DNA from: Chitinophagaceae bacterium
Lineage (GTDB): Bacteria; Bacteroidota; Bacteroidia; Chitinophagales; Chitinophagaceae
Assembly (NCBI GenBank): GCA_019638615.1
Contig: JAHBTL010000030.1
Location: 25,956 to 89,955 of the forward strand
DNA length: 64,000 nucleotides
Direction of reading: 5' to 3'
A program made the position numbers and the translations under genes. Shown here one piece after another: positions 1 to 64,000 of the stretch (position 1 is its first letter; every line of letters starts with the position of its first letter). The notes under the pieces were generated by a model. It searched no databases. It was not told the DNA's origin and saw only the letters and a program-made list of their open reading frames with translations.

Positions 1-283
1 GCTTATTTCATTCATAAAGAACTGATTTTCATATAATTGAGAACGCCTCTTTCAACATCTGTGACACTGACAACCTAAAACAGGAAGAATACTATTGCCT
101 GCCGGTTCCAGGATTGCCGAAACCAGCCATCCCCGATTTTGAAAAACTTTTGTTTTACGAATGGGGTTTTCCCGTTTAAAAAATATATGCCTGCTCGTAA
201 AAATTTTATATTTTGCCGGCACTATCAAAAAGTATAATATTAAAACCTGAATATTCGTTGGTAGTTCACAACAACCCATCTGT

Positions 284-733
284 ATGATCACTCAACATCT
301 CATTCCGCTTTTTCAAAAAGACCTGGACAGATTAAAAGAAGAAATTGAACTTTATTCAAAAGACGAACAACTATGGCAGCTAAAAGGGAGTATGAATAAA
401 GCTCCCGGAAATATTTGCCTGCAGCTCGCAGGAAGTCTTCAACATTATATCGGAGCGGTATTGGGAGATTCTGGTTATGTACGCAATAAAGACGCAGAGC
501 TCCGGATTAAAAATGTACCCAGGGGCAAACTGTTGGAAGACATTGCGTCTGCCAGGGCGGCAGTTACAGATGCGCTGGAGCAATTATCTAAAAACGAGCT
601 GGCCAAAAATTACCCGTTACCTGTTTTTGAAGAGGCAGTGACCACGGAGTATTATCTTATTTATTTGCTGAACGATCTCAACTTTAATATCGGCCAGATC
701 AGTTGCCACAGGCAGATGCTGGAAGGGATATAA
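284..733 (+). CDS. DinB-like (DUF1572-type) four-helix protein
   Basis: A 149-residue soluble protein that reads as a DinB/DUF1572-type four-helix bundle; this superfamily includes metal-dependent thiol transferases and proteins of unknown role. The C-terminal signature LLNDLNFNIGQIS (about residues 128-140) matches the family's usual metal-site helix, which normally carries two histidines. Here those positions are Asn or Asp, and only His54 of the expected ligands is obvious, so the metal site may be lost. No signal peptide is seen. The gene stands alone, convergent with the spherulin-4 gene. The family call rests on overall pattern and the C-terminal motif; the reaction is unknown. Confidence 0.7.
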   Translation: MITQHLIPLFQKDLDRLKEEIELYSKDEQLWQLKGSMNKAPGNICLQLAGSLQHYIGAVLGDSGYVRNKDAELRIKNVPRGKLLEDIASARAAVTDALEQLSKNELAKNYPLPVFEEAVTTEYYLIYLLNDLNFNIGQISCHRQMLEGI

Positions 734-869
734 GATTTGAAATTCGAAATTTGAGATTTGCCAGCAGGTTTGAGATATAAATCACTGCTATCCTTTTTGC
801 TCCTTTAATATATTTTACAGCAGTCGCCTGAGACAAGACAATGGTGCTAAGCACACCTGCCTGACGCAT

Positions 870-903
870 AAAAAGGTCTTTCCTTATTACAGGGAAAGAC
901 CTT
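870..903 (-). terminator. Intrinsic terminator after the spherulin-4 gene
   Basis: Read on the minus strand, AAGGTCTTTCC and GGAAAGACCTT form an 11-bp stem with a short loop, followed by a run of T residues. It begins about 22 nt after the stop codon of the spherulin-4 gene and would end the long leftward locus. On the plus strand it has no T tract, so it is unlikely to serve the DinB-like gene. Confidence 0.75.
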
Positions 904-924
904 AACACCGTAGCTAAATAATCA

Positions 925-2271
925 TTAATAATGTTGTTTCAGGTAGCTGACTTCATTCAAAAAATAGGAAGGTAGCATATCCCAGGGATGGGGATTCAGG
1001 ATATCTGATGTAACATAGATCCACCCCGCATTCCGGAAATACGCATTATCAATATATGATTTGTATTGTGTGGAGCTTACATTATAGGGAAGTACGCCAA
1101 AGTTTTCGCGGTCGTAGTTCAATGTCCATGGATCAGGATTCCATGTTTCAAAAAAGGAGCCATTCTCATAAGTAATCAATACATCAACAACAGGATCTCC
1201 GTTGTAAACTAAAAAGCTTTCCGGGACATTGGAGCCGGGATTCGCTACCACCAGTGAATGCGGATCATGATGATCATTAATATATTCATATATCTGCTGG
1301 TAGTAGGGCTCTTTACCGGGTGTCCAGTTTGTGAGGTTGGTCATCTGGTCAAGAAAAATACCTTCTATATTAGGATACCAGGCATACCACTTATCAATAT
1401 TGGACTTTACAGTATTTATAGGAATATTGCCAAAATCGGTATCTACATACCCGATGGGATGCCCACCGGCGCTAATGAAATTGTTGATAGCAGTAACATA
1501 AGCCGGATCCGCAGCAGCTCCCGGTCCGCTGGCCGGGTTAATGATCGCCCAAACACGATCCTGCTGGACTGCAGCAGCAGCATTGAGCGTATTCCAATAA
1601 CCCGGTGAAGTAACGGGGTTAAAATAAGCAGGAACCAGTACATTCAACTGATCTGTTAAACCGGTTGGCGGAGGCGTTCCGAATATAGCAGCATTTCCCG
1701 AAACAGGTATACGGCTTCTGAGGGCAAAAGAGCTATTGATATCCCAGGCGCCTACTCTTATAGCATTTGCCACTGTTCCAAGAGCTGACTTAAATACGCT
1801 TACCTCCAGCACCGTACTGCCTGCAACTGATGCCACGGAGGTGGCTCCTAAAGCGTTCCATGTAAACCCTGTTCCTGTAGAGGAAAACAGCGCTCCGTTC
1901 TCAATAAGAAAGTCGAAGCCTTCAGACGTCCACACATCTGCATTAAATCCTGTAAGGGCATTATAATCTGCATCAATAAAAAGGTCATAATAAGGCCCCA
2001 TACCGGTTCCCTGAACCAGGAAATAGAACTTTGAAGCGTCATGCGCTACTTTCAATACCGTTGTGCTTTGCCCGGTGGCAGTAGCAACAGCAGGCACTCC
2101 TGCCCAATCTGAGGCATTACCGTCAACTGTTATAGATACAAAAGACGGTGAACCCGAAGAACGCGCTGATTTAGCTGACATTGCAGCATCCTCTACAAAA
2201 CGGGCATTCTTGGTACAGGAAACGATTCCAAGTAAACCCACGATGAACGTGTTTAAAATAAGCCTTTTCAT
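925..2271 (-). CDS. Spherulin-4 / GH135-like glycosidase lipoprotein with CBM9-like N-terminal domain
   Basis: A 448-residue lipoprotein; the lipobox GIVSC ends at Cys19. Residues ~45-190 form a CBM9/DOMON-like beta-sandwich, opening with the typical ITVDGNASDW. Residues ~208-448 are a spherulin-4 domain, recognisable from LVPAYFNP, IINPASGPG and GYVDT. The founding enzyme of this family, fungal Sph3 (GH135), cleaves alpha-1,4-linked N-acetylgalactosamine in galactosaminogalactan. The likely active-site segment is GIFLDQ (Asp308-Gln309), with Glu369 in LITYENG. Sph3, as I recall it, has Asp-Glu at the first site, so Gln309 is notable. It is the last gene of the leftward locus, separated from the previous gene by 342 bp. 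It probably acts at the cell surface on a GalNAc-rich polymer; the substrate is inferred. Confidence 0.8.
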   Translation of the reverse strand: MKRLILNTFIVGLLGIVSCTKNARFVEDAAMSAKSARSSGSPSFVSITVDGNASDWAGVPAVATATGQSTTVLKVAHDASKFYFLVQGTGMGPYYDLFIDADYNALTGFNADVWTSEGFDFLIENGALFSSTGTGFTWNALGATSVASVAGSTVLEVSVFKSALGTVANAIRVGAWDINSSFALRSRIPVSGNAAIFGTPPPTGLTDQLNVLVPAYFNPVTSPGYWNTLNAAAAVQQDRVWAIINPASGPGAAADPAYVTAINNFISAGGHPIGYVDTDFGNIPINTVKSNIDKWYAWYPNIEGIFLDQMTNLTNWTPGKEPYYQQIYEYINDHHDPHSLVVANPGSNVPESFLVYNGDPVVDVLITYENGSFFETWNPDPWTLNYDRENFGVLPYNVSSTQYKSYIDNAYFRNAGWIYVTSDILNPHPWDMLPSYFLNEVSYLKQHY

Positions 2272-2613
2272 AAATTGAAGGTTTTAGTTAAAGAAAAATG
2301 TTTAGAAATTTTCCGGCAGGCATTGTGATATGACGCCATTACAATATCTTCCCAGAGAGTAAAAGGAATGTAGCTCCGGGCACAATCACCCGGTTTCTTA
2401 TAAGTTCAGGAGTTGTTTTTACAATAATCTATGACATAGTATCCTTCGGGGCACTAGTAGTGAGACGGGAGTACGGAACAGGTATAGCGCAATTTTATTG
2501 CTGGCTGTATCTTTTGATCAGTATTTTAATGTAAGCTTTGGCTGTTCAAAAAGAATAATCAATCGGTTGATATGGCTTCTTTCCATTATTCATCAATAAT
2601 TTTCACGCGGTGC
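2272..2613. other. Intergenic gap carrying one arm of a long inverted repeat
   Basis: This 342-bp gap lies between the spherulin-4 gene and the 120-residue gene. No open reading frame of note and no TAnnTTTG promoter could be identified. Its right part, from about 2544 into the end of the next gene, is copy A of the imperfect inverted repeat described separately. The size of the gap leaves room for a separate promoter for the spherulin-4 gene. Confidence 0.6.
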
Positions 2614-2650
2614 TCACAGCGGAGCAGCGTTCACAACGAATGCTTCTTTC
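2544..2650 (+). repeat. Long imperfect repeat, copy A
   Basis: About 106 bp running from GTTCAAAAA to TGCTTCTTT. It matches, in inverted orientation and at roughly 80% by eye, the segment 15352-15459. Shared blocks include CATCAATAATTTTC, GCGGAGCAGCGTTCACA and AATGCTTCTTT. The repeat runs over the last codons of the 120-residue gene, so that protein's C-terminus is encoded by repeat sequence. The two copies bracket the core of the GalNAc-type locus. Confidence 0.8.
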
Positions 2651-2976
2651 TCCTTGTTAAAATCCAGGATTTTATAAAACTCAATTTTTACCTGTCTTAT
2701 AAACGGCGCCTGTTGCGCAAATAAAGCTTCATGCGCCTCGTTTTCTTTGAACAGGTCAAGGGCTTTGCAAGCTGTTCCCATATCGGGAAATTCACACTGC
2801 CATATCAATGCGTTTACCGGTTCACCGGCAGAAAGCACCTGCATTCTTTTACCTTCAGGCAAACCCGGTTGACTTTTTTCCAGTCGTGCAAAGTCCTGCT
2901 CCAATGCCATGAAGGCTTCTTCATGGCAGGGATCGAACTGCTGGATGATGCGCATTACAATACTCATGTCTTTCAT
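2614..2976 (-). CDS. Small protein, probable dimeric alpha/beta barrel fold
   Basis: A 120-residue soluble protein with no signal peptide. The layout (strand-helix-strand, then a WQCEF strand and a helix) resembles small ferredoxin-like dimeric alpha/beta barrel proteins such as the NIPSNAP or DUF6176 type; I cannot assign it firmly. It starts 20 nt after the PIG-L stop codon and so is probably cotranscribed with the sugar-phosphate genes, which hints at an accessory role in the same pathway. The last dozen residues (EKEAFVVNAAPL) are encoded inside a dispersed repeat and are probably not part of the ancestral protein. A second Met (residue 4) is an alternative start. Confidence 0.6.
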   Translation of the reverse strand: MKDMSIVMRIIQQFDPCHEEAFMALEQDFARLEKSQPGLPEGKRMQVLSAGEPVNALIWQCEFPDMGTACKALDLFKENEAHEALFAQQAPFIRQVKIEFYKILDFNKEKEAFVVNAAPL

Positions 2977-2996
2977 TTTTTAATGATGCTCGTTCC

Positions 2997-3875
2997 TTAG
3001 CTGCTGTTTTTTCCGAAAACGTAAACCTGGTCGCAGGGCCTGCCGGTTGCAAGCAGTTCCTGCAACAGCTTTGCCCGGGTCCGTATCCCTGTTTTATACA
3101 CTTCTTCTACCTGGCTTATATAATACTTGAAAGCGTAGTGTATCATCAGCTCGGGGTCGAACTCAAAGGTTTTTACGGTAAGCGCATGGCGCCGGACAAA
3201 ATGGTATATCCTTTGTTGCTCTGCCGGAGTTGCGATGCCTCCGTAAGGTTTATCTTCCTGGAAATAGAAAGTAGCTTTGGCAGCGTCCACTGTTTCAGCA
3301 GCAACGGCTATTGCCGCTTCGCGTACAATAAAATGGTCAATGTGTTCTTTGAATGCCACGGGAAAGACCAGTGCAGTATCCTCCCTGCACGACAATTGTC
3401 TTATCCTGTCTTTCATCCTTGCAAATATTTGCTTGTCCTGCTCGTTAAAGTCTTCGTACATGCCATGCGGGAATTCCATTTCGCTGTCTTCTAAAATTTT
3501 ACCGCGAACAAAACATTCGTTTTCGCCGACAAGCTCATAAGTATAATTAAACACGCCAAGCAATTCATCCAGACAGCCCTGGTCTTCAAGCAGCCTTTTA
3601 CCTGTTGCCAGCTTGATCCTGTCTAAGCTCTGGTCTGCATTTCCGGAACCGGTCCTAGCCAGATAATTACTCCGGGAAAACAATATCTTGATATGAAACT
3701 TTTTGGTACCTAATAATCCTGCATTGCACAGCTCATTCACATAGCCTCCAAGCATAAAAAGGAAATCATCGAAGTGAGGTGAGAATACAATGATATTGGA
3801 CTCGAGGATCACTTTTTCGATTGACGTAACAGCCTCGCCTGTTCTAATCCATTTTTGTTCGATACTTTCATTCAT
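2997..3875 (-). CDS. PIG-L (LmbE) family deacetylase
   Basis: A 292-residue cytoplasmic-type protein of the zinc-dependent PIG-L/LmbE family, which removes N-acetyl groups from amino sugars and sugar conjugates. The zinc/catalytic motif SPHFDD (residues 32-37; His34, Asp36, Asp37) and the later KEHIDH (His178, His181) are both present. There is no signal peptide, so the substrate is probably intracellular. It sits 24 nt after the PfkB kinase and next to the NagB-like gene. That placement suits de-N-acetylation of an imported amino-sugar phosphate, a role classically played by AgaA/NagA, neither of which is seen here. Family is clear; substrate is inferred. Confidence 0.85.
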   Translation of the reverse strand: MNESIEQKWIRTGEAVTSIEKVILESNIIVFSPHFDDFLFMLGGYVNELCNAGLLGTKKFHIKILFSRSNYLARTGSGNADQSLDRIKLATGKRLLEDQGCLDELLGVFNYTYELVGENECFVRGKILEDSEMEFPHGMYEDFNEQDKQIFARMKDRIRQLSCREDTALVFPVAFKEHIDHFIVREAAIAVAAETVDAAKATFYFQEDKPYGGIATPAEQQRIYHFVRRHALTVKTFEFDPELMIHYAFKYYISQVEEVYKTGIRTRAKLLQELLATGRPCDQVYVFGKNSS

Positions 3876-3899
3876 TGTTTATTGTTTCAATTCTTCAAA

Positions 3900-4976
3900 T
3901 TATAGTGAACATTCATTTACCTGCCTGAAAAGGGCCGCAAACCGCTTCCCTGTGTCTGTGCTTTCAGAGAATGATCTTAATACATTTGCATTGGCGGACG
4001 GATGAATCGTATCAGGAGATGTAACAGCATAAGCAGCAAGCAGATTTCCCAATGATATAGCATCCGGTTCCGGATCTGCATGAAGGGACAGCCCGCAACA
4101 CAGTCCACAGATGGTGCCGGACAGAAAAGCGTCTCCTGCTCCGGCAGTTGATATAGCGTCCACGCGATAAGCCGGCTGATGAAAAATATCGTTGCCGGTA
4201 AAAGCATATACTCCGCCCGGTCCATCCGTTACCAAAACGGATATCGAAGGATTTTCACTGTACAATACCTGCACGCATTGCTCAATAACTTCCGTTTTCG
4301 AAACATTGGTTACCGACAGGTTCGAAATACTTTCAGCTTCATCTATATTTATAGACAGTATATCGGTTAATGCAAACCCTCCCTGTTCCCTGAAAGCAGC
4401 CACTTCACCTGAAAGCAGGGAAGCGATATTCAGGCTTTTTCGTTTTCTGCCATGCTCCAGCAGCCGGATGCGTGCATCAAGCGGCACTTCAGGCACAGAC
4501 AATACTATTTCTTTGCCGCTATGATCTGCACCGGAAAAATATTCGTCAATATCGCCTGCAGTCATCAGGGAGGAAGCGCTATTGCCGGTTGTAATATTTC
4601 CTCCCGTTTTGTCGGGGTATTGAAAGCATACGCTGAACAAAGTGCTGTACCCGGGAATGACTTTTACACCTGCCATATCCATACCCGTTGAACGCATTTG
4701 CTCAACCAGCGATTTGCCTGTTTCATCATCTCCTACTTTACCAACAGGATGCACGTCAAACCTACCCGGTGCGCCTAAAAGCGTGGCTATATAGTGTAGT
4801 ATGATATGCTGCTTGCAATAATCTTTGAACGGCAGCAATGCTCCCAGCCTGCTCTCATTTCTTCCCAGCGTATGATTTTGCTCTAAAAGAAAAAACATAC
4901 CGGAGCCAATCCCTCCTGTACCAATGATGCTTTTATACGCATAGTCTTCGGTATGTACAGCGCACAGTTTATTCAT
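3900..4976 (-). CDS. PfkB-family carbohydrate kinase
   Basis: A 358-residue ribokinase/PfkB-family sugar kinase. The signature TAGAGDAF (residues 277-284, catalytic base Asp282) and the upstream nucleotide-binding segment VTDGPGGVYAF are present. Its start overlaps the stop of the NagB-like gene in an ATGA arrangement, so the two are translationally coupled. In an N-acetylgalactosamine pathway it could phosphorylate the incoming sugar or act as a tagatose-6-phosphate kinase, which is also a PfkB-family activity. The N-terminus is somewhat longer than usual before the Gly-Gly region (GTGGIGSG, residues 19-26). Substrate specificity cannot be read from the sequence. Confidence 0.85.
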   Translation of the reverse strand: MNKLCAVHTEDYAYKSIIGTGGIGSGMFFLLEQNHTLGRNESRLGALLPFKDYCKQHIILHYIATLLGAPGRFDVHPVGKVGDDETGKSLVEQMRSTGMDMAGVKVIPGYSTLFSVCFQYPDKTGGNITTGNSASSLMTAGDIDEYFSGADHSGKEIVLSVPEVPLDARIRLLEHGRKRKSLNIASLLSGEVAAFREQGGFALTDILSINIDEAESISNLSVTNVSKTEVIEQCVQVLYSENPSISVLVTDGPGGVYAFTGNDIFHQPAYRVDAISTAGAGDAFLSGTICGLCCGLSLHADPEPDAISLGNLLAAYAVTSPDTIHPSANANVLRSFSESTDTGKRFAALFRQVNECSL

Positions 4977-5878
4977 ATGAACAGGTCTTCAAATTGAAGA
5001 TCAGGATCTTCTGAAACAGGGTGTGATGCTGTTTCCTTCGTTGCCGTGATCAATGCATCCGCATGCTCCTGCAGCAACGTTATGGGATACTCGGTCGTTG
5101 GTTCAGAAAATAAAGCAACCCTAAGAGCAGTTTGCTTCCAGGCACCGGTATCGCTGAACAGTCTTATTTTTTTTGCTGAAAGGCATTCCTTTAATCCCAA
5201 TGTAACAGACATGGGAGGAACGAACTGGTAAGCCGTACCAAATGTCCGTTGCGCCAACGCAATGATGGTATCATAATTATTTTCCTGGATGCGGATGGTT
5301 GAGTTCCTCAGATCTTCAAGCGTGATGTGGCTAAAGGGATTTCTCCGGGCCTGGTTGTATGCAATATGCCCGTCCTGTCCCCAGCCCCCGTAAGTGATAT
5401 CAACAGGCGCCTCATTGATCCTGCTTTTTATTTCGGGGATATTTTCTGCATTCAGCCAGTGACGGTTTTTAACAGGAACCGCCAGCGCTTCTTTTACCGG
5501 GCCATAAAAATGCCTTTCCATGAAACCCCGGAAATTATACGGATGTCTCCGGGGCAATTCCCTGCCCTGCCAGTCCAGGCATTCGTCCATATGAAAGACC
5601 ACCAGCTTTTGCAGGCTCACATTTTCAGCATTGACGAGGTCTGTAAACGGCTTATACCAACAGGATGGTCCACAGGGGATGATCGCCCTCGTTTCCCTGT
5701 TTTTTGCATTATTCAGTTGTATCTCATCAACCAGTTCCTGCGCCATCAATATTCCCATCGCCCGGGAATCGGCAACAATACGCAACGGTACTTTCCTTTC
5801 CGGGTGGTTCTCTAACTGGCCGGAAGGTATCTTACACCAGGTGTAAAGCTCCTTTGGAGTAATGAATGATTTTGTCAT
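4973..5878 (-). CDS. NagB-like sugar-phosphate isomerase/deaminase with altered catalytic site
   Basis: A 301-residue protein of the glucosamine-6-phosphate deaminase / 6-phosphogluconolactonase superfamily. HMDE (Asp98) corresponds to Asp72 of E. coli NagB, and GQDGHIAYNQ (Asp169, His171) to its Asp141 and His143. The next catalytic residue, Glu148 of NagB, is Gln176 here. This change could alter or abolish the deaminase reaction, or indicate another substrate such as galactosamine-6-phosphate. The gene follows the GH-D glycosidase by 33 nt and overlaps the kinase gene. No signal peptide is seen, so it acts in the cytoplasm. Superfamily is secure; reaction is uncertain. Confidence 0.75.
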   Translation of the reverse strand: MTKSFITPKELYTWCKIPSGQLENHPERKVPLRIVADSRAMGILMAQELVDEIQLNNAKNRETRAIIPCGPSCWYKPFTDLVNAENVSLQKLVVFHMDECLDWQGRELPRRHPYNFRGFMERHFYGPVKEALAVPVKNRHWLNAENIPEIKSRINEAPVDITYGGWGQDGHIAYNQARRNPFSHITLEDLRNSTIRIQENNYDTIIALAQRTFGTAYQFVPPMSVTLGLKECLSAKKIRLFSDTGAWKQTALRVALFSEPTTEYPITLLQEHADALITATKETASHPVSEDPDLQFEDLFI

Positions 5879-5911
5879 GGCTTTTAAGAATTGTGCAGGC
5901 TGTATGAAAGC

Positions 5912-7936
5912 CTACAGCGGAACGGCATCCAGTATTTTTACTTCAAATGGTTCAAGGGTAATTGTAAAATGACGGCCCTGCGCCACCGGCTGCTCCTTAC
6001 CTGTTTCTTTTCTTGCATTCGAAAATGCATAATCCGTCATTGCATGATCCGGGATATCAAACAGGCGGGCAACATCCACCTCGAAACTTTGCTTTTTATC
6101 TGAAGGATTTCTCAGGCTCACGTACCCGCCTTTTTCCGACCAGGCTGCATAGCCGTATACTTCGTCTTTTGCAGGATCGCCGCCCACCCAATGTACATCA
6201 GGCATCAGGTCTGCTTTGCTTCTTGCCCATTCAATTGCCTGCTTCAGGCAATCCCAGTTTGCCGTATTCAGCTTATGCGGGTTCACATACATTTCCTGCA
6301 GGCTTGTGCCTGTTGCAAAAAACGACCAGATCTCATCTGCTATATCCTTGTCATCCATTTCCAGCTTACCCGGAATGCCCTGGTCAGCAATGCACAGCCC
6401 GTGATACATCAATGCGCTTAAAGGGTAAAAGGGCGCCCGTTGCACTACATTCCGGTATGTCTGCCCGTCCCTGTAATTCATCCACTGCTGGCGTTTGGGG
6501 CCTTTACCGCCAAGACCGGTGTCATCTCCTGCCCGCCAGATCACATCACCGTGATACAGCCAGTAAACAGAAGGCCATGTGCCGATGGTGAGGCTCAGGA
6601 AAAGATCAGGCTTTAAAGCGCGTAATTCATGAATAAGCCGGAGCATGGCTTCCACATCTTTCTGATATTGACCGGTAACGCCACCGGTACCATTGCCTGC
6701 ACCAAGCCCGTCAAACTTAAACATGGATACATTGTATTTTTTAATGAAGTCAGCCGTTACTTCGCTGAACCGTTTGTAATAAACAGGGCCGGCTAATGAA
6801 AACCCGTTCTCATTGGTTTCGAAAGGCGGATTTTGCTTTGCGCCATATTCCAGGCGTTGCGGCTTGCGGATATCATATCCACCCCAGGGCGACATCCATA
6901 CACCGATGCCGGCCCCATATTGCAGGGCAGCATTCCTTACATTGGTAAATCCGTCCGGGAACCCTTTATGGAACTGCCAGAGTGTTTTATAATCATCCCA
7001 GCCATCATCAAACAAAAAGGCATTCATGGGAACATTTCTTTTCGTAATAAGGCTGTCGCCCCATACTTTGATCCTGTCCAGGCACAGGCTGTCGTTCAGG
7101 ATTCTGTCTGCATAAGATAGGTCGTACCAGGAATTATAATGCAGCAACTGGCGATAGGTATTTGTTCTTTCCCGCTCTAAATAGTAAAGAAACCCCCTGC
7201 GCAACTGTTTTGCAGGCGTAACGCCCCATACTGAACTGACTGCAAATGTTTCGCCGGGCACAAGCGGCAGGGCACGGGGCAACAACAGCACAGACACGGT
7301 TTTGCTTTGCTCAAATTTGCTCAATGGATTTTCCACGGCAAAGAACATCGTTTGGTATGTTACAGGCGACCCATCAACTGTGCCCTGTTTTTTTACCGGG
7401 ATGGCGGCAGGGAAACTGATCACCCGGAATTTTGTAATGTCAATTTCCTTACCGGGCGTAAAGGAAAGCGTTTGCCTGACATAATTGGAGCCGTTTCTAA
7501 GCTCCGCTTTCCATTCTACCTGTAAAGCAGTTTGAGCATTTTCCAATACTGCTGTTACCATTTTCCCATCTGCACGCCGGCCTTCTGTTCTTTCACCGGG
7601 ATCACCCGGCAGGCTGGCAGCAGTTACCTCATCCTTCAGCGTAAAATCATTGGAAGTGAGCAGGGTTCCATTGGCAAGCAGCAACGAGAACAGGGGCGTA
7701 CCTGCCGGAAGTGTTACGGCCTGTTTGTTTACTTTATCGCGGAAAGCGGCCAGCCGGATTTTTTTGTTTGCCTGCCGGATCTCCATTTTTAAAATATCAT
7801 TTTCCAGCACTGCCTGCTGCGCTTCCGACACAACGGTTGCGTTGCCCGGCTGCTTACCCAGGTATGATACCTGGGCGTTCGATATAGAGACGGTAGTGAT
7901 TGTACACAATAGTAAAATAAAGGCTTTGCGTATCAT
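5912..7936 (-). CDS. Clan GH-D (GH27/GH36-like) alpha-glycosidase, secreted
   Basis: A 674-residue protein with a signal peptide (cleavage near SNAQ, residue ~22). An N-terminal beta-sandwich (~25-250) is followed by a TIM barrel. Candidate catalytic residues match clan GH-D: nucleophile Asp409 in MFKFDG, and acid/base Asp471 or Asp472 in WRAGDD. FLFDDGWDD (residues ~308-315) is the typical substrate-binding strand. Clan members hydrolyse alpha-galactosides or alpha-N-acetylgalactosaminides. In this locus an exo-acting alpha-N-acetylgalactosaminidase working after the spherulin-4 enzyme is plausible. Homologues are sometimes mislabelled enterotoxin. Its start lies 11 nt after the stop of the PKD lipoprotein gene. 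The glycosidase call is firm; the sugar is inferred. Confidence 0.75.
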   Translation of the reverse strand: MIRKAFILLLCTITTVSISNAQVSYLGKQPGNATVVSEAQQAVLENDILKMEIRQANKKIRLAAFRDKVNKQAVTLPAGTPLFSLLLANGTLLTSNDFTLKDEVTAASLPGDPGERTEGRRADGKMVTAVLENAQTALQVEWKAELRNGSNYVRQTLSFTPGKEIDITKFRVISFPAAIPVKKQGTVDGSPVTYQTMFFAVENPLSKFEQSKTVSVLLLPRALPLVPGETFAVSSVWGVTPAKQLRRGFLYYLERERTNTYRQLLHYNSWYDLSYADRILNDSLCLDRIKVWGDSLITKRNVPMNAFLFDDGWDDYKTLWQFHKGFPDGFTNVRNAALQYGAGIGVWMSPWGGYDIRKPQRLEYGAKQNPPFETNENGFSLAGPVYYKRFSEVTADFIKKYNVSMFKFDGLGAGNGTGGVTGQYQKDVEAMLRLIHELRALKPDLFLSLTIGTWPSVYWLYHGDVIWRAGDDTGLGGKGPKRQQWMNYRDGQTYRNVVQRAPFYPLSALMYHGLCIADQGIPGKLEMDDKDIADEIWSFFATGTSLQEMYVNPHKLNTANWDCLKQAIEWARSKADLMPDVHWVGGDPAKDEVYGYAAWSEKGGYVSLRNPSDKKQSFEVDVARLFDIPDHAMTDYAFSNARKETGKEQPVAQGRHFTITLEPFEVKILDAVPL

Positions 7937-7947
7937 GATCGTTCTTG

Positions 7948-8820
7948 TTACAGTTTAATAGTAAGGAATTGAGAGGTAGGCAGGTGACTGACCGGAACGG
8001 AGCCGTCCGAGGCATAAGTTATGGGATTATCGTCCATCAGGGCAAAACTGAGCTGACCTGTGGGATTACCCAGGGCGCTCCGCTGGATGGAGAACTCGAT
8101 AGCCGCCACATCATCTGTTATGATTCTCCTGGAGAATTTCATAGCATTCTCGAACTTGGCAACCTCAGACCAGGACCAGGCAGCAGGGTCTGTACCCTGG
8201 TGGGCATATATTGATCCAATGCTCAGGTTAGGGTTGTCCATGTTGTAAGTGCCCTGGCATAGAAACTCTGCGCCTGATCCTGCCGGGTAGAACCATACGC
8301 TGAAACCTGTAGCGGGATTGTTGTCCTTGTTAATGTATAAGGTAAACATGCCGAAGTCCATATCCTCAACCCCTTCTACATAAAAAAAGACGTTTTCCGC
8401 CGATGCAAAAGTCTTGACCGCTTTTATCGTACCTCCGGTACCATCATCATTCTCCTTTGTATATTCCACATGCTCCCAATCCGCAAACTCCCCGTCAATT
8501 TTAATGTTCGGTCCAATAATGGTAACGGTATCAACGAATGTATTACTCTCCGCACCGTTCTTTACCGTGAGGCTCACTAAGAATGGTCCCTTCTGGTGAT
8601 AAATATGAGAGGGGTTCCGTGCGGTTGCGGGATCAGAACCATCCCCAAAATCCCAGGAATATTCTTTGGCGTTGGTGGAAAAGTTGGTAAAGCTTGCCTG
8701 AAAGCCATCTACTACATAACTGAATACTGCTTTCGTTCCGTTTCCGCCATCATTTTTTTTGCAGGAGCTTCCTGCTAAAAGAACAAGGAAAAGCATGGAT
8801 ATGACTGTGTATGTTTTCAT
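7948..8820 (-). CDS. Surface lipoprotein with PKD and CBM9-like domains
   Basis: A 290-residue lipoprotein; the lipobox LLAGSSC is near residue 20. A PKD domain (about 35-105) is identified by YSWDFGDGS, followed by a beta-sandwich opening with IKIDGEFADW. That opening resembles the N-terminal domain of the spherulin-4 protein in the same locus (ITVDGNASDW), so the two probably share a CBM9/DOMON-like fold. It lies between susD/DUF4832 and the glycosidase, the position usually held by SusE/SusF-type surface glycan-binding proteins. I chose the Met at 8820, which gives a clean lipoprotein signal, over an upstream in-frame TTG at 8841 that abuts the previous stop. Role inferred: glycan capture at the surface. 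Confidence 0.75.
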   Translation of the reverse strand: MKTYTVISMLFLVLLAGSSCKKNDGGNGTKAVFSYVVDGFQASFTNFSTNAKEYSWDFGDGSDPATARNPSHIYHQKGPFLVSLTVKNGAESNTFVDTVTIIGPNIKIDGEFADWEHVEYTKENDDGTGGTIKAVKTFASAENVFFYVEGVEDMDFGMFTLYINKDNNPATGFSVWFYPAGSGAEFLCQGTYNMDNPNLSIGSIYAHQGTDPAAWSWSEVAKFENAMKFSRRIITDDVAAIEFSIQRSALGNPTGQLSFALMDDNPITYASDGSVPVSHLPTSQFLTIKL

Positions 8821-8841
8821 TTTATTTTGTATTGAAATCAA

Positions 8842-10254
8842 TTAATCGGTTGTGATCTTTAACTGGCAGTTGAGCTTGTTTAAGCCTTTATCTGTATATT
8901 CCACACCCGTATTGGCCATGCGTATCGAGTATTCGGGCCGGTTGTCCAGGCTTGCAGACGCATCAGCGATCTTCAGGTAAAGGTCATACGTACCGGCAGG
9001 CAGGCCTGCAAGTGATATCTTTTCATCAACAGCCAGCGTGCCGGATGGTTTGCATTTCCGGATATCTGCCGTAAGCGCAAAAGCATGTTCTGCTCCATCG
9101 GACTGGCGTTTTAAAACCAGGCTGCTGGTCTTGCGGTTGTACACAGGTGCATACCCGCTGTTCTTTAAGTTTATCTGGATACTGAGGTCTTTATCTTTAG
9201 TTACTTCACCAGGGAAACGCACACTTGCCAGGCTCAGGCGGTAACCCATATTGCGTTGAAATTCCTCAAAGCAGCCCGAGCTTTTCCAGGCATCTATGGT
9301 GGGCTTGTACCAGTTAAGATTTAAATAAGACCATCTCAGCCTTTTCATTTCATTAATGGCTTTTTCGCAGGAAGGAGTGCCCTCAAGCGGCGGGCAGGTT
9401 TCTCCACCTGCAGGCACGTATAAGGTTTCGTTGGCGATATACGTTTTGTCTGCCTCCACATCCACATACGTTCCGTAATCGGTAGCACCCGTTAAAAAAC
9501 AGTTGTTATAATGTCCCACCCTGGCGCTCCCCTGGCCGGAGTAGGCGCTGCCTGCATCAACAGGGGTTTTTGTTTCAAAAATGGCCTGCTTGATGGCCGG
9601 CGTACGCACCTGCAGCATAATTTCGGCCGGGATTGAAGCCATCATTTTACCAAGCACCTTTTTCATGTTTTCGGGAGTGGTGAGATTATTGGTAGAGCTG
9701 TGCCATTCGCCCCAGGGTCCAACAAATCCTCCCTGTAAAAAGGCTATTACATCTTTGTTCGCTTCAAAAAGTGGTTTCAACTGGTCAAGATGCATTTCTA
9801 TGGTAGATAAAGGTGCGTCCTCTTCCCCGTTGTAATGCACATACTCAATCCCTGTATAAGCAAAGCACAACACTACTTTAAGCCCTGCTTCACGCAACAG
9901 GTCAAAATCTGTCTGCATCAGGCTGAGCTGCTTTTCACTCAAAGGCGCATCCTTAAATTTTTCAAAATAGTAATTGCGATGCACCAGGCTTACCTTCTCT
10001 GTTTTCAAACGTTGCAGCTCCAGCTTGCTGAGCGGCGCTCCTTCAGAAGCTACCGTAAAGAGGTACATAAATCCCCGTTCGGGATTGGCAATGATTTCCG
10101 TTGACTCCTGGTACTGCTTTTCAACAAAGCCTTCATTTGGATCAGCGCCCTTTGAAGATTTTTTACAGGCCATCAGCAACAGGGGCGCCAATAAATAGAC
10201 GACCATTGCCGGCAACTGCCGTATCAGCAGGCGTTTATGTGTAGATTGTTTCAT
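8842..10254 (-). CDS. DUF4874/DUF4832 lipoprotein, probable TIM-barrel glycosidase
   Basis: A 470-residue lipoprotein (lipobox LLLMAC, about residue 30). It has the DUF4874 region (NPERGFMYLF onward) followed by DUF4832 (LNLNWYKPTIDAWKSSGC and a C-terminal beta domain). The central segment, with LCFAYTG and FVGPWGEWHSS, looks like the strand ends of a TIM barrel with acidic residues at the expected positions. These domains have no assigned reaction that I know of. Its position directly after susD (11 nt gap), in a locus with other glycosidases, makes a glycoside hydrolase or glycan-binding role likely. It is the best candidate here for an uncharacterised enzyme. Confidence 0.8.
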   Translation of the reverse strand: MKQSTHKRLLIRQLPAMVVYLLAPLLLMACKKSSKGADPNEGFVEKQYQESTEIIANPERGFMYLFTVASEGAPLSKLELQRLKTEKVSLVHRNYYFEKFKDAPLSEKQLSLMQTDFDLLREAGLKVVLCFAYTGIEYVHYNGEEDAPLSTIEMHLDQLKPLFEANKDVIAFLQGGFVGPWGEWHSSTNNLTTPENMKKVLGKMMASIPAEIMLQVRTPAIKQAIFETKTPVDAGSAYSGQGSARVGHYNNCFLTGATDYGTYVDVEADKTYIANETLYVPAGGETCPPLEGTPSCEKAINEMKRLRWSYLNLNWYKPTIDAWKSSGCFEEFQRNMGYRLSLASVRFPGEVTKDKDLSIQINLKNSGYAPVYNRKTSSLVLKRQSDGAEHAFALTADIRKCKPSGTLAVDEKISLAGLPAGTYDLYLKIADASASLDNRPEYSIRMANTGVEYTDKGLNKLNCQLKITTD

Positions 10255-10265
10255 GCGTTCCGGTA

Positions 10266-11735
10266 TTAATTATATCCCTGGTTCTGAATGAATTTGCCTT
10301 TGCCCTCGCTTACCGTTTTGAGGGAGAACGGAAGCACCACCTTAAACTCCTCCGTTGTTGTAGCATGTTTCACAATACGCGCTCTTTCAAGGAACTTTCC
10401 ATGCCGGATCAGGTCTGCCCGGTACTGCCCGTTCTCGCACCAGAACTCATGGCTTCTTTCTGTAAGTAACAGGTCATTAAATGCGTTGAGTGTATTATAG
10501 TCCGCTAATTGTTTATCATTCAACTGCGCTCTCCTGCGCACAATGTTTACCAACTCCATCGCTTCTGCCGCGGGGTTACCGCCTTCATTAGCAATGGCTT
10601 CTGCTTTTGACAGCAGCACATCAGCATACCGGTATACAATAATATCCACGGTAGATAAAGCGGTGGTCCGTTTGTCATCGGGATTTACTTTTAACGGTAT
10701 AGGCCCCAGGTCCATCACGTTGCCCGGGTTTGTTCTGCTGTACACTATACCATCAGTACCGGTATATTGTGTGATCAGCATTGTTTTGCGGGCATCGGCC
10801 GGTTCAAAGGAATCATAGAACCACCAGGTGCTTTGCACGGTCTGGTAGCCGCCCAGCGGTGCATAGTTCTGCGGCAGCGCATACATTTGCCAGGAGCTTT
10901 CGCTGGTGCCTTCATAATTACAGGGGATGGCCCAGATCACCTCTTTGCTTTTTTTAGCGCCATCGAGGCTCCACAGCCCAACATAATCATTGCTGAGTGA
11001 AAAATAATTATAGGCAATGATCTCATCGCAAACCTGGCGCACTTTAGCCCACTGCTTTTCATGCAGGTAAAGCCTGATCAGCACCATTTTTGCCAGTGCC
11101 TTGCTGAACCGGCCGTATTCCGCTGCCGCAGGGGCGGGAAGGTCTTTAGCCGCTTCTGTAAGATCCGCTTCAATAAATGCAACCATTTCCTCATTAGAGA
11201 GGCGCGCCAGCGGCTCTTCAACAAGCGGGTTTTTCAATACTTCCAAAGGAGCTACCACAATGGGGCCGTAAAGGTCAAAGAGATTATAACAAAGCAATCC
11301 TCTTGCACAGCGCACTTCTGCAATGGCAGCTTTTTTAACCTCCTCGTCAAGCGAAGAATTTTGGATCTGGTCAATGGTCAGCGTCATCCGGCTGATCTTA
11401 TTGTAAAAATTGTCGTAGAAATAAGTTACGCCTTCAACGTCTGTGGGCGTGTAGTTCAGTAGCGACAATTTCTGCTGGGACCCGTATTTCCCTACAAGAA
11501 TCTCGGTGGTATTATCCATCCATATCAATCCCCTTTCTGTTTGTCCGTTTATTCCATCCCACCAGGAACCGCGGAGGGGGTAGTAGCAGGCATTCACAAG
11601 GGCCTGTATATCTTCCCTGGAGTTGGGGAAAATGCTGGGATTTATTTCTGAGTAATCTTTGGAAACGAGGCGTTTGGTGCAACCCGTACCGCATATCACG
11701 AAGATCACTAAAATGGTGAAAGCTATTTTTTTCAT
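10266..11735 (-). CDS. SusD/RagB-family glycan-binding lipoprotein
   Basis: A 489-residue outer-membrane lipoprotein; the lipobox CGTGC is near residue 19. The SusD pattern is typical: a helical TPR-like core and a C-terminal region with ADVLLSKAEAIANEGG and VNIVRRRA, ending with QNQGYN. It forms the lid of the SusC transporter encoded immediately upstream (27 nt gap) and would hand oligosaccharides to it. Cotranscription with susC and the enzymes downstream is likely. Ligand specificity cannot be read from sequence. Confidence 0.92.
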   Translation of the reverse strand: MKKIAFTILVIFVICGTGCTKRLVSKDYSEINPSIFPNSREDIQALVNACYYPLRGSWWDGINGQTERGLIWMDNTTEILVGKYGSQQKLSLLNYTPTDVEGVTYFYDNFYNKISRMTLTIDQIQNSSLDEEVKKAAIAEVRCARGLLCYNLFDLYGPIVVAPLEVLKNPLVEEPLARLSNEEMVAFIEADLTEAAKDLPAPAAAEYGRFSKALAKMVLIRLYLHEKQWAKVRQVCDEIIAYNYFSLSNDYVGLWSLDGAKKSKEVIWAIPCNYEGTSESSWQMYALPQNYAPLGGYQTVQSTWWFYDSFEPADARKTMLITQYTGTDGIVYSRTNPGNVMDLGPIPLKVNPDDKRTTALSTVDIIVYRYADVLLSKAEAIANEGGNPAAEAMELVNIVRRRAQLNDKQLADYNTLNAFNDLLLTERSHEFWCENGQYRADLIRHGKFLERARIVKHATTTEEFKVVLPFSLKTVSEGKGKFIQNQGYN

Positions 11736-11762
11736 ACTTAATATTCTTTTCTGGTTTGAATG

Positions 11763-14700
11763 TTAAAAGCTGAAATTGGCGCCAATGGTATAGGTTCGTA
11801 CAAACGGGTAAGCGGCAGTGTACGAGTCCGTCTCCGGGTCCACGCCTTTGTAAGGCGTAATCACAAACAGGTTATTGGCATCAAGATGAAGGTTGACGGA
11901 GCTGAATAATTTACCCACCCATTTTTGCGGCAGCTCATAGCCTATGGAAATATTCTGCAGCCTCACAAACCAGGCATCTTCCAAAAAGAAATTGCCCGAA
12001 CCATAAGGAGACCAGCCAAAGAAAGAGCTGGGCTGGGTAGTGGAAGGACGATCAGGCGTCCAGCGGTTCTTTACCGTGCGCAGCCCGTTGTACCCGTATT
12101 TATTAATGCCGTCTGCCGATACGCCATACGTAACATAGTTAGGATCATTCATTCTCCTTCCGAACATGGAATTGAAATCAATACCAAGCGTGAAATTTTT
12201 ATACCTGAATCGGTTGGTCATTCCGGCTATAAGCCCCGGGTCGCTCGTTCCTATCATGCGGGTATCGGCATCGTCAATCCTGCCATCGGGCTTGCCTGTT
12301 CTGATGAACCTCCCATCCGGGTCTACTACAGGATTGCCGTTTGCATCCCGCTCGTAACCGTCAATATCGCTGATCTTGATCATTCCCGGCAAAAGCCCGG
12401 GCTGGGCAGGCACTGTTTCTCCTGTTTGCATAATACCATCTGACATGCGGGTGTATATAGCTCTTATCGGGTCTGTGGCATTCTGGTATATTGCCGGCTT
12501 CCAGTCAGGGGCTCTCTCTTTCCAGGTATCTTTAAATTTAGACACGGTAACGATCGTTCTCCATTCAAAATCCTTTGCCTGGAGTGTACGGAGGTTGAGG
12601 GTCACTTCAAACCCTTTGCTGCGGGTGGAGCCGATATTGGCAATAATGCTGTTGATCTCATGGTAAGAATTAAGCGGTTTGATATCCAGCAAATCGGATA
12701 TCACCTTATCATACACTTCTATGGAACCACTGAGCCTGCCACTGAGCATTGCAAAGTCGAGCCCGATATTCATCTCTGTAGTGGTTTCCCATTTCAGATC
12801 CGGGTTTTCCAGTCGTGCAGGAGAAACGCCGATCGTAATATCATCATTGCCGGAGAGATAGGCAGGATACGCCATATAAGCGGCAAAGGCGTTGCTCCCT
12901 ATAGAAGCATTACCTGTTTGCCCGTAACCGGCCCTGAGCTTAAGCTGTGAAATGGTGTTTTTCAAAGGCTCAAAGAATTTTTCCTCTGCCACATTCCAGC
13001 CCAGCGCTACAGCAGGGAATGTTGCCCATTTATGATTCCTGGCAAATACACTGGCGCCGTCGGTACGTATGCTGAAAGAAGCCATGTAACGATCCCGGAA
13101 ATTATAATTCAACCTTCCGAAATAAGAAGCGATCACATTTTCAACACGGGAAGAGCTCACTGTTTTGGTTCCTGTACCTGCATTGAGATTATTCCATAAA
13201 AAGGCGTCGGTAATAAAACCACTGTTACCTTCATTGGCGTAAGCTGTTTTGGTTTGCTGTTCGGATACGCCTGCCAGCACGTCAAGCTGGTGGGAACCGG
13301 CGATGCTTGTATTGTAATGGATCGTGCCTTCCACCAGGTAATCATTGCGGTCAATGCTCCCGATCGTGGCTCTCCCATTCTCCTTGGCGCCGTATAATGT
13401 GGTGCGTGGCAGATAATTCGATCTTGAGGTATATCCTCTGTCCAGACCGCCTTTCAGCCTGATCACAAGCCCCTTTACCGGGCTGATGTCCAGCGCGGAA
13501 TTCAGCAGCATGCGCTCAATCACGCCCTTGTCGGTAATGGTTAACAGGGAGTAGGGATTGGGCTGGGTAGCCAGCTCCGGGTTGAGCGGATAACTCCCGT
13601 CGTCATCAATGGGCAGGATATGCGGACCCTGCTGGATACCAGCCCTGATGACCCCGGAATTTTCAAACTGACCGGCGCCTAACTGGCTGTTATCGTTATT
13701 GATACGGCTTCCGGTAAGACTGATGCCCAGCTTTACATATTGGTTGAACTGCTGGTCGAGATTGCCGCGAAACGAATATCTTTTCATTGCTGAGTTGCTG
13801 ATAATGCCCTGCTGGTCGAAATAATTGCCTGAAACGAGGTATTTGGTATTTTTTGTCCCCCCGGTCACTGAAATATTGTGTTGTTGTGTACGTCCGTTCC
13901 TTGTCACCAGGTCTATCCAGTCGGTACCGCGGCCTACATTATTAATCGCATTTTGGGTATAGCGCTGATGATAGTCTCCGGCAACAGGGTTGGCCATTGC
14001 TTCTTCCACCGTTTTTGTTCCGAACGGGGCTACATTGTTCTCAAACAGCCATTGCTCCCAGGCTGCTTCATTGCGTACCTGCATCCATTCGTTCAGGGGC
14101 AGCACATCAAAAGAGTTGCTGTAGCGCTGGAAAGAAAAATTATTGGAATACTGTACCGTAGCCCTTCCTTCCGCACCTCTTTTGGTGGTGATCAATATAA
14201 CGCCATTGGCGGCGCGGGCGCCGTAAATAGAAGTGGAGCTGGCATCTTTCAGGATGTCTATAGATTCAATGTCGTTGGGATTAAAAGAATTGAGTATGCT
14301 TTGGGTGCCTGCCTGGTAACGGCCGCCATTGTCCGGCTGCTGCAGGTCTGATATAGGAAATCCATCCACCACGATAAGCGGCTCATTGCTGGCATTGATA
14401 GAGCCTGCGCCCCTGATCAGGATATCAAGCCCTCCGCCCGGCTGTGCGCTGTTTTGCCGGATCATAACGCCGGCGGCCTTCCCCTGCAGCATGTGGCCCA
14501 CATCAGGCGCGGAGGAAAGTACAAGGTCTTTTGCTTTTACGGAAGAAACAGCGCCGGTCAGGTTCTTCTTGCGCTGGGTGCCGTAACCTACCACCACCAC
14601 CTCATCCAGAGACCTGTCTTTTGCGGCAAGTATAATGTTGATCGTGGTCCTGCCATTTATATCTTCCGTAACATCTGCATAACCCGTATAGCTGAAAACA

Positions 14701-14915
14701 AGCCGGCCATTGGCAGGAGCAGTTATCTGGTAACCGCCTTCTTCATTGGTGGATGTGCCGGATGTGCCTCCCTGCACGATTACAGAAACGCCCGGAAGCG
14801 GCCTGCCGTCCTCCCCTGCCGTTACTTTACCGGAAACCGTTACCTGTTGTGCATATACCATGTTGCCTGAAATGGTGAGCAGGAATAACAACACCCGGGT
14901 CGTGAAATATTTCAT
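11763..14915 (-). CDS. SusC/RagA-family TonB-dependent transporter
   Basis: A 1050-residue outer-membrane transporter. It has a signal peptide (MKYFTTRVLLFLLTIS..., cleavage near VYAQ), a carboxypeptidase-D-like regulatory domain (~25-100), a TonB-box-like DEVVVVGYGTQ, a plug domain with the SusC signature GVILITTKRG, and a large beta-barrel ending TYTIGANFSF. It imports oligosaccharides together with SusD. The frame is open to 15077, but that GTG lies inside an operator-like palindrome and would add 54 residues before a good signal peptide, so the Met at 14915 was chosen. It is the first structural gene of the leftward operon, controlled presumably by the LacI-type gene upstream. Confidence 0.92.
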   Translation of the reverse strand: MKYFTTRVLLFLLTISGNMVYAQQVTVSGKVTAGEDGRPLPGVSVIVQGGTSGTSTNEEGGYQITAPANGRLVFSYTGYADVTEDINGRTTINIILAAKDRSLDEVVVVGYGTQRKKNLTGAVSSVKAKDLVLSSAPDVGHMLQGKAAGVMIRQNSAQPGGGLDILIRGAGSINASNEPLIVVDGFPISDLQQPDNGGRYQAGTQSILNSFNPNDIESIDILKDASSTSIYGARAANGVILITTKRGAEGRATVQYSNNFSFQRYSNSFDVLPLNEWMQVRNEAAWEQWLFENNVAPFGTKTVEEAMANPVAGDYHQRYTQNAINNVGRGTDWIDLVTRNGRTQQHNISVTGGTKNTKYLVSGNYFDQQGIISNSAMKRYSFRGNLDQQFNQYVKLGISLTGSRINNDNSQLGAGQFENSGVIRAGIQQGPHILPIDDDGSYPLNPELATQPNPYSLLTITDKGVIERMLLNSALDISPVKGLVIRLKGGLDRGYTSRSNYLPRTTLYGAKENGRATIGSIDRNDYLVEGTIHYNTSIAGSHQLDVLAGVSEQQTKTAYANEGNSGFITDAFLWNNLNAGTGTKTVSSSRVENVIASYFGRLNYNFRDRYMASFSIRTDGASVFARNHKWATFPAVALGWNVAEEKFFEPLKNTISQLKLRAGYGQTGNASIGSNAFAAYMAYPAYLSGNDDITIGVSPARLENPDLKWETTTEMNIGLDFAMLSGRLSGSIEVYDKVISDLLDIKPLNSYHEINSIIANIGSTRSKGFEVTLNLRTLQAKDFEWRTIVTVSKFKDTWKERAPDWKPAIYQNATDPIRAIYTRMSDGIMQTGETVPAQPGLLPGMIKISDIDGYERDANGNPVVDPDGRFIRTGKPDGRIDDADTRMIGTSDPGLIAGMTNRFRYKNFTLGIDFNSMFGRRMNDPNYVTYGVSADGINKYGYNGLRTVKNRWTPDRPSTTQPSSFFGWSPYGSGNFFLEDAWFVRLQNISIGYELPQKWVGKLFSSVNLHLDANNLFVITPYKGVDPETDSYTAAYPFVRTYTIGANFSF

Positions 14916-15063
14916 GGTGATTTTTTTTATTGCGGTGAAGATGTAAGGAATACGGATAGTCATTTTCAAGGGGAAGAAAGGGAGCCTGTCAGGCGCCGGA
15001 CCGGGTGAGCAGGCACCCGGAAATAACTGTACATTGAACATATGCAGATCGTTTTGAGTTAAA

Positions 15064-15079
15064 CTGTTTTCGTACACAG
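15064..15079. promoter_or_regulatory. Operator-like palindrome 1 upstream of susC
   Basis: CTGTTTTCGTACACAG is an imperfect palindrome centred on CG, the central dinucleotide typical of LacI-family operators. It shares the 11-mer TTCGTACACAG with a second site 56 bp away. It lies about 150 bp before the chosen susC start and downstream of the LacI-type gene. Likely bound by that regulator; inferred. Confidence 0.55.
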
Positions 15080-15119
15080 TACCGGAAAATTATAACAAAT
15101 GCATAAACAAACCAAATTT

Positions 15120-15135
15120 TTGTGTTCGTACACAG
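15120..15135. promoter_or_regulatory. Operator-like palindrome 2 upstream of susC
   Basis: TTGTGTTCGTACACAG contains the near-perfect palindrome TGTGT-N4-ACACA with a central CG. Its right half is identical to palindrome 1. The centre-to-centre distance of 56 bp is a little over five helical turns and would allow two dimers on a similar face or a DNA loop. Confidence 0.6.
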
Positions 15136-15351
15136 AAATTTATTTTACGATACGTGCACGATGCTTTGTGTAATTAAGCGGTAAAGCCCGGATAGCGGCC
15201 TTCTTTTCCGGGGGTTATGCTATAACGGCTCTGCGTACCAACTTCTGTGAAGCTAAAAGGACTTATACCACCGTGAGTTTTGGGTCTTAGCCAGGTCAGA
15301 AAAGTATATTTCACGCAGCCCTGCCTGCCGGCAGGCTGAAGGCGAAGTCCA

Positions 15352-15459
15352 CAAAGAAGCATTTGCTGTGAACGCTGCTCCGCAGTGAACGCCGCGGGAA
15401 AATTATTGATGAAATATTGGAAAGAAAATATATCACCCTGTTGATTATCATTTTTGAAC
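15352..15459 (-). repeat. Long imperfect repeat, copy B
   Basis: This 108-bp segment, read on the minus strand, matches 2544-2650 over nearly its whole length with scattered mismatches and a few single-base gaps. It sits between the lacI-type gene and the operators of the susC operon. It may be a dispersed intergenic element of this genome; only two copies are seen in the window, in opposite orientation around the locus core. Confidence 0.8.
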
Positions 15460-15489
15460 GCCCAAAACCCATGTTATACCCGGAAGATA

Positions 15490-16587
15490 TTATGGTAACC
15501 CCAGAACTGCAGGCTTGTCTTTATCAATAAAGTAGTTGATATTTTCTTTTGTAACGATATCCAGCGGGAGATACTTTATTTCTTCTACCTTTCTCTTAAA
15601 AACCAGGTGCTCCGTAAGCTGGTAGATGCCCCAATAGCCCTGCGCCCTTGCATTTTGATTGATCAAAAAGCTGATCCGCCCTTTTTCAAGAAAATAAAGG
15701 TTAGGAGGTATAAGGTCATAACCGATTACAGACGGGTGTTCAATATGTCTTTGTTCAAGATATTTGGCAACCTCGTAGGCCTTGCAGGTAGTAACAAAGA
15801 TGCTGGCAAGATCAGGATGGTCTTCAATAATTTCATCGAGCGGCTTTATGAATGCAGCAGTATTTGCCCGGTTCAACTGCACACTGATAATATTAAACTG
15901 GCCATCGAGGTTGTTCTGAAAAAAATAATTCCTGAATCCTTTTTCTTTTTTCTGCAAATGTGCAGAATTGCTGATGTCCTCATCTATATGGGCAATAAGC
16001 ACCGTGCAGGGCTTATGTTGTCCGTAATGGATCAATTTGCCGGCAAGCAGTCCGCTTTGATAGGAGTCCTGTCCTATATAGCTTAAGGGGTCGTACTCCG
16101 CGATCTGGGTATTAAAAAGAACAAAGGGAATGTTCATTTTTTTCCACTTCTCAAAAAAAGCAAGGCTTTCATGGTAAAAGATGGGAGACACCAGGATGCC
16201 ATCGGGCTTATTTTTTGTTAATGCATTGGCATTGTCAATAAAGGATTGCTTATCAGACGGATCAAATATATATTCCGTAACCCTGATCCCGTATTGCTTA
16301 AGGTCTTTGGCAGCCTTGGCAATGCCCTGCTGCGGTTCAAGCCAGTAAGAATCAACATGCGCATCGGGCACCAGGGCGGCAATTATATGTTTTTTGCTTG
16401 AAACAAGGGCCCGGGCCATAAGATTAGGCTCATAATGCATCTCCTGGAGCGCCTTCATCACCTTGTCGTGCTTTTTCACAGAAACATTGCCCCTGTTGTG
16501 CAAAACACGGTCTACCGTGCCAACAGACACGCCTGCTTTCAAAGCAATATCTTTTATCCGGACTACAGGATCATTGGTAATCTTCAT
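15490..16587 (-). CDS. LacI-family transcriptional regulator
   Basis: A 365-residue regulator. The N-terminal helix-turn-helix RIKDIALKAGVSVGTVDRVL (about residues 10-29) and the hinge-region text ending YEPNLMARAL are typical of LacI. They are followed by a periplasmic-binding-protein-like sensor domain (~65-340) with IIAALVPDAHVDSYW and VIGYDLIPPN. Such sensors normally bind a sugar or sugar phosphate. It lies upstream of and codirectional with the susC operon and is the obvious candidate to bind the two palindromes at 15064-15135. LacI regulators are less common than SARP, hybrid or ECF systems at Bacteroidota glycan loci. A cytoplasmic amino-sugar intermediate would be a sensible effector. 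Confidence 0.92.
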   Translation of the reverse strand: MKITNDPVVRIKDIALKAGVSVGTVDRVLHNRGNVSVKKHDKVMKALQEMHYEPNLMARALVSSKKHIIAALVPDAHVDSYWLEPQQGIAKAAKDLKQYGIRVTEYIFDPSDKQSFIDNANALTKNKPDGILVSPIFYHESLAFFEKWKKMNIPFVLFNTQIAEYDPLSYIGQDSYQSGLLAGKLIHYGQHKPCTVLIAHIDEDISNSAHLQKKEKGFRNYFFQNNLDGQFNIISVQLNRANTAAFIKPLDEIIEDHPDLASIFVTTCKAYEVAKYLEQRHIEHPSVIGYDLIPPNLYFLEKGRISFLINQNARAQGYWGIYQLTEHLVFKRKVEEIKYLPLDIVTKENINYFIDKDKPAVLGLP

Positions 16588-16769
16588 GTCTTTGCATTCA
16601 TAATAGCAGGGCTAAAATAAAATATTCCGGGGAACAAACGCAAAATGCACCCAAACATTCGCCGTAAAGTGGCGGGAAATGAAAGACAATCCCTCGTAAC
16701 ACTGCACTGCCACAGCACTGCGCGTACGCTCTTGTTCCTGCAGAGAAACCCTGCTCAGCATTTTAAACG

Positions 16770-17314
16770 CTAGTCTATAGTCTGGATAGCCGTCTTTAAA
16801 TCAAAATCAATCAGGCAGGTTTCACTTAATTTAAAGTGGAAAGGGGGGAAAATTTGCTTGTATTTGTTATCAACCAGCTCATATACTTCCGCAGAATTAG
16901 TATCAGGGTCTGCCATTAAATAATATTTTACTCCGCAGAATTCATAAAGGCTGAACTTGGTATTCCTGTCTTTTAACTGGGTGGATTTCGAAAATATTTC
17001 TATAATTAAAACCGGGGCCTGGTAATATGGCCCTCAGGGTCTAAATCACCGCACGCAATTGAAATATCAGGCCGCACAATATTGGTCTCATCTATTATCC
17101 AGTCCTGCTCAAACAAAACCCTGTAATTGCAGTATAATTTATTTTTACGTAAGGCAATATTGAAATAAGTATATAAATCGCCGCTCATCAATTGATGTTT
17201 GTTAAATGGCGAGGGGCTCATGGCAACCGGTATCCCTTTGATCAGTTCCCAATCGCCTTCCCACAATTTCCGGTCATTGATGGTATAAGTTGGTATATAC
17301 AGGTCTGGTATCAT
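16770..17314 (-). pseudogene. Uma2-family (DUF820) nuclease gene with a frameshift
   Basis: The intact first part (start 17314) encodes about 102 residues with the Uma2 features LWEGDWELIKGIPVAMSPSP and VRPDISIACGD, then stops at 17006. If one base is added back in the C run near 17020 (GGCCCCGG), translation continues as APVLIIEIFSKST through LYEFCGVKYYLMADPDT and ends at 16770. This gives about 181 residues, the normal length for the PD-(D/E)XK-like Uma2 family. The simplest reading is a single-base deletion in a short homopolymer: either a real frameshift mutation or a sequencing error. A CAAAGATA element (TATCTTTG on the gene strand, a good -7 match) lies at 17322-17329. Confidence 0.8.
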
Positions 17315-17548
17315 GCTTTATCAAAGATAAATTAAAAGGGATGATAATCATCAGCAAGGGTAGCACCTATGGTACATAAAGGCTTATTGTTGTTATTATT
17401 CTGCCAACGGATAACCTCTGCGAGGTATACTAACAACTTACTTTTTGGTCACCCGTAACCTGCTTGTAACCACCGACATATCCTACCTGCCTTCTGTATC
17501 GCAGATGCATCCGGCTTAGGCACCTGGATGACGCTAATATAACATTCC

Positions 17549-17556
17549 TATATTTG
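17549..17556 (+). promoter_or_regulatory. Candidate -7 element before the ClC gene
   Basis: TATATTTG matches the Bacteroidota TAnnTTTG element and ends 20 nt before the start codon of the ClC channel gene. No clear -33 TTTG was found at the usual distance, so this is tentative. Confidence 0.4.
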
Positions 17557-17576
17557 TTGTTTCTGGCGGGGAAAAT

Positions 17577-19361
17577 ATGAACCAACTGATTAAGAAAATA
17601 TACCAGTACTTTTCTCATTTGCTGCGTGTGCGGTTAAGCAAAGTGCAATATATGATGGTGGTATCGGTGATTGTAGGATTTGTATCGGGATTAGCGGCGG
17701 TACTGCTTAAAACAGTGGTACACTATATTCAGCACTGGATAGAAGTCATCCCTGTTTCAAAATTTTCTTATTTATTATTTCCTGCCATTGGCTTGTTGCT
17801 CACTGTTTTTATTGTGAAGCATTTTTTCGGCGATTGGCTCGAAAAAGGCATCCCTATGGTATTGAAAGCGATTGCGGGGCGGTCATCTTTTATACCCTTA
17901 AAGCATACCTATGCGCATATCGTTACCAGTTCTTTAACAGTAGGCTTTGGCGGATCGGTGGGACTGGAAGCGCCTATTGTAGCTACAGGTTCGGCAATTG
18001 GTTCAAATATTGCCCGCCTGAATGAAGTGAATTACCGGGAGCGCACTTTGCTTATAGCCTGTGGCGCGGCAGCGGGTATTGCAGCAGTATTTAATGCGCC
18101 TATAGCCGGTGTAATATTTGCCATTGAAGTTTTGCTTACGGATACTGTAGTAGTGAGCTATTTCATACCGCTTATTACTGCTACCGTAACCGGCGTGCTC
18201 TGCTCCAAAATTATTCTGAATGAATCCATCCTTTTCAACTTTACGCTCAAGCAAAGCTTTAATTACCACAATACGCCGTTTTATATACTGCTTGGTATGC
18301 TGGCAGGATTTATTTCGCTATACTATGCAAGGGTATATAAAAAAACAGAAGGGTATATACATCGCCGTAAAATGAATAATTATGCCCGGGCGGTCATGTC
18401 GGGACTCATACTGCTTGTACTCTATTTTTTATTGCCGCCTTTGTTTGGCGAAGGATATGAACATGTAAAGCTTATTGCAAACGACCAGCTTGAAAATGTC
18501 AGCGATAACACAACCATACTTTCTTATTTGCAAAAAGAGTGGGGTATTATTTTGTTTACCGGATTCATTGTGTTGATGAAGCCGGTGGCGGCCGGCATTA
18601 CCATAGGAGGAGGAGGCAATGGCGGCAATTTCGCCCCTTCCCTGTTCGCGGGCTCCTATCTCGGTTTTTTCTTTTCTAAAATATGCAATGCCACGGGTTG
18701 GGTTCACCTTCCTGAAGGGAACTTTTCACTCGTAGGAATGGCTGGCGTTTTAAGCGGGGTAATGTATTGCCCGCTGACAGGCGTTTTTTTAATCGCCGAA
18801 ATCACCAACGGCTATGAATTATTCATCCCTTTGATGATCGTATCTTCTATTGCTTTTTTCATCGTAAAGCAATACGAGCGTTATTCAATGGACACGAAGC
18901 AACTGGCGGAGCAGGGACAGATATTTACCCATCAGAAAGAAAAGAATATCCTTACCACCATCAGCCTTAGTGAAATGCTGCAGGATAATTATGATACTAT
19001 AATGATCGATAAAAAATTATCAGACCTGGTTGAGCTGGTGAAGCGGAGCGAGAAAAACATTTACGCTGTGGTTGACAGATCCGGAAAATTTACAGGCATC
19101 GTTGAGCTGAATGACATTAAGCAGAAATTATTTGAACCGCAGTTCTATCATTCCATTTCAGTAAAGTCCATGATGAAAAAGCCCCCTGCTGTTTTGTATG
19201 AAGATGAAAACATGCTTACTGCTATGGAGAAGTTTGATATCAGCCATAGTTGGTATTTACCGGTGCTCACCGGGGAAAAAAGCTTTGTGGGCTTTATCTC
19301 CAAAACAAAGGTCTTTAATAAATACAGGGAGATACTGGCAGAGCAGGGAGATTTGTATTGA
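17577..19361 (+). CDS. ClC-family chloride channel/transporter with CBS domains
   Basis: A 594-residue integral membrane protein. The ClC selectivity-filter motifs are present: GFGGSVGLEAP (residues 123-133, with the gating glutamate Glu131) and AAVFNAPIAGVIFAIE just after it. The GGGGNGGNFAPSLF segment corresponds to the third conserved motif. Many hydrophobic helices fill residues ~20-450. The C-terminal ~140 residues form a cytoplasmic pair of CBS domains (IYAVVDRSGKFTGIVELNDI and the following repeat), which in other ClC proteins sense adenine nucleotides. Whether it is a channel or a Cl/H exchanger cannot be told. It stands alone, convergent with the PepSY gene. Confidence 0.92.
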   Translation: MNQLIKKIYQYFSHLLRVRLSKVQYMMVVSVIVGFVSGLAAVLLKTVVHYIQHWIEVIPVSKFSYLLFPAIGLLLTVFIVKHFFGDWLEKGIPMVLKAIAGRSSFIPLKHTYAHIVTSSLTVGFGGSVGLEAPIVATGSAIGSNIARLNEVNYRERTLLIACGAAAGIAAVFNAPIAGVIFAIEVLLTDTVVVSYFIPLITATVTGVLCSKIILNESILFNFTLKQSFNYHNTPFYILLGMLAGFISLYYARVYKKTEGYIHRRKMNNYARAVMSGLILLVLYFLLPPLFGEGYEHVKLIANDQLENVSDNTTILSYLQKEWGIILFTGFIVLMKPVAAGITIGGGGNGGNFAPSLFAGSYLGFFFSKICNATGWVHLPEGNFSLVGMAGVLSGVMYCPLTGVFLIAEITNGYELFIPLMIVSSIAFFIVKQYERYSMDTKQLAEQGQIFTHQKEKNILTTISLSEMLQDNYDTIMIDKKLSDLVELVKRSEKNIYAVVDRSGKFTGIVELNDIKQKLFEPQFYHSISVKSMMKKPPAVLYEDENMLTAMEKFDISHSWYLPVLTGEKSFVGFISKTKVFNKYREILAEQGDLY

Positions 19362-19439
19362 GGAGGCATGGACAACGGGCTGCCGGCAGCCATCCACTGG
19401 CGGCTGATAGCCGAATGCTGACAGCTTCTGACTCCCCTA

Positions 19440-20801
19440 CTAAGCTTTGCGTTTTCCTTTCTTTTTAAGCTTATTCAGCCATATCAAGGTTCCGGTTATA
19501 GGCAATGTTGTGGCAACCAGGCACGACAGGAAGTACAACAGCTTTGTAAAGCCGCCATATACATTTCCCACATGCAGGGCTTTAATAGAGCCTGCAATGC
19601 GTTCGTTGAATGGCTTTTCTTTAAAAATATCTTTTTTAGTTACAACGGCGGTATATTGATCCAGCGTTAGCCTGTCGCCGGCCGCAGGAGCGAAAAATCC
19701 CGTTTTAGTTTTACTTACACTCACCGGCGCCTTTTCATCGGCCGGTAAATTGATCATATAATTACCCTTATAAGGCAATACTTTATCTGCCGTTTCTATG
19801 TAAGCTGCAATGCTCAGTCGCTGTTTTTTTGCTATCTCCGCCGTGTCAAAAAACACTGCCGCCATAGCAGTATTGCCGGCTACATTCAGCTCCCTGCCGG
19901 CATCTGTCTCCTTTTTTGCCGCCATTGCTCCTGCCGGTCCGGAACCATCTCCCCGACCGCGGTCTTCATCGCGGGCATTACCGGCTTTTGCCGGGCCGCC
20001 TTCACCGGGTCGTCCCATGCCTTCCTGCCGGGGCTTGTAGGTTCCCAATGTTTTCTGCAAGCCATCCCTGTACCATTCAAACGACCATTGCGGGCCGGTT
20101 AAACCCATCAGTAATAAAAAGATCAGGGAATAAAACGCGAGCGTGTTATGCAGGTCGTGATTGATCCGTTTCCAGTTACCATTCCACTTTATTTTTAAGC
20201 CTTGCTTCCATGTTCTTATTTTTTGGGGAAACCATATTACCAAACCGGTAATGCAGCCGAGCGTAAAAACAATGGTTGTCCAGCCTGAAATTTTACTGCC
20301 CAGTTCCCGGTTGGTCATGCCTGCTATAAGAGGCTTTTCCACCTTATCCAATAATAACCAACGGTGCAGACTGAACAGGGTGCTCATGAACTCTTTAGTA
20401 CCATTTTTCTCCTGCGAGTTACCCGTAATTTCGCCCGTATACGGATTTACCATATACGAAGTGCCAAACCTTGATTTATCGTCTTTTTTTCTTGTATTGA
20501 ACTGGTAGGTCCTTTCGGGGTCGGCGGGTATAGTAACTCCCGTTACATCCCCTCCGGAAGCCTGCTTTACGATCTCTATAAATTCATCAGGACTCCTGCG
20601 TTCCAGGTTGGCGGGCTTTTCAACCTTGTATAAATGAGGAGCAGTCATTTCTGTAAGCTCAGTATTATAGGTATATACCGTACCGCTAAAGCAAATAACA
20701 ATTACTATTAATCCACTGGCGAGGCCCAGCCACAAATGAATATCATTAAACAGCTTTCGTGTTTTTTGCCATAACGATTTCTTTTTTACAGACCGTATCA
20801 T
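19440..20801 (-). CDS. PepSY-domain inner-membrane protein
   Basis: A 453-residue PepSY_TM-type protein with about four transmembrane helices: near residue 25 (LWLGLASGLIVIVICFSGTV), around 175-195 and 215-235, and a last one near 430. Periplasmic PepSY segments lie between. A Gly/Ala/Lys-rich insertion (~residues 250-300, RPGEGGPAKAGNARDEDRGR) is a low-complexity loop. Members of this family accompany siderophore receptors and act in iron acquisition, for example as ferric-siderophore reductases such as XusC. It lies 146 bp downstream of a susD gene, separated from it by a terminator-like hairpin. Family firm; reductase role inferred from context. Confidence 0.85.
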   Translation of the reverse strand: MIRSVKKKSLWQKTRKLFNDIHLWLGLASGLIVIVICFSGTVYTYNTELTEMTAPHLYKVEKPANLERRSPDEFIEIVKQASGGDVTGVTIPADPERTYQFNTRKKDDKSRFGTSYMVNPYTGEITGNSQEKNGTKEFMSTLFSLHRWLLLDKVEKPLIAGMTNRELGSKISGWTTIVFTLGCITGLVIWFPQKIRTWKQGLKIKWNGNWKRINHDLHNTLAFYSLIFLLLMGLTGPQWSFEWYRDGLQKTLGTYKPRQEGMGRPGEGGPAKAGNARDEDRGRGDGSGPAGAMAAKKETDAGRELNVAGNTAMAAVFFDTAEIAKKQRLSIAAYIETADKVLPYKGNYMINLPADEKAPVSVSKTKTGFFAPAAGDRLTLDQYTAVVTKKDIFKEKPFNERIAGSIKALHVGNVYGGFTKLLYFLSCLVATTLPITGTLIWLNKLKKKGKRKA

Positions 20802-20861
20802 GCTGTCATTTTTTATAACGTGGAAAAACCTTTTTTAATTATCGGACGCTTCCTATAAATC

Positions 20862-20889
20862 AAAAACCGGGTTGAATTACTTCAACCCG
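20862..20889 (-). terminator. Intrinsic terminator after susD
   Basis: On the minus strand, CGGGTTGAA and TTCAACCCG form a 9-bp stem with a 4-nt loop, followed by GTTTTT. It lies 58 nt after the susD stop codon (20947) and before the PepSY gene, so readthrough into PepSY would be partial at best. Confidence 0.8.
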
Positions 20890-20946
20890 ATGATCATTAA
20901 TATGCAAGCAACCATTATTTTTTGCGAAGCAAATAAATCGTTTTTT

Positions 20947-22509
20947 TTATTTATCCCAAAATACGGTAGAGCTAAAAGGATCTATCGTACCCTGCTTTGC
21001 CACTTCCTGGCCATTGCCTGTTATTTCAGATTGCCTGTATGTTAACCTTAATGGCCTGAATGAGGGATCAGCATTCGGACTTCTTAATGACTGAGGTATA
21101 GCGGGAATGCCTAACCGACGGTAATCGCTCCATGCCTCAAAGCCGTTAATGGTATTCAATGCAAGCCATTTTTGTTCTATTATCCTTTCTATTTTGTCAG
21201 AAGCGGTCTCCAGCTTTACTTCATCCTGCTCAATATATCCGGCAAAACCACCGGCTGCTTCCATGTAGGCAAACGACTCCTGTATCGCCAGTCCATACAA
21301 CTCAGCCGCATTGCCGTCGATCCATCCCCGCTCGGCTGCTTCCGCCTGCAAAAACAAGCTTTCAAAAGAACCCATTAATACAGATGATTGTGTGGCACTT
21401 TTGAACAACGCTGCGGGTTGTCCCCCGTTTTCTTCCGGGCCTAAAAATGCGGAAGTATTTTTCATTGAAAAGTCCGCGTCTTCGGTACCAAGCGGAGCGC
21501 CTGCATATTCACCGGTAGCGGTTGCTTTAGCATATATTTTTTCCAGGCGCGGGTCATTCAGGCTCTTGTATTTCTCTACCAAAAATTCCGTGGGACGAAT
21601 CGTATTATAATTACTGGTCAACGCGCCTATGGCTGTACGGTAATACGTTTCCCATAAAGGATTTTGTAACCCTGCCGTACCGGCAATATACCCCGGGTTT
21701 ATCAACGCGCTTTGCCCGGCGCCCAGGAAACCGCTCCCATCCGTTGCTATCTTAGCCAGCTCATCGCTTATATATGAGGCGTTGCCGGTTTCGCTCTGCC
21801 GGAGCAATGCCCGCAGCTTTACCGTATTGGCGAACTTTATCCATTTGGCAATATCCCCTTTGAACATAATATCGTCTGCTCCCGGTTTCTTTGAAAAAGC
21901 ATCTGCGCTTTTAATATCGGCGATGCCGGAAGTAATAAGATTAACCGATTTATCGTACACCGCTTTGCCATCTTCAAAAGCAGGGGTAGCGTTCTCCGTT
22001 CCCTGCAACGCTTCATCGAACGGCACATTGTTGTACAGGTCTACCAGGCGCATAAAATGCCAGCCCTGCATAATTTTAGCTATACCCGCGTATACCAGGT
22101 CGCCATCGGTGGTCGCCTTTGTTTCAATGTTTTTGTAGTTGGTAAGGATCTTATAAATATCTTCCCAAAAATTCCTTCCATCCCTGTCGGATGCCATCGC
22201 GCCAACCGCATAGGTTTCTTCCAGCAAAAACAAGCTTGCCGCCCCAGGACCATCCGTTGCTTTAGACCAGTAACCGGCCCATACAGCACCAAGCTGATTG
22301 AGTGACCCGCTAACGCCCGGGGAATTAGAGATGCCTATCACTTCAATATTTACGGAACTAACCAACGCGTTGGGCAATATCTGCTCTACCGGCACATCAG
22401 AGCTCGCATTGGGGTTTTCATTAACATCCAAAAATTTAGAGCAGGAGCTGAAGAGCTGCATCACCGCTACAGCTTTTATTAAAATATATTTCGAAAATCT
22501 TTTCATCAT
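20947..22509 (-). CDS. SusD-like outer-membrane lipoprotein (SusD-like_2 type)
   Basis: A 520-residue lipoprotein; the lipobox FSSC is near residue 23, followed by FLDVNENPNASSD, typical of the SusD-like_2 group. The C-terminal part has FLQAEAAERGWIDG and the TFDP-like ending GTIDPFSSTVFWDK. It partners the SusC encoded 30 nt upstream. No glycosidase is nearby. Many SusD-like_2 pairs import peptides or other non-glycan ligands, and the neighbouring PepSY and AraC genes point towards an iron chelate. Two adjacent start Met codons (22509 and 22506) are possible. Confidence 0.9.
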   Translation of the reverse strand: MMKRFSKYILIKAVAVMQLFSSCSKFLDVNENPNASSDVPVEQILPNALVSSVNIEVIGISNSPGVSGSLNQLGAVWAGYWSKATDGPGAASLFLLEETYAVGAMASDRDGRNFWEDIYKILTNYKNIETKATTDGDLVYAGIAKIMQGWHFMRLVDLYNNVPFDEALQGTENATPAFEDGKAVYDKSVNLITSGIADIKSADAFSKKPGADDIMFKGDIAKWIKFANTVKLRALLRQSETGNASYISDELAKIATDGSGFLGAGQSALINPGYIAGTAGLQNPLWETYYRTAIGALTSNYNTIRPTEFLVEKYKSLNDPRLEKIYAKATATGEYAGAPLGTEDADFSMKNTSAFLGPEENGGQPAALFKSATQSSVLMGSFESLFLQAEAAERGWIDGNAAELYGLAIQESFAYMEAAGGFAGYIEQDEVKLETASDKIERIIEQKWLALNTINGFEAWSDYRRLGIPAIPQSLRSPNADPSFRPLRLTYRQSEITGNGQEVAKQGTIDPFSSTVFWDK

Positions 22510-22539
22510 TTAAATATTAGTCATTCAACAGTCATTCAG

Positions 22540-25500
22540 TTAAAAACCAACGTTCACGCTGAACCCGAACATACGGGTAGGAGGTAAATGTCTCCAGCTC
22601 AGGTAACCTTCGCTGCTTCCTCCGGCATAAACAAATTCAGGATCGTTATAAATATTATCGCTGTGCCATATTGAAAACAGGTTCCGTCCTATTAAAGCAA
22701 TGCCGGCGGTTTTAACCAGTTTCTGCTTTGCCAACAGGTTAGCAGGCAGGTTATACCCTATCTGTAATTCGCGCAGCTTAAAAAAGTTGGCGCTTACCGC
22801 ATAGGTAGATTGCACAGGACCCACATACGAGGTAAAGTACGCCCTGTCGCCCGCTACAGGCACTGCATTCGCTTCAAACTTACCGGCTTCCGTTTCTACC
22901 ACGGAACCGGGTATTACAAAAGGCTGGCGGTCGTACGCGATCGTCAGCGGGCTCGTTCCATCCTGGATCATGCGGTTAGCGGCTTCGCTGTATACTACGG
23001 CGCCGAGGCGGTAATCAAACTGCGCGCCTATGTGAAATCCTTTGAAATCAAAGCTGGTATGAAAGCCCAATTGCCAGGGAGGTGTACCGGTGCCCGCATT
23101 ATACAGTTCTGTTGTACTTACCGGCAAGCCCGTTGTTCCGTTCACAATGATATTACCGTTGGGATCTCTTTTATAATCATAAAACATAAAAGTGTTATAA
23201 GGCGATCCTATCACTACGTAGTTCTGCCTGAAAGTGTGGAGCGCATCCAGCTCTCCATAAATTTTCTGCACTTTGTTGTCCATGTGGTACATGGTAACAC
23301 CCATATTCCATCGTACATTCCTTTTACGGATCACATCGCCGCTCACCCCGACTTCGTAAATATTATTGCTCACTTCAAAGGCATTCACCAGTGCGGTACC
23401 ATAGCCGGTAGATCCGGGTATATCTGTTTGTATGATGCCATCGGTAGATAAAGAATACGCGTATGTAAGATCAACATTGAGACGGTTGTTGAAAAACCCG
23501 AGCTGTGTTCCCACTTCATAAGAAGTTACAAATTCTGGCTTCATATTAAAGTTGGGATAGTTTGTACCCAAAGAGAAACCAGGGAGTGTACCAAAAGGAA
23601 ACCCATTGGTTTGGCTGTAAGTATTGTTCAACGCGTAGGGAGAGATGCCATTTACATTACCTGTACGGTTATACGAAGCAAACAGCTTTCCAAAGCCTAA
23701 CACATTGTTCTTTAAGCCCGGAAAAGCATCGGTAAAAATAAAGGTAGCACCCACGCCGGGATAGAAATAAGAACGATTGTCTGGATTCAATACAGATACC
23801 CACTCGTTTCTGCCGGTAAGGGTTACAAACAAATAATTATCGTAACCAGCAGTCAACTCGCCATATACAGCGGTTTGCCTGTATTGTGTAATGGATGAGC
23901 TGCCGCTTAACTGGCCTGTACTGTTGCCCGGGTTAAAAATTCCGGGAACAACCAACGCGTTCGCACCAACACTGTTCGCTTTTGTATCATCGGTCCGCAG
24001 GTTATTGCCTACAAGCAGACGTGTACTGAACTTTCCAAAGTCTTTATTGAAGTTAAGGATGAGGTCGCTGTTTATCCTCCTGAAATCGCGGGAGCCGTCT
24101 GTTACACTTCCGGCTATATTCGTGCGCCCGGGGGTAGTATAAGTGAACTTACCGGTTGTATTGCGTGTTTGCTCATTGCGATTGTACAGGCCCACCCTGT
24201 ATATAGCGCTGAACCACGATGTAAACTGATAGTTCAATTCCACGTTCGCATTCAATGTTTGCTGGTTGGTTAAAGTACGCTGGTTGGCCGCATTAAAATA
24301 AGGATTCGGCTGGTTGGTGCTATACCAATAGTTCGGGTTGGCATACGGCACATTTTCCCAATCACGTATCTCATCATAAGGTATATGCGCGGGGTGCCTG
24401 TATACTGTAGACCATGGTTCGCTCGGAGTGACATCGTTGCGATTGTATACATAATTCACATTAAACAGCGTGGTAAGCTTTCCGAACTTACGCGAAGCAT
24501 TAAAGCGAACGCCTGTCCTGGAATTTTTATCGCCTTCAATAATACCTTTTGTAAGCACATTTTGCGCGGAGAGGAAAAATGTACTTACCTCATCGCCGCC
24601 GGAAAATGAAACATCTGTTTGTGTTGTTGCTCCCGTATTAAAGAAATCTTTGCGGGCGTCTTTAGCTGCCGTATAAGGCAGTTCCCACTGGCTGCCATCA
24701 GGCAAAGCAGCTCCTACAGCTTTCAGGCTCCCGTCGTAAGCAGGACCCCATGAACGGTATTCGGTAGGACTATAGTTACCATTTACACCATTGCCATATA
24801 CTGTTTGCTGTTCGGGCAAACGCATTATATTTTCAAATAAAGTAGTATTGGATACAGCGATTTTCTGCCTTCCGGCTTTTCCTTTTTTAGTAGTGATCAT
24901 AAGCACGCCGTTCACTCCTTCGGAGCCGTAAACTGCCGCGGCATTGGCTCCTTTCAGCACGTTAATGCTTTCAATATCATTCGGATTGATCCTGTTGATC
25001 TCGGGAACCGGAGTACCGTCCACCACATACAATGGAGAATTTTCGCCGCTATGTGACCGTATCCCCCGAAGATTCACCTGCACATCAGGATCCACCTTGC
25101 TGTCAAACATATTGATCCTTAATCCTGCTACTTTACTTGCCAGGCCCAGGATTGGATTGACAGGTTTTCCCTGGTTCAGTTCGGCATTGCCCACTTCCTG
25201 GCTTGAGGTAGCCAGCTCCCTGGCAGCCCTTTTTATACCCAGCACACCGGTTACCACTATTTCAGAAAGCTGCTTATTTGCTGAAACAAGCGCTAATGTG
25301 ATGGTTTTTGTTTCAGGCCTTACCACGAACTCCGCAGTAGCATAAGCAATATGTGTAATCTCAAGCACCTGCCCGTTCTGAATGGCAATAGCAAACCTTC
25401 CTTCCGTATCACTCAATGCGGAAACAGAAGTGCCTCTTACTGCAATACTGGCATTTTCCACCGGAATACCCGTATTATCATCTTTTAATTGCCCCGAAAT

Positions 25501-25578
25501 GACACGTTGCTGGGCGGATGAAGCAAAAACTGAAAGAAAAAAGACAATCAAAAAAAGTAGTTTTCTAAACATTCGCAT
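22540..25578 (-). CDS. SusC/RagA-family TonB-dependent transporter
   Basis: A 1012-residue outer-membrane transporter. It has a signal peptide (cleavage near SSAQQ), a carboxypeptidase-D-like domain (~25-100), the TonB-box-like SEIVVTGVLGIKR, a plug with GVLMITTKKG, and a beta-barrel ending FGFSVNVGF. It pairs with the SusD-like lipoprotein gene downstream. It is divergent from the AraC-family gene, with which it shares a 346-bp regulatory gap rich in palindromes. The ligand is unknown; because no enzyme genes flank it, I favour a siderophore-like or peptide substrate over a polysaccharide. An in-frame Met at 25572 is an alternative start. Confidence 0.92.
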   Translation of the reverse strand: MRMFRKLLFLIVFFLSVFASSAQQRVISGQLKDDNTGIPVENASIAVRGTSVSALSDTEGRFAIAIQNGQVLEITHIAYATAEFVVRPETKTITLALVSANKQLSEIVVTGVLGIKRAARELATSSQEVGNAELNQGKPVNPILGLASKVAGLRINMFDSKVDPDVQVNLRGIRSHSGENSPLYVVDGTPVPEINRINPNDIESINVLKGANAAAVYGSEGVNGVLMITTKKGKAGRQKIAVSNTTLFENIMRLPEQQTVYGNGVNGNYSPTEYRSWGPAYDGSLKAVGAALPDGSQWELPYTAAKDARKDFFNTGATTQTDVSFSGGDEVSTFFLSAQNVLTKGIIEGDKNSRTGVRFNASRKFGKLTTLFNVNYVYNRNDVTPSEPWSTVYRHPAHIPYDEIRDWENVPYANPNYWYSTNQPNPYFNAANQRTLTNQQTLNANVELNYQFTSWFSAIYRVGLYNRNEQTRNTTGKFTYTTPGRTNIAGSVTDGSRDFRRINSDLILNFNKDFGKFSTRLLVGNNLRTDDTKANSVGANALVVPGIFNPGNSTGQLSGSSSITQYRQTAVYGELTAGYDNYLFVTLTGRNEWVSVLNPDNRSYFYPGVGATFIFTDAFPGLKNNVLGFGKLFASYNRTGNVNGISPYALNNTYSQTNGFPFGTLPGFSLGTNYPNFNMKPEFVTSYEVGTQLGFFNNRLNVDLTYAYSLSTDGIIQTDIPGSTGYGTALVNAFEVSNNIYEVGVSGDVIRKRNVRWNMGVTMYHMDNKVQKIYGELDALHTFRQNYVVIGSPYNTFMFYDYKRDPNGNIIVNGTTGLPVSTTELYNAGTGTPPWQLGFHTSFDFKGFHIGAQFDYRLGAVVYSEAANRMIQDGTSPLTIAYDRQPFVIPGSVVETEAGKFEANAVPVAGDRAYFTSYVGPVQSTYAVSANFFKLRELQIGYNLPANLLAKQKLVKTAGIALIGRNLFSIWHSDNIYNDPEFVYAGGSSEGYLSWRHLPPTRMFGFSVNVGF

Positions 25579-25924
25579 TTCTTTAATTTCGCCTGTAGCT
25601 GTTAGTTATAATATTTTCGGCTGCAAATTTCCCATTGAACAGTTACACAATACGGAAAAATAATTACGTGAAAAGGAGAAGTGCCGGTATTACCGGATCG
25701 GAAAGAAATATTTCGCATTTCGGAAATATGTTTTACAATAATGTGACATTTTTGTAAGTAGAATACCAATGTCGTTTACTTAAGATGTTGGTGACAGCAC
25801 CAACATCGGTGATCGCCGTTACGGGTGTTGTCATACGCAGCTACACTGAAACGTTAAGTAAACGGCGTTGAAATAAAACACCATTATACTTGTTGCCATG
25901 TGAGCGTATTTTTAATGTAAGCAA
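25579..25924. other. Divergent regulatory gap between susC and araC-type gene
   Basis: This 346-bp gap contains no gene. It holds an inverted repeat ATATTTC-N8-GAAATAT (25708-25729), a perfect 10-bp hairpin (25784-25807), an outer 11-bp inverted repeat (25773-25783 with 25854-25864), and a TATACTTG element at 25885-25892 before the AraC-type gene. Confidence 0.6.
25773..25864. promoter_or_regulatory. Nested inverted repeats between susC and araC-type gene
   Basis: The outer pair CGTTTACTTAA (25773-25783) and TTAAGTAAACG (25854-25864) are exact inverse copies. Directly adjoining the left arm is a perfect inner palindrome, GATGTTGGTG / CACCAACATC (25784-25807), with a 4-nt ACAG loop. These are likely protein-binding sites or a cruciform/RNA hairpin controlling the divergent genes. 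The inner hairpin has no T tract on either side, so it is not an ordinary terminator. Confidence 0.6.
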
Positions 25925-27016
25925 ATGAACAACAACCCTCTTAGTACATTAACCAGGTCGGATCTTTGCCGGTATCATCAGCCGGTAAGCGCGGCTAGTA
26001 CGGCTTACTCCGACTTTTTTACACTCAAAGAACATGAAGTAATTGAAAGGGAACGTTTTCAGAAAATGAAGACAACCACCAATCTCTGCAAAGAATTTTT
26101 AATTCCGGGCATTCATTTCATGCACTTTATCTGCGAAAAAGCCCAGCAGGAAGAAATGGCTTTTAAAAGCAAGGAGCCCTATATCAGCATGGTTTTTTGC
26201 CTTAAGAACCATTGCACCTATATCAACCAGCTCACCAATACCACTTTCGCCGATGTGAACTACAATGAGCACAGCCTTCTCTTTATATCGAACCAGGAAA
26301 CTAAAATACAATGGCAGAGTGAGCCGGGGGCTGAAGTTTTTATTATTAATCTGACCATTGATTATTTCAAAAGATTTATCCCGCAAAACCATCCTCTATA
26401 CCAGCTATTTGAAAGCACTGTGTACGAAAACATCCCCGCTACATTGGGCGAGTATACGTTACAGATAGCGCCCCGCATGCTTACGCTGATGTACGAGATC
26501 ACACAGAGCGAACAGAAGCGTTATTACAAGCGGATGCTCATAAAATCGAAAGTGATTGAGCTGCTGATGCTGCAACTGGAGCAGTTCGAAAAAGCAGGAG
26601 AAAGAACCACTGCAGAGCTGTTGCATAATATCCATGTAGAGAAGATGTACCTGGCGAGAGATATTATTACTTCCAACCTGGGCAAATCCTGCTCCATCCT
26701 TGATCTTGCGCAGCAAATAGGCACCAACGATTGCTACCTGAAGAAACATTTCAAGCAGGTTTTCGGAACTACCGTATACGGATACCTGCAAAAAGAGAGA
26801 ATGGAAAGATCAAGAAAGCTGCTGCTGGAAGGTGAGAAAAAGATCTCGGAAATAGCCCGCCTGGCGGGGTACAAGCATGCCTCTCATTTTACCACGGCAT
26901 TTAAAAAGCATTTCGGATACCTGCCTAATAAAATAAAAGCAATCCTGCTGTCGCTTTTAAGCGAGCCGGAAGTATTATATTTATTTGAAACGCCTGCTTT
27001 GTTCGCCCGTTATTGA
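25925..27016 (+). CDS. AraC-family transcriptional regulator
   Basis: A 363-residue regulator. The C-terminal ~100 residues carry two helix-turn-helix units: SILDLAQQIGTNDCYLKKHF and the canonical second half ISEIARLAGYKHASHFTTAF followed by KKHFGYLP. The N-terminal ~240 residues look like a sensor domain with no obvious cupin motif; the layout resembles PchR-like siderophore-responsive regulators common in Bacteroidota. It is divergent from susC/susD, which it probably controls. Its last 7 nt overlap the end of the convergent GH16 gene. Family is certain, the iron link is inferred. Confidence 0.88.
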   Translation: MNNNPLSTLTRSDLCRYHQPVSAASTAYSDFFTLKEHEVIERERFQKMKTTTNLCKEFLIPGIHFMHFICEKAQQEEMAFKSKEPYISMVFCLKNHCTYINQLTNTTFADVNYNEHSLLFISNQETKIQWQSEPGAEVFIINLTIDYFKRFIPQNHPLYQLFESTVYENIPATLGEYTLQIAPRMLTLMYEITQSEQKRYYKRMLIKSKVIELLMLQLEQFEKAGERTTAELLHNIHVEKMYLARDIITSNLGKSCSILDLAQQIGTNDCYLKKHFKQVFGTTVYGYLQKERMERSRKLLLEGEKKISEIARLAGYKHASHFTTAFKKHFGYLPNKIKAILLSLLSEPEVLYLFETPALFARY

Positions 27017-27819
27017 TACACCCGCACCCAGTCTACCTGCATCGCCTGCGGGAATATACTATCATCTATTCCCCTGGAGCCTCCCCAATCACCCCCTACA
27101 GCCATATTCATCAGCAAGTGAAAACGTTGATCAAAGGGCCATTCCCGGTATGTCTTTTTTTCGTTGGGATATGTGAAATACAATTCCTGATCAATAAAGA
27201 TCTTTATTTCATTTTCATCCCAATCCAGCGTATACACATGGAATGCTTCAGACAAATCGCTGCGAAAAGTATTTTTTCCCTTCTGCGTACCAATCCTGTG
27301 GTTGTATGCATCGGTATGCACTGTGCCAAAAACAGAATCGGGTAAATAACCTACATGTTCCATGATATCAATTTCACCACTCTTCGGCCAATCGCCATAT
27401 TTCCAGTCGGTAGGCAACATCCAGATGGCAGGCCACAAGCCGCGCCCCTTAGGCATTTTCGCCTTTATTTCCATGCGCCCGTATTTCCAGTCGCCTTTAT
27501 TTTTACTTGTAAACCTTGCAGAGGTATAGGAAGCGCCTTCAAAATTTTCTTTAATGGCTGTAATATTCAATATACCATTTTTCACCGATGCATTTTCCAA
27601 TCTGCCTTCCGTATAAAACTGCTTTTCATTGTTTCCCCAGCCATGCCCGCCTGTATCATAGCTCCATTTTGTACTATCGGGCAAACCGGTATAATCAAAT
27701 TCATCGCTCCATACTAATTTTCGCTCCGCTGGTTCTTCTTCCTTCTTTATTTCGGCAGCGCCACAACCAACAAGCATATAGCACACTGTTGACGCAAGCA
27801 ATAATGTAATTTTTTTCAC
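27010..27819 (-). CDS. GH16-family beta-glucanase lipoprotein
   Basis: A 269-residue secreted enzyme from a GTG start at 27819, which gives a typical lipoprotein signal (KKITLLLASTVCYMLVGC). The frame is open to an ATG at 27897, but that adds 26 residues before the signal. The catalytic GH16 motif GEIDIMEHVG is present, with the two glutamates as nucleophile and acid/base; WSDEFDY near the mature N-terminus and the C-terminal VDWVRVYQ are also typical. GH16 members of this shape are mostly endo-beta-1,3- or mixed-linkage glucanases (laminarinases). It lies downstream of the susC/susD pair on the same strand, making a compact beta-glucan utilisation locus. Confidence 0.9.
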   Translation of the reverse strand: MKKITLLLASTVCYMLVGCGAAEIKKEEEPAERKLVWSDEFDYTGLPDSTKWSYDTGGHGWGNNEKQFYTEGRLENASVKNGILNITAIKENFEGASYTSARFTSKNKGDWKYGRMEIKAKMPKGRGLWPAIWMLPTDWKYGDWPKSGEIDIMEHVGYLPDSVFGTVHTDAYNHRIGTQKGKNTFRSDLSEAFHVYTLDWDENEIKIFIDQELYFTYPNEKKTYREWPFDQRFHLLMNMAVGGDWGGSRGIDDSIFPQAMQVDWVRVYQ

Positions 27820-27965
27820 TATTGTAGTTTTTAGGGTTATAAAACAAGTATTATATATTTCAGGTGATATATACCTGGAAACAAAATCGCATATCATTCT
27901 CCTGTCGCTTCCCGGGCAACCTTTACGATTAAAACCATTTATCTGTACAAATACAGAATTTGCGC

Positions 27966-29516
27966 TTATTTAAGATTTGAATTCGCATCTTCCTGCGCCT
28001 GGGGAACAGGCAAATACTCACTCTGTCCTTTTACAAAGCCCGGAAGCACGGTAGCCGCCTGGTCAGTTCTTACCAGGTCATTAAAACGCTCTCCCCACCA
28101 TTCGCAAAGCAGCTCGGCACGACGTTCGTCCAATACCTGCTGTAAGGTAACATTTGTGAGCGCATCCAGTTTTGCACGGGTGCGTACTATATTGAATACA
28201 TCGTCTGCATTCTGGCCTTTTCTAATCTTTGCTTCTGCATTTGTTAACAATACTTCGGCGTACCTGATCACACGTACATTGTTATTGCCACCGTAATCCT
28301 GCCTCCCTTCCGACATTTGTGATTTTGGAAAATAAGATTTACCATTAAAATATTTCTTCTTGCCGGCATTGCCTGAAACAGCATCCCCATCAGGTGTAAC
28401 AAAAGTAGTATTAGGTTCACCGTCAACACCACAACGCTGTATGGTCGTTCTCAATCTAAGCGTATCATTCCTTGACGTTAAAAAGTCAACCGCTTTTTGA
28501 GTAGGTACCATCCAGCCTGGACCTGTTATTGGCGCACCGAAAGTATTTTCGGGCCCCTGGAATAAATAGAAATTGCCCCATGTTTCATTGGCTCCCCCGG
28601 AAGTAACAATGTCACCTGTTCCTATGCCAAAATCAGAATATTGAAATTCCAGGATGGCCTCATTGCATAACTTGCCCGGTTTTTTAAATAACTGGTAATA
28701 ATCAGGAAATAAAGAAAATTTATTGCTGGCAATAATCTGGTTGGTACAATCCAACACAACATCCCAATAAGGACTTCCATTGTCGTTACCTGCAAGGTCC
28801 ATAGCTGCTTTGGCCTTTAACATCAATGCTGTATATTTTGTTATTGCTCCCTGGCGCGGCGCTGCCACTTCATTGGGCCTGGCATCCTCAAGATTGGCAA
28901 TACAAAAATCCATTTCTTCAATCACATGCTTTTTCAAATCCTCTACGCTGCTTTTGGTAGCGTTTGCTAAATTATTGGGATCGTTGCTTTCTATACCAAG
29001 AATAGGCGCTGATCCAAAATGTCTTGAGATCCAAAAATGGGCAAGCGCCCTGAAGAACCTTACCTCTGCCTGGTATTGCAAAAGGAGCTTTGCATTTTGA
29101 GCATCTCCCGCCGAAATATTCTTGCCAAACTCTTCTAGTTCTGCCAGCGCAGAATTGGCTCCCAATACAACACCATACAAACTGATCCACATGTCATTAA
29201 TTCCCCAATAACCTTTAACTGTTACATTATTCTGGAAATTGTGAATGGCTATCTGCCCGGCATCATCATTGCCGGGTTCTGATTCATCACTGCGTACGGT
29301 TATCATGGCAACGCTGATCCATTTACCAAACGTTCCACTGCTTGCAGTGCGGTAAACTCCGGATACCGGCCTGTACATCAATGATAAATTCGCATAATCA
29401 ATTTCGGTAGCAGGCGCCTGGTTTTGCAATGGCTGATCTAAAAAATTTTTAGAGCATCCTGCCAAAATGGAGATCATTACCCCCAGCGCTATGATAAGTT
29501 TATATTGCTGTTTCAT
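27966..29516 (-). CDS. SusD/RagB-family glycan-binding lipoprotein
   Basis: A 516-residue outer-membrane lipoprotein with lipobox ILAGC near residue 21, followed by SKNFLDQPLQNQ. The C-terminal SusD signature reads VRVIRYAEVLLTNAEAKIRKG, then VRTRAKLDAL and VLDERRAELLCEWWGERFNDLVR. It is encoded 46 nt downstream of its SusC partner and 146 nt upstream of the GH16 gene. It probably binds beta-glucan oligosaccharides. Confidence 0.93.
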   Translation of the reverse strand: MKQQYKLIIALGVMISILAGCSKNFLDQPLQNQAPATEIDYANLSLMYRPVSGVYRTASSGTFGKWISVAMITVRSDESEPGNDDAGQIAIHNFQNNVTVKGYWGINDMWISLYGVVLGANSALAELEEFGKNISAGDAQNAKLLLQYQAEVRFFRALAHFWISRHFGSAPILGIESNDPNNLANATKSSVEDLKKHVIEEMDFCIANLEDARPNEVAAPRQGAITKYTALMLKAKAAMDLAGNDNGSPYWDVVLDCTNQIIASNKFSLFPDYYQLFKKPGKLCNEAILEFQYSDFGIGTGDIVTSGGANETWGNFYLFQGPENTFGAPITGPGWMVPTQKAVDFLTSRNDTLRLRTTIQRCGVDGEPNTTFVTPDGDAVSGNAGKKKYFNGKSYFPKSQMSEGRQDYGGNNNVRVIRYAEVLLTNAEAKIRKGQNADDVFNIVRTRAKLDALTNVTLQQVLDERRAELLCEWWGERFNDLVRTDQAATVLPGFVKGQSEYLPVPQAQEDANSNLK

Positions 29517-29562
29517 AATTTTCGTTTTAACATTAAATGATATTCACTGATTTAGTTTCACA

Positions 29563-32500
29563 TTAAAAAGTTGCTCTCACTCCCAGGCTGTATGTTGCTG
29601 AAACAGGATACACATTTACATCGTATCCCAAGCCTGTTACTTCCGGCGTAAACCCATTGTATTTCGTGAACATAAACGGTCTGTCGGCTGTAGCAAATAT
29701 GCGCATGTTGATCGGTGATTTTTTATCATTTAGTTTAAAATTGTATCCCAGTTGTATATTCTGTATACGCAGGTAGGCGCCACTTTCTGTAAAAAAGGAA
29801 TTGCTCACTTTAAACCAGCCATCCCTGAGTGCATATGCGGATGGATATTCGTTGGTAGAACCCGGGGCAGTCCAGAGTCCGCTTGCAAATTTCTCATCAA
29901 TATTAAGGGAAGTGGATGCCTTATATAATTTTCCGCGATTCAGGTTGTGTATTTTATTACCTGCCACACCCTGGAAAAAAATACTGAAATCAAAGTTTGC
30001 ATATTGCAGCCCGATATTAAAACCGTAGGTAACCTTAGGCAGGTAGTGACCAATATTTACACGATCTTCATTCCCCAACACGCCATCTCCATTCTGATCT
30101 TTGTATTTCGGAAACCCAGGCTGGATTTTGGATATAGCCGTTGCATTGTAGTTAGAAGCTACAGGGTCTCTGCTGATCTCTTCTTCTGTTTGATATACCC
30201 CGATAAACTCATACCCGTAAAAATAATTGATAGGCTGCCCTACTACGATGCGGTTGGGAAACTCTGCCATCCATTCGGGAAATCCGGCTGTTGAACTGGG
30301 GAGCGTTCCTAAACTGGTTACTTTATTTTTAAGCGTTGAGAGATTACCGCCGATCTGGTAACCCAACTTGCCCACTTTATCGCTCCAGTTCAAAGTAATA
30401 TCAAACCCGCTGTTCACCATATCGGCCCAATTGCCATAAATAGAGGTATAAGTAAAGGCAAAGGGCCTGTTAAATGCCGCTCCGGTTGTTTTGCGGTTAT
30501 AGTAATCAACCGATCCCTTTAACCTGTTTCTAAGCACTTCAAAGTCTATACCACCATCCCATTCGGTTACTACTTCCCAGCCGATGCTGGTATAGAACCT
30601 GTTAACCGTATATCCCGGCAGGTACTGACCATCTGAAGCACCGGTACTGCCAAATATTGCAGAGGATGGATTTCCGCTATTTACGATTGCATACCCGGCG
30701 TTGGCATTTACACCATCATTTCCTAATTTACCCCAACTTCCGCGCAATTTCAAAAAGTCGAAGATCTTCTGGTTTGCCATAAAATTTTCGCCGGACAGGA
30801 CCCAACCTAAACCAACGGAAGGAAAATAACCCCATTTTTCCTGGTATTTGGAGCTGCCATCGGCCCGCCATGTAGCAGTTAACAGGTATTTATTATCAAA
30901 ATCATAAGTAACTCTCGTAAAGAAGGAAAGATTTGCATTGCGGCTTCCGTCTTCGTTGTATCCTCCCTGGTCTCTTGTACCCTGGGTAACATACCAGGAT
31001 TCTTCTATAGCAGGTACGCCGGTAGCAGCACCCCACAGCGTTCTCCATCTCTCTTCCCTGGCAGATTGCCCCAGTAGTACCGACCAATGGTGTGCACCCC
31101 GGCTATCTTTATAAGTAAGTAAATTGTCGAGGATATAATTGGTATTCCGCTCCTGGGTAGACCGTAAATTAGAAACCGTAACTGCTGTACCCGGCCCCAG
31201 ATTATGTTCAGGACTATAATTAAATCTCTGACCGGAGGAATACAACTGGGTCAATTGTGAGCGTAAAACGATTTTATTCTGCCAGAAATTTGCCTCGGCA
31301 TATACACTTGGCAATACCTGGAATGCCTTTAGCCTGTCATAATTATAGTATGCAGTGGCCACCGGGTTGGCATCATCTCCTCTGCCTATTACTGCCCCTG
31401 AAGCAAATTTTACAGGAAATGCGTTTGTGTTATTTTCGTCATACACGGGGAATAGCGGCGAAGATGAATAAGCCTGTGCGAAAGCTGCATTATTGGGACT
31501 AAATGTGGTTGAGTTGGTAAGATGTGCAGTAAACCCCATTTTCAACCAGGGAAAAGCTTTAGCTTCCATTTGCACACGGATATTGTACCGCTTGAAGCTG
31601 TTCAGGGCCTCCATGATGCCGTTCTGATACGTGTAATTAAGGCCAACCGTATAGGAAACTTTATCGCTGCCGCCTTGCACATCCACACCATGATTGGTAA
31701 TTAAAGCCCGGTCACGAAGCAACTCCCCATACCAATCGGTACTGGTAGTGGGAGCGATTCCCGAGCCGCCGAATCTTTCAGCCGAAAGGCGGGCCGTGGA
31801 GCTATCCGGGGTGGTTGCCCTTTGTAAAGAAAAAGAGGTATACTGCTCACCGTTAGCCATTTTAAGCCTGTTTACAGGAGTTTGAAATCCTACGTAACCA
31901 TTATATGTTACGCGGGTTTTCATATTAAGTCTGCCTTTTTTGGTTGTAATCAATACTACACCGTTGGCGGCACGCACACCATAAATAGCTGCACCTGAAG
32001 CGTCTTTCAGAACCGACATCTCCGCAATGTCCGCAGGGTTCAAAAAGCTGATATCGTTAACAAACATTCCATCCACCACATATAATGGGTTTTCATTATT
32101 AAATGACCCCACTCCGCGTATACGCACATTGGGGGAGCTACCCGGAGCACCATTGCTTACCACCTGAACACCGGGAACGCTTCCCTGTAGAGCCTCCATG
32201 GGCGTGGCAGTAGTACGTTTCATCATTTCTTCCGTATTCACGGTCGTAACAGGCGCCGTGAGATCTCCCTTCCTTTGGGTGCCGTACCCTATTATTACTA
32301 CTTCTTCCAGTTTCTTGTCGCCCACTTCCAGTTCAAAATCCTGGGTACCGCTACCGGTTATTACTCTTTCCATCGTAGCCATACCCGTATACGATACTAC
32401 CAGTACACTCCCGCTCCGGGGTACTGTAATGGAAAAAGCTCCTTCCGTATCAGTAACAGTAGCTGCTCCGCCGTCTTTTACGGCAATACTGGCGCCGGGC

Positions 32501-32625
32501 AGCGGTTCACCGGTCGATTTATTGGTTACTTTACCTGTAACCTGCAATGTCTGGGCAAATGTGTTGAGAGGAAATAAATGAATGATACTGATTGTGCATA
32601 ACAGCAAAACAATGTTACGTCTCAT
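29563..32625 (-). CDS. SusC/RagA-family TonB-dependent transporter
   Basis: A 1020-residue outer-membrane transporter. The Met at 32625 opens a good signal peptide (MRRNIVLLLCTISIIHLF..., cleavage near TFAQ); a 22-residue upstream extension is possible but less likely. It has a carboxypeptidase-D-like domain (~27-105), the TonB-box-like EEVVIIGYGTQ, a plug with GVVLITTKKG, and a beta-barrel ending YSLGVRATF. It works with the SusD encoded next. It is divergent from the membrane-spanning LuxR-type regulator, which very likely controls it. Confidence 0.93.
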   Translation of the reverse strand: MRRNIVLLLCTISIIHLFPLNTFAQTLQVTGKVTNKSTGEPLPGASIAVKDGGAATVTDTEGAFSITVPRSGSVLVVSYTGMATMERVITGSGTQDFELEVGDKKLEEVVIIGYGTQRKGDLTAPVTTVNTEEMMKRTTATPMEALQGSVPGVQVVSNGAPGSSPNVRIRGVGSFNNENPLYVVDGMFVNDISFLNPADIAEMSVLKDASGAAIYGVRAANGVVLITTKKGRLNMKTRVTYNGYVGFQTPVNRLKMANGEQYTSFSLQRATTPDSSTARLSAERFGGSGIAPTTSTDWYGELLRDRALITNHGVDVQGGSDKVSYTVGLNYTYQNGIMEALNSFKRYNIRVQMEAKAFPWLKMGFTAHLTNSTTFSPNNAAFAQAYSSSPLFPVYDENNTNAFPVKFASGAVIGRGDDANPVATAYYNYDRLKAFQVLPSVYAEANFWQNKIVLRSQLTQLYSSGQRFNYSPEHNLGPGTAVTVSNLRSTQERNTNYILDNLLTYKDSRGAHHWSVLLGQSAREERWRTLWGAATGVPAIEESWYVTQGTRDQGGYNEDGSRNANLSFFTRVTYDFDNKYLLTATWRADGSSKYQEKWGYFPSVGLGWVLSGENFMANQKIFDFLKLRGSWGKLGNDGVNANAGYAIVNSGNPSSAIFGSTGASDGQYLPGYTVNRFYTSIGWEVVTEWDGGIDFEVLRNRLKGSVDYYNRKTTGAAFNRPFAFTYTSIYGNWADMVNSGFDITLNWSDKVGKLGYQIGGNLSTLKNKVTSLGTLPSSTAGFPEWMAEFPNRIVVGQPINYFYGYEFIGVYQTEEEISRDPVASNYNATAISKIQPGFPKYKDQNGDGVLGNEDRVNIGHYLPKVTYGFNIGLQYANFDFSIFFQGVAGNKIHNLNRGKLYKASTSLNIDEKFASGLWTAPGSTNEYPSAYALRDGWFKVSNSFFTESGAYLRIQNIQLGYNFKLNDKKSPINMRIFATADRPFMFTKYNGFTPEVTGLGYDVNVYPVSATYSLGVRATF

Positions 32626-32722
32626 AAGCAAACAATTAATAGCAGTTATTAATAATATTACAAGATAATCGTTACACATAAAGCTATTCAAAATAGGCCT
32701 ACGGTTGAATTTATACCCTACA

Positions 32723-32777
32723 TCAATACTACATCACTACACCCAGACATCAATTTTTATGCCTCTTCAATACTACA
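32723..32777. promoter_or_regulatory. Direct repeats between susC and its divergent regulator
   Basis: The 11-mer TCAATACTACA occurs exactly at 32723-32733 and 32767-32777, 44 bp apart (about four helical turns), with a related TCACTACA at 32735-32742. The spacing on one DNA face suggests binding sites for the divergently encoded LuxR-type regulator. Inferred from position and repetition only. Confidence 0.5.
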
Positions 32778-32821
32778 ACGCGGAATAATTTATTCTAATT
32801 TAGTATTATCTTTCTGCCTGT

Positions 32822-35737
32822 ATGAAACCGATGATTGCTTTATTGACTGCTTTACTCTTCCTTTTTGAGGGGTATACCCAAAACACGATCGGGTTACCGG
32901 AAATTATCAATTACTCCAAGCAGGCATATCAGGCGGGAACACAAAACTGGGATATTTGCCAGGACACCAACGGCATATTGTATTTTGCTAATAATGAGGG
33001 GCTTATGAGTTTTGATGGAACTTACTGGAAGATATATCCCCTTCCCAATAGAACCATTGTACGATCGGTTGCCACAGCACATGACCATAAAATATATGTC
33101 GGTGGGCAGGATGAAATAGGCTATTTTTCTCCCAACCGGCAGGGAGTGCTTGAATATCACAGCATTAAACATCTTATCCCGGAAAGGAACCGGTCGTTTG
33201 CCGATGTTTGGGATATCGTTTGCGTTGATAAGCAGGTATTCTTCAGATCTAACAACCAGATTTTGCAGTTGTCCGGCAACAGGATCACAGTTTATCCTGC
33301 CACCAACTGGTTGTATATGGGAACCACTCCCGATGTTTTTATCGCCCAGGATGTTGACAGGGGAATACTGCGCTTTGAGAAAGGCGTATGGTTGCCGTTT
33401 ATTACCAACGAACAGTTGCCTGAAAGAATGTTAATAACCGCCGCGCTGCGGGGCGGAAAAGACAGCACATTGATCATCACTTTAAAACACGGCATTTATT
33501 TATACACCCGTAACCAGTTCAGGCCCTTTGCCTCGCCAGCTATTTCCACCATTGCCGGCTACTATATTTATGGAGCTGCTGCTATTAACGATGAGCATAT
33601 TGCATTGGCCACTACGCAAAAAGGCTGCATTGTGATTGATAAAAAAGGGAACCAGGTACAACTGTTTTCGGGACAGGAAGGACTGCAGAACAACAATGTG
33701 CTAAGCATTTATTCAGACAGGAAGAGCAATCTTTGGCTGGGGCTTGATCACGGAATAGGGTTTATTGCCTACAACAGCGCCATTAAAAACATATACCCCG
33801 ATAAGGAAAATGAAGGAGCGGGCTATTCGTCTATTGTGCATAACAACCGGCTTTATATTGCTACTACCAACGGACTATACCAGGCGCCCCTGTACAATAA
33901 CCCCGACCTGAGTTTTGTAAAAGGAAATTTTAAACAGGTGCATGGCGCCGGCGGACAGGTATGGAACCTTTCGGAAGTTAATGGCAAACTCCTTGCAGGG
34001 CATCATGAAGGGGTATGGGAAATAAAAGATAACGAGGCTGTACCGCTTGACAAAAGCACCGGTTTCTGGACTTTTTTACCCCTGAATGCTATACTCCCTT
34101 CTCCGGTAGTGGTTGCGGGAACCTATGACGGCATCCGGTTGTACGATTATGCAAAAGGACAGATATCAAAGGAGTACAAAGAAGCCAGGTTTGAATCAGC
34201 CAGGTTCGTGGCCATCAATAACAATGATATATGGGTATCGCACCCGTATAAAGGCATCTACCGCGTACGCCTGAACGAAAACGGGGAACCTGTAGTTGAG
34301 AAATATGGTGAAAAGGAGGGTATCGACCTTACAACCAACGGCAATTATGTATTTAAAGTAAGGAACAGTATTGTAGCGGCTACAGAAAAAGGCATCTATG
34401 AATACAACCCTCAAACCGATCGTTTTGAACCCTCTGAATATTTCAATGCTATTTTTGGTAACAGGATAGTCCGTTATTTAAAAGAAGACGGGGCTGGCAA
34501 CATCTGGTTTGTGTTTGACAAAACACTGGGCATAATCGATGTGAGTGAATCAAAGCCGCAGGTAATCTATATTCCCGAACTCAACCGTAAAATAGTAAGT
34601 GGGCTGGAACAGGTTTATCCCGTAGACCTCAATAATATTTTTGTAGGCGGTGAAAAAGGTTTTTTTCATATTAACTACGCAAAATATAAAAAGCAGCATC
34701 CTGCCATACAGGTACTGATACGGCAGGTGGAAGCCTTTTATAAAACCGACAGCCTCTTGTTTGGCGGCTATTTTGCCAATGTCAACGAACCCCAGGTGCA
34801 GCGGCAGCGGGCATCCGTATCATCCAACTGGAACTCTTTTCGCTTTGAATTTGCAGCGCCATTGTATGAACAACAATCCAATATAGAATACAGCTACTAC
34901 CTGAAAGGCTACGACAGTTACTGGAGCGAATGGAATAATAAAACAGAGAAGGAATATGCTCACCTGCCTGCAGGTACCTACAATTTTGAAGTAAAGGCCC
35001 GCAACAACCTCGGCAACGAATCGGCGGTATATACCTATTCTTTTGTTATACTGCCACCCTGGTACCAAACCTGGTGGGCGTATACATTGTATGGCTGCCT
35101 GCTTTTATATGCTGCTTACACCTTATACCGGTGGCAAAAACAAAAATTTTACCGGCAACGTTTGCGATACGAGGAGAAGCAAAAAAGATTGCACGACCTG
35201 CATCAACTGGAGCTCGAAAAAAATGAAAAGGAAATCGTAACGCTGCGCAACGAAAAGCTGGAAGCGGAAATACAACATAAAAACAAAGAAATGGCTTCTG
35301 CCACCATGCACCTGGTAAAAAAAGGCGAGTTGATCACCCGCCTGCGCGATGAATTGCAGAAGCTGATGAAAAACACGGAAGATGACAAGCTGCTGGAAGC
35401 GTTGAAAAAAATGATAAAAACCCTTGACGAGGAAGATAAAATGGATGCAGACTGGGAGCATTTTACCATACATTTTGATAAAGCCCACAACGATTTTTTT
35501 GTTGCTTTAAAGGAAAAACACAGCAATCTTACCCCCAACGAACTCAAGCTGTGCGCCTACCTGCGCATGAACCTCAGCACCAAAGAGATGGCACAACTTA
35601 TGAACATTTCCGTAAGGGGTGTTGAAATAAGCCGGTACAGGCTGAGAAAAAAACTGAAGATATCTTCAGAAACCAACCTGTTCACTTATTTACTTGATTT
35701 TCATGGAACGGAACCTGCCAGCACAACAAAACGGTGA
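32822..35737 (+). CDS. Membrane one-component regulator: Reg_prop/Y_Y_Y sensor with LuxR-type HTH
   Basis: A 971-residue protein. After a signal segment, residues ~25-680 form a two-component-regulator-propeller sensor in the periplasm (repeats such as DRKSNLWLGLDHGIGFI and GNIWFVFDKTLGIID). A Y_Y_Y domain follows (~680-745, YSYYLKGYDSYWSEW), then one transmembrane helix (~749-769) and a long coiled coil (~775-880). The C-terminal LuxR-type HTH starts near residue 903 (LTPNELKLCAYLRMNLSTKE). Unlike the hybrid two-component systems of Bacteroides it has no kinase or receiver domain, so the signal must pass straight from sensor to DNA-binding domain. It is divergent from susC and the GH16 locus, its likely target. 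Confidence 0.88.
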   Translation: MKPMIALLTALLFLFEGYTQNTIGLPEIINYSKQAYQAGTQNWDICQDTNGILYFANNEGLMSFDGTYWKIYPLPNRTIVRSVATAHDHKIYVGGQDEIGYFSPNRQGVLEYHSIKHLIPERNRSFADVWDIVCVDKQVFFRSNNQILQLSGNRITVYPATNWLYMGTTPDVFIAQDVDRGILRFEKGVWLPFITNEQLPERMLITAALRGGKDSTLIITLKHGIYLYTRNQFRPFASPAISTIAGYYIYGAAAINDEHIALATTQKGCIVIDKKGNQVQLFSGQEGLQNNNVLSIYSDRKSNLWLGLDHGIGFIAYNSAIKNIYPDKENEGAGYSSIVHNNRLYIATTNGLYQAPLYNNPDLSFVKGNFKQVHGAGGQVWNLSEVNGKLLAGHHEGVWEIKDNEAVPLDKSTGFWTFLPLNAILPSPVVVAGTYDGIRLYDYAKGQISKEYKEARFESARFVAINNNDIWVSHPYKGIYRVRLNENGEPVVEKYGEKEGIDLTTNGNYVFKVRNSIVAATEKGIYEYNPQTDRFEPSEYFNAIFGNRIVRYLKEDGAGNIWFVFDKTLGIIDVSESKPQVIYIPELNRKIVSGLEQVYPVDLNNIFVGGEKGFFHINYAKYKKQHPAIQVLIRQVEAFYKTDSLLFGGYFANVNEPQVQRQRASVSSNWNSFRFEFAAPLYEQQSNIEYSYYLKGYDSYWSEWNNKTEKEYAHLPAGTYNFEVKARNNLGNESAVYTYSFVILPPWYQTWWAYTLYGCLLLYAAYTLYRWQKQKFYRQRLRYEEKQKRLHDLHQLELEKNEKEIVTLRNEKLEAEIQHKNKEMASATMHLVKKGELITRLRDELQKLMKNTEDDKLLEALKKMIKTLDEEDKMDADWEHFTIHFDKAHNDFFVALKEKHSNLTPNELKLCAYLRMNLSTKEMAQLMNISVRGVEISRYRLRKKLKISSETNLFTYLLDFHGTEPASTTKR

Positions 35738-35866
35738 ATGTAATCGCAATCCACCTGTCGTACCTCTATTGATCGTAGCTTCGTTTCCGCATTTCGCAAA
35801 CGCATTTCCGTATAGCGTAAATGAAATAGCGTTTTCTCATGTCAATTTTGCAATAATAAATACAGT

Positions 35867-37117
35867 ATGACTGTCGAAAAAAGCTGGTATAGCCTTTATC
35901 TTTTTGCATTTTTCAGTTTCACTGCGGTAATCTCTCAGGCACAGGTTCTTACAGGCGAAGACAGTTTATACGCCGGGCTCGTTTCCAGTGAACAGGCCAC
36001 TATTCTTTCCGGCTATGGCGAAGCAAAATATTCTTTAGATACAAAAACAAAAAATGCCGAAGCCTCGCTGAGCAGGGTTGTTTTGTTTATAGGACATAAG
36101 TTCAATAAAAAAATTTCTCTTTTCACGGAGCTGGAGCTTGAAGATGCATTGGTGATAGGGCAGGCAGGCGATGAAGCCGGTATTGGCAAGGGCGGTATCA
36201 GCATGGAGCAGGCTTTCCTGAAATTCAATATCAACCCGACAACCTATATTGTTGCGGGCTTATTCATTCCCCGCATTGGATTTATAAATGAAAATCATTT
36301 GCCTACCACCTTTAACGGGGTAGATCGCCCGTTCCTGGAAGAACTGATCATCCCGTCTACATGGCGCGAGATAGGTGCAGGCATATACGGCGGGGTTAAA
36401 AATGTGGCGGGGTTGAATTACAGTTTTGCGGTAACCAATGGCTTAAACGCTGCGGGATTCAGTAATGGCAGCGGTATACGCGGCGGAAGACAACTGGGGT
36501 CTGCTGCATCAGGGCTTGGACTGGGCGCTTCCGGGTCGTTGTTGTATTACATAAATAATTTTCGTTTGCAGCTTTCCGCTTATATCGGTGGCTCTACTGC
36601 GGTTGAGAAAAGAATAGCCGATAGCCTCCAGTTAAACAGCGGGGCGTTCGGCAACCCGGTCATGCTCGGAGAGCTCAATGCACAGTATAGCAGCAAAGGG
36701 TGGAGCGCCAGGGCTATAGTAAGCGCCATTAACATCCCCAATGCTTCGAATATCAACAAAGCTTATGCCAACAACACGCCCGAAAGCATTTACGGCGGCT
36801 ATGCGGAACTGGCGTATGATCTTTTATACGCAACACATAAGGATGCAAAAAAACTGGCGGTTTTTGGCAGGTACGAATCAATGAACCTGGGAGCAACCCT
36901 GCCTGTAAATGGTATAAAAAATGATGCAAATACGCAACAATACATTGTAGGCGGGCTTACATACAAGCCTATACGCGGTGTTGCAATAAAAGCCGATTAT
37001 GTTTATCGTATAACGGGAGAGCCGAATCCCGTATTGATCATTACCCCTTTTCCGCAGGTTATACCTTATTATACGCACAATGGATTTTTAAACCTGGGTA
37101 TTGCCTATAATTTTTAA
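35867..37117 (+). CDS. Outer-membrane porin-like beta-barrel
   Basis: A 416-residue secreted protein with a signal peptide (cleavage near ISQAQ, residue ~26) and amphipathic strands throughout, ending in the outer-membrane signal GFLNLGIAYNF with a C-terminal Phe. The pattern fits a 16- to 18-stranded porin-like barrel of the kind often labelled hypothetical in Bacteroidota. It heads an operon with Rieske, imelysin and di-haem genes (3 nt to the next gene), so it may let a metal or redox substrate through the outer membrane. No close family can be named. Confidence 0.65.
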   Translation: MTVEKSWYSLYLFAFFSFTAVISQAQVLTGEDSLYAGLVSSEQATILSGYGEAKYSLDTKTKNAEASLSRVVLFIGHKFNKKISLFTELELEDALVIGQAGDEAGIGKGGISMEQAFLKFNINPTTYIVAGLFIPRIGFINENHLPTTFNGVDRPFLEELIIPSTWREIGAGIYGGVKNVAGLNYSFAVTNGLNAAGFSNGSGIRGGRQLGSAASGLGLGASGSLLYYINNFRLQLSAYIGGSTAVEKRIADSLQLNSGAFGNPVMLGELNAQYSSKGWSARAIVSAINIPNASNINKAYANNTPESIYGGYAELAYDLLYATHKDAKKLAVFGRYESMNLGATLPVNGIKNDANTQQYIVGGLTYKPIRGVAIKADYVYRITGEPNPVLIITPFPQVIPYYTHNGFLNLGIAYNF

Positions 37118-37120
37118 TGA

Positions 37121-37543
37121 ATGCAAACAAGAAGGAAGTTTTTAAAAGCAGGATGTATACACTGTGCAGCGATGCTGGGAGCCGGGATGCTTTTAGAAAG
37201 TTGCAGCAGCGGCATACACCTGTATAAAGCGCCATCCGCTTCTCCCCGGTTAATGGTGCCTCTGCAGGAATTTATGCCCGATAAAAATATGATCATAGTG
37301 CGAACGAAAGATCTCGAGAATGATATCCTGCTGGTGAAAAAAGGAGAGCATTACAATGCCTTATACCTGCAATGCACGCACGAAGGCGTTGGTTTAAGCG
37401 CTATGGCTACGAAGATTGTTTGCACTGCACATGGAAGTGTATTTGACCTGGATGGGAATGTAGTAAAAGAGCCCGCTTTAAAGCCGCTCCGCAAATTTGA
37501 AACAACCCTTATTGAAAACAACGTCCTTATCAATTTAACATAA
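37121..37543 (+). CDS. Rieske [2Fe-2S] lipoprotein
   Basis: A 140-residue protein with a Tat-type signal (TRRKFLK) ending in a lipobox (LLESC, Cys28). The Rieske ligands are intact: CTH (Cys85, His87) and CTAH (Cys101, His104). It is therefore a membrane-anchored periplasmic electron carrier, folded with its cluster before Tat export. It is much smaller than bc1-complex Rieske proteins and is not beside any cytochrome b gene. It is packed between the porin-like and imelysin genes, which suggests electron transfer in iron handling together with the di-haem protein two genes on. Confidence 0.88.
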   Translation: MQTRRKFLKAGCIHCAAMLGAGMLLESCSSGIHLYKAPSASPRLMVPLQEFMPDKNMIIVRTKDLENDILLVKKGEHYNALYLQCTHEGVGLSAMATKIVCTAHGSVFDLDGNVVKEPALKPLRKFETTLIENNVLINLT

Positions 37544-37555
37544 AAAAGAAATATC

Positions 37556-38632
37556 ATGACAAAAGCAACAAGCATAGCACTTGCACTTATTGCATCCGCA
37601 GGTATTATGATGTCATCATGCAAAAAGGATGATAACAATGAAAATACAGATACAACCGCGTTAAAATCGTTAATTCTGCAGAATGTAGCCAATAGGGTCT
37701 GTCTTGACAGCTACCAGGACCTGTGGTCGAAAACCAATGATTTACTATCTGCTGTAAATGATTTAACAGCATCAGCTACCGACGATAACCTCAATAAATG
37801 CCGGAATCTCTGGAGAAGCTCCCGCGAAACCTGGGAACGCTCTGAAGCATGGTTGTTTGGCCCGGTAGACGCGGATAAGATTGACCCGAGAATTGATACC
37901 TGGCCGGTTGATTTTAATGATCTTAATTTGGTTCTGGAAAGTTCGGATGTGCTGGATGAAGCATATATTGACGGGTTAGATGAAGAACATGATGCCTTGA
38001 AAGGATTTCATCCTATTGAATATTTATTATGGGGAGTTAATGGAGATAAAAAAGCGGCTGACCTGACAGACAGGGAAAAGGAATACCTTGTTGCATTGGC
38101 ACAAAACCTGGTCAAGCTTACCAATGAGGTAAAAACCAGTTGGTCTGGCGGATATGCAATTGCTTTGGAAACGGCCGGCAATAGCGGTAATACAGAATTC
38201 CCTTCAAAACGTGTGGCATTTGAAACAATAGTTGACGCAATGGAAGGTATATGTGATGAAGTGGCTAATGGCAAGATGAAAGACCCATTTGAGGCGCAGG
38301 ATCCAAAATTAGAAGAAAGCCCGTTTGCTCAAAACTCTATCACGGATTTTACAAATAATATCAAAGGGATCATGGATATGTACCAGGGCAAATTCAATGA
38401 AGATGGTGAAGGCCTGGAAGATCTGGTTCGCGTACACAATCTTTCACTGGATAATGATATAAAGACAAAGCATGGCACCGCGATCGCTGCATTGCAGGCA
38501 ATAACCGTTCCTTTCGGCGAAGCTATCCTTACCCAGCAAACACAGGTACAAACAGCAATGGACAAAATAAATGACCTGGCTGAAACACTTGCCGAAGAAT
38601 TGAAGCCTTTTGTGCAGCAATACGGTCAATGA
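37556..38632 (+). CDS. Imelysin-family (M75) lipoprotein
   Basis: A 358-residue lipoprotein (lipobox MMSSC near residue 22). It carries the imelysin signature GFHPIEYLLWG (His152 and Glu155 region) and an all-helical build with two related halves. Imelysin proteins such as IrpA and EfeO-like proteins bind iron or take part in its uptake; peptidase activity is doubtful in most. It follows the Rieske gene by 12 nt and precedes a DUF1111 di-haem gene, a pairing seen in many bacterial iron-regulated clusters. Confidence 0.88.
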   Translation: MTKATSIALALIASAGIMMSSCKKDDNNENTDTTALKSLILQNVANRVCLDSYQDLWSKTNDLLSAVNDLTASATDDNLNKCRNLWRSSRETWERSEAWLFGPVDADKIDPRIDTWPVDFNDLNLVLESSDVLDEAYIDGLDEEHDALKGFHPIEYLLWGVNGDKKAADLTDREKEYLVALAQNLVKLTNEVKTSWSGGYAIALETAGNSGNTEFPSKRVAFETIVDAMEGICDEVANGKMKDPFEAQDPKLEESPFAQNSITDFTNNIKGIMDMYQGKFNEDGEGLEDLVRVHNLSLDNDIKTKHGTAIAALQAITVPFGEAILTQQTQVQTAMDKINDLAETLAEELKPFVQQYGQ

Positions 38633-38680
38633 TTTCTGCTGTTGCTGATTTGAGTTTAATAATTTTCTTTTCTCTGGAGA

Positions 38681-40072
38681 ATGAAGATCCCTGGACCATA
38701 CAAAGTGCTTTTCATATTAGTGTTCATGATTAGTATGATGGTGTTTTCATGTAATAAGTTTGACGGGGAATACAATAACCCCGACGATGAATGGCGGAGC
38801 GGGGGCGCACAAACGGTTTTTGATCAAAGCAGCAAGGCGTTCGGACATATTTTTCCAACCGGCTTGTCCGAAACACTTGAGCGGGTGCACGAGATCGGAG
38901 ACGCGCAATTCAGCGCCACTTTTGTATCGTCACCCGCACCTGTCAATCCCGGGCTGGGGCCGATATTTAACAATGTCGGCTGCGCATCCTGTCATATAGG
39001 CGATGGAAGAGGTAAAGTGCCCCGGGCGGGGGAAACCTCAGTGCTCATGTTATTCCGGATCAGCATTCCAGGTCAGGGAGTGCATGGCGAGCCTAATCCT
39101 GTTCCCGGATTTGGAGACCAATTACAAAACCGTTCCAATATCGGCATAAAAAAAGAAGGGGATGTATTGATTTCGTACGATGAACAGAGTTTTTATTTTG
39201 ATGACGGAGAAACATACCAATTGCGTTTTCCAACATATACCATCACCAATACTTATACTGCTATGCCTCCGGACGTAATGCTATCGCCCCGCGTGGCGGC
39301 GCCTGTATTCGGGCTTGGCCTGCTCGAAGCAGTAAGCGATGCAGAAATAATGTCGAGGGCGGATGAAAACGATATAGACGGAGATGGTATAAGCGGAAGA
39401 GTGAATATTGTCTGGGATTTCGCAAATAATACTGCCTCGCTTGGAAGATTTGGCTGGAAGGCCAACCAGCCCAATCTTTTGCAGCAGGTAGCGGCAGCAT
39501 ACAACCAGGACATCGGTATAACCAATAAAATCTTTCCCGGGGAAAGCAGTTGGGGACAGCCGCAGGCAGACAACCGGCAGGATGACCCCGAAATTTCGGA
39601 CAGCCTTTTACACAGTGTGGAATTTTACGTTAAAACACTGGCTGTGCCGGGAAGAAGAAACCTTGACGATGCTACAGTGCAGCAAGGCAAACAATTATTT
39701 ACAGGTGCAGGCTGTACAAAATGCCACGTACCCGCTATGCGTACTGCCGTTCATGTGGCTTTTCCTGCCATAAGCAATCAATTGATTCACCCTTATACCG
39801 ATCTGCTTTTACATGACATGGGCGACAGTCTTGCCGATAACCGCCCCGATTTTCTGGCTACCGGACGGGAATGGCGAACTGCGCCGCTATGGGGAATTGG
39901 GTTAACACAAAAAGTAAACGGGCACAACAACTTTCTTCACGATGGCCGGGCACGCAGTTTAATGGAAGCCATTATGTGGCATGGCGGTGAGGCGGCATCC
40001 GCCAAAAACAACGTAAAAGCAATGAGCGTTGCAGAAAGAGCCGCACTGGTCAGGTTCCTTGAATCTTTATAA
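38681..40072 (+). CDS. DUF1111 di-haem oxidoreductase-like lipoprotein
   Basis: A 463-residue secreted protein of the DUF1111 (thiol oxidoreductase-like) family. The N-terminal signal ends in VFSC (lipobox). Two c-type haem sites are present: CASCH (about residues 101-105) and CTKCH (about 345-349). The C-terminal motif LWGIGLTQKVNGHNNFLHDGRA is characteristic, with its His-Asp-Gly segment. The family has a peroxidase-like di-haem core and commonly accompanies imelysin genes. Its likely role here is redox chemistry on iron at the cell surface, with the Rieske protein as electron partner. Reaction not established. Confidence 0.88.
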   Translation: MKIPGPYKVLFILVFMISMMVFSCNKFDGEYNNPDDEWRSGGAQTVFDQSSKAFGHIFPTGLSETLERVHEIGDAQFSATFVSSPAPVNPGLGPIFNNVGCASCHIGDGRGKVPRAGETSVLMLFRISIPGQGVHGEPNPVPGFGDQLQNRSNIGIKKEGDVLISYDEQSFYFDDGETYQLRFPTYTITNTYTAMPPDVMLSPRVAAPVFGLGLLEAVSDAEIMSRADENDIDGDGISGRVNIVWDFANNTASLGRFGWKANQPNLLQQVAAAYNQDIGITNKIFPGESSWGQPQADNRQDDPEISDSLLHSVEFYVKTLAVPGRRNLDDATVQQGKQLFTGAGCTKCHVPAMRTAVHVAFPAISNQLIHPYTDLLLHDMGDSLADNRPDFLATGREWRTAPLWGIGLTQKVNGHNNFLHDGRARSLMEAIMWHGGEAASAKNNVKAMSVAERAALVRFLESL

Positions 40073-40084
40073 TTTATACGCAAA

Positions 40085-40112
40085 ATAAAACCGGGGTAAA
40101 ACAAGGTTTTAT
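40085..40112 (+). terminator. Possible weak terminator after the imelysin operon
   Basis: ATAAAACC and GGTTTTAT form an 8-bp stem around a 12-nt loop just after the DUF1111 stop codon. There is no clean T tract afterwards, so function is uncertain. Confidence 0.35.
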
Positions 40113-40285
40113 CGCTCGGGAATATCCGCTTTTCATTTTTTAAGCAAACAGGCACCGGTGAAAGATCGTTGCTGTTTTTTTACAAGAAGGGCTATTTTTC
40201 AAGCAAATGGTCCATTATGCACATTTAAAGGTGCAGTTTAGTGACATTTTTGCACTTTCGGATGTGCATTTTATTGGGAAACATA

Positions 40286-41383
40286 TTATTTATACATCAT
40301 CGACCGGCGTTCCGTGCTGCCGGCCACCAGGTATTTTTTAAGAAAAAGAAGTTGTTCCTTACACCTTTGTTCCAAGGCACCCAATCTTTTTTTCAAACCT
40401 TCCGTATCGTATTGAAAATTTTCAACCAATACGCCGATACCTTCTATTTTTTTCCTGGCAGACCTGATATATGCTTCCGCAGGATCAAGCATGGACGCGA
40501 TCTCATGATCGGTTTTATAAGGCATAAAACCATTGTTCCTGAAATGGATGGATTCATTCAACACATCTGCAGCATGGTTCAGATCATCTACGGCTCCATT
40601 GTAAAGCTGCATATCGTTTTCACCGGCTATGATCGCAATGTGCATCCGGTTATACGCCTGCCAAAGCCTGAACATTTCCTTATTTTTTCCCATCTGTTTC
40701 ATACGGCGCTCGATGGAGAGGAACTGCTGCAAACTGTCGGCAGCCAGAAAAACTTTGATAGAATCGCGGAAGTTAAAAACGGGCGCAGTTTTACTCCTGA
40801 CAGTGTTATAACCTTGCGGAGCATCCAGTAACTGCCATATAGGATCAAAGGGAATATGCGTTTGAGCGAATGATAAAGGATCAGCTAAAAAGTACCGGTA
40901 GCCGTTCTGTGAGCCGGCATCCCAGGTAGGGTCGCACAAATACCATTCATCGTCCAGTTGTACCGCACTCCAGGCATGGGCTGCGTCTCTGCTGCCGCTG
41001 CCCGGGGCAAAACCGTGCACCACATACGATGGTATATCCATGCGGCTGGCAATATCAGTGAACAGGGATGCGAAATTTTCGCACACTCCCCTGCGCCTTC
41101 TTAATGTAGCGTTCACTTTTGTTTCGTGGTCAACGCCCAAATTGAAATGATAGGAGCTGTCTTTATCATATTTTATGTTGGAAATGATCCAGGTATACGC
41201 CGTTTTCAATTGTTCATTTTTTGACCGGTAGTTATTTTGAAGATAACGGGCAAATGCGGAGGTGGTGGAAGTAACTGAATCGGGAATGTAGGTGCTGCTT
41301 ACAGCTATACTATGATGCCAGCCCTGGGCAAACACTTCTGCACAGGCAGGCAATAAGCAACACAGCACCAGCAAACCTTTCAT
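40286..41383 (-). CDS. Transglutaminase-like secreted protein
   Basis: A 365-residue protein with a signal peptide (cleavage near VFAQ, residue ~20). The papain-like transglutaminase core spans residues ~70-200, with the catalytic triad in RRGVCENF (Cys), AAHAWSAV (His) and YLCDPTWD (Asp). The remaining C-terminal half is helical and of unknown role. Bacterial members are usually periplasmic peptidases or cross-linking enzymes rather than true transglutaminases. It stands alone, convergent with the imelysin operon. Substrate unknown. Confidence 0.85.
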   Translation of the reverse strand: MKGLLVLCCLLPACAEVFAQGWHHSIAVSSTYIPDSVTSTTSAFARYLQNNYRSKNEQLKTAYTWIISNIKYDKDSSYHFNLGVDHETKVNATLRRRRGVCENFASLFTDIASRMDIPSYVVHGFAPGSGSRDAAHAWSAVQLDDEWYLCDPTWDAGSQNGYRYFLADPLSFAQTHIPFDPIWQLLDAPQGYNTVRSKTAPVFNFRDSIKVFLAADSLQQFLSIERRMKQMGKNKEMFRLWQAYNRMHIAIIAGENDMQLYNGAVDDLNHAADVLNESIHFRNNGFMPYKTDHEIASMLDPAEAYIRSARKKIEGIGVLVENFQYDTEGLKKRLGALEQRCKEQLLFLKKYLVAGSTERRSMMYK

Positions 41384-41531
41384 TGTATAAAATTATAAAA
41401 AATAAGAAGGATTCGTAGCAGACAAGAACAATTATCGTACGAGGCGGGGACGCCTCGCAAAGTGGGAATTCGCAAAATGACAGGTCATGCCGGGCCCGAC
41501 CATTTTTGCGTTGGTTCAACATAAACATTAT

Positions 41532-41583
41532 GGCGGCGAAGCAATCCCCGTACATATAAAAGCTATTCCGTTGGGACTGCTTC
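41532..41583. repeat. Dispersed palindromic repeat fragment, copy 1
   Basis: GGCGGCGAAGCAATCC followed by CGTACATATAAAAGC and GTTGGGACTGCTTC. It matches 41752-41804 with only a few substitutions. The GCGAAGCAATC / GACTGCTTC ends are the arms of an imperfect palindrome common in Bacteroidota intergenic regions. Confidence 0.75.
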
Positions 41584-41703
41584 TCCCGCGTTAACATAAC
41601 TTTAATTTAATATAACCCTATAGCGGTATCGCAGTGACGATCAAGAGGTTTATTTTTAATGACATCACTCAAAAAAAGATTGGGTTTTACTCAACCACTT
41701 GCA

Positions 41704-41844
41704 CGTCATTGCGAGTCCGCCGAATCAAAATTAAATCATCCATTGCTTTCACGGCGGCGAAGCAATCCTCGTACATATAAAAGCCATTTCGTTGGGACTG
41801 CTTCAGCCCCCCGAACATCGGGGCGGTCGGTCTGCCAATGACAT
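41704..41844. repeat. Dispersed palindromic repeat element, copy 2
   Basis: A fuller copy of the same element. It opens with CGTCATTGCGAG and closes with CCAATGACAT, which are roughly inverse; inside is the 53-bp core shared with copy 1. It resembles non-coding miniature elements that carry no transposase. No target duplication could be identified. Confidence 0.65.
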
Positions 41845-41941
41845 ATCATCCAGTTTGCTATTTATCAATTGGTTATGAACTTCAATTTGTTGTTCCACAA
41901 ACTCGGTTTTCCTTTCAACTACAATCCCTCCGCTTTTTTCT

Positions 41942-41967
41942 GTTACTTTTTTGCGGAAAAAAGTAAC
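41942..41967. repeat. Perfect hairpin with GTTACTTTTTT arms
   Basis: GTTACTTTTTT and AAAAAAGTAAC are exact inverse copies separated by GCGG. Similar hairpins recur between genes in Bacteroidota genomes. It is not placed directly after any gene, so a terminator role is doubtful. Confidence 0.6.
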
Positions 41968-42312
41968 CAAAAAGCCGCCGGGAAATTATTACCGCAATTT
42001 CCCGGAACGCTCTGATGAAGCTTTAGTACTACTGTGAATTCAGCAACAGAGCCCTGATACGTTTGCTGATAACTTAGCCGACTTAGGATACTTACAAATC
42101 AGAAAACTGTGACAAACAAATGCAACTTGTCACGGCGCAATGATGGAGGCGCCGCCTAATTAGTAACTCGCAGTGACACGGTTTCCGTCATCTCGACCAA
42201 GCCAACACGAACACTTAATTAAAATGACGCCAAATAGTATTGGCTTTACAACCAGCATTAAGGCAAAGAAAAGTTGTTAACTTAGTGATATTTCAAACCA
42301 TTTGATCATTGT

Positions 42313-43929
42313 ATGTTAAACCTGCAAACAGCTTTCTGCTTCTTAAAAAGAAAAGCAATATTCATTGCCTGCATTTTTATTTTACTGTCCTGCAATCATT
42401 CAGCTACAACGCACTCCTCTCTTCCACGCATCGCAATAGCAGGACTGGGCATTGAATCCAGCACCTTTTCTCCTGCGCTTACCAACGAGGAAGCCTTTCA
42501 TCCCAAATACGGAGCGCAGGTATTTACATCCTATCCTTTTCTTGCTGTTAATTCGCCGTTACGGCAACGCGCCCTGTGGATACCCACCCTCTCGGGCAAG
42601 TCGTTACCCGGTGGTGCCGTTACCCGCGAGGCCTATGAATCGCTTGTAAACAAGATACTGGATTCCCTTAAAAAAAATGCACCTTACGACGGGTTGTTCC
42701 TTGATATACATGGCGCCATGAGCGTAGTGGGGCTGGATGATCCTGAAGGCGATTTTATTACACGCATAAGAAAAGTGATCGGCACCAAAACGATCATCTC
42801 AACTTCTATGGACCTGCACGGGAATGTATCGGAGCGGTTGGCAGCCCATACCGACCTTATCACCTGCTATCGCATGGCACCTCACGAAGATGCCATGGAA
42901 ACCAAAGAACGTTCCGTTCGTCAATTGGTTGAACGCATTGAAAGTGGCAAAGGCAAACCAACCTATAAAGCCTGGATACCTGTCCCCATTTTATTGCCTG
43001 GTGAAAAAACCAGCACCAGGATTGAGCCTGCCCAAACTTTATACAAAGCGGTTGCCCCGGCGGCTTCGCAACCGGGAGTGGTTGATGCGGCTATATGGGT
43101 AGGATATGCATGGGCAGACGAACCACGCAATCATGCCGTAGTGATGGTAACGGGAGATGAGAAGATAACCGTAAAAAATACTGCAGAACAACTGGCCCGG
43201 AATTTCTGGAATGCCCGTTCTGGCTTTTCGTTTGTAGCCCCTACAGGTACATTAAAAGAATGTCTTGATAAGGCCCTGGCAAGCGACAAACACCCCTTTT
43301 TTATTAGTGATTCAGGAGACAATCCAACGGCAGGCGGCGCAGGTGATGTAACATGGACACTCCGTGAAATTCTGGCGCGCAGTGAATTCAAACGGTCTAA
43401 CAGCCCCTCCCTGGTCTATGCTTCTATACCCGGCCCGGAGTTAGTAGAACAAGCTGTTAAAGCAGGAATAGGCGGAAAAGTAGATGGTTTTGCAGGGGCC
43501 GCAGTAGATGCCCGCTATGCGCCGCCCATAAGATTAGCCGGCACTGTTACGGCTATTGAGCATGGAGATAAAAATGCGGAAACGGAAGTGGTCATTAAAA
43601 TGGGGAGCGTATCGGTAATTGTTACTAAAAAACGCAAGCCCTACCACAAAGAAGCAGATTTTACAAGATTAAAGCTGGAGCCGCGCAAAACAGATATTGT
43701 AGTGGTAAAGATCGGCTACCTGGAACCGGAATTATACAATATGCGTGCAGACTGGTTATTGGCTCTTACCCCCGGCGGCGTGGACCAGGATCTGGAAAGG
43801 TTGCCTTATAAAAGAATTAAACGACCTATATTCCCGCTTGATAAAGAGATGCCGGACCCGGATCTGTCGGCACGGTTTATATCTCCCTCGGACTCACTGA
43901 ATAATGGAGCTGACCCAAAAGGGCATTGA
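42313..43929 (+). CDS. M81-family (MlrC-like) metallopeptidase, exported
   Basis: A 538-residue protein of the M81/MlrC family, whose best-known member helps degrade microcystin. The metal and active-site motifs GLFLDIHGAM, MDLHGN, APHEDAMET and DSGDNPTAGGAGD are present in the normal order. Unusually, it carries an N-terminal hydrophobic segment ending in a lipobox (ILLSC, about residue 26), indicating export as a lipoprotein rather than a cytoplasmic enzyme. It stands alone after the repeat-rich gap. The real substrate is unknown. Confidence 0.88.
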   Translation: MLNLQTAFCFLKRKAIFIACIFILLSCNHSATTHSSLPRIAIAGLGIESSTFSPALTNEEAFHPKYGAQVFTSYPFLAVNSPLRQRALWIPTLSGKSLPGGAVTREAYESLVNKILDSLKKNAPYDGLFLDIHGAMSVVGLDDPEGDFITRIRKVIGTKTIISTSMDLHGNVSERLAAHTDLITCYRMAPHEDAMETKERSVRQLVERIESGKGKPTYKAWIPVPILLPGEKTSTRIEPAQTLYKAVAPAASQPGVVDAAIWVGYAWADEPRNHAVVMVTGDEKITVKNTAEQLARNFWNARSGFSFVAPTGTLKECLDKALASDKHPFFISDSGDNPTAGGAGDVTWTLREILARSEFKRSNSPSLVYASIPGPELVEQAVKAGIGGKVDGFAGAAVDARYAPPIRLAGTVTAIEHGDKNAETEVVIKMGSVSVIVTKKRKPYHKEADFTRLKLEPRKTDIVVVKIGYLEPELYNMRADWLLALTPGGVDQDLERLPYKRIKRPIFPLDKEMPDPDLSARFISPSDSLNNGADPKGH

Positions 43930-43934
43930 ACGAT

Positions 43935-43950
43935 AAAAATGTACATTTTT
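43935..43950 (+). terminator. Possible terminator palindrome after the M81 gene
   Basis: AAAAATGTACATTTTT is a perfect 16-bp palindrome starting 5 nt after the stop codon. It ends in five T residues but has a weak A/T stem; low certainty. Confidence 0.3.
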
Positions 43951-44089
43951 CAGATTGCTTCACATTATTCGCAGTGGCGGTTTTTTGATCAGCTCCTCAC
44001 TGTGCACACTTTGTAATATTAATTCAACCTGTTTCAATATAATAATTTCGTTATATTGTGCGTTACGAGTACTTACTCCGTTATTAAAC

Positions 44090-45121
44090 ATGGGAAATAA
44101 TCCGTTAAAGCTGATCCCAGACAGTGCTGGTCCGGATATGCTCAGCTTTTTTGAAATGACGCCCGACCTTGTTTGTATTGCAGACAAAGATGGGTATTTC
44201 CGGGATGTAAATCCTGCCGTTATAGAAAAGCTCGGCTATACAAAAGAAGAATTGTTTGCCCACCCCATTTCCACACTGATACATCCCAACGACAAAGAGC
44301 TTACCAAACATAAAAGAGCCCTGCTTTTAAAAGGCAAAATACTGGTGAACTTCCGCAACCGGTACCTCACCAAAAGTGGAAACATTATCTGGCTGGAATG
44401 GACATCTATTTACATACCCGACAAGGAAGTTGTATTTGCTATTGCCAAAGATATTACACAGCGGAAAAAAGCTGAAGTGGAAGTGGAGGAAAAATATGAG
44501 CGATATAAGAACCTGACCACTCATTTTAAAAATGTGCTGGAAACAGACAGGAAATATATAGCGGCAGAGTTACATGAGGAGCTTGCACAGATGGTTTCGG
44601 TAATAAAGCTTGACATTGACTGGATAATGGAAAACGAAGCGGAACTTAACGATACCTCACGGGAACGGTTTAAACATGCTGCTGCAGTTTGTAACCTGCT
44701 TGTGCATGCTATAAGACGGATATCATTTTCAATGAGCCCCCATATGATCGAAGATCTGGGACTAACTGCAACACTTGAACGCTATTGCAAAGAGTTTGCA
44801 TTGCTTCACGACATTTCCTGTATGGTAGAGAGCCGGTACGAAGAAGCAGCCTTGCCTGCTTACATCAAACTGGACATTTTTCGTATCTGCCAAGACACAT
44901 TAATATATGCTGCGGTGCAGCAAAGAGTAAACAACATAGTAGTACAGTTGCAGCATACCAGGCATTCTCTCCATATTACAATACAATTTGAGTGCCTGTA
45001 TACAGATGCCGGCCATGATAAACTTGATCAAATCAGGCAAAAAACGGCTGCTTTAAATGGTCAGGCAATTGTCGAAAATTCGGAATCAGAAATGCTTATC
45101 CAGGTGACACTACCTGTATAG
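44090..45121 (+). CDS. PAS/HisKA_3 sensor protein with degenerate ATPase domain
   Basis: A 343-residue cytoplasmic protein. A PAS domain (residues ~17-125) begins with MTPDLVCIADKDGYF and ends at DITQRKKAE. A coiled linker leads to a HisKA_3-type dimerisation helix, AAELHEELAQMVSVIKLDID, with the phospho-acceptor His162. The region that should be the HATPase (~255-343) keeps the outline but lacks the expected N-box Asn (QDTLIYAAVQQR at ~268-279), the DxGxGF box and the GxGL box. It may be a pseudokinase or phosphotransfer/phosphatase partner. I chose the Met at 44090, directly before the PAS domain; an upstream TTG (43955) would add 45 unlikely residues. No response-regulator gene is adjacent. 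Confidence 0.8.
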   Translation: MGNNPLKLIPDSAGPDMLSFFEMTPDLVCIADKDGYFRDVNPAVIEKLGYTKEELFAHPISTLIHPNDKELTKHKRALLLKGKILVNFRNRYLTKSGNIIWLEWTSIYIPDKEVVFAIAKDITQRKKAEVEVEEKYERYKNLTTHFKNVLETDRKYIAAELHEELAQMVSVIKLDIDWIMENEAELNDTSRERFKHAAAVCNLLVHAIRRISFSMSPHMIEDLGLTATLERYCKEFALLHDISCMVESRYEEAALPAYIKLDIFRICQDTLIYAAVQQRVNNIVVQLQHTRHSLHITIQFECLYTDAGHDKLDQIRQKTAALNGQAIVENSESEMLIQVTLPV

Positions 45122-45184
45122 CCCTGCTGTACGAAGCCTTTGAGCTTATGTCCTCCTGAGGTTTCATGCTCCCGTAAAATAAAA

Positions 45185-46042
45185 TTACTGCTGAAACAAA
45201 TGATTGGGATAATTCAAAGGGTCCTGGTTGAGAATATCGCACAACGCCCGGTAAAGTTCGGGGTAATGCAATTGCAACCGGTCAGGGCTCTTGAAATATA
45301 TCTCGATACTCTCTGCCCAAAATTCCTGGAAGTCTCTGATAGCATATTCAGAATAGAGCCCTATCGTCAGGATTTTTTCTACATGATAAATTTTATCGCC
45401 TATAGAATTAAACTTCCTGAATGAATCCTTAAAGTCTTTGTCAATGCTCAGCTCCGTTTCAAAATTTTGATAATATAGTGCATGAGCCATTTCATGCAAT
45501 CCGACATTCTGCAGGTCGTATTTGTTTTTATACCCTTCCAGGAATTGTTTCCAGGCGATATTAATGGTATTACCGGTTACATTGCCAATCAGGATACGGA
45601 AAGGTTCCAGCCCCACAAATGCCTCCGGGAATATTTGAATAATATTAAAATGAGACAGGAGGAATTTTTTTAATCCGAAAGTTAATTGCACAGCCGATGC
45701 GCTGATGAGAATGGGCATTTCGCGGTAGCCCTTTTTATCGTGAATGATGAAAATTTTGGTATCGATAAACTTTTTAAGCCTGCTGATAAATCTTTCCCTG
45801 TCAATATCAAGCAATTTATTGTAGTAAGGGAAATGTTTGGTTAGCACGGTATGTAACACTTCTTCCGAAAACACAAGATCATTTCCATTGTAAACAAGAG
45901 GACAGGTAATGTGCGCTTCATCTGGAGCTTTTTTATCATGACCGGTATAATCTGTAGAATCTACCAGTGTTTGCCTGCGCTGCCGGGTAAGATGCCAGAT
46001 TAATACAATAACTAATATGATTACAATTATCCAGAGTATCAT
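45185..46042 (-). CDS. MtfA-like zinc peptidase (M90 type), membrane-anchored
   Basis: A 285-residue protein with an N-terminal membrane helix (residues 1-17). The zinc motif HEMAH (His183, Glu184, His187) is followed about 60 residues later by a downstream Glu in FWAESIEIYF, as in MtfA. E. coli MtfA is a soluble peptidase that regulates glucose uptake through Mlc; the anchored Bacteroidota form has no known target. It lies 36 nt downstream of the DUF2130 gene and may be cotranscribed with it. Confidence 0.85.
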   Translation of the reverse strand: MILWIIVIILVIVLIWHLTRQRRQTLVDSTDYTGHDKKAPDEAHITCPLVYNGNDLVFSEEVLHTVLTKHFPYYNKLLDIDRERFISRLKKFIDTKIFIIHDKKGYREMPILISASAVQLTFGLKKFLLSHFNIIQIFPEAFVGLEPFRILIGNVTGNTINIAWKQFLEGYKNKYDLQNVGLHEMAHALYYQNFETELSIDKDFKDSFRKFNSIGDKIYHVEKILTIGLYSEYAIRDFQEFWAESIEIYFKSPDRLQLHYPELYRALCDILNQDPLNYPNHLFQQ

Positions 46043-46078
46043 TATAAGAATAAGTCCTTTCGGATGGTGTATAACGTA

Positions 46079-47356
46079 TCAGCCCCCCAATAAATTATCT
46101 TTTTCCCCGTCTTCCAGCAAATTCAGGTCAATCGAGTCCTGGCCTGAAATACCTTCTATTGAACCCCGGATATGGGCTGCATTTAACAAAACCTTTTCCA
46201 GGCTTTTTTCCCGGGCTTTCCATAGCTTTTCCATGGCATCCCGTTCTTTTTGAATAGATATTTTCATCGCCAGAAAACCTTCCCGTATAGCCTTCCATTG
46301 TTCGCTAAACTCGCGCCCGGTTAAATAATCATACAAAAGATGCATTTTATCGCCCTTATTTTCCTGGCTTTTAGTGGCATTGTATACTTTTATAATCCCA
46401 TCACGCAAAATATGCGCCAATGCGCGTACTTCGGTAAAAGAGCATATCCACACGCCGCTGCGCTCACCAAACTGTTCCATATCCTTTGGCATGGTTTGCG
46501 TAACAATAACAGCTATATCGGCGCCCCGGCTGCGCATGTCTATTTTGAGCTTTTCAATCCAGTCTGCAGCAAAATGTTGCGTCCGTTTGCTCTCATAAAT
46601 AATTTTACCGCATTCCTGCCCGTACTGGTTGCGTACTGTTTGAATGCAATCGGCCCCTTTAGCTCCCTTGCCCACCTCGGTTACAAGGTCAAACGGAAAA
46701 CCATTGCGCAACAGATCCTCCAGTAAAAGTTCCTGTACTTCCCCCTGCATCTGCATCGACCCCTGCTCGGCTTTTCGTTTCATCTGGTCTATCAGCTTTT
46801 TCTGATCCTCAAGCTGTTTTTCCATCTCCTTCATACGAAGCTGGTGCTCCGTTTCCCGGTTCGCAATCTTTTGTTCTTCAATTTTTCTTACTTCTTCCGA
46901 AATCCGTTCCCGTTCCTCCAGCAGCTTTTTCTGCACCTGTATATCCATTTCCTGCTCCCGGTTTTTCAATTCCTGCTCCCTGCGTAAAAAGTCCAGCTCT
47001 TTTGTACGGGCCTCTTTCAATTTCTCCTCGTTGTCCTTATTGGACTGCTGCAGCAGGCGCAACTGGTTCTCAAAGTCGGCGCTTATGTTCTTACGCAGGC
47101 TTTCCTCTATCGATTGCTGCAGCTTAACTTTTTCGTCGGATAGCTTTTTAGCAAACTCCAGCTCTTTTTGCTGTGCCTGTTGTTGCAACAACTGTTCTTT
47201 TTTAAGAAATTCCTCCTGCCGCTTCTGTATTTCTTCTTCTTTTTGTTGCACGAATTTCTTCATCTGTTCTCTCAACTGCTGCTTATATTCCTCGGAAACC
47301 GCATCCTCCATCTGAAATTTATGACCGCAGTTGGGGCATTTAATCTCTGTTGCCAT
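46079..47356 (-). CDS. DUF2130 protein with zinc ribbon and long coiled coil
   Basis: A 425-residue protein. An N-terminal CPNCGHKF half zinc-ribbon is followed by a charged Glu/Lys/Gln-rich coiled coil (~25-215) and the C-terminal DUF2130 domain (~220-400), which contains GADCIQTV, CGKIIYESKRTQHFAADWIEKLK and VIVTQTMPKD. That pattern resembles a PD-(D/E)XK nuclease fold (Asp, then Glu-x-Lys). No signal peptide is seen. The cellular role is not established; DNA processing is plausible. Confidence 0.88.
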   Translation of the reverse strand: MATEIKCPNCGHKFQMEDAVSEEYKQQLREQMKKFVQQKEEEIQKRQEEFLKKEQLLQQQAQQKELEFAKKLSDEKVKLQQSIEESLRKNISADFENQLRLLQQSNKDNEEKLKEARTKELDFLRREQELKNREQEMDIQVQKKLLEERERISEEVRKIEEQKIANRETEHQLRMKEMEKQLEDQKKLIDQMKRKAEQGSMQMQGEVQELLLEDLLRNGFPFDLVTEVGKGAKGADCIQTVRNQYGQECGKIIYESKRTQHFAADWIEKLKIDMRSRGADIAVIVTQTMPKDMEQFGERSGVWICSFTEVRALAHILRDGIIKVYNATKSQENKGDKMHLLYDYLTGREFSEQWKAIREGFLAMKISIQKERDAMEKLWKAREKSLEKVLLNAAHIRGSIEGISGQDSIDLNLLEDGEKDNLLGG

Positions 47357-47430
47357 TGCATTAAAATTTTTACAAGTTTACAAAACAAGCAAAAAATCAA
47401 TATATTTAATGTTTTTCTTAAATACCTGAC

Positions 47431-48303
47431 ATGATCACAAGAAGAAAACTTTTGAAACAATCCCTGCTGCTTTCTGCATTAATGCATACAGGCGCATTCA
47501 AAAAATTAATGGCTGCCATGCCGGCATCTTCTTTTAAAATCGGCGCCTGCGACTGGTCTATCGGCAAGCACAGCAATATTGAGGCTTTTGAAGTTGCGAA
47601 AACGATCGGTCTCGACGGTATTATGGTGGATATGGGCTCGGTTGAGAACCAGCTTCACATCAGGCAGAAAGAATTACAACAGGCCTATCTTAAAAAATCT
47701 GCCGAAACAGGCATCGCTATCTCCAGTCTTGCGATGGGTGTTTACAACCGTATACCCTTTCATTCCGACCCCAATACGGAACAATGGGTGAGTGAATCAA
47801 TAGACGCCACCAAAAACCTGGGTGTAACGGTATTATTGCTTGCATTTTTTAATGCCAGCGATTTGCGGAACGATGACGCGCGGAAAGCCTCAGCCGTTCG
47901 CCTGCTTCGCTCACTTGCTCCACGGGCCGAAAAGCAGGGAGTAATACTGGGTATAGAATCGTACCTGGATGCAAAAGAACACATGGAAATCATCAACAAA
48001 GTAGGTTCTAAAAACCTTAAAGTATATTACGATTTTCGCAATACCGCCGATGCCGGACACGATACCGTAGCCGAATTTAAAAAGCTGGATAAGGATATGA
48101 TATGCGAGCTGCACATGAAAGAAAATGGCTTCCTGCTGGACAAGGGAAGCGTTGACTGGAAGAAAGTGAGTGAAGCCATTTATGAAAAGGGCTATCGCGG
48201 CGACGGATGGATGCAGATTGAAGGCGCCATTCCCAAAGGGGGAGATATCGTTGAAAGCTATAAACACAATTTGTCTTATTTACGCACACTGTTTAATAAA
48301 TAA
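47431..48303 (+). CDS. Sugar phosphate isomerase/epimerase (xylose isomerase-like TIM barrel), exported
   Basis: A 290-residue protein with a Tat-like signal (MITRRKLLKQSLLLSAL). The rest is an AP-endonuclease-2/xylose-isomerase-like TIM barrel with IESYLDAKEHMEII, VYYDFRNTADAGHD and ICELHMKENGF, positions where this fold binds divalent metal (Glu, Asp, His, Glu). Such exported members occur next to sugar dehydrogenase-like proteins in Bacteroidota and Planctomycetes. It sits 6 nt before the PVC-type haem protein gene and is surely cotranscribed with it. Confidence 0.85.
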   Translation: MITRRKLLKQSLLLSALMHTGAFKKLMAAMPASSFKIGACDWSIGKHSNIEAFEVAKTIGLDGIMVDMGSVENQLHIRQKELQQAYLKKSAETGIAISSLAMGVYNRIPFHSDPNTEQWVSESIDATKNLGVTVLLLAFFNASDLRNDDARKASAVRLLRSLAPRAEKQGVILGIESYLDAKEHMEIINKVGSKNLKVYYDFRNTADAGHDTVAEFKKLDKDMICELHMKENGFLLDKGSVDWKKVSEAIYEKGYRGDGWMQIEGAIPKGGDIVESYKHNLSYLRTLFNK

Positions 48304-48309
48304 AAAAAG

Positions 48310-51180
48310 ATGACCCGCCAGCTCAGTTATTTATTCGCGCTTGTCTTTATAATCGTTTCCTGTAAGCAACCGTCCTCTAAAGCAAAAACAGATCTGGATA
48401 TTTATTTACCCGACGACCTGGAGGTTACACTCTGGGCCTCCTCTCCCATGCTGTACAATCCTACCAATATGGATATTGACGCCAGGGGCAGGGTGTGGGT
48501 AACCGAAGCAGTGAATTACAGGAACTTCAACAATGACCCTCAGAAATTTCATCATCGCAACCAGGGCGACCGCATCGTAATACTGGAAGATACCGACCAG
48601 GACGGAGTGGCAGATTCCGCGAAGGTTTTTGTACAGGATACCAGCCTGGTTGCACCTATGGGCATTGCTGTTATAGGCAATAAAATAGTGGTTTCATGCG
48701 CTCCTAGTATTATTGTATACACCGACGAGAATGGAGATGACCGGCCGGATAAAAAAGAAGTTTTCCTCACCGGCTTTGGCGGAAAGGACCATGACCATTC
48801 TTTACACGCCGTTGTTGGCGGCCCCGATGGTAAATGGTATTTTAATACCGGCAACGCGGGCCCTCACATCGTTACCGATAAAAGCGGGTGGACGTTGCGT
48901 TCAGGCAGTATATACAAAGGAGGATCGCCGTACAATACCCAAAATGAAGGCAATATGAGGAGTGATGATGGCAGGGTATGGGTAGGCGGACTTGCCTTAA
49001 CCGTAAACCCTGACGGAACAGGTTTGGCGGTGAAAGGCCATAATTTCCGGAATGCATATGAACTCACTGTGGATTCTTATGGCAATTTCTGGCAGAATGA
49101 CAATGATGATGAAGTGGCGGCATGCCGCGTATCGTGGCTTGTGGAAGGAGGGAATGCCGGGTTTTTCAGCGCCGATGGCACACGCTCCTGGCAGGCCGAC
49201 CAGCGCCCCGACCAGGATATTTTTACGGCACACTGGCACCAGGAGGATCCCGGAGTAATGCCCGTGGGAGACAGGAGCGGCGCCGGTGCTCCTACAGGCA
49301 TTACTGTAAACGAAAGCGATGCGCTGGGTAAAAAATACCTGGGCATGGTGTTAAGCGCCGATGCAGGAAGAAATGTGATTTTTGGCTATCACCCCAAAAA
49401 GGAAAAATCGGGCTGGATACCTGCAGACAAATCCAACTTTATTACTTCGCTTGGCCAGGACAATGCAATGTATGTTTGGAATGACACGGCTGCAAACAAA
49501 CTAAAAGAAAAATGGTTTCGCCCCAGTGATGTTACCATTGGAACAGACGGCGCTATATATGTAGCAGATTGGTATGATCCGGTAGTAGGCGGTCACCAGA
49601 TGCAGGACACACTGAACTTTGGAAGAATATACAGGATTACCCCTAAAAATAAAAAACTTACTGCGCCCAGGATCGATCTTAGCAATACGGCGGGACAAAT
49701 AGATGCGCTAAAAAACCCGGCAGTGAATGTTCGTTTCCTGGCTTTTGAAGCACTCAAAAAACAGGGAGATGCAGTAGTGGAAGCGGTGAGCAATTTACTG
49801 AAAGACAACAATCCATATGTGCAGGCAAGGGCGATCTGGCTGCTGCCTCAACTCGGCGAGCAGGGAAAAACGGCTGCCACATCGCTTCTTAAAGATGAGA
49901 ACGAAATTACAAGAGCAACGGCTTTGAGATCATTGCGCGTAACCGTAACCGATATATTACCCTATGCCGTACAACTACAAAACGACCCCTCCGCCTATGT
50001 ACGGCGGGAAGTAGCCCAGGCATTGGTTGGTGTTCCTTACGAACAGGCAAAACCGGTATTGCTGGAACTGGTTAAACAATACCCGGAAAATGATAAATGG
50101 TACCTGAATGCCGTATGCGGAGCATTTTCAGGACACGAAGAAGATATTTACCCGGAAATAAAAAACTTACTGGCTGCCGGAGAAACGCCTTCGCAATGGA
50201 GCTCCAAGATGGTTGATTTCGCATGGGGACTTCACCCGGTGACAGCATTAAACGACCTGAAACAAAGGGCTACAGACGCGTCGTTAACTGTAAAAGACAG
50301 GCGGGCTGCCATTACCGCCATCGCGTTTATGAAGGACAAAAAAGCTGCTGAAGCCATGCTTGAATTAAACAAAAGCAGTTTGCAGGATGTAACCGAACAA
50401 GCAACATACTGGCTTTCTTTCCGCCAGGGCAATGACTGGTATTCGTTGTTAAACTGGAAAAACATCCAGCTCAATACCGCTTACGAACGCAAACTCGCCG
50501 GTATGAAAGCCCGGCTGCTGGCTGTGCTTGATGAACGCCTCGCATTAAATGCGCGCAGGAGCAGATTAGAGCAAATGACAAGAGATTCCCTGGGTGGACA
50601 ATTGTTAATGGGACTGGCATCTGAAAATAAATTTCCCAAAGAACTGGTTCCCGCTATGGAAGAGCTGATCTTTAAAAATCCGGATATAGCGGTAAGAGTA
50701 CAGGCCAGCAAATACTTCAAACAACCCGGCGTAACCAGCCAGTATTCTATTGCTGAAATTGCCGCGCTGAAAGGTGATGCGACGAATGGAAAAACTGTTT
50801 TTACCACCTACTGTGCCTCCTGCCACAAAATAAACGGCGCCGGTAACGATATTGGGCCCGAGCTAAGTAATATCGGCAAAAAGTTCGACAAAACGGGGCT
50901 GCTGGACGCCATCATTCATCCAAGTGCAGCTATACTTTTAGGCTATGAGCCCTGGCTGATCAACACCAAAGATGGTGGCTCCTTCTTTGGGTTCGTAGTA
51001 AGTGAAAACAAACAAACGATCACCGTGAAAGATGTTGCGGGGCAGAAACATACCATTGCTATTGATAATATAAGCTCACGGAAAAAACAGGATAACAGCC
51101 TTATGCCGGAGCCCGCAGTAGCCGGCGTATCGGAACAACAACTGGCTGACGTGAGTGAATACCTGTTAGGAAAAAAATAA
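48310..51180 (+). CDS. PVC-type haem-binding protein: dehydrogenase-like propeller, HEAT repeats, cytochrome c
   Basis: A 956-residue lipoprotein (lipobox IIVSC near residue 18). Residues ~30-440 are a beta-propeller of the membrane-bound dehydrogenase type (MDIDARGRVWVTEAVNYR, DHDHSLHAVVGGPDGKWYFNTG, IYVADWYDPVVGG). Helical HEAT-like repeats follow (~460-800). A C-terminal cytochrome c domain with CASCHKINGAGNDIGPELS (~835) is the haem site and ends with a Planctomycete/Verrucomicrobia-type C-terminal region. It may oxidise a sugar or other alcohol in the periplasm and pass electrons to the haem, with the neighbouring isomerase processing the product. Substrate unknown. Confidence 0.9.
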   Translation: MTRQLSYLFALVFIIVSCKQPSSKAKTDLDIYLPDDLEVTLWASSPMLYNPTNMDIDARGRVWVTEAVNYRNFNNDPQKFHHRNQGDRIVILEDTDQDGVADSAKVFVQDTSLVAPMGIAVIGNKIVVSCAPSIIVYTDENGDDRPDKKEVFLTGFGGKDHDHSLHAVVGGPDGKWYFNTGNAGPHIVTDKSGWTLRSGSIYKGGSPYNTQNEGNMRSDDGRVWVGGLALTVNPDGTGLAVKGHNFRNAYELTVDSYGNFWQNDNDDEVAACRVSWLVEGGNAGFFSADGTRSWQADQRPDQDIFTAHWHQEDPGVMPVGDRSGAGAPTGITVNESDALGKKYLGMVLSADAGRNVIFGYHPKKEKSGWIPADKSNFITSLGQDNAMYVWNDTAANKLKEKWFRPSDVTIGTDGAIYVADWYDPVVGGHQMQDTLNFGRIYRITPKNKKLTAPRIDLSNTAGQIDALKNPAVNVRFLAFEALKKQGDAVVEAVSNLLKDNNPYVQARAIWLLPQLGEQGKTAATSLLKDENEITRATALRSLRVTVTDILPYAVQLQNDPSAYVRREVAQALVGVPYEQAKPVLLELVKQYPENDKWYLNAVCGAFSGHEEDIYPEIKNLLAAGETPSQWSSKMVDFAWGLHPVTALNDLKQRATDASLTVKDRRAAITAIAFMKDKKAAEAMLELNKSSLQDVTEQATYWLSFRQGNDWYSLLNWKNIQLNTAYERKLAGMKARLLAVLDERLALNARRSRLEQMTRDSLGGQLLMGLASENKFPKELVPAMEELIFKNPDIAVRVQASKYFKQPGVTSQYSIAEIAALKGDATNGKTVFTTYCASCHKINGAGNDIGPELSNIGKKFDKTGLLDAIIHPSAAILLGYEPWLINTKDGGSFFGFVVSENKQTITVKDVAGQKHTIAIDNISSRKKQDNSLMPEPAVAGVSEQQLADVSEYLLGKK

Positions 51181-51207
51181 GAGCGTCAGGGAACGCTCTT
51201 ATTTTTA
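51172..51207. terminator. Bidirectional terminator
   Basis: AAGAGCGT and ACGCTCTT form an 8-bp stem around a short loop overlapping the stop codon of the PVC-type gene. It is followed by ATTTTT on the plus strand and ATTTTTTT on the minus strand, so it can end transcription from both the haem gene and the convergent 111-residue gene. Confidence 0.85.
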
Positions 51208-51228
51208 AAATACATTACTTACTATATA

Positions 51229-51564
51229 CTATTCATTATGGAGATCATCAAAATCATCTTCGAAGTTCCTGATATTGCCTTCGGTTCCGAAGCGAAGCCT
51301 GAGTAATTTATTGGTCGCTTTATGATTCAGTTTATACAGCTGAGATTCCGCACCGGGAAATTTTTCGTTGGTAGTATTATTGTTCTTCCTGATGAACTGT
51401 ATCAGCCATTCCGATATTTCGCTTCTTGTCATGCTGGTGGTTGATGATTCGTCTTTTCGGAAATTCAATGCTTCGAGAATACTGACAATCGCTTCGAAGT
51501 TATCCGGATCTGGAATTACTCCCAGACTTTTATAAGTATTCAGAATTATAAGAAGCCTGTTCAT
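51229..51564 (-). CDS. Unknown 111-residue protein downstream of a TPP riboswitch
   Basis: I do not recognise this family. The protein is soluble and polar, with no signal peptide or membrane segment. A helical N-terminal half contains LNTYKSLGVIPDPDNFEAIV; a Ser/Thr/Asn-rich middle and an acidic C-terminus (NFEDDFDDLHNE) follow. Codon use resembles its neighbours. It is the first full-length gene downstream of a TPP riboswitch on the same strand, about 205 nt away. It may belong to the riboswitch transcript or may have its own promoter (TTTG-N19-TACCTTAT is a weak candidate near 51610-51640). Confidence 0.6.
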   Translation of the reverse strand: MNRLLIILNTYKSLGVIPDPDNFEAIVSILEALNFRKDESSTTSMTRSEISEWLIQFIRKNNNTTNEKFPGAESQLYKLNHKATNKLLRLRFGTEGNIRNFEDDFDDLHNE

Positions 51565-51598
51565 TTATTATTAGTATTCTTAGGGTTGAGGGACTGAT

Positions 51599-51691
51599 TC
51601 AAAAATACAATAAGGTAATGTGAGTTATACTATTTGCAAAGAAGGTTACCGTATTTATTAACATATGTAAAACAAACAGCTGTTTTTTCAT
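51599..51691 (-). other. 30-codon signal-peptide-like open frame after the TPP riboswitch
   Basis: ATG at 51691 opens a 30-residue frame, MKKQLFVLHMLINTVTFFAN and ten more residues, ending at 51599. Two lysines followed by a hydrophobic stretch look like a Sec signal peptide. In Bacteroidota, TPP riboswitches often precede thiamine transporter or TonB-receptor genes, whose products begin this way. The frame could be the decayed start of such a gene, a leader peptide, or chance. There is no clear ribosome-binding site. Confidence 0.35.
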
Positions 51692-51736
51692 CTGCCAACA
51701 CTTATTATAATTTTAAAATTTACCGGTAATATAGCG

Positions 51737-51768
51737 AAAAGGGCTTTAGTGTGAACTAAAACCCTTTT
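51737..51768 (-). terminator. Hairpin forming the riboswitch expression platform
   Basis: On the minus strand, AAAAGGGTTTTAGT and ACTAAAGCCCTTTT form a 14-bp stem with one mismatch and a TCAC loop. It starts 2 nt after the end of the TPP aptamer. The T residues are mostly inside the stem and the tail reads CGCTATATT, so it is not a textbook terminator; it is nevertheless the natural candidate for the switching hairpin. Confidence 0.6.
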
Positions 51769-51770
51769 GC

Positions 51771-51853
51771 TTCCCTGCATTTCATTCGCCGGAATTACCC
51801 GGAGCATGTTCAATGGGTATAATCTCAGGTTTATTTAAACCACCCCAAGGGAA
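51771..51853 (-). ncRNA. TPP riboswitch (THI element)
   Basis: The minus strand carries the full TPP aptamer consensus in order: TTCCCTTGGGGTG (P1/P2 5' sides), a short P3 hairpin GTTTAAATAAAC, the conserved CTGAGATTATACCC, then TTGAACATGCTCCGGGTAA, TTCCGGCGAA and the closing GCAGGGAA that pairs with TTCCCT. About 83 nt long. It should sense thiamine pyrophosphate. No recognisable thiamine biosynthesis or transport gene follows on that strand; only the 30-codon frame and the unknown 111-residue gene lie downstream. Confidence 0.93.
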
Positions 51854-52047
51854 TCATTATAGCATGTTCTAAAACTGTGCCACACTATGTTAATCCACAA
51901 CAATCAAAAATTTTTCTTTTCAGGCTGACAATCATTGTAAGGTGTAAAGTAAAATTCGCTGTTATTTTTTTATGCAAGCTGGCATGGATGGCAACATTCT
52001 TGTATAAAGTTATACGTCATTCATTACCAGACTTAAAATTTTTTGTT

Positions 52048-52218
52048 ATGAAATTTTTATTAGGCATTCTGTTGGTTGGTTTATCTTTAACCGCATGTAA
52101 TAATACCGGTGATTCTGCTACTGATAGCAACACTGAAATAAGCTCGCCGCAAGATACAGGGGATACATCAGCATTATCACCGGCAGATACTACTGTACAT
52201 AAAGATACCATCCAATGA
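52048..52218 (+). CDS. Small lipoprotein, 56 residues
   Basis: MKFLLGILLVGLSLTAC is a complete lipoprotein signal with lipobox SLTAC (Cys17). The mature 40 residues are Ser/Thr/Asp-rich and disordered (NNTGDSATDSNTEISS and so on), as in many short Bacteroidota surface or periplasmic lipoproteins of unknown role. The start at 52048 was chosen because the upstream in-frame sequence has no signal-like character. It stands alone between the riboswitch and the convergent methyltransferase gene. Confidence 0.65.
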   Translation: MKFLLGILLVGLSLTACNNTGDSATDSNTEISSPQDTGDTSALSPADTTVHKDTIQ

Positions 52219-52311
52219 TACAGATGAAGAGAAGAAGTGAAGCTGAAATTTAATAAGACCTTCACTTCTTTTATATTATAGTGAGCCACACTGCCATTCA
52301 TGCCCCGTATA

Positions 52312-53511
52312 CTATTTTTTTCTGAACAGGGCTGTAAACATTGTATCCGATTTATGATGATAGCCCTTTAGCAATTTCATTTCAACCAGGTTCAGTGTAT
52401 CGTCCTTCACTATATGATCAACGATCATTTCATTTTCCATTTTAAATACCGAACAGGTTATGTAAAAAAAGTAACCGCCCGACTTTACCTGCGATGCGGC
52501 ATTCATAACGATTTGCTGCTGCAAACCCTGATAGTAACCTATTTGCTCCTGCTTAAAAAAATGAAGCGACTCCGGGGTGCGGCTCCAGGTTCCTGATCCT
52601 GAGCAGGGTGCATCGCATATTACCAGGTCGAAGGGAGAAAGAGCAAGTGATGACAACCCTGTGTTTTGTGTAAGATCCAACTGCAATATTTGCTGTATAC
52701 TGACGCCTGCAGCAGCCAGCCTTTTTTGCAGGTTGTTAAGAATAGACGGACGAATGTCTGAAACCGTTAAGCTTATTTTACCAAAAAGGTCGGCAGCAAG
52801 AATAGATTTGCCACCGCTTGCAGCACAACTATCCCATACGTTCATTTTTGAAGGAAATATATGTTGAGATACAGACAATACCTGCTGGGAATTATAATCC
52901 TGTACCACCGCTTCTTTGTTCAGGGCAATTACTTCTTCAATTTTAGTCAGATTATTGAAGGCAAGGCAATCGTTATTACCGGTATCGCGAAAATCAATTC
53001 CCGCTTTTTGCAACTTATGCCTGACCTGCTTTTCAAAACCCCGCCGGATACGAATAAAAACATCCGGCTGTACAAAAAAAGAATTACAGAAGCTTTCATG
53101 ATTCATTTCTCCACTTAATAGGTTTGCCCACGGAAAAACCTGCCCCGTTGTAAAATTGACAGGAAGATTGCCGAAAAACCGGTTCACTGACCGCAGCTTT
53201 GCCTCTGTATCCTGATTTAAGAAAGAAGCCCACTCAGGTTTCAGGACTTTTAATAAATGATCGTTTTCAGTAGTAGTACAAAGAAATAAGCCTGTGATGA
53301 TCAGTTCCCGTACAGACAAAGGGTTATTCTCAGCCAGTTTGCCCAACCGGTAATAACAATAACATAAGTGGCTTATTTGCCTCCTGTCGTTGGAGCCGTA
53401 TTTTTTATTAGAAGAAAAAAAAGTCCTGAGATATGCCGCAAGCGGCTGCCCCCCCTTATATTGCCTGATTATATCATTGGCCGTATTTAGCCAGGAATGA
53501 TACCTGCTCAC
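52312..53511 (-). CDS. RsmB/NOP-family RNA cytosine-C5 methyltransferase
   Basis: A 399-residue protein with the Rossmann SAM-binding motif VWDSCAASGGKS and both cysteines of the RNA m5C methyltransferases: DAPCSGSGTW (Cys near residue 301) and TCSVFKMENE (catalytic Cys near 352). The N-terminal ~170 residues are a helical NusB-like region as in RsmB, so 16S rRNA is the likely substrate. It is the last gene of a leftward run, starting 4 nt after the stop of the preceding lipoprotein gene. Confidence 0.9.
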   Translation of the reverse strand: MSRYHSWLNTANDIIRQYKGGQPLAAYLRTFFSSNKKYGSNDRRQISHLCYCYYRLGKLAENNPLSVRELIITGLFLCTTTENDHLLKVLKPEWASFLNQDTEAKLRSVNRFFGNLPVNFTTGQVFPWANLLSGEMNHESFCNSFFVQPDVFIRIRRGFEKQVRHKLQKAGIDFRDTGNNDCLAFNNLTKIEEVIALNKEAVVQDYNSQQVLSVSQHIFPSKMNVWDSCAASGGKSILAADLFGKISLTVSDIRPSILNNLQKRLAAAGVSIQQILQLDLTQNTGLSSLALSPFDLVICDAPCSGSGTWSRTPESLHFFKQEQIGYYQGLQQQIVMNAASQVKSGGYFFYITCSVFKMENEMIVDHIVKDDTLNLVEMKLLKGYHHKSDTMFTALFRKK

Positions 53512-53515
53512 TCTT

Positions 53516-54364
53516 TTACCGGTAATAGTAATTTACGGTTGCTTTTTTACCACTCAGCAAATGTGTTTGAACAGCCTTAACAGGCTTGTTCAGATTATTG
53601 TATTCATATACAATCGTGAAAGCGTCATCCTCTGACGGGTCTTCGTAGCGAACTTCATTGGAAGGGCTGCACAACCCGGGCATAAAAAATCCCGTAAGCA
53701 GCATATCCGTGCCGAAGTTCATAGCAGAAACTTTATCATCGTACTGGAGCGAAATCACCTGCGGGGGATCGTTTGTCTGGCTGTCGTCTTTGAACTCCAT
53801 TGTTATTATGCTGATGTTACCTTTCGCATCGCGGGCATACGTGGTATGATGCGAAACAAACTCTATATCATCAGTATCTACATCGTATAGCTTATAATCA
53901 GTCAACTGGCCATTGTTATTATAAGCATATACCGCACTGTCGCTGAATGGATCCCCGCCTAAATCAAAACCCCGGAAAACAGAATAAGTGTACTGCGTAC
54001 CGTTATTATGGATAATGCCGACCACGCTGTCTTCCAGTACAGGATTCCCCTTGTCCAGGAATCTTCCAAACTCCACATAACGTTCGACCAGTCCGGCACT
54101 ATTCCGGTAGTACCTGTACTCTGTTTCCACGTTTAAATCACTTACATCAATAACCAGGTTGTTTATTTTACTTAATCTTTTTTCACTGTCGTAAAAAAAA
54201 GTTGCTACGGTGGAATCGGTTCCGCCATCTTCTTTCGAAACCATTTTGGCGAGCAAGCCTCCTTCGGGTACGGGAGGCTCATCCGTATCCCTCTCCAATG
54301 AACTCTCTTTTGAACAGGAAAACAACAGCAAAGTTCCTAAAAGCATGATTAACAACGATTTCAT
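53516..54364 (-). CDS. YD-like repeat lipoprotein, paralogue 3
   Basis: A 282-residue lipoprotein (lipobox LLLFSC, about residue 17). The rest is beta-rich with motifs reminiscent of single YD/RHS repeats (FFYDSEKRLSKI, YAYNNNGQLTDYKLY, YEYNNLNKPVKAVQ) and ends NYYYR. It is the third of three tandem paralogues that share lipobox, order of motifs and the aromatic-Arg C-terminus. It is closest to paralogue 2 (shared NFG..LL.G and VRYED segments). Likely cell-surface or periplasmic; function unknown. Confidence 0.7.
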   Translation of the reverse strand: MKSLLIMLLGTLLLFSCSKESSLERDTDEPPVPEGGLLAKMVSKEDGGTDSTVATFFYDSEKRLSKINNLVIDVSDLNVETEYRYYRNSAGLVERYVEFGRFLDKGNPVLEDSVVGIIHNNGTQYTYSVFRGFDLGGDPFSDSAVYAYNNNGQLTDYKLYDVDTDDIEFVSHHTTYARDAKGNISIITMEFKDDSQTNDPPQVISLQYDDKVSAMNFGTDMLLTGFFMPGLCSPSNEVRYEDPSEDDAFTIVYEYNNLNKPVKAVQTHLLSGKKATVNYYYR

Positions 54365-54444
54365 ATTATTTCATTTCGCCGGTATTACACCAAATGTATA
54401 CAGTAAATAAGGAATAAAAAAGAAATTAGCAACGCATAGTGCGA

Positions 54445-55338
54445 TTACCTGTAATAAAACCTGGTTACAGCACGTTGCACCCCATCTCCCCGAAGAACCA
54501 TCGTTTCAGGAAGATCAAACTCATTATATGTATAAATATATTCCTCCTGGTAATCTTCATAGCGTACTTTTATGTAATTGTTAACGGATGGCCATCCATA
54601 CCTGTCTATTCCCATTAAAAGACATTCATACCCAAAGTTCAAAGGATTCGGCTTATTATCATACTCATCAATGAAAAAGTCCGTTAACGGATCTCCGGTA
54701 TTATCATAGTTTTCATTACCACTTACTTTTATAATGTTACCCGCATTGTTGTATGTATATTCCAGCCTTTCCGCCTCAAAGTAATTGTTTGCAGACAGAT
54801 CTTTGCGAAACACCTGCTGCAGGTCTAACTGTCCTTTATTGTTGTAGCCGTAAGCAATGCTATCCCTCGTAACCTCGGATGGATGAATGAACGGGTCAAG
54901 AATAATATAGTGAATGCTGTGAGTATACTGCTTGTTCAGCGGGTCATAAAAAACATGGTAAAGGGAGCTGTCTGTCCGTTGCAGGTCAAAGCCCACATAA
55001 TGAAACAATACCGGCACCAGGCGTTCAATAATCCCCCCGCTGTTCCGGTATAACCTCAACTCCAGGTTATAGTAACTCACATTTATTAAATCATTCCCAA
55101 ACGATTCATCTGTAGCTTTAACAAGTTTGCCATTGGTATCGTAGAAATAACGCAATACTACAGAATCTTCCGCTCCATATACAGTAACTATTCTTTCAGG
55201 CAACCGGATCTGTATGGGATCGGGTGTATCATCATCCGGTAATTGTGGCTCTTCAGGCAGCTCCGTAGAAACCTCTTTTTGACAGGATATAAAAAGAACA
55301 GGTAAAAGGGTAAGGATTAAAAAAAGAGCCCGTTTCAT
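54445..55338 (-). CDS. YD-like repeat lipoprotein, paralogue 2
   Basis: A 297-residue lipoprotein (lipobox PVLFISC, about residue 19, followed by QKEVSTELPEEPQLP). Repeated strand-turn motifs YFYDTNGKLVKA, YGYNNKGQLDLQQVF and YTYNNAGNIIKVSG correspond to those in its neighbours, and it ends RFYYR. The gene lies 14 nt after paralogue 1 and 80 nt before paralogue 3. Probably exported to the envelope; no function can be assigned. Confidence 0.7.
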   Translation of the reverse strand: MKRALFLILTLLPVLFISCQKEVSTELPEEPQLPDDDTPDPIQIRLPERIVTVYGAEDSVVLRYFYDTNGKLVKATDESFGNDLINVSYYNLELRLYRNSGGIIERLVPVLFHYVGFDLQRTDSSLYHVFYDPLNKQYTHSIHYIILDPFIHPSEVTRDSIAYGYNNKGQLDLQQVFRKDLSANNYFEAERLEYTYNNAGNIIKVSGNENYDNTGDPLTDFFIDEYDNKPNPLNFGYECLLMGIDRYGWPSVNNYIKVRYEDYQEEYIYTYNEFDLPETMVLRGDGVQRAVTRFYYR

Positions 55339-55352
55339 AGTTGAAAAAAATA

Positions 55353-56207
55353 TTATCGATAATAAAAAGTATAGGTGGTTACATGGTTGTAAGGCAATAT
55401 GGTTTTCACTCCTGTTTCCGGTTTACCATTGCTTCCCGCTTCCAGCGAGGTCAGTATGCTCAAATCCGACCCGATTCCGGTTTGATCTTTTACCTCCAGT
55501 TGCCGGATATTCAGATTTTCGGCATTGGGCAATCCCGTGAACCAGTAATTCTGGGCAGCACTGGCACTTGCCCACAGGTAATCAGGTTCAGTTCCGTACG
55601 TATATTCAAACACGGTAGTATGCAGCAATGACCCGTCGGGAGAGGAAACCGATGAATAAAAGTTAGTTACCGACACATTTCCCTGCGCATTAAATTCAAA
55701 CTCTTTTCTTTCCGATAATTCATACCCCAGCCCATAGTCGGTAAACACTTCTACCTGTGTCATATTGCCTGCCGAATAGGTGTACACCGCACTATCCACC
55801 ACGGGGAAACCAAAATTATTCTGGGTCGAGATACTATAATCAAATTCAAAGCCTGTCGCATCCGGATAATGAACGGTTGTTTTAATCGTGTCATATACTA
55901 TCCCTCCGTAGATCTCTGAAAACAAGGTGTTCGCTATCCTGCCGGCTTCATCTCTTTCATATTCCTGGAAACTATGATACTGTATCCCTGAGGACAAGCC
56001 ATCCGTTGTGGCCGTTTCCAGTCTCCCTTCATCATCGTAAGTATAAATGGTAACAAGGCTATCGCTTCCGGAAACAGCAACCGACCTTACCAGCAAACCG
56101 GTAATCGGGATCTTCGCTCCTTCAATACTTAACTCTTTCTGGCAGGAAGTAACCAGCATAACCACAACACTCAACACAACAAATGATATCCTGCAACAAT
56201 ACTTCAT
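55353..56207 (-). CDS. YD-like repeat lipoprotein, paralogue 1
   Basis: A 284-residue lipoprotein (lipobox VMLVTSC near residue 22, then QKELSIEG). It has the same architecture as the next two genes (YTYDDEGRLETAT, YTYSAGNMTQVEVF, FEFNAQGNVSVTNFY) and ends TFYYR, but is the most divergent of the three. It starts 41 nt after the sucB stop codon, so the three lipoproteins may be expressed with the 2-oxoglutarate dehydrogenase genes. The link in function, if any, is not evident. Confidence 0.7.
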   Translation of the reverse strand: MKYCCRISFVVLSVVVMLVTSCQKELSIEGAKIPITGLLVRSVAVSGSDSLVTIYTYDDEGRLETATTDGLSSGIQYHSFQEYERDEAGRIANTLFSEIYGGIVYDTIKTTVHYPDATGFEFDYSISTQNNFGFPVVDSAVYTYSAGNMTQVEVFTDYGLGYELSERKEFEFNAQGNVSVTNFYSSVSSPDGSLLHTTVFEYTYGTEPDYLWASASAAQNYWFTGLPNAENLNIRQLEVKDQTGIGSDLSILTSLEAGSNGKPETGVKTILPYNHVTTYTFYYR

Positions 56208-56248
56208 AGAGCGGATAATGAGAATGAAGAATAATGTGCCGGAGTTAT

Positions 56249-57817
56249 TTACAACTCCAGTAAGGTTTTTACAGGATCTTTGCCCATGAGCAGCAAAGCC
56301 GGGTTTTCCAGCAATTCTTTTACGCGAACCAAAAAGCTTACAGATTCTCTGCCGTCAATAATCCGATGATCGTAGCTCAATGCGATATACATCATGGGCT
56401 TTATCATTACCTGCCCGTTAACCGCCATGGGACGGTCCTGTATCTTATGCATGCCCAATATGGCGCTCTGGGGCAGGTTGATGATGGGTGTGCTCATTAA
56501 TGACCCAAATACGCCACCATTCGTAATCGTGAACGTACCTCCCTGCAGTTCTTCAATCGTGAGCTTATTATCCCTGGCTTTATTGGCCAGCTCAATTACT
56601 TTCTTCTCAATATCAGCCATTCCCAGGCTTTCTACATTGCGCATAACCGGCACCGTAAGTCCCCGGGGAGTACTTACGGCTATACTGATGTCGGCATAAT
56701 CATGGTACACCAATTCATCGCCGTCGATGTAAGCATTTACAGCAGGCCATTCACCCAACGCAATAGCGCATGCCTTCGCAAAAAAGCTCATGAAGCCAAG
56801 CCCTACACCGTGTACTTCTTTAAACTTGTCCTTATAAATTTTCCGTATTTCCATTACAGCCGTCATATCTACTTCATTGAAAGTAGTAAGCATGGCTGTA
56901 GTATTTTTAGAATCAACCAAACGCCTGCTGATGGTTTTACGCAGGTTGGTCATCTTTTCCTTGCGAACATTTCTTGTAAACAGTTCCTGTCCTTTAAACG
57001 CTTTTTTTCCGGGATTTGCCAGTGCAGCCAATACATCTTCTTTTACGATGCGTCCCGCACTGCCGCTGGCGGTAATATTTTTAGGGTCAATTTTTTTATC
57101 TGCAATAATAGCCGCCGCTACCGGTGTAGCTTTTACATCGGCCGGGCTCTTATCAGTGGCGGAAGCGACAGTTGCCTGCTTTGCTTCGGCAGGAGCAGCT
57201 GCAGAAGTTGCTTTTACTTCTTTCTTATCGGGCACCGCTATATCCGTATCGATCGTAGCTACTGTATCCCCTATTTTAATTACATCGCCCTCTTTGGCGC
57301 CCTGGAGCAACTGTCCCGATTCAATGGCATTCAGCTCAAACGTAGCTTTTTCGCTTTCCAGTTCTGCCAGCACTTCGTCTCTTTTTACAAGGTCTCCGTC
57401 CTTTTTCAGCCATTTTAAAAGTGTTACCTCGCTGATGGATTCTCCTATAGTGGGCACTTTTACGGCCAGCTTCCCTTTGCCGGCAGCTTTTGCTTCCTGC
57501 GTCGGAGCCGGAGCCGCCGGTGGTATTTCCTTCGCGGATGCCGGCGCTTCTTTCGCAATACTTCCATTGCCGCCCGGTTTTGCCGCAGTTTCGTCTATCC
57601 TGGCCAATACGGCGCCAATGGCCAATGTATCACCCTCGCTGGCCGCCGTAGTAAGTATGCCCGATTGTTCAGCATTTACTTCAAAAGTTGCCTTCTCGCT
57701 TTCCAGTTCCGCTATCACTTCATCCCTTTCCACATATTGGCCGTTTGTTTTCACCCATTTCAATAAAGTAACTTCGCTAATTGATTCTCCTACTGTCGGA
57801 ACCTTTATGTCAATCAT
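56249..57817 (-). CDS. sucB: 2-oxoglutarate dehydrogenase E2 (dihydrolipoyl succinyltransferase), two lipoyl domains
   Basis: A 522-residue E2 subunit. It has two lipoyl domains (residues ~1-76 and ~117-192), each with the lipoylated Lys in [10 protein letters not shown], Ala/Pro/Lys-rich linkers, an E3-binding domain (~240-275, [23 protein letters not shown]) and the catalytic domain with [11 protein letters not shown], whose His and Asp are catalytic. It transfers the succinyl group to CoA in the TCA cycle. It follows sucA by 42 nt. Most proteobacterial SucB proteins have one lipoyl domain; two is a duplication seen in some Bacteroidota. No lpd (E3) gene is in the window. Confidence 0.95.
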
Positions 57818-57859
57818 GTTGTATACAGTTTATACTGATCTATTGCTTGCTGAATAAAA

Positions 57860-60670
<2,811 letters not shown>

Positions 60671-60693
60671 GGAGCAATTTTTGAAAAGAGACA

Positions 60694-60721
60694 CAAACCT
60701 ACGTGATTTTGATGATATCAA
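60694..60721 (-). promoter_or_regulatory. Candidate sucA promoter
   Basis: On the minus strand TAGGTTTG (60701-60694) is an exact match to the Bacteroidota -7 element TAnnTTTG, with TTG (60721-60719) 17 nt upstream as a plausible -33 box. It ends 24 nt before the chosen sucA start codon. Confidence 0.5.
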
Positions 60722-60853
60722 TTTGTAAAAACCCGGTCAAAAGCAGGTAGTTATGCATCATTAATAAAATTTTAAAACTTTCATATAACGCAGATCTTTA
60801 CCAATAATTTCTCACGGCAACCAAATTAAAATACGAAAGAACGCCATATAAAA

Positions 60854-60885
60854 TTTGGAATTAATCAAACATGGTATTACCTTTG
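60854..60885 (+). promoter_or_regulatory. Promoter of rpsT
   Basis: TTTG (60854-60857) and TACCTTTG (60878-60885), separated by 20 nt, match the Bacteroidota -33/-7 consensus exactly. The -7 element ends 21 nt before the rpsT start codon. This is the clearest promoter in the window. Confidence 0.8.
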
Positions 60886-60906
60886 CCGTCCTAAAAATTT
60901 CAATAC

Positions 60907-61161
60907 ATGGCTAATCATAAAGCTACTAAAAAGGATGTGCGCCAGGCGGCCAAACGCAGGGATAGAAATCGCTATAATGGCAAAACTACGCGTAATGCCA
61001 TCCGCGACCTGAAAGCGATCAGTGATAAAAAAGGAGCGCTTGATAAACTTCCTTCTGTAGAAAGCATGATTGACAAGCTGGCTAAGCGCGGAGTTATTCA
61101 TAAGAATAAAGCTGCCAACTTAAAAAGCAAGCTGGTTAAAAAAGTAAGCACCCTGGCTTAA
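60907..61161 (+). CDS. rpsT: 30S ribosomal protein S20
   Basis: An 84-residue highly basic protein with the S20 pattern (MANHKATKKDVRQAAKRRDR..., TRNAIRDLK, KGVIHKNKAANLKSKL-like ending). It binds 16S rRNA in the small subunit. It is monocistronic, with its own consensus promoter and a strong terminator. Confidence 0.97.
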   Translation: MANHKATKKDVRQAAKRRDRNRYNGKTTRNAIRDLKAISDKKGALDKLPSVESMIDKLAKRGVIHKNKAANLKSKLVKKVSTLA

Positions 61162-61197
61162 TCCGCTGATTCTGTTTAAATAAACATATTGTAAGAT

Positions 61198-61228
61198 TGC
61201 ATTCCCTTCAACGGAATGCATTTTTTTT
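61198..61228 (+). terminator. Intrinsic terminator of rpsT
   Basis: GCATTCC and GGAATGC form a 7-bp stem (extended by flanking T-A) with a short loop, followed by eight T residues; 37 nt after the rpsT stop codon. Confidence 0.9.
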
Positions 61229-61299
61229 CCCTTTACCTGTCTCTCAATCCCGGCGATATATAATTTAATATTCACATATATATTTTAAATTTTTCAGGA

Positions 61300-62412
61300 T
61301 TGAACCGATTTTCCGGGAGCTTATTACCGATAGCCCTTTGCCTTTGGTGTTCATTTGCAGGGGCGCAGGATATTTTCCGTGGCTACGGGCATCTGTTTAC
61401 TTCTCCGCTCCATTATACAGCCTGCCGGGTCAAAGGCGAATTAACGATTGATGGAAAAATGGAAGAAAAAGTCTGGCGTAAAGCTCCCTGGTCGGAATAT
61501 TATACTGATATAGAAGGCAGCAAACGTCCTGCACCGGCTTTACAAACCAGGTGTAAAATGCTATGGGATGAAAAGTACCTGTATATAGCAGCAGAGCTGG
61601 AAGAGCCGCATATCTGGGGGAAACTCACAAAGCACGACCAGATCATTTACCACGACAACGACTTTGAAGTATTTATTGATCCTGATAACGACACCCACCA
61701 TTATTTTGAGCTGGAGTTCAATGTTTTAAATACTGTATTTGACCTGTATTTGTCTAAACCCTACCGCAACAGGGGACACTTGCGCATGGACTGGAATGCG
61801 AAGGGTTTACGATCGGCTGTATATGCAGAAGGTACGATCAACAAGGCATCGGATACCGATCAAAAATGGACAATAGAAATTGCCATCCCCTTTGATGCGC
61901 TTACAATGGAAGCATATGTGGTGAAAAAGCCCGAAAGCGGGGATGTCTGGCGGATCAATTTTTCACGTGTACAGTGGAGCACGGAAGTGAAAGACGGCGA
62001 TTATGTAAAAAAGATAAACCCTGAAACAGGCAAACCACTACCGGAAAACAACTGGGTATGGTCTCCGCAGGGAGTGATCAACATGCATTTCCCTGAGAGA
62101 TGGGGCTACCTGCGATTTTCAAACCGGGCAGCAGGCAGAAAACAAGCGCCTTTTGTATTGCCTGAAAGCGAGTCATTCAAAAAATACCTGTGGCTGGTAT
62201 ACTATAAGCAAAAGGAATATGCCCGGCAAAACAGGCAGTATGCTACGCAGCTTACAGAATTGGAAATACCACAAACTGTAACGGAAAGCGGAGATACTGC
62301 GACCCTCGAACTTACCAGTGAATCCGGCAGGCATTTCAGAGCAATTATCTCTATAGGCAAATCCGGCAAACGCTGGCAAATAGACCAGGATGGGAAGGTT
62401 TCTGATTTTTGA
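61300..62412 (+). CDS. Secreted CBM9-like protein
   Basis: A 370-residue protein with a signal peptide (cleavage near FAGAQ, residue ~23) and a CBM9-like domain (~45-260). The domain opens LTIDGKMEEKVWRKAPW and includes MLWDEKYLYIAAELEEPHIW, FEVFIDPDNDTHHYFELEFN and WRINFSRVQW, the standard family 9 layout. The last ~100 residues are of unknown fold. The start is a TTG at 61300. Family members bind carbohydrates, though many Bacteroidota versions stand alone without a catalytic domain, as here. Role unknown. Confidence 0.85.
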   Translation: MNRFSGSLLPIALCLWCSFAGAQDIFRGYGHLFTSPLHYTACRVKGELTIDGKMEEKVWRKAPWSEYYTDIEGSKRPAPALQTRCKMLWDEKYLYIAAELEEPHIWGKLTKHDQIIYHDNDFEVFIDPDNDTHHYFELEFNVLNTVFDLYLSKPYRNRGHLRMDWNAKGLRSAVYAEGTINKASDTDQKWTIEIAIPFDALTMEAYVVKKPESGDVWRINFSRVQWSTEVKDGDYVKKINPETGKPLPENNWVWSPQGVINMHFPERWGYLRFSNRAAGRKQAPFVLPESESFKKYLWLVYYKQKEYARQNRQYATQLTELEIPQTVTESGDTATLELTSESGRHFRAIISIGKSGKRWQIDQDGKVSDF

Positions 62413-62550
62413 TTTGGGGATTTCTGATTTCAGCAGTCAGCCATCAGCTAGTATGAGCATGCACAACGAACAAACTATAAACAACAAACAATAAACCTGA
62501 AACTTGCAACCTGCAACATCTCAAATTTCAAATCTCAAATCTCCAATTAT

Positions 62551-63087
62551 CTAAAACCTGTTCTTCCACATCATGCTCTCAACCGGTTTGTCGGGCTGGC
62601 CGCTGTATTTGGCATTTTTCTTCTGGTTGTATTTTACCTCTATTTCACCTTCCACCGGGAAATAAATCAATTGCCCCACGGGCATGCCTTTGTAAATACG
62701 CACCGGCTGTTTAACAGATATCTCCAATGTCCAATTACCACAAAAACCTACATCGCCCTTACCGGCGGTTGCGTGTATATCAATTCCCAGCCGTCCGGTT
62801 GATGATTTTCCTTCCAAAAACGGCACATGCGCGTGTGTTTCGGTATACTCCAGGGTTACACCCAGGTAAAAAATATGCGGATACAGCACAAATCCTTCAT
62901 CAGGGATTTCAAAATGCTCAATTTCATTGTGTTTTTTGGCGTCGAGGATGTGCTCACGGTAAGTAGCCAGCCATTTGCCCAGGTGCACATCATACGAATT
63001 GCTGCCCAGGCAGTCCCTGTTATAAGGCTCAAGCTTGATGGTACCTTTTTCTATTTCTTCCAGTATCCTTTTATCAGACAGTATCAT
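62551..63087 (-). CDS. dcd: dCTP deaminase
   Basis: A 178-residue enzyme that deaminates dCTP to dUTP for thymidylate synthesis. The family start MILSDKRILEEIEKG, the segment LGSNSYDVHLGKWLATY, and the nucleotide-binding FLEGKSSTGRLGIDIHATAG and KGMPVGQLIYF are all intact. Length is normal. It is convergent with the CBM9-like gene and divergent from the phosphopantetheinyl transferase. Confidence 0.95.
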   Translation of the reverse strand: MILSDKRILEEIEKGTIKLEPYNRDCLGSNSYDVHLGKWLATYREHILDAKKHNEIEHFEIPDEGFVLYPHIFYLGVTLEYTETHAHVPFLEGKSSTGRLGIDIHATAGKGDVGFCGNWTLEISVKQPVRIYKGMPVGQLIYFPVEGEIEVKYNQKKNAKYSGQPDKPVESMMWKNRF

Positions 63088-63163
63088 GCACCGTGTTTTA
63101 TATTGATTTCAAGTTTCTGACGTCTGCCGGTTCAATTGCAGATCAGCCCGGGATATTAATCCG

Positions 63164-63171
63164 TACCTTTG
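63164..63171 (+). promoter_or_regulatory. Candidate -7 element before the phosphopantetheinyl transferase gene
   Basis: TACCTTTG exactly matches TAnnTTTG and repeats the rpsT -7 sequence. The nearest TTG (63136-63138) is 25 nt upstream, somewhat far for a -33 box. It places the transcription start after an in-frame GTG at 63169 and so supports the ATG at 63232 as the gene start. Confidence 0.5.
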
Positions 63172-63231
63172 CCGGCCCGCTTTCATCGACATTGGCTGTC
63201 AGGCGGCGAATTTCGTATTTCGTTTCCTGTA

Positions 63232-63882
63232 ATGCCCCTATTTTATCAACATAATATCAACGAAAGCACAAAACTGGGAGTATGGCGCATCGAAGAGCCG
63301 GAAAGCTTTTTCCTGCAGCATGTTTCACTACAACGCGACATTACACATCCGCACAAACGGCTGCAACACCTTGCCGGGCGTTATTTACTGAAATTTCTTT
63401 TCCCGGGGTTTCCTCATGAATTAATTGAGATCGCCAGCACCCGCAAGCCCTACCTGCCCAATGAAATGTATCATTTTTCCATATCGCATTGCGGCGATTA
63501 TGCGGCGGCAATAGTAAGCACCAGCCGGCGCGTTGGCATTGATATAGAAATACCAACTTCCAAAGTAGAAAGGGTCCGCCATAAATTCTTGCATGCGGTA
63601 GAATGGGAAGGCGTGGAAAAAGACGACCTATACACCCTATATGATGCAGCCGGTGAGAGGATGAAAAAGCTGACCCTTTTATGGAGCGCCAAGGAGGCGG
63701 TTTTTAAATGGTATGGAAACGGGGAAGTAGATTTTAGTGAACACATCCGTTTGCAAACCGAACGATTGAAAGCATCAGAGGAAGGAATAATAGACGCTTC
63801 ATTTTTAAAGAAAGATCCCGTACACCTCAGCCTCCCCTTCAGGTTATTTGACCGGCTTTGTCTCGTGTGGGTTGTTACCTGA
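63232..63882 (+). CDS. 4'-phosphopantetheinyl transferase superfamily protein
   Basis: A 216-residue protein of the Sfp/HetI-type superfamily that transfers 4'-phosphopantetheine from CoA to carrier proteins. Key motifs are present: HFSISHCGDYAAAIVS, VGIDIE (Mg-binding Asp and Glu) and WSAKEAVFKWYG (Trp, Lys, Glu). Length fits the Sfp type rather than the ~120-residue AcpS. The Met at 63232 was chosen because an upstream GTG lies within the likely promoter. No carrier-protein or NRPS/PKS gene is nearby, so the partner is unknown. Confidence 0.9.
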   Translation: MPLFYQHNINESTKLGVWRIEEPESFFLQHVSLQRDITHPHKRLQHLAGRYLLKFLFPGFPHELIEIASTRKPYLPNEMYHFSISHCGDYAAAIVSTSRRVGIDIEIPTSKVERVRHKFLHAVEWEGVEKDDLYTLYDAAGERMKKLTLLWSAKEAVFKWYGNGEVDFSEHIRLQTERLKASEEGIIDASFLKKDPVHLSLPFRLFDRLCLVWVVT

Positions 63883-64000
63883 AGTAATGACTTTTAAGCA
63901 GCGGAGCTGTATGCCGATGCAAATAATGTAATAAGGCTGAATTAACAATTAGCTTTTAGTGTTGATAGTAAAATATAAACACTCTCGCCCGGTCACTGCG

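Follow-up and report, generated by a model that had tools for sequence, protein, structure and literature searches.

A putative polysaccharide utilisation locus for alpha-linked galactosamine polymers in a Chitinophagaceae bacterium

Introduction

Which glycan is handled by the run of genes at 925-16587 of the window (the whole 64,000-nucleotide stretch analysed)? Galactosaminogalactan (GAG) and Pel occur in the biofilms of moulds and several bacteria, and enzymes able to cleave these polymers attract interest for biofilm dispersal. GAG is fungal and also contains galactose; Pel is bacterial. We found no polysaccharide utilisation locus (PUL) for the galactosamine-rich slime of moulds or some bacteria in the literature searched. 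We consider it probable that the present locus is a PUL whose substrate is a foreign alpha-1,4-linked polymer of GalNAc/GalN, partly de-N-acetylated, GAG being more likely than Pel.

Results

Layout of the locus

All ten genes named in the preliminary description of this DNA were found on the - strand, together with an extra ORF of 120 aa (Table 1), and both ends of the run agree exactly with the coordinates given there. Most of the family labels are backed by Pfam or NCBIfam matches; the scores of the PIG-L and NagB-like proteins lie below the family cut-offs. The susC and susD genes are adjacent (10266-15077), as in a PUL, and predicted glycan-active enzymes (GH135, the GH-D-fold protein, DUF4832) are clustered with a regulator, a LacI with a sugar-binding domain. 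A gap of 342 bp (2272-2613) separates the 120-aa ORF from the spherulin-4 gene, which may, given this gap upstream of it, be transcribed separately.

The 120-aa ORF, which the preliminary description missed, lies 20 bp behind the PIG-L gene. The GTG start listed for the SusC gene is probably too far upstream. Pfam did not match the stretch of the PKD protein labelled CBM9-like, and that label rests on inspection by eye and on homologues.

Table 1. Genes of the run, in window positions, with predicted products
Predicted product	Position	Strand	Basis
GH135/spherulin-4 lipoprotein, candidate surface endo-alpha-1,4-N-acetylgalactosaminidase	925..2271	-	Pfam Spherulin4 1.1e-38; lipobox by eye
120-aa ORF, no assigned function	2614..2976	-	no Pfam match
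PIG-L-like de-N-acetylase, predicted cytoplasmic	2997..3875	-	Pfam PIG-L 19.2 bits; HxDD and HxDH motifs
PfkB/ribokinase-family sugar kinase	3900..4976	-	Pfam PfkB 1.8e-22
NagB-like phosphosugar deaminase/isomerase	4973..5878	-	TIGR00502 75 bits; E. coli NagB 1cd5 E 2e-13
Clan GH-D-fold glycosidase, predicted to act in the periplasm as an exo-enzyme on alpha-GalNAc/GalN or alpha-Gal; ordinary signal peptide (by eye)	5912..7936	-	
PKD-domain lipoprotein, putative glycan binder; C-terminal part CBM9-like (by eye)	7948..8841	-	Pfam PKD_4 2e-13
Lipoprotein with DUF4874/DUF4832, candidate endo-hydrolase of GalNAc polymers at the surface	8842..10254	-	Pfam DUF4832 3e-57, DUF4874 9e-44
SusD-like surface glycan-binding lipoprotein	10266..11735	-	Pfam SusD_RagB 3e-22
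SusC-like TonB-dependent porin	11763..15077	-	TIGR04056 8e-249
LacI-family regulator with Peripla_BP_4 sensor domain	15490..16587	-	Pfam LacI 5e-16, Peripla_BP_4 3e-39

Two candidate endo-hydrolases

The spherulin-4 domain (residues 209-441) scores 133.6 bits against a Pfam cut-off of 30.2, which assigns the protein to GH135, and the spherulin-4 PDB chains 5d6t/5c5g match it at E 2e-6. It shares its Pfam family with Sph3, the GH135 endo-alpha-1,4-N-acetylgalactosaminidase of Aspergillus, and D307 and E368 align with the catalytic Asp and Glu222 of that enzyme, both being invariant in 7/7 aligned sequences; the catalytic roles in Sph3 are given in an excerpt of PMC12054363. Unlike Sph3, the window protein is a bacterial lipoprotein inside a PUL, it carries an extra N-terminal region, and Gln replaces the Glu adjoining the catalytic Asp. 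Residues 36-173 resemble the tail of a DUF4832 protein in a relative (L086).

The DUF4832 domain scores 194 bits (Pfam cut-off 29.2), and E182 (in WGE) and E284 (in GGET) are invariant in 18 sequences. According to an excerpt of PMC12345266, the only report of a DUF4832 activity in the literature searched, Pel aggregates are dispersed by SIR_1591, a DUF4832 hydrolase encoded in the pel operon of Streptococcus intermedius. SIR_1591 and the window protein are alike, as compared without sequence alignment, in their DUF4832 domain, length (468 and 470 aa) and extracytoplasmic site; the former accompanies Pel synthesis in a producer, whereas the latter accompanies SusC/SusD uptake. Judged by this analogy, DUF4832 is the strongest single link of the locus to Pel. 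In a search for a TIM barrel before DUF4832, the alignment-free model reached a pLDDT of only 43.6 and the profile matched no solved chain; a paralogue in the same genome matches Glyco_hydro_42 with 24.7 bits, just above the 21-bit cut-off. The preliminary description had given DUF4832 no role.

The GH-D-fold glycosidase

The clan GH-D label found no Pfam match over cut-off (one at E 0.034) and none in NCBIfam, and Pfam Melibiase (GH36) is absent from the matches at E <= 0.1; it was the predicted structure (pLDDT 88.6), with the fold of GH27/GH31/GH36, that bore the label out. This fold includes alpha-N-acetylgalactosaminidases. K-x-D and R-x-G-x-D are placed like the nucleophile and acid/base of GH27/GH36. 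The protein has the fold in common with GH27/GH36, but it is only 11-14% identical to them, with a short local profile match only. In Luteibacter (L023) a relative ends a cluster of AgaR (over cut-off), AgaS, a kinase and an aldolase, and in Rhodanobacter (L013) another lies near a similar cluster; neither locus supplied query proteins.

A possible intracellular route

The NagB-like protein stays far below the TIGR00502 cut-off of 237 bits. It keeps MDE and DGHIA, and Gln replaces the Glu of AFNE; i.e. of the E. coli NagB active-site residues D72, D141, H143 and E148, the first three are conserved and the last is Gln. Its gene overlaps the kinase gene by 4 bp. The best NCBIfam match of the PfkB kinase is ribokinase TIGR02152 (72.6 bits, below its cut-off). 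The PIG-L protein is below the Pfam cut-off of 28.2 bits, and it keeps both of its metal-site motifs.

AgaS and the aldolase of the Aga pathway are absent from the window locus; both are encoded elsewhere in the genome with a PfkB (L104), as is a NahK homologue. From gene content, the putative NagB/PfkB/PIG-L pathway of the locus may thus be dispensable. Both the Aga pathway (AgaR, AgaS, kinase, aldolase) and the NahK-GalE pathway for GalNAc adjoin the same core (see below) or GH-D relatives, whereas the window locus has neither and carries PfkB, PIG-L and a divergent NagB-like protein.

A core that recurs in relatives

The gene set SusC-SusD-DUF4832-PKD was found in 12/35 DUF4832 stretches and in 0/20 control SusC stretches, as was the PKD homologue taken singly (12/35 and 0/20). 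Amino-sugar genes accompany this core in 7/12 stretches, against 0/20 controls; five of the seven positive loci, window included, gave query proteins, which makes the control partly circular. When these are left out, two of seven core loci are positive against 0/20 (Fisher p 0.06; 0.0002 when they are kept in), the genomes being related and hence not independent. No amino-sugar marker lies near five of the 12 core-bearing stretches, which are compact loci of the same genus, and 19/35 DUF4832 stretches have neither PKD nor an amino-sugar marker nor GH109.

The conserved neighbourhood that the preliminary description had proposed to look for appeared in part. A single genome, from a different family (G169), has LacI, SusC, SusD, PKD, DUF4832 and GH-D together; spherulin-4 and the NagB-like gene do not follow them. 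PF12138 is present in 4/395 genomes of the phylum, the other three matches having no further locus gene nearby; GH135 was found among 58 relatives in the own genome only, and in none of the other DUF4832 stretches (35 examined). The NagB-like gene, at E <= 1e-30, is present in 1/295 genomes of the class, its own. The closest core loci have SusD 60-68% and SusC 55-67% identical to those of the window, and the window LacI is 64.6% identical to the G169 regulator and 38-39% to those of G520/G491.

Several core loci carry genes of GalNAc catabolism. In G169, NahK matches PDB N-acetylhexosamine 1-kinase (E 4e-69), and GalE, a GlmM-type mutase and the NagB-PIG-L fusion PRK02122 are over cut-offs. 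The order in G520 and G491 is regulator, nucleotidyltransferase, NahK, epimerase, NagP-like transporter, NagB-PIG-L, mutase, core, NagX-like protein, GH109. G476 has AgaS, a class II aldolase and a kinase; matches to AgaS, NagX-like and NagP-like proteins lie below curated cut-offs. The GH109 of L095 matches the alpha-N-acetylgalactosaminidases 6t2b (7e-92) and 2ixa (4e-67). The GH31 of G681 matches the GH31 alpha-galactosidase 8j50 (E 1e-191) and is 59% identical to that adjoining the G169 locus; these two neighbours suggest galactose in the polymer. NagX-like proteins, present in 5/12 core loci, fit a partly deacetylated substrate, NagX having been proposed to acetylate periplasmic glucosamine (excerpt of PMC9007349). 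PelG was found in 0/11 core-bearing genomes, thus the polymer is probably foreign.

Discussion

What we observed are the genes themselves, the core that recurs, the conserved catalytic residues, the fold of the GH-D protein and, in relatives, the company of GalNAc genes. An alpha-GalNAc/galactosamine polymer, as the preliminary description had it, is still the best reading, with the core recurring beside GalNAc catabolism and GH109/GH31 and with GH-D beside AgaS-type clusters in two gammaproteobacteria. The GH135 and DUF4874/DUF4832 surface lipoproteins would cut the polymer, as relatives of shown activity suggest. SusD and the PKD protein would hold the fragments and SusC would import them, judging from their families; the periplasmic GH-D-fold enzyme, from its fold and neighbours, would trim terminal alpha-linked GalNAc/GalN or Gal. 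The released sugar may be sensed by LacI, and in the cytoplasm it would be phosphorylated, deacetylated and deaminated or isomerised by PfkB, PIG-L and the NagB-like protein, or else enter through AgaS/PfkB/aldolase or NahK from elsewhere in the genome.

It is unlikely that the PUL imports another alpha-galactose-containing glycan, with GH-D as an alpha-galactosidase, the amino-sugar-like genes serving another purpose and DUF4832 being a general glycosidase family. GH36 alpha-galactosidases are indeed the nearest Foldseek matches of the GH-D model, a GH35 beta-galactosidase gene is present in 24/42 GH-D loci (AgaS in only 2/42), the GH31 alpha-galactosidase adjoins two core loci, DUF4832 also occurs without GalNAc genes (e.g. 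adjoining GH43 in Spirosoma), and the closest NagB-like relative in the plasmid collection lies beside a ribokinase in a Vibrio nucleoside operon. But GH135 is listed solely as a galactosaminidase family in the excerpt of PMC12054363. In addition, the core recurs with GH109, NahK, AgaS and NagB-PIG-L, and GH-D is beside AgaR/AgaS in two genera.

Breakdown of GalNAc-containing mucin-type glycoprotein O-glycans, GH135 being secondary, seems very improbable. NahK, GalE and GH109 serve in O-glycan use too, and the GH-D fold has alpha-N-acetylgalactosaminidases among its members; against this, Pfam matched no sulfatase, fucosidase, GH101 or GH129 in ten proteins of the locus and ten of relatives (part of the neighbours), the locus has two polymer-type endo-hydrolase candidates, and the DUF4832 precedent, in the excerpt available, is Pel. 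We give hardly any credit to the idea that these proteins remodel the cell's own exopolysaccharide instead of foreign food: GH135, GH166 and DUF4832 proteins elsewhere are members of biosynthetic clusters, according to excerpts of published work, but SusC/SusD are uptake parts and the search for PelG, as the marker of Pel synthesis, was negative in the 11 core genomes.

A wider reading of the GalNAc/GalN polymer PUL, to which we give even chances, is that the core defines a Bacteroidota PUL family dedicated to alpha-GalNAc/GalN polymers of the GAG/Pel type, whose members can exchange one intracellular GalNAc route for another. DUF4874/DUF4832 would then be its signature endo-hydrolase and a new glycosidase family, and the GH-D-fold protein with its relatives (42 loci) a further new clan GH-D family on alpha-linked galactosamine. 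If the reading as a PUL for such polymers is right, Bacteroidota recycle GAG and Pel, the core is a genomic marker of organisms feeding on such matrices, and the loci yield enzyme candidates (DUF4832 and GH-D-fold proteins, GH109 and GH31 partners, surface binding proteins); the role of DUF4832 would be widened beyond the Pel dispersal reported in the excerpt of PMC12345266. The fungal cell wall PUL reported for Chitinophaga pinensis (PMC10449523) is likewise a Bacteroidota PUL feeding on a fungal polymer, but it takes chitin and beta-glucans, whereas the window locus would take an alpha-galactosamine polymer.

Gene layout of the locus

All ten genes named in the preliminary description are present and form a single leftward run in the window (925-16587); the assembly amounts to 7.18 Mb. 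Promoter and terminator patterns occur in numbers close to chance (34 against 29.9 and 15 against 18.5, respectively), and the window's own locus holds no GH109, GH31 or NagX-like gene.

Genes of the candidate polysaccharide utilisation locus (PUL); signals were judged by eye
Gene	Position	Strand	Remark
LacI	15490-16587	-	promoter-side end
SusC	11763-15077	-	
SusD	10266-11735	-	lipoprotein-like signal
DUF4874/DUF4832	8842-10254	-	lipoprotein-like signal
PKD	7948-8841	-	lipoprotein-like signal
GH-D-fold protein	5912-7936	-	ordinary signal peptide
NagB-like	4973-5878	-	under curated cut-off
PfkB	3900-4976	-	4-bp overlap with NagB-like gene
PIG-L	2997-3875	-	under curated cut-off
120-aa ORF	2614-2976	-	unrecognised
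Spherulin-4	925-2271	-	beyond 342-bp gap; lipoprotein-like signal

In a separate, adjoining cluster (window 25925-32691) an AraC regulator and a GH16 enzyme are accompanied by two large ORFs, possibly SusD and SusC; this cluster probably serves a beta-glucan. A CBM9_1 domain protein lies outside the locus at 61300-62409.

A recurrent SusC-SusD-DUF4832-PKD core

DUF4832 was found in 18/395 genomes of the phylum, in 9/295 of the class (an overlapping draw; 7 of these over the cut-off) and, as a homologue, in 7 of the 12 genomes of the genus; viral contigs gave no relative. The 35 DUF4832 stretches compared are the window, L047, 20 and 11 further fetched loci and two plasmid regions. Some are shortened by contig ends (L122 to 4.5 kb), and in L104, L105, L127 and L128 DUF4832 was recognised by HMM but not by tblastn; the matches in G686, G207 and G153, the second, weak one in G520 and plasmid matches H23 and H26-H28 were left out. 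The control was made of 20 stretches at other SusC genes from 11 DUF4832-holding genomes, 7 of them with the core, by taking in signature-score order, among the matches listed, the first one or two non-overlapping SusC places per genome and skipping the core locus.

The four-gene core SusC-SusD-DUF4832-PKD is present in 12/35 DUF4832 stretches and 0/20 controls. The controls contain SusC (20/20) and SusD (14/20) and none of the other markers, with remote matches to GH31 (24%) and LacI (25%) in one stretch each. Amino-sugar genes accompany the core in seven of the twelve loci (the window, G169, G476, G681, G283, G520 and G491); the remaining five are compact, belong to the same genus and have no amino-sugar markers nearby. 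The marker queries were drawn from the window, L047, L086, L088, L092 and L095, all of which are also cases. Five of the seven positive core loci are among these query sources, which leaves a small independent part of the comparison: without query-supplying loci it comes to 2/7 (G283 and G491) against 0/20 (Fisher p 0.06).

The window's own genome carries a second, compact copy of the core on another contig (G000:C18, L098, 8622-15920), with SusC and SusD 65-66% identical to those of the window and, by eye, an ECF sigma/anti-sigma-like pair upstream. Four further genomes of the genus (L118-L121) have a compact core of the same type.

Gene content of related loci

G169, from another family of the same class, has a single run of LacI (64.6% identical to the window's), a CBM9_2 protein, SusC, SusD, PKD and NagX-like proteins, then DUF4832, GalE, GH-D, NahK, a NagB-PIG-L fusion and a GlmM-type mutase; a GH31 gene sits behind its regulator, and spherulin-4 is absent from this locus. 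Its NahK matches N-acetylhexosamine 1-kinase (E 4e-69), and epimerase together with NahK is what would be expected for a galacto sugar. In G520 and G491 the core is preceded by a LacI regulator, nucleotidyltransferase, NahK, epimerase, NagP-like transporter, NagB-PIG-L and mutase, and followed by a NagX-like protein and GH109, the latter matching alpha-N-acetylgalactosaminidases in G520 (E 7e-92 and 4e-67). We infer from this set a nearly full route from GalNAc to fructose-6-phosphate. The NagX-like proteins, which score under the NCBIfam cut-off, would re-acetylate free galactosamine if they acted as proposed for NagX on glucosamine (PMC9007349).

Other combinations are found elsewhere: AgaS, a kinase, a class II aldolase and GH36 in G476; AgaS, GatZ/KbaZ, PfkB and an aldolase ahead of a DUF4832 gene in G355, with no SusC/SusD; GH109 and GH31 in G681. 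The GH31 of G681 matches a GH31 alpha-galactosidase (E 1e-191) and has relatives (49-59%) next to the G169 locus (L164) as well as in L099, L103 and L152, three DUF4832 stretches devoid of PKD.

Around the GH-D relatives AgaS clusters were found in 2/42 loci; ORF calling mis-assigned the GH-D frame in some of these loci, and the GH-D protein cluster comprises 37 of them. L052 and L053 were covered by tblastn only. No core gene surrounds the GH-D of G025. A GH-D relative closes clusters in Luteibacter yeojuensis (L023, 3834-11863) and Rhodanobacter sp. C06 (L013, 328-11932), which contain AgaR (L023), AgaS family proteins, PfkB kinases, a class I aldolase and an amidohydrolase, and which are probable alpha-GalNAc utilisation clusters of gammaproteobacteria. 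A 54% relative in a Draconibacterium MAG (L005, 493-11871) neighbours a NagP/GluP-like transporter and, by eye, SGNH-like and transglutaminase-like proteins. In Paraburkholderia and related bacteria (L020, L028 and 22 more loci) the gene of the GH-D relative and a GH35 beta-galactosidase gene mostly converge.

DUF4832 and GH135 proteins

PMC7112168 reports DUF4832 genes that directly adjoin pel clusters of streptococci and clostridia. According to PMC12345266, recombinant SIR_1591, the DUF4832 protein of Streptococcus intermedius, disperses Pel-dependent aggregates with an activity comparable to PelA, a TIM barrel is predicted ahead of its DUF4832, and its deletion gives no aggregation phenotype. 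The likeness of the window's protein to SIR_1591, compared at domain level only, is that of a common domain. E182 (G-x-W-G-E) and E284 (G-G-E-T), invariant in 18/18 DUF4832 sequences, are candidates for the catalytic pair. The DUF4832 profile gave no match among solved chains, and a single-sequence structure model (pLDDT 43.6) was set aside. DUF4832 is not restricted to GalNAc settings, as seen in Spirosoma; a DUF4874-DUF4832-dockerin protein of Ruminococcus is named in PMC7480376.

The spherulin-4 domain of the window (133.6 bits, Pfam) matches solved chains of Sph3, the Aspergillus GH135 endo-alpha-1,4-N-acetylgalactosaminidase (E 2e-6). The catalytic Asp (D307) and the equivalent of Glu222 (E368), whose roles in Sph3 are described in PMC12054363 (Asp numbered 196 there), are invariant in 7/7 aligned sequences (the window, G523, four plasmid-record proteins and the Sph3 stretch); the residue after the Asp is Gln, not Glu, in the window and Embleya proteins. 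Since both catalytic residues are kept, the window's GH135 may well be an active enzyme.

The conserved synteny of spherulin-4 with GH-D, PIG-L and NagB-like genes, which the preliminary description proposed to look for, did not emerge, and this group was dropped: GH135 occurs in 4/395 phylum genomes and, among 58 relatives, in the window's genome only, and around the other three (L083-L085) the search matched none of the remaining locus genes. The best match of the phylum sample (L083, G523:C79) lies beside a KdpD gene on a 9.7-kb contig that may be a contaminant. An apparent DUF4832/spherulin-4 "Rosetta stone" fusion in L086 was also rejected: Pfam recognises DUF4874-DUF4832 plus a secretion tail only, and the similarity covers residues 36-173 of the window's GH135, outside its spherulin-4 domain. 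GH135 is also listed for woodchip-reactor bins (PMC11653725).

Intracellular sugar steps

The NagB-like protein of the window keeps the MDE and DGHIA motifs, but in AFNE the Glu is replaced by Gln. At E <= 1e-30 it was found in 1/295 class genomes, its own. In the plasmid collection its nearest relative (38.5%, Vibrio nigripulchritudo) adjoins ribokinase, nucleoside hydrolase and adenosine deaminase genes, and by this analogy PfkB and the NagB-like protein could together handle a different phosphosugar. The trio of PfkB, PIG-L and NagB-like proteins may be dispensable for GalNAc use, because AgaS, PfkB and a class II aldolase adjoin a remote DUF4832 gene elsewhere in the genome (G000:C67, L104, 9710-15482), a possible second GalNAc locus whose DUF4832 protein also matches Glyco_hydro_42, and because a single NahK homologue is also encoded in the genome, in surroundings where no SusC/SusD is apparent.

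A plasmid of Haloarcula sp. GH36 (L150, 6877-8735) encodes two adjacent, divergent NagB-like proteins, each annotated as hypothetical, with a GlpR regulator and an aldolase in the vicinity.

Nature of the substrate

We consider it likely that the window locus is a PUL for an alpha-GalNAc/GalN polymer. PelG (PF16933) was found in 0/11 genomes with the core, the same search giving a match in 1/14 control genomes (Thermotoga maritima); together with the presence of SusC/SusD, this favours a foreign polymer as substrate. Fungal galactosaminogalactan (GAG) is composed of galactose, GalNAc and GalN, and Pel is without galactose (PMC12054363); the GH31 alpha-galactosidase of the relatives, not of the window's own locus, thus moderately favours GAG over Pel. 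In the open-licence literature searched, titles and abstract beginnings describe no Bacteroidota PUL for either polymer. The window's own gene set, which is partly unique, is less surprising than the recurrence of the core, its tie to a proven Pel hydrolase, the occurrence of GH-D next to Aga clusters and the interchangeability of the GalNAc routes.

One stretch of Prevotella sp. oral taxon 299 (L152, NC_022111) carries SusC (51%), SusD (47%), DUF4832, a NagX-like protein and the GH31 alpha-galactosidase relative, with no PKD; this oral Prevotella might feed on a Pel-type polymer of plaque bacteria.
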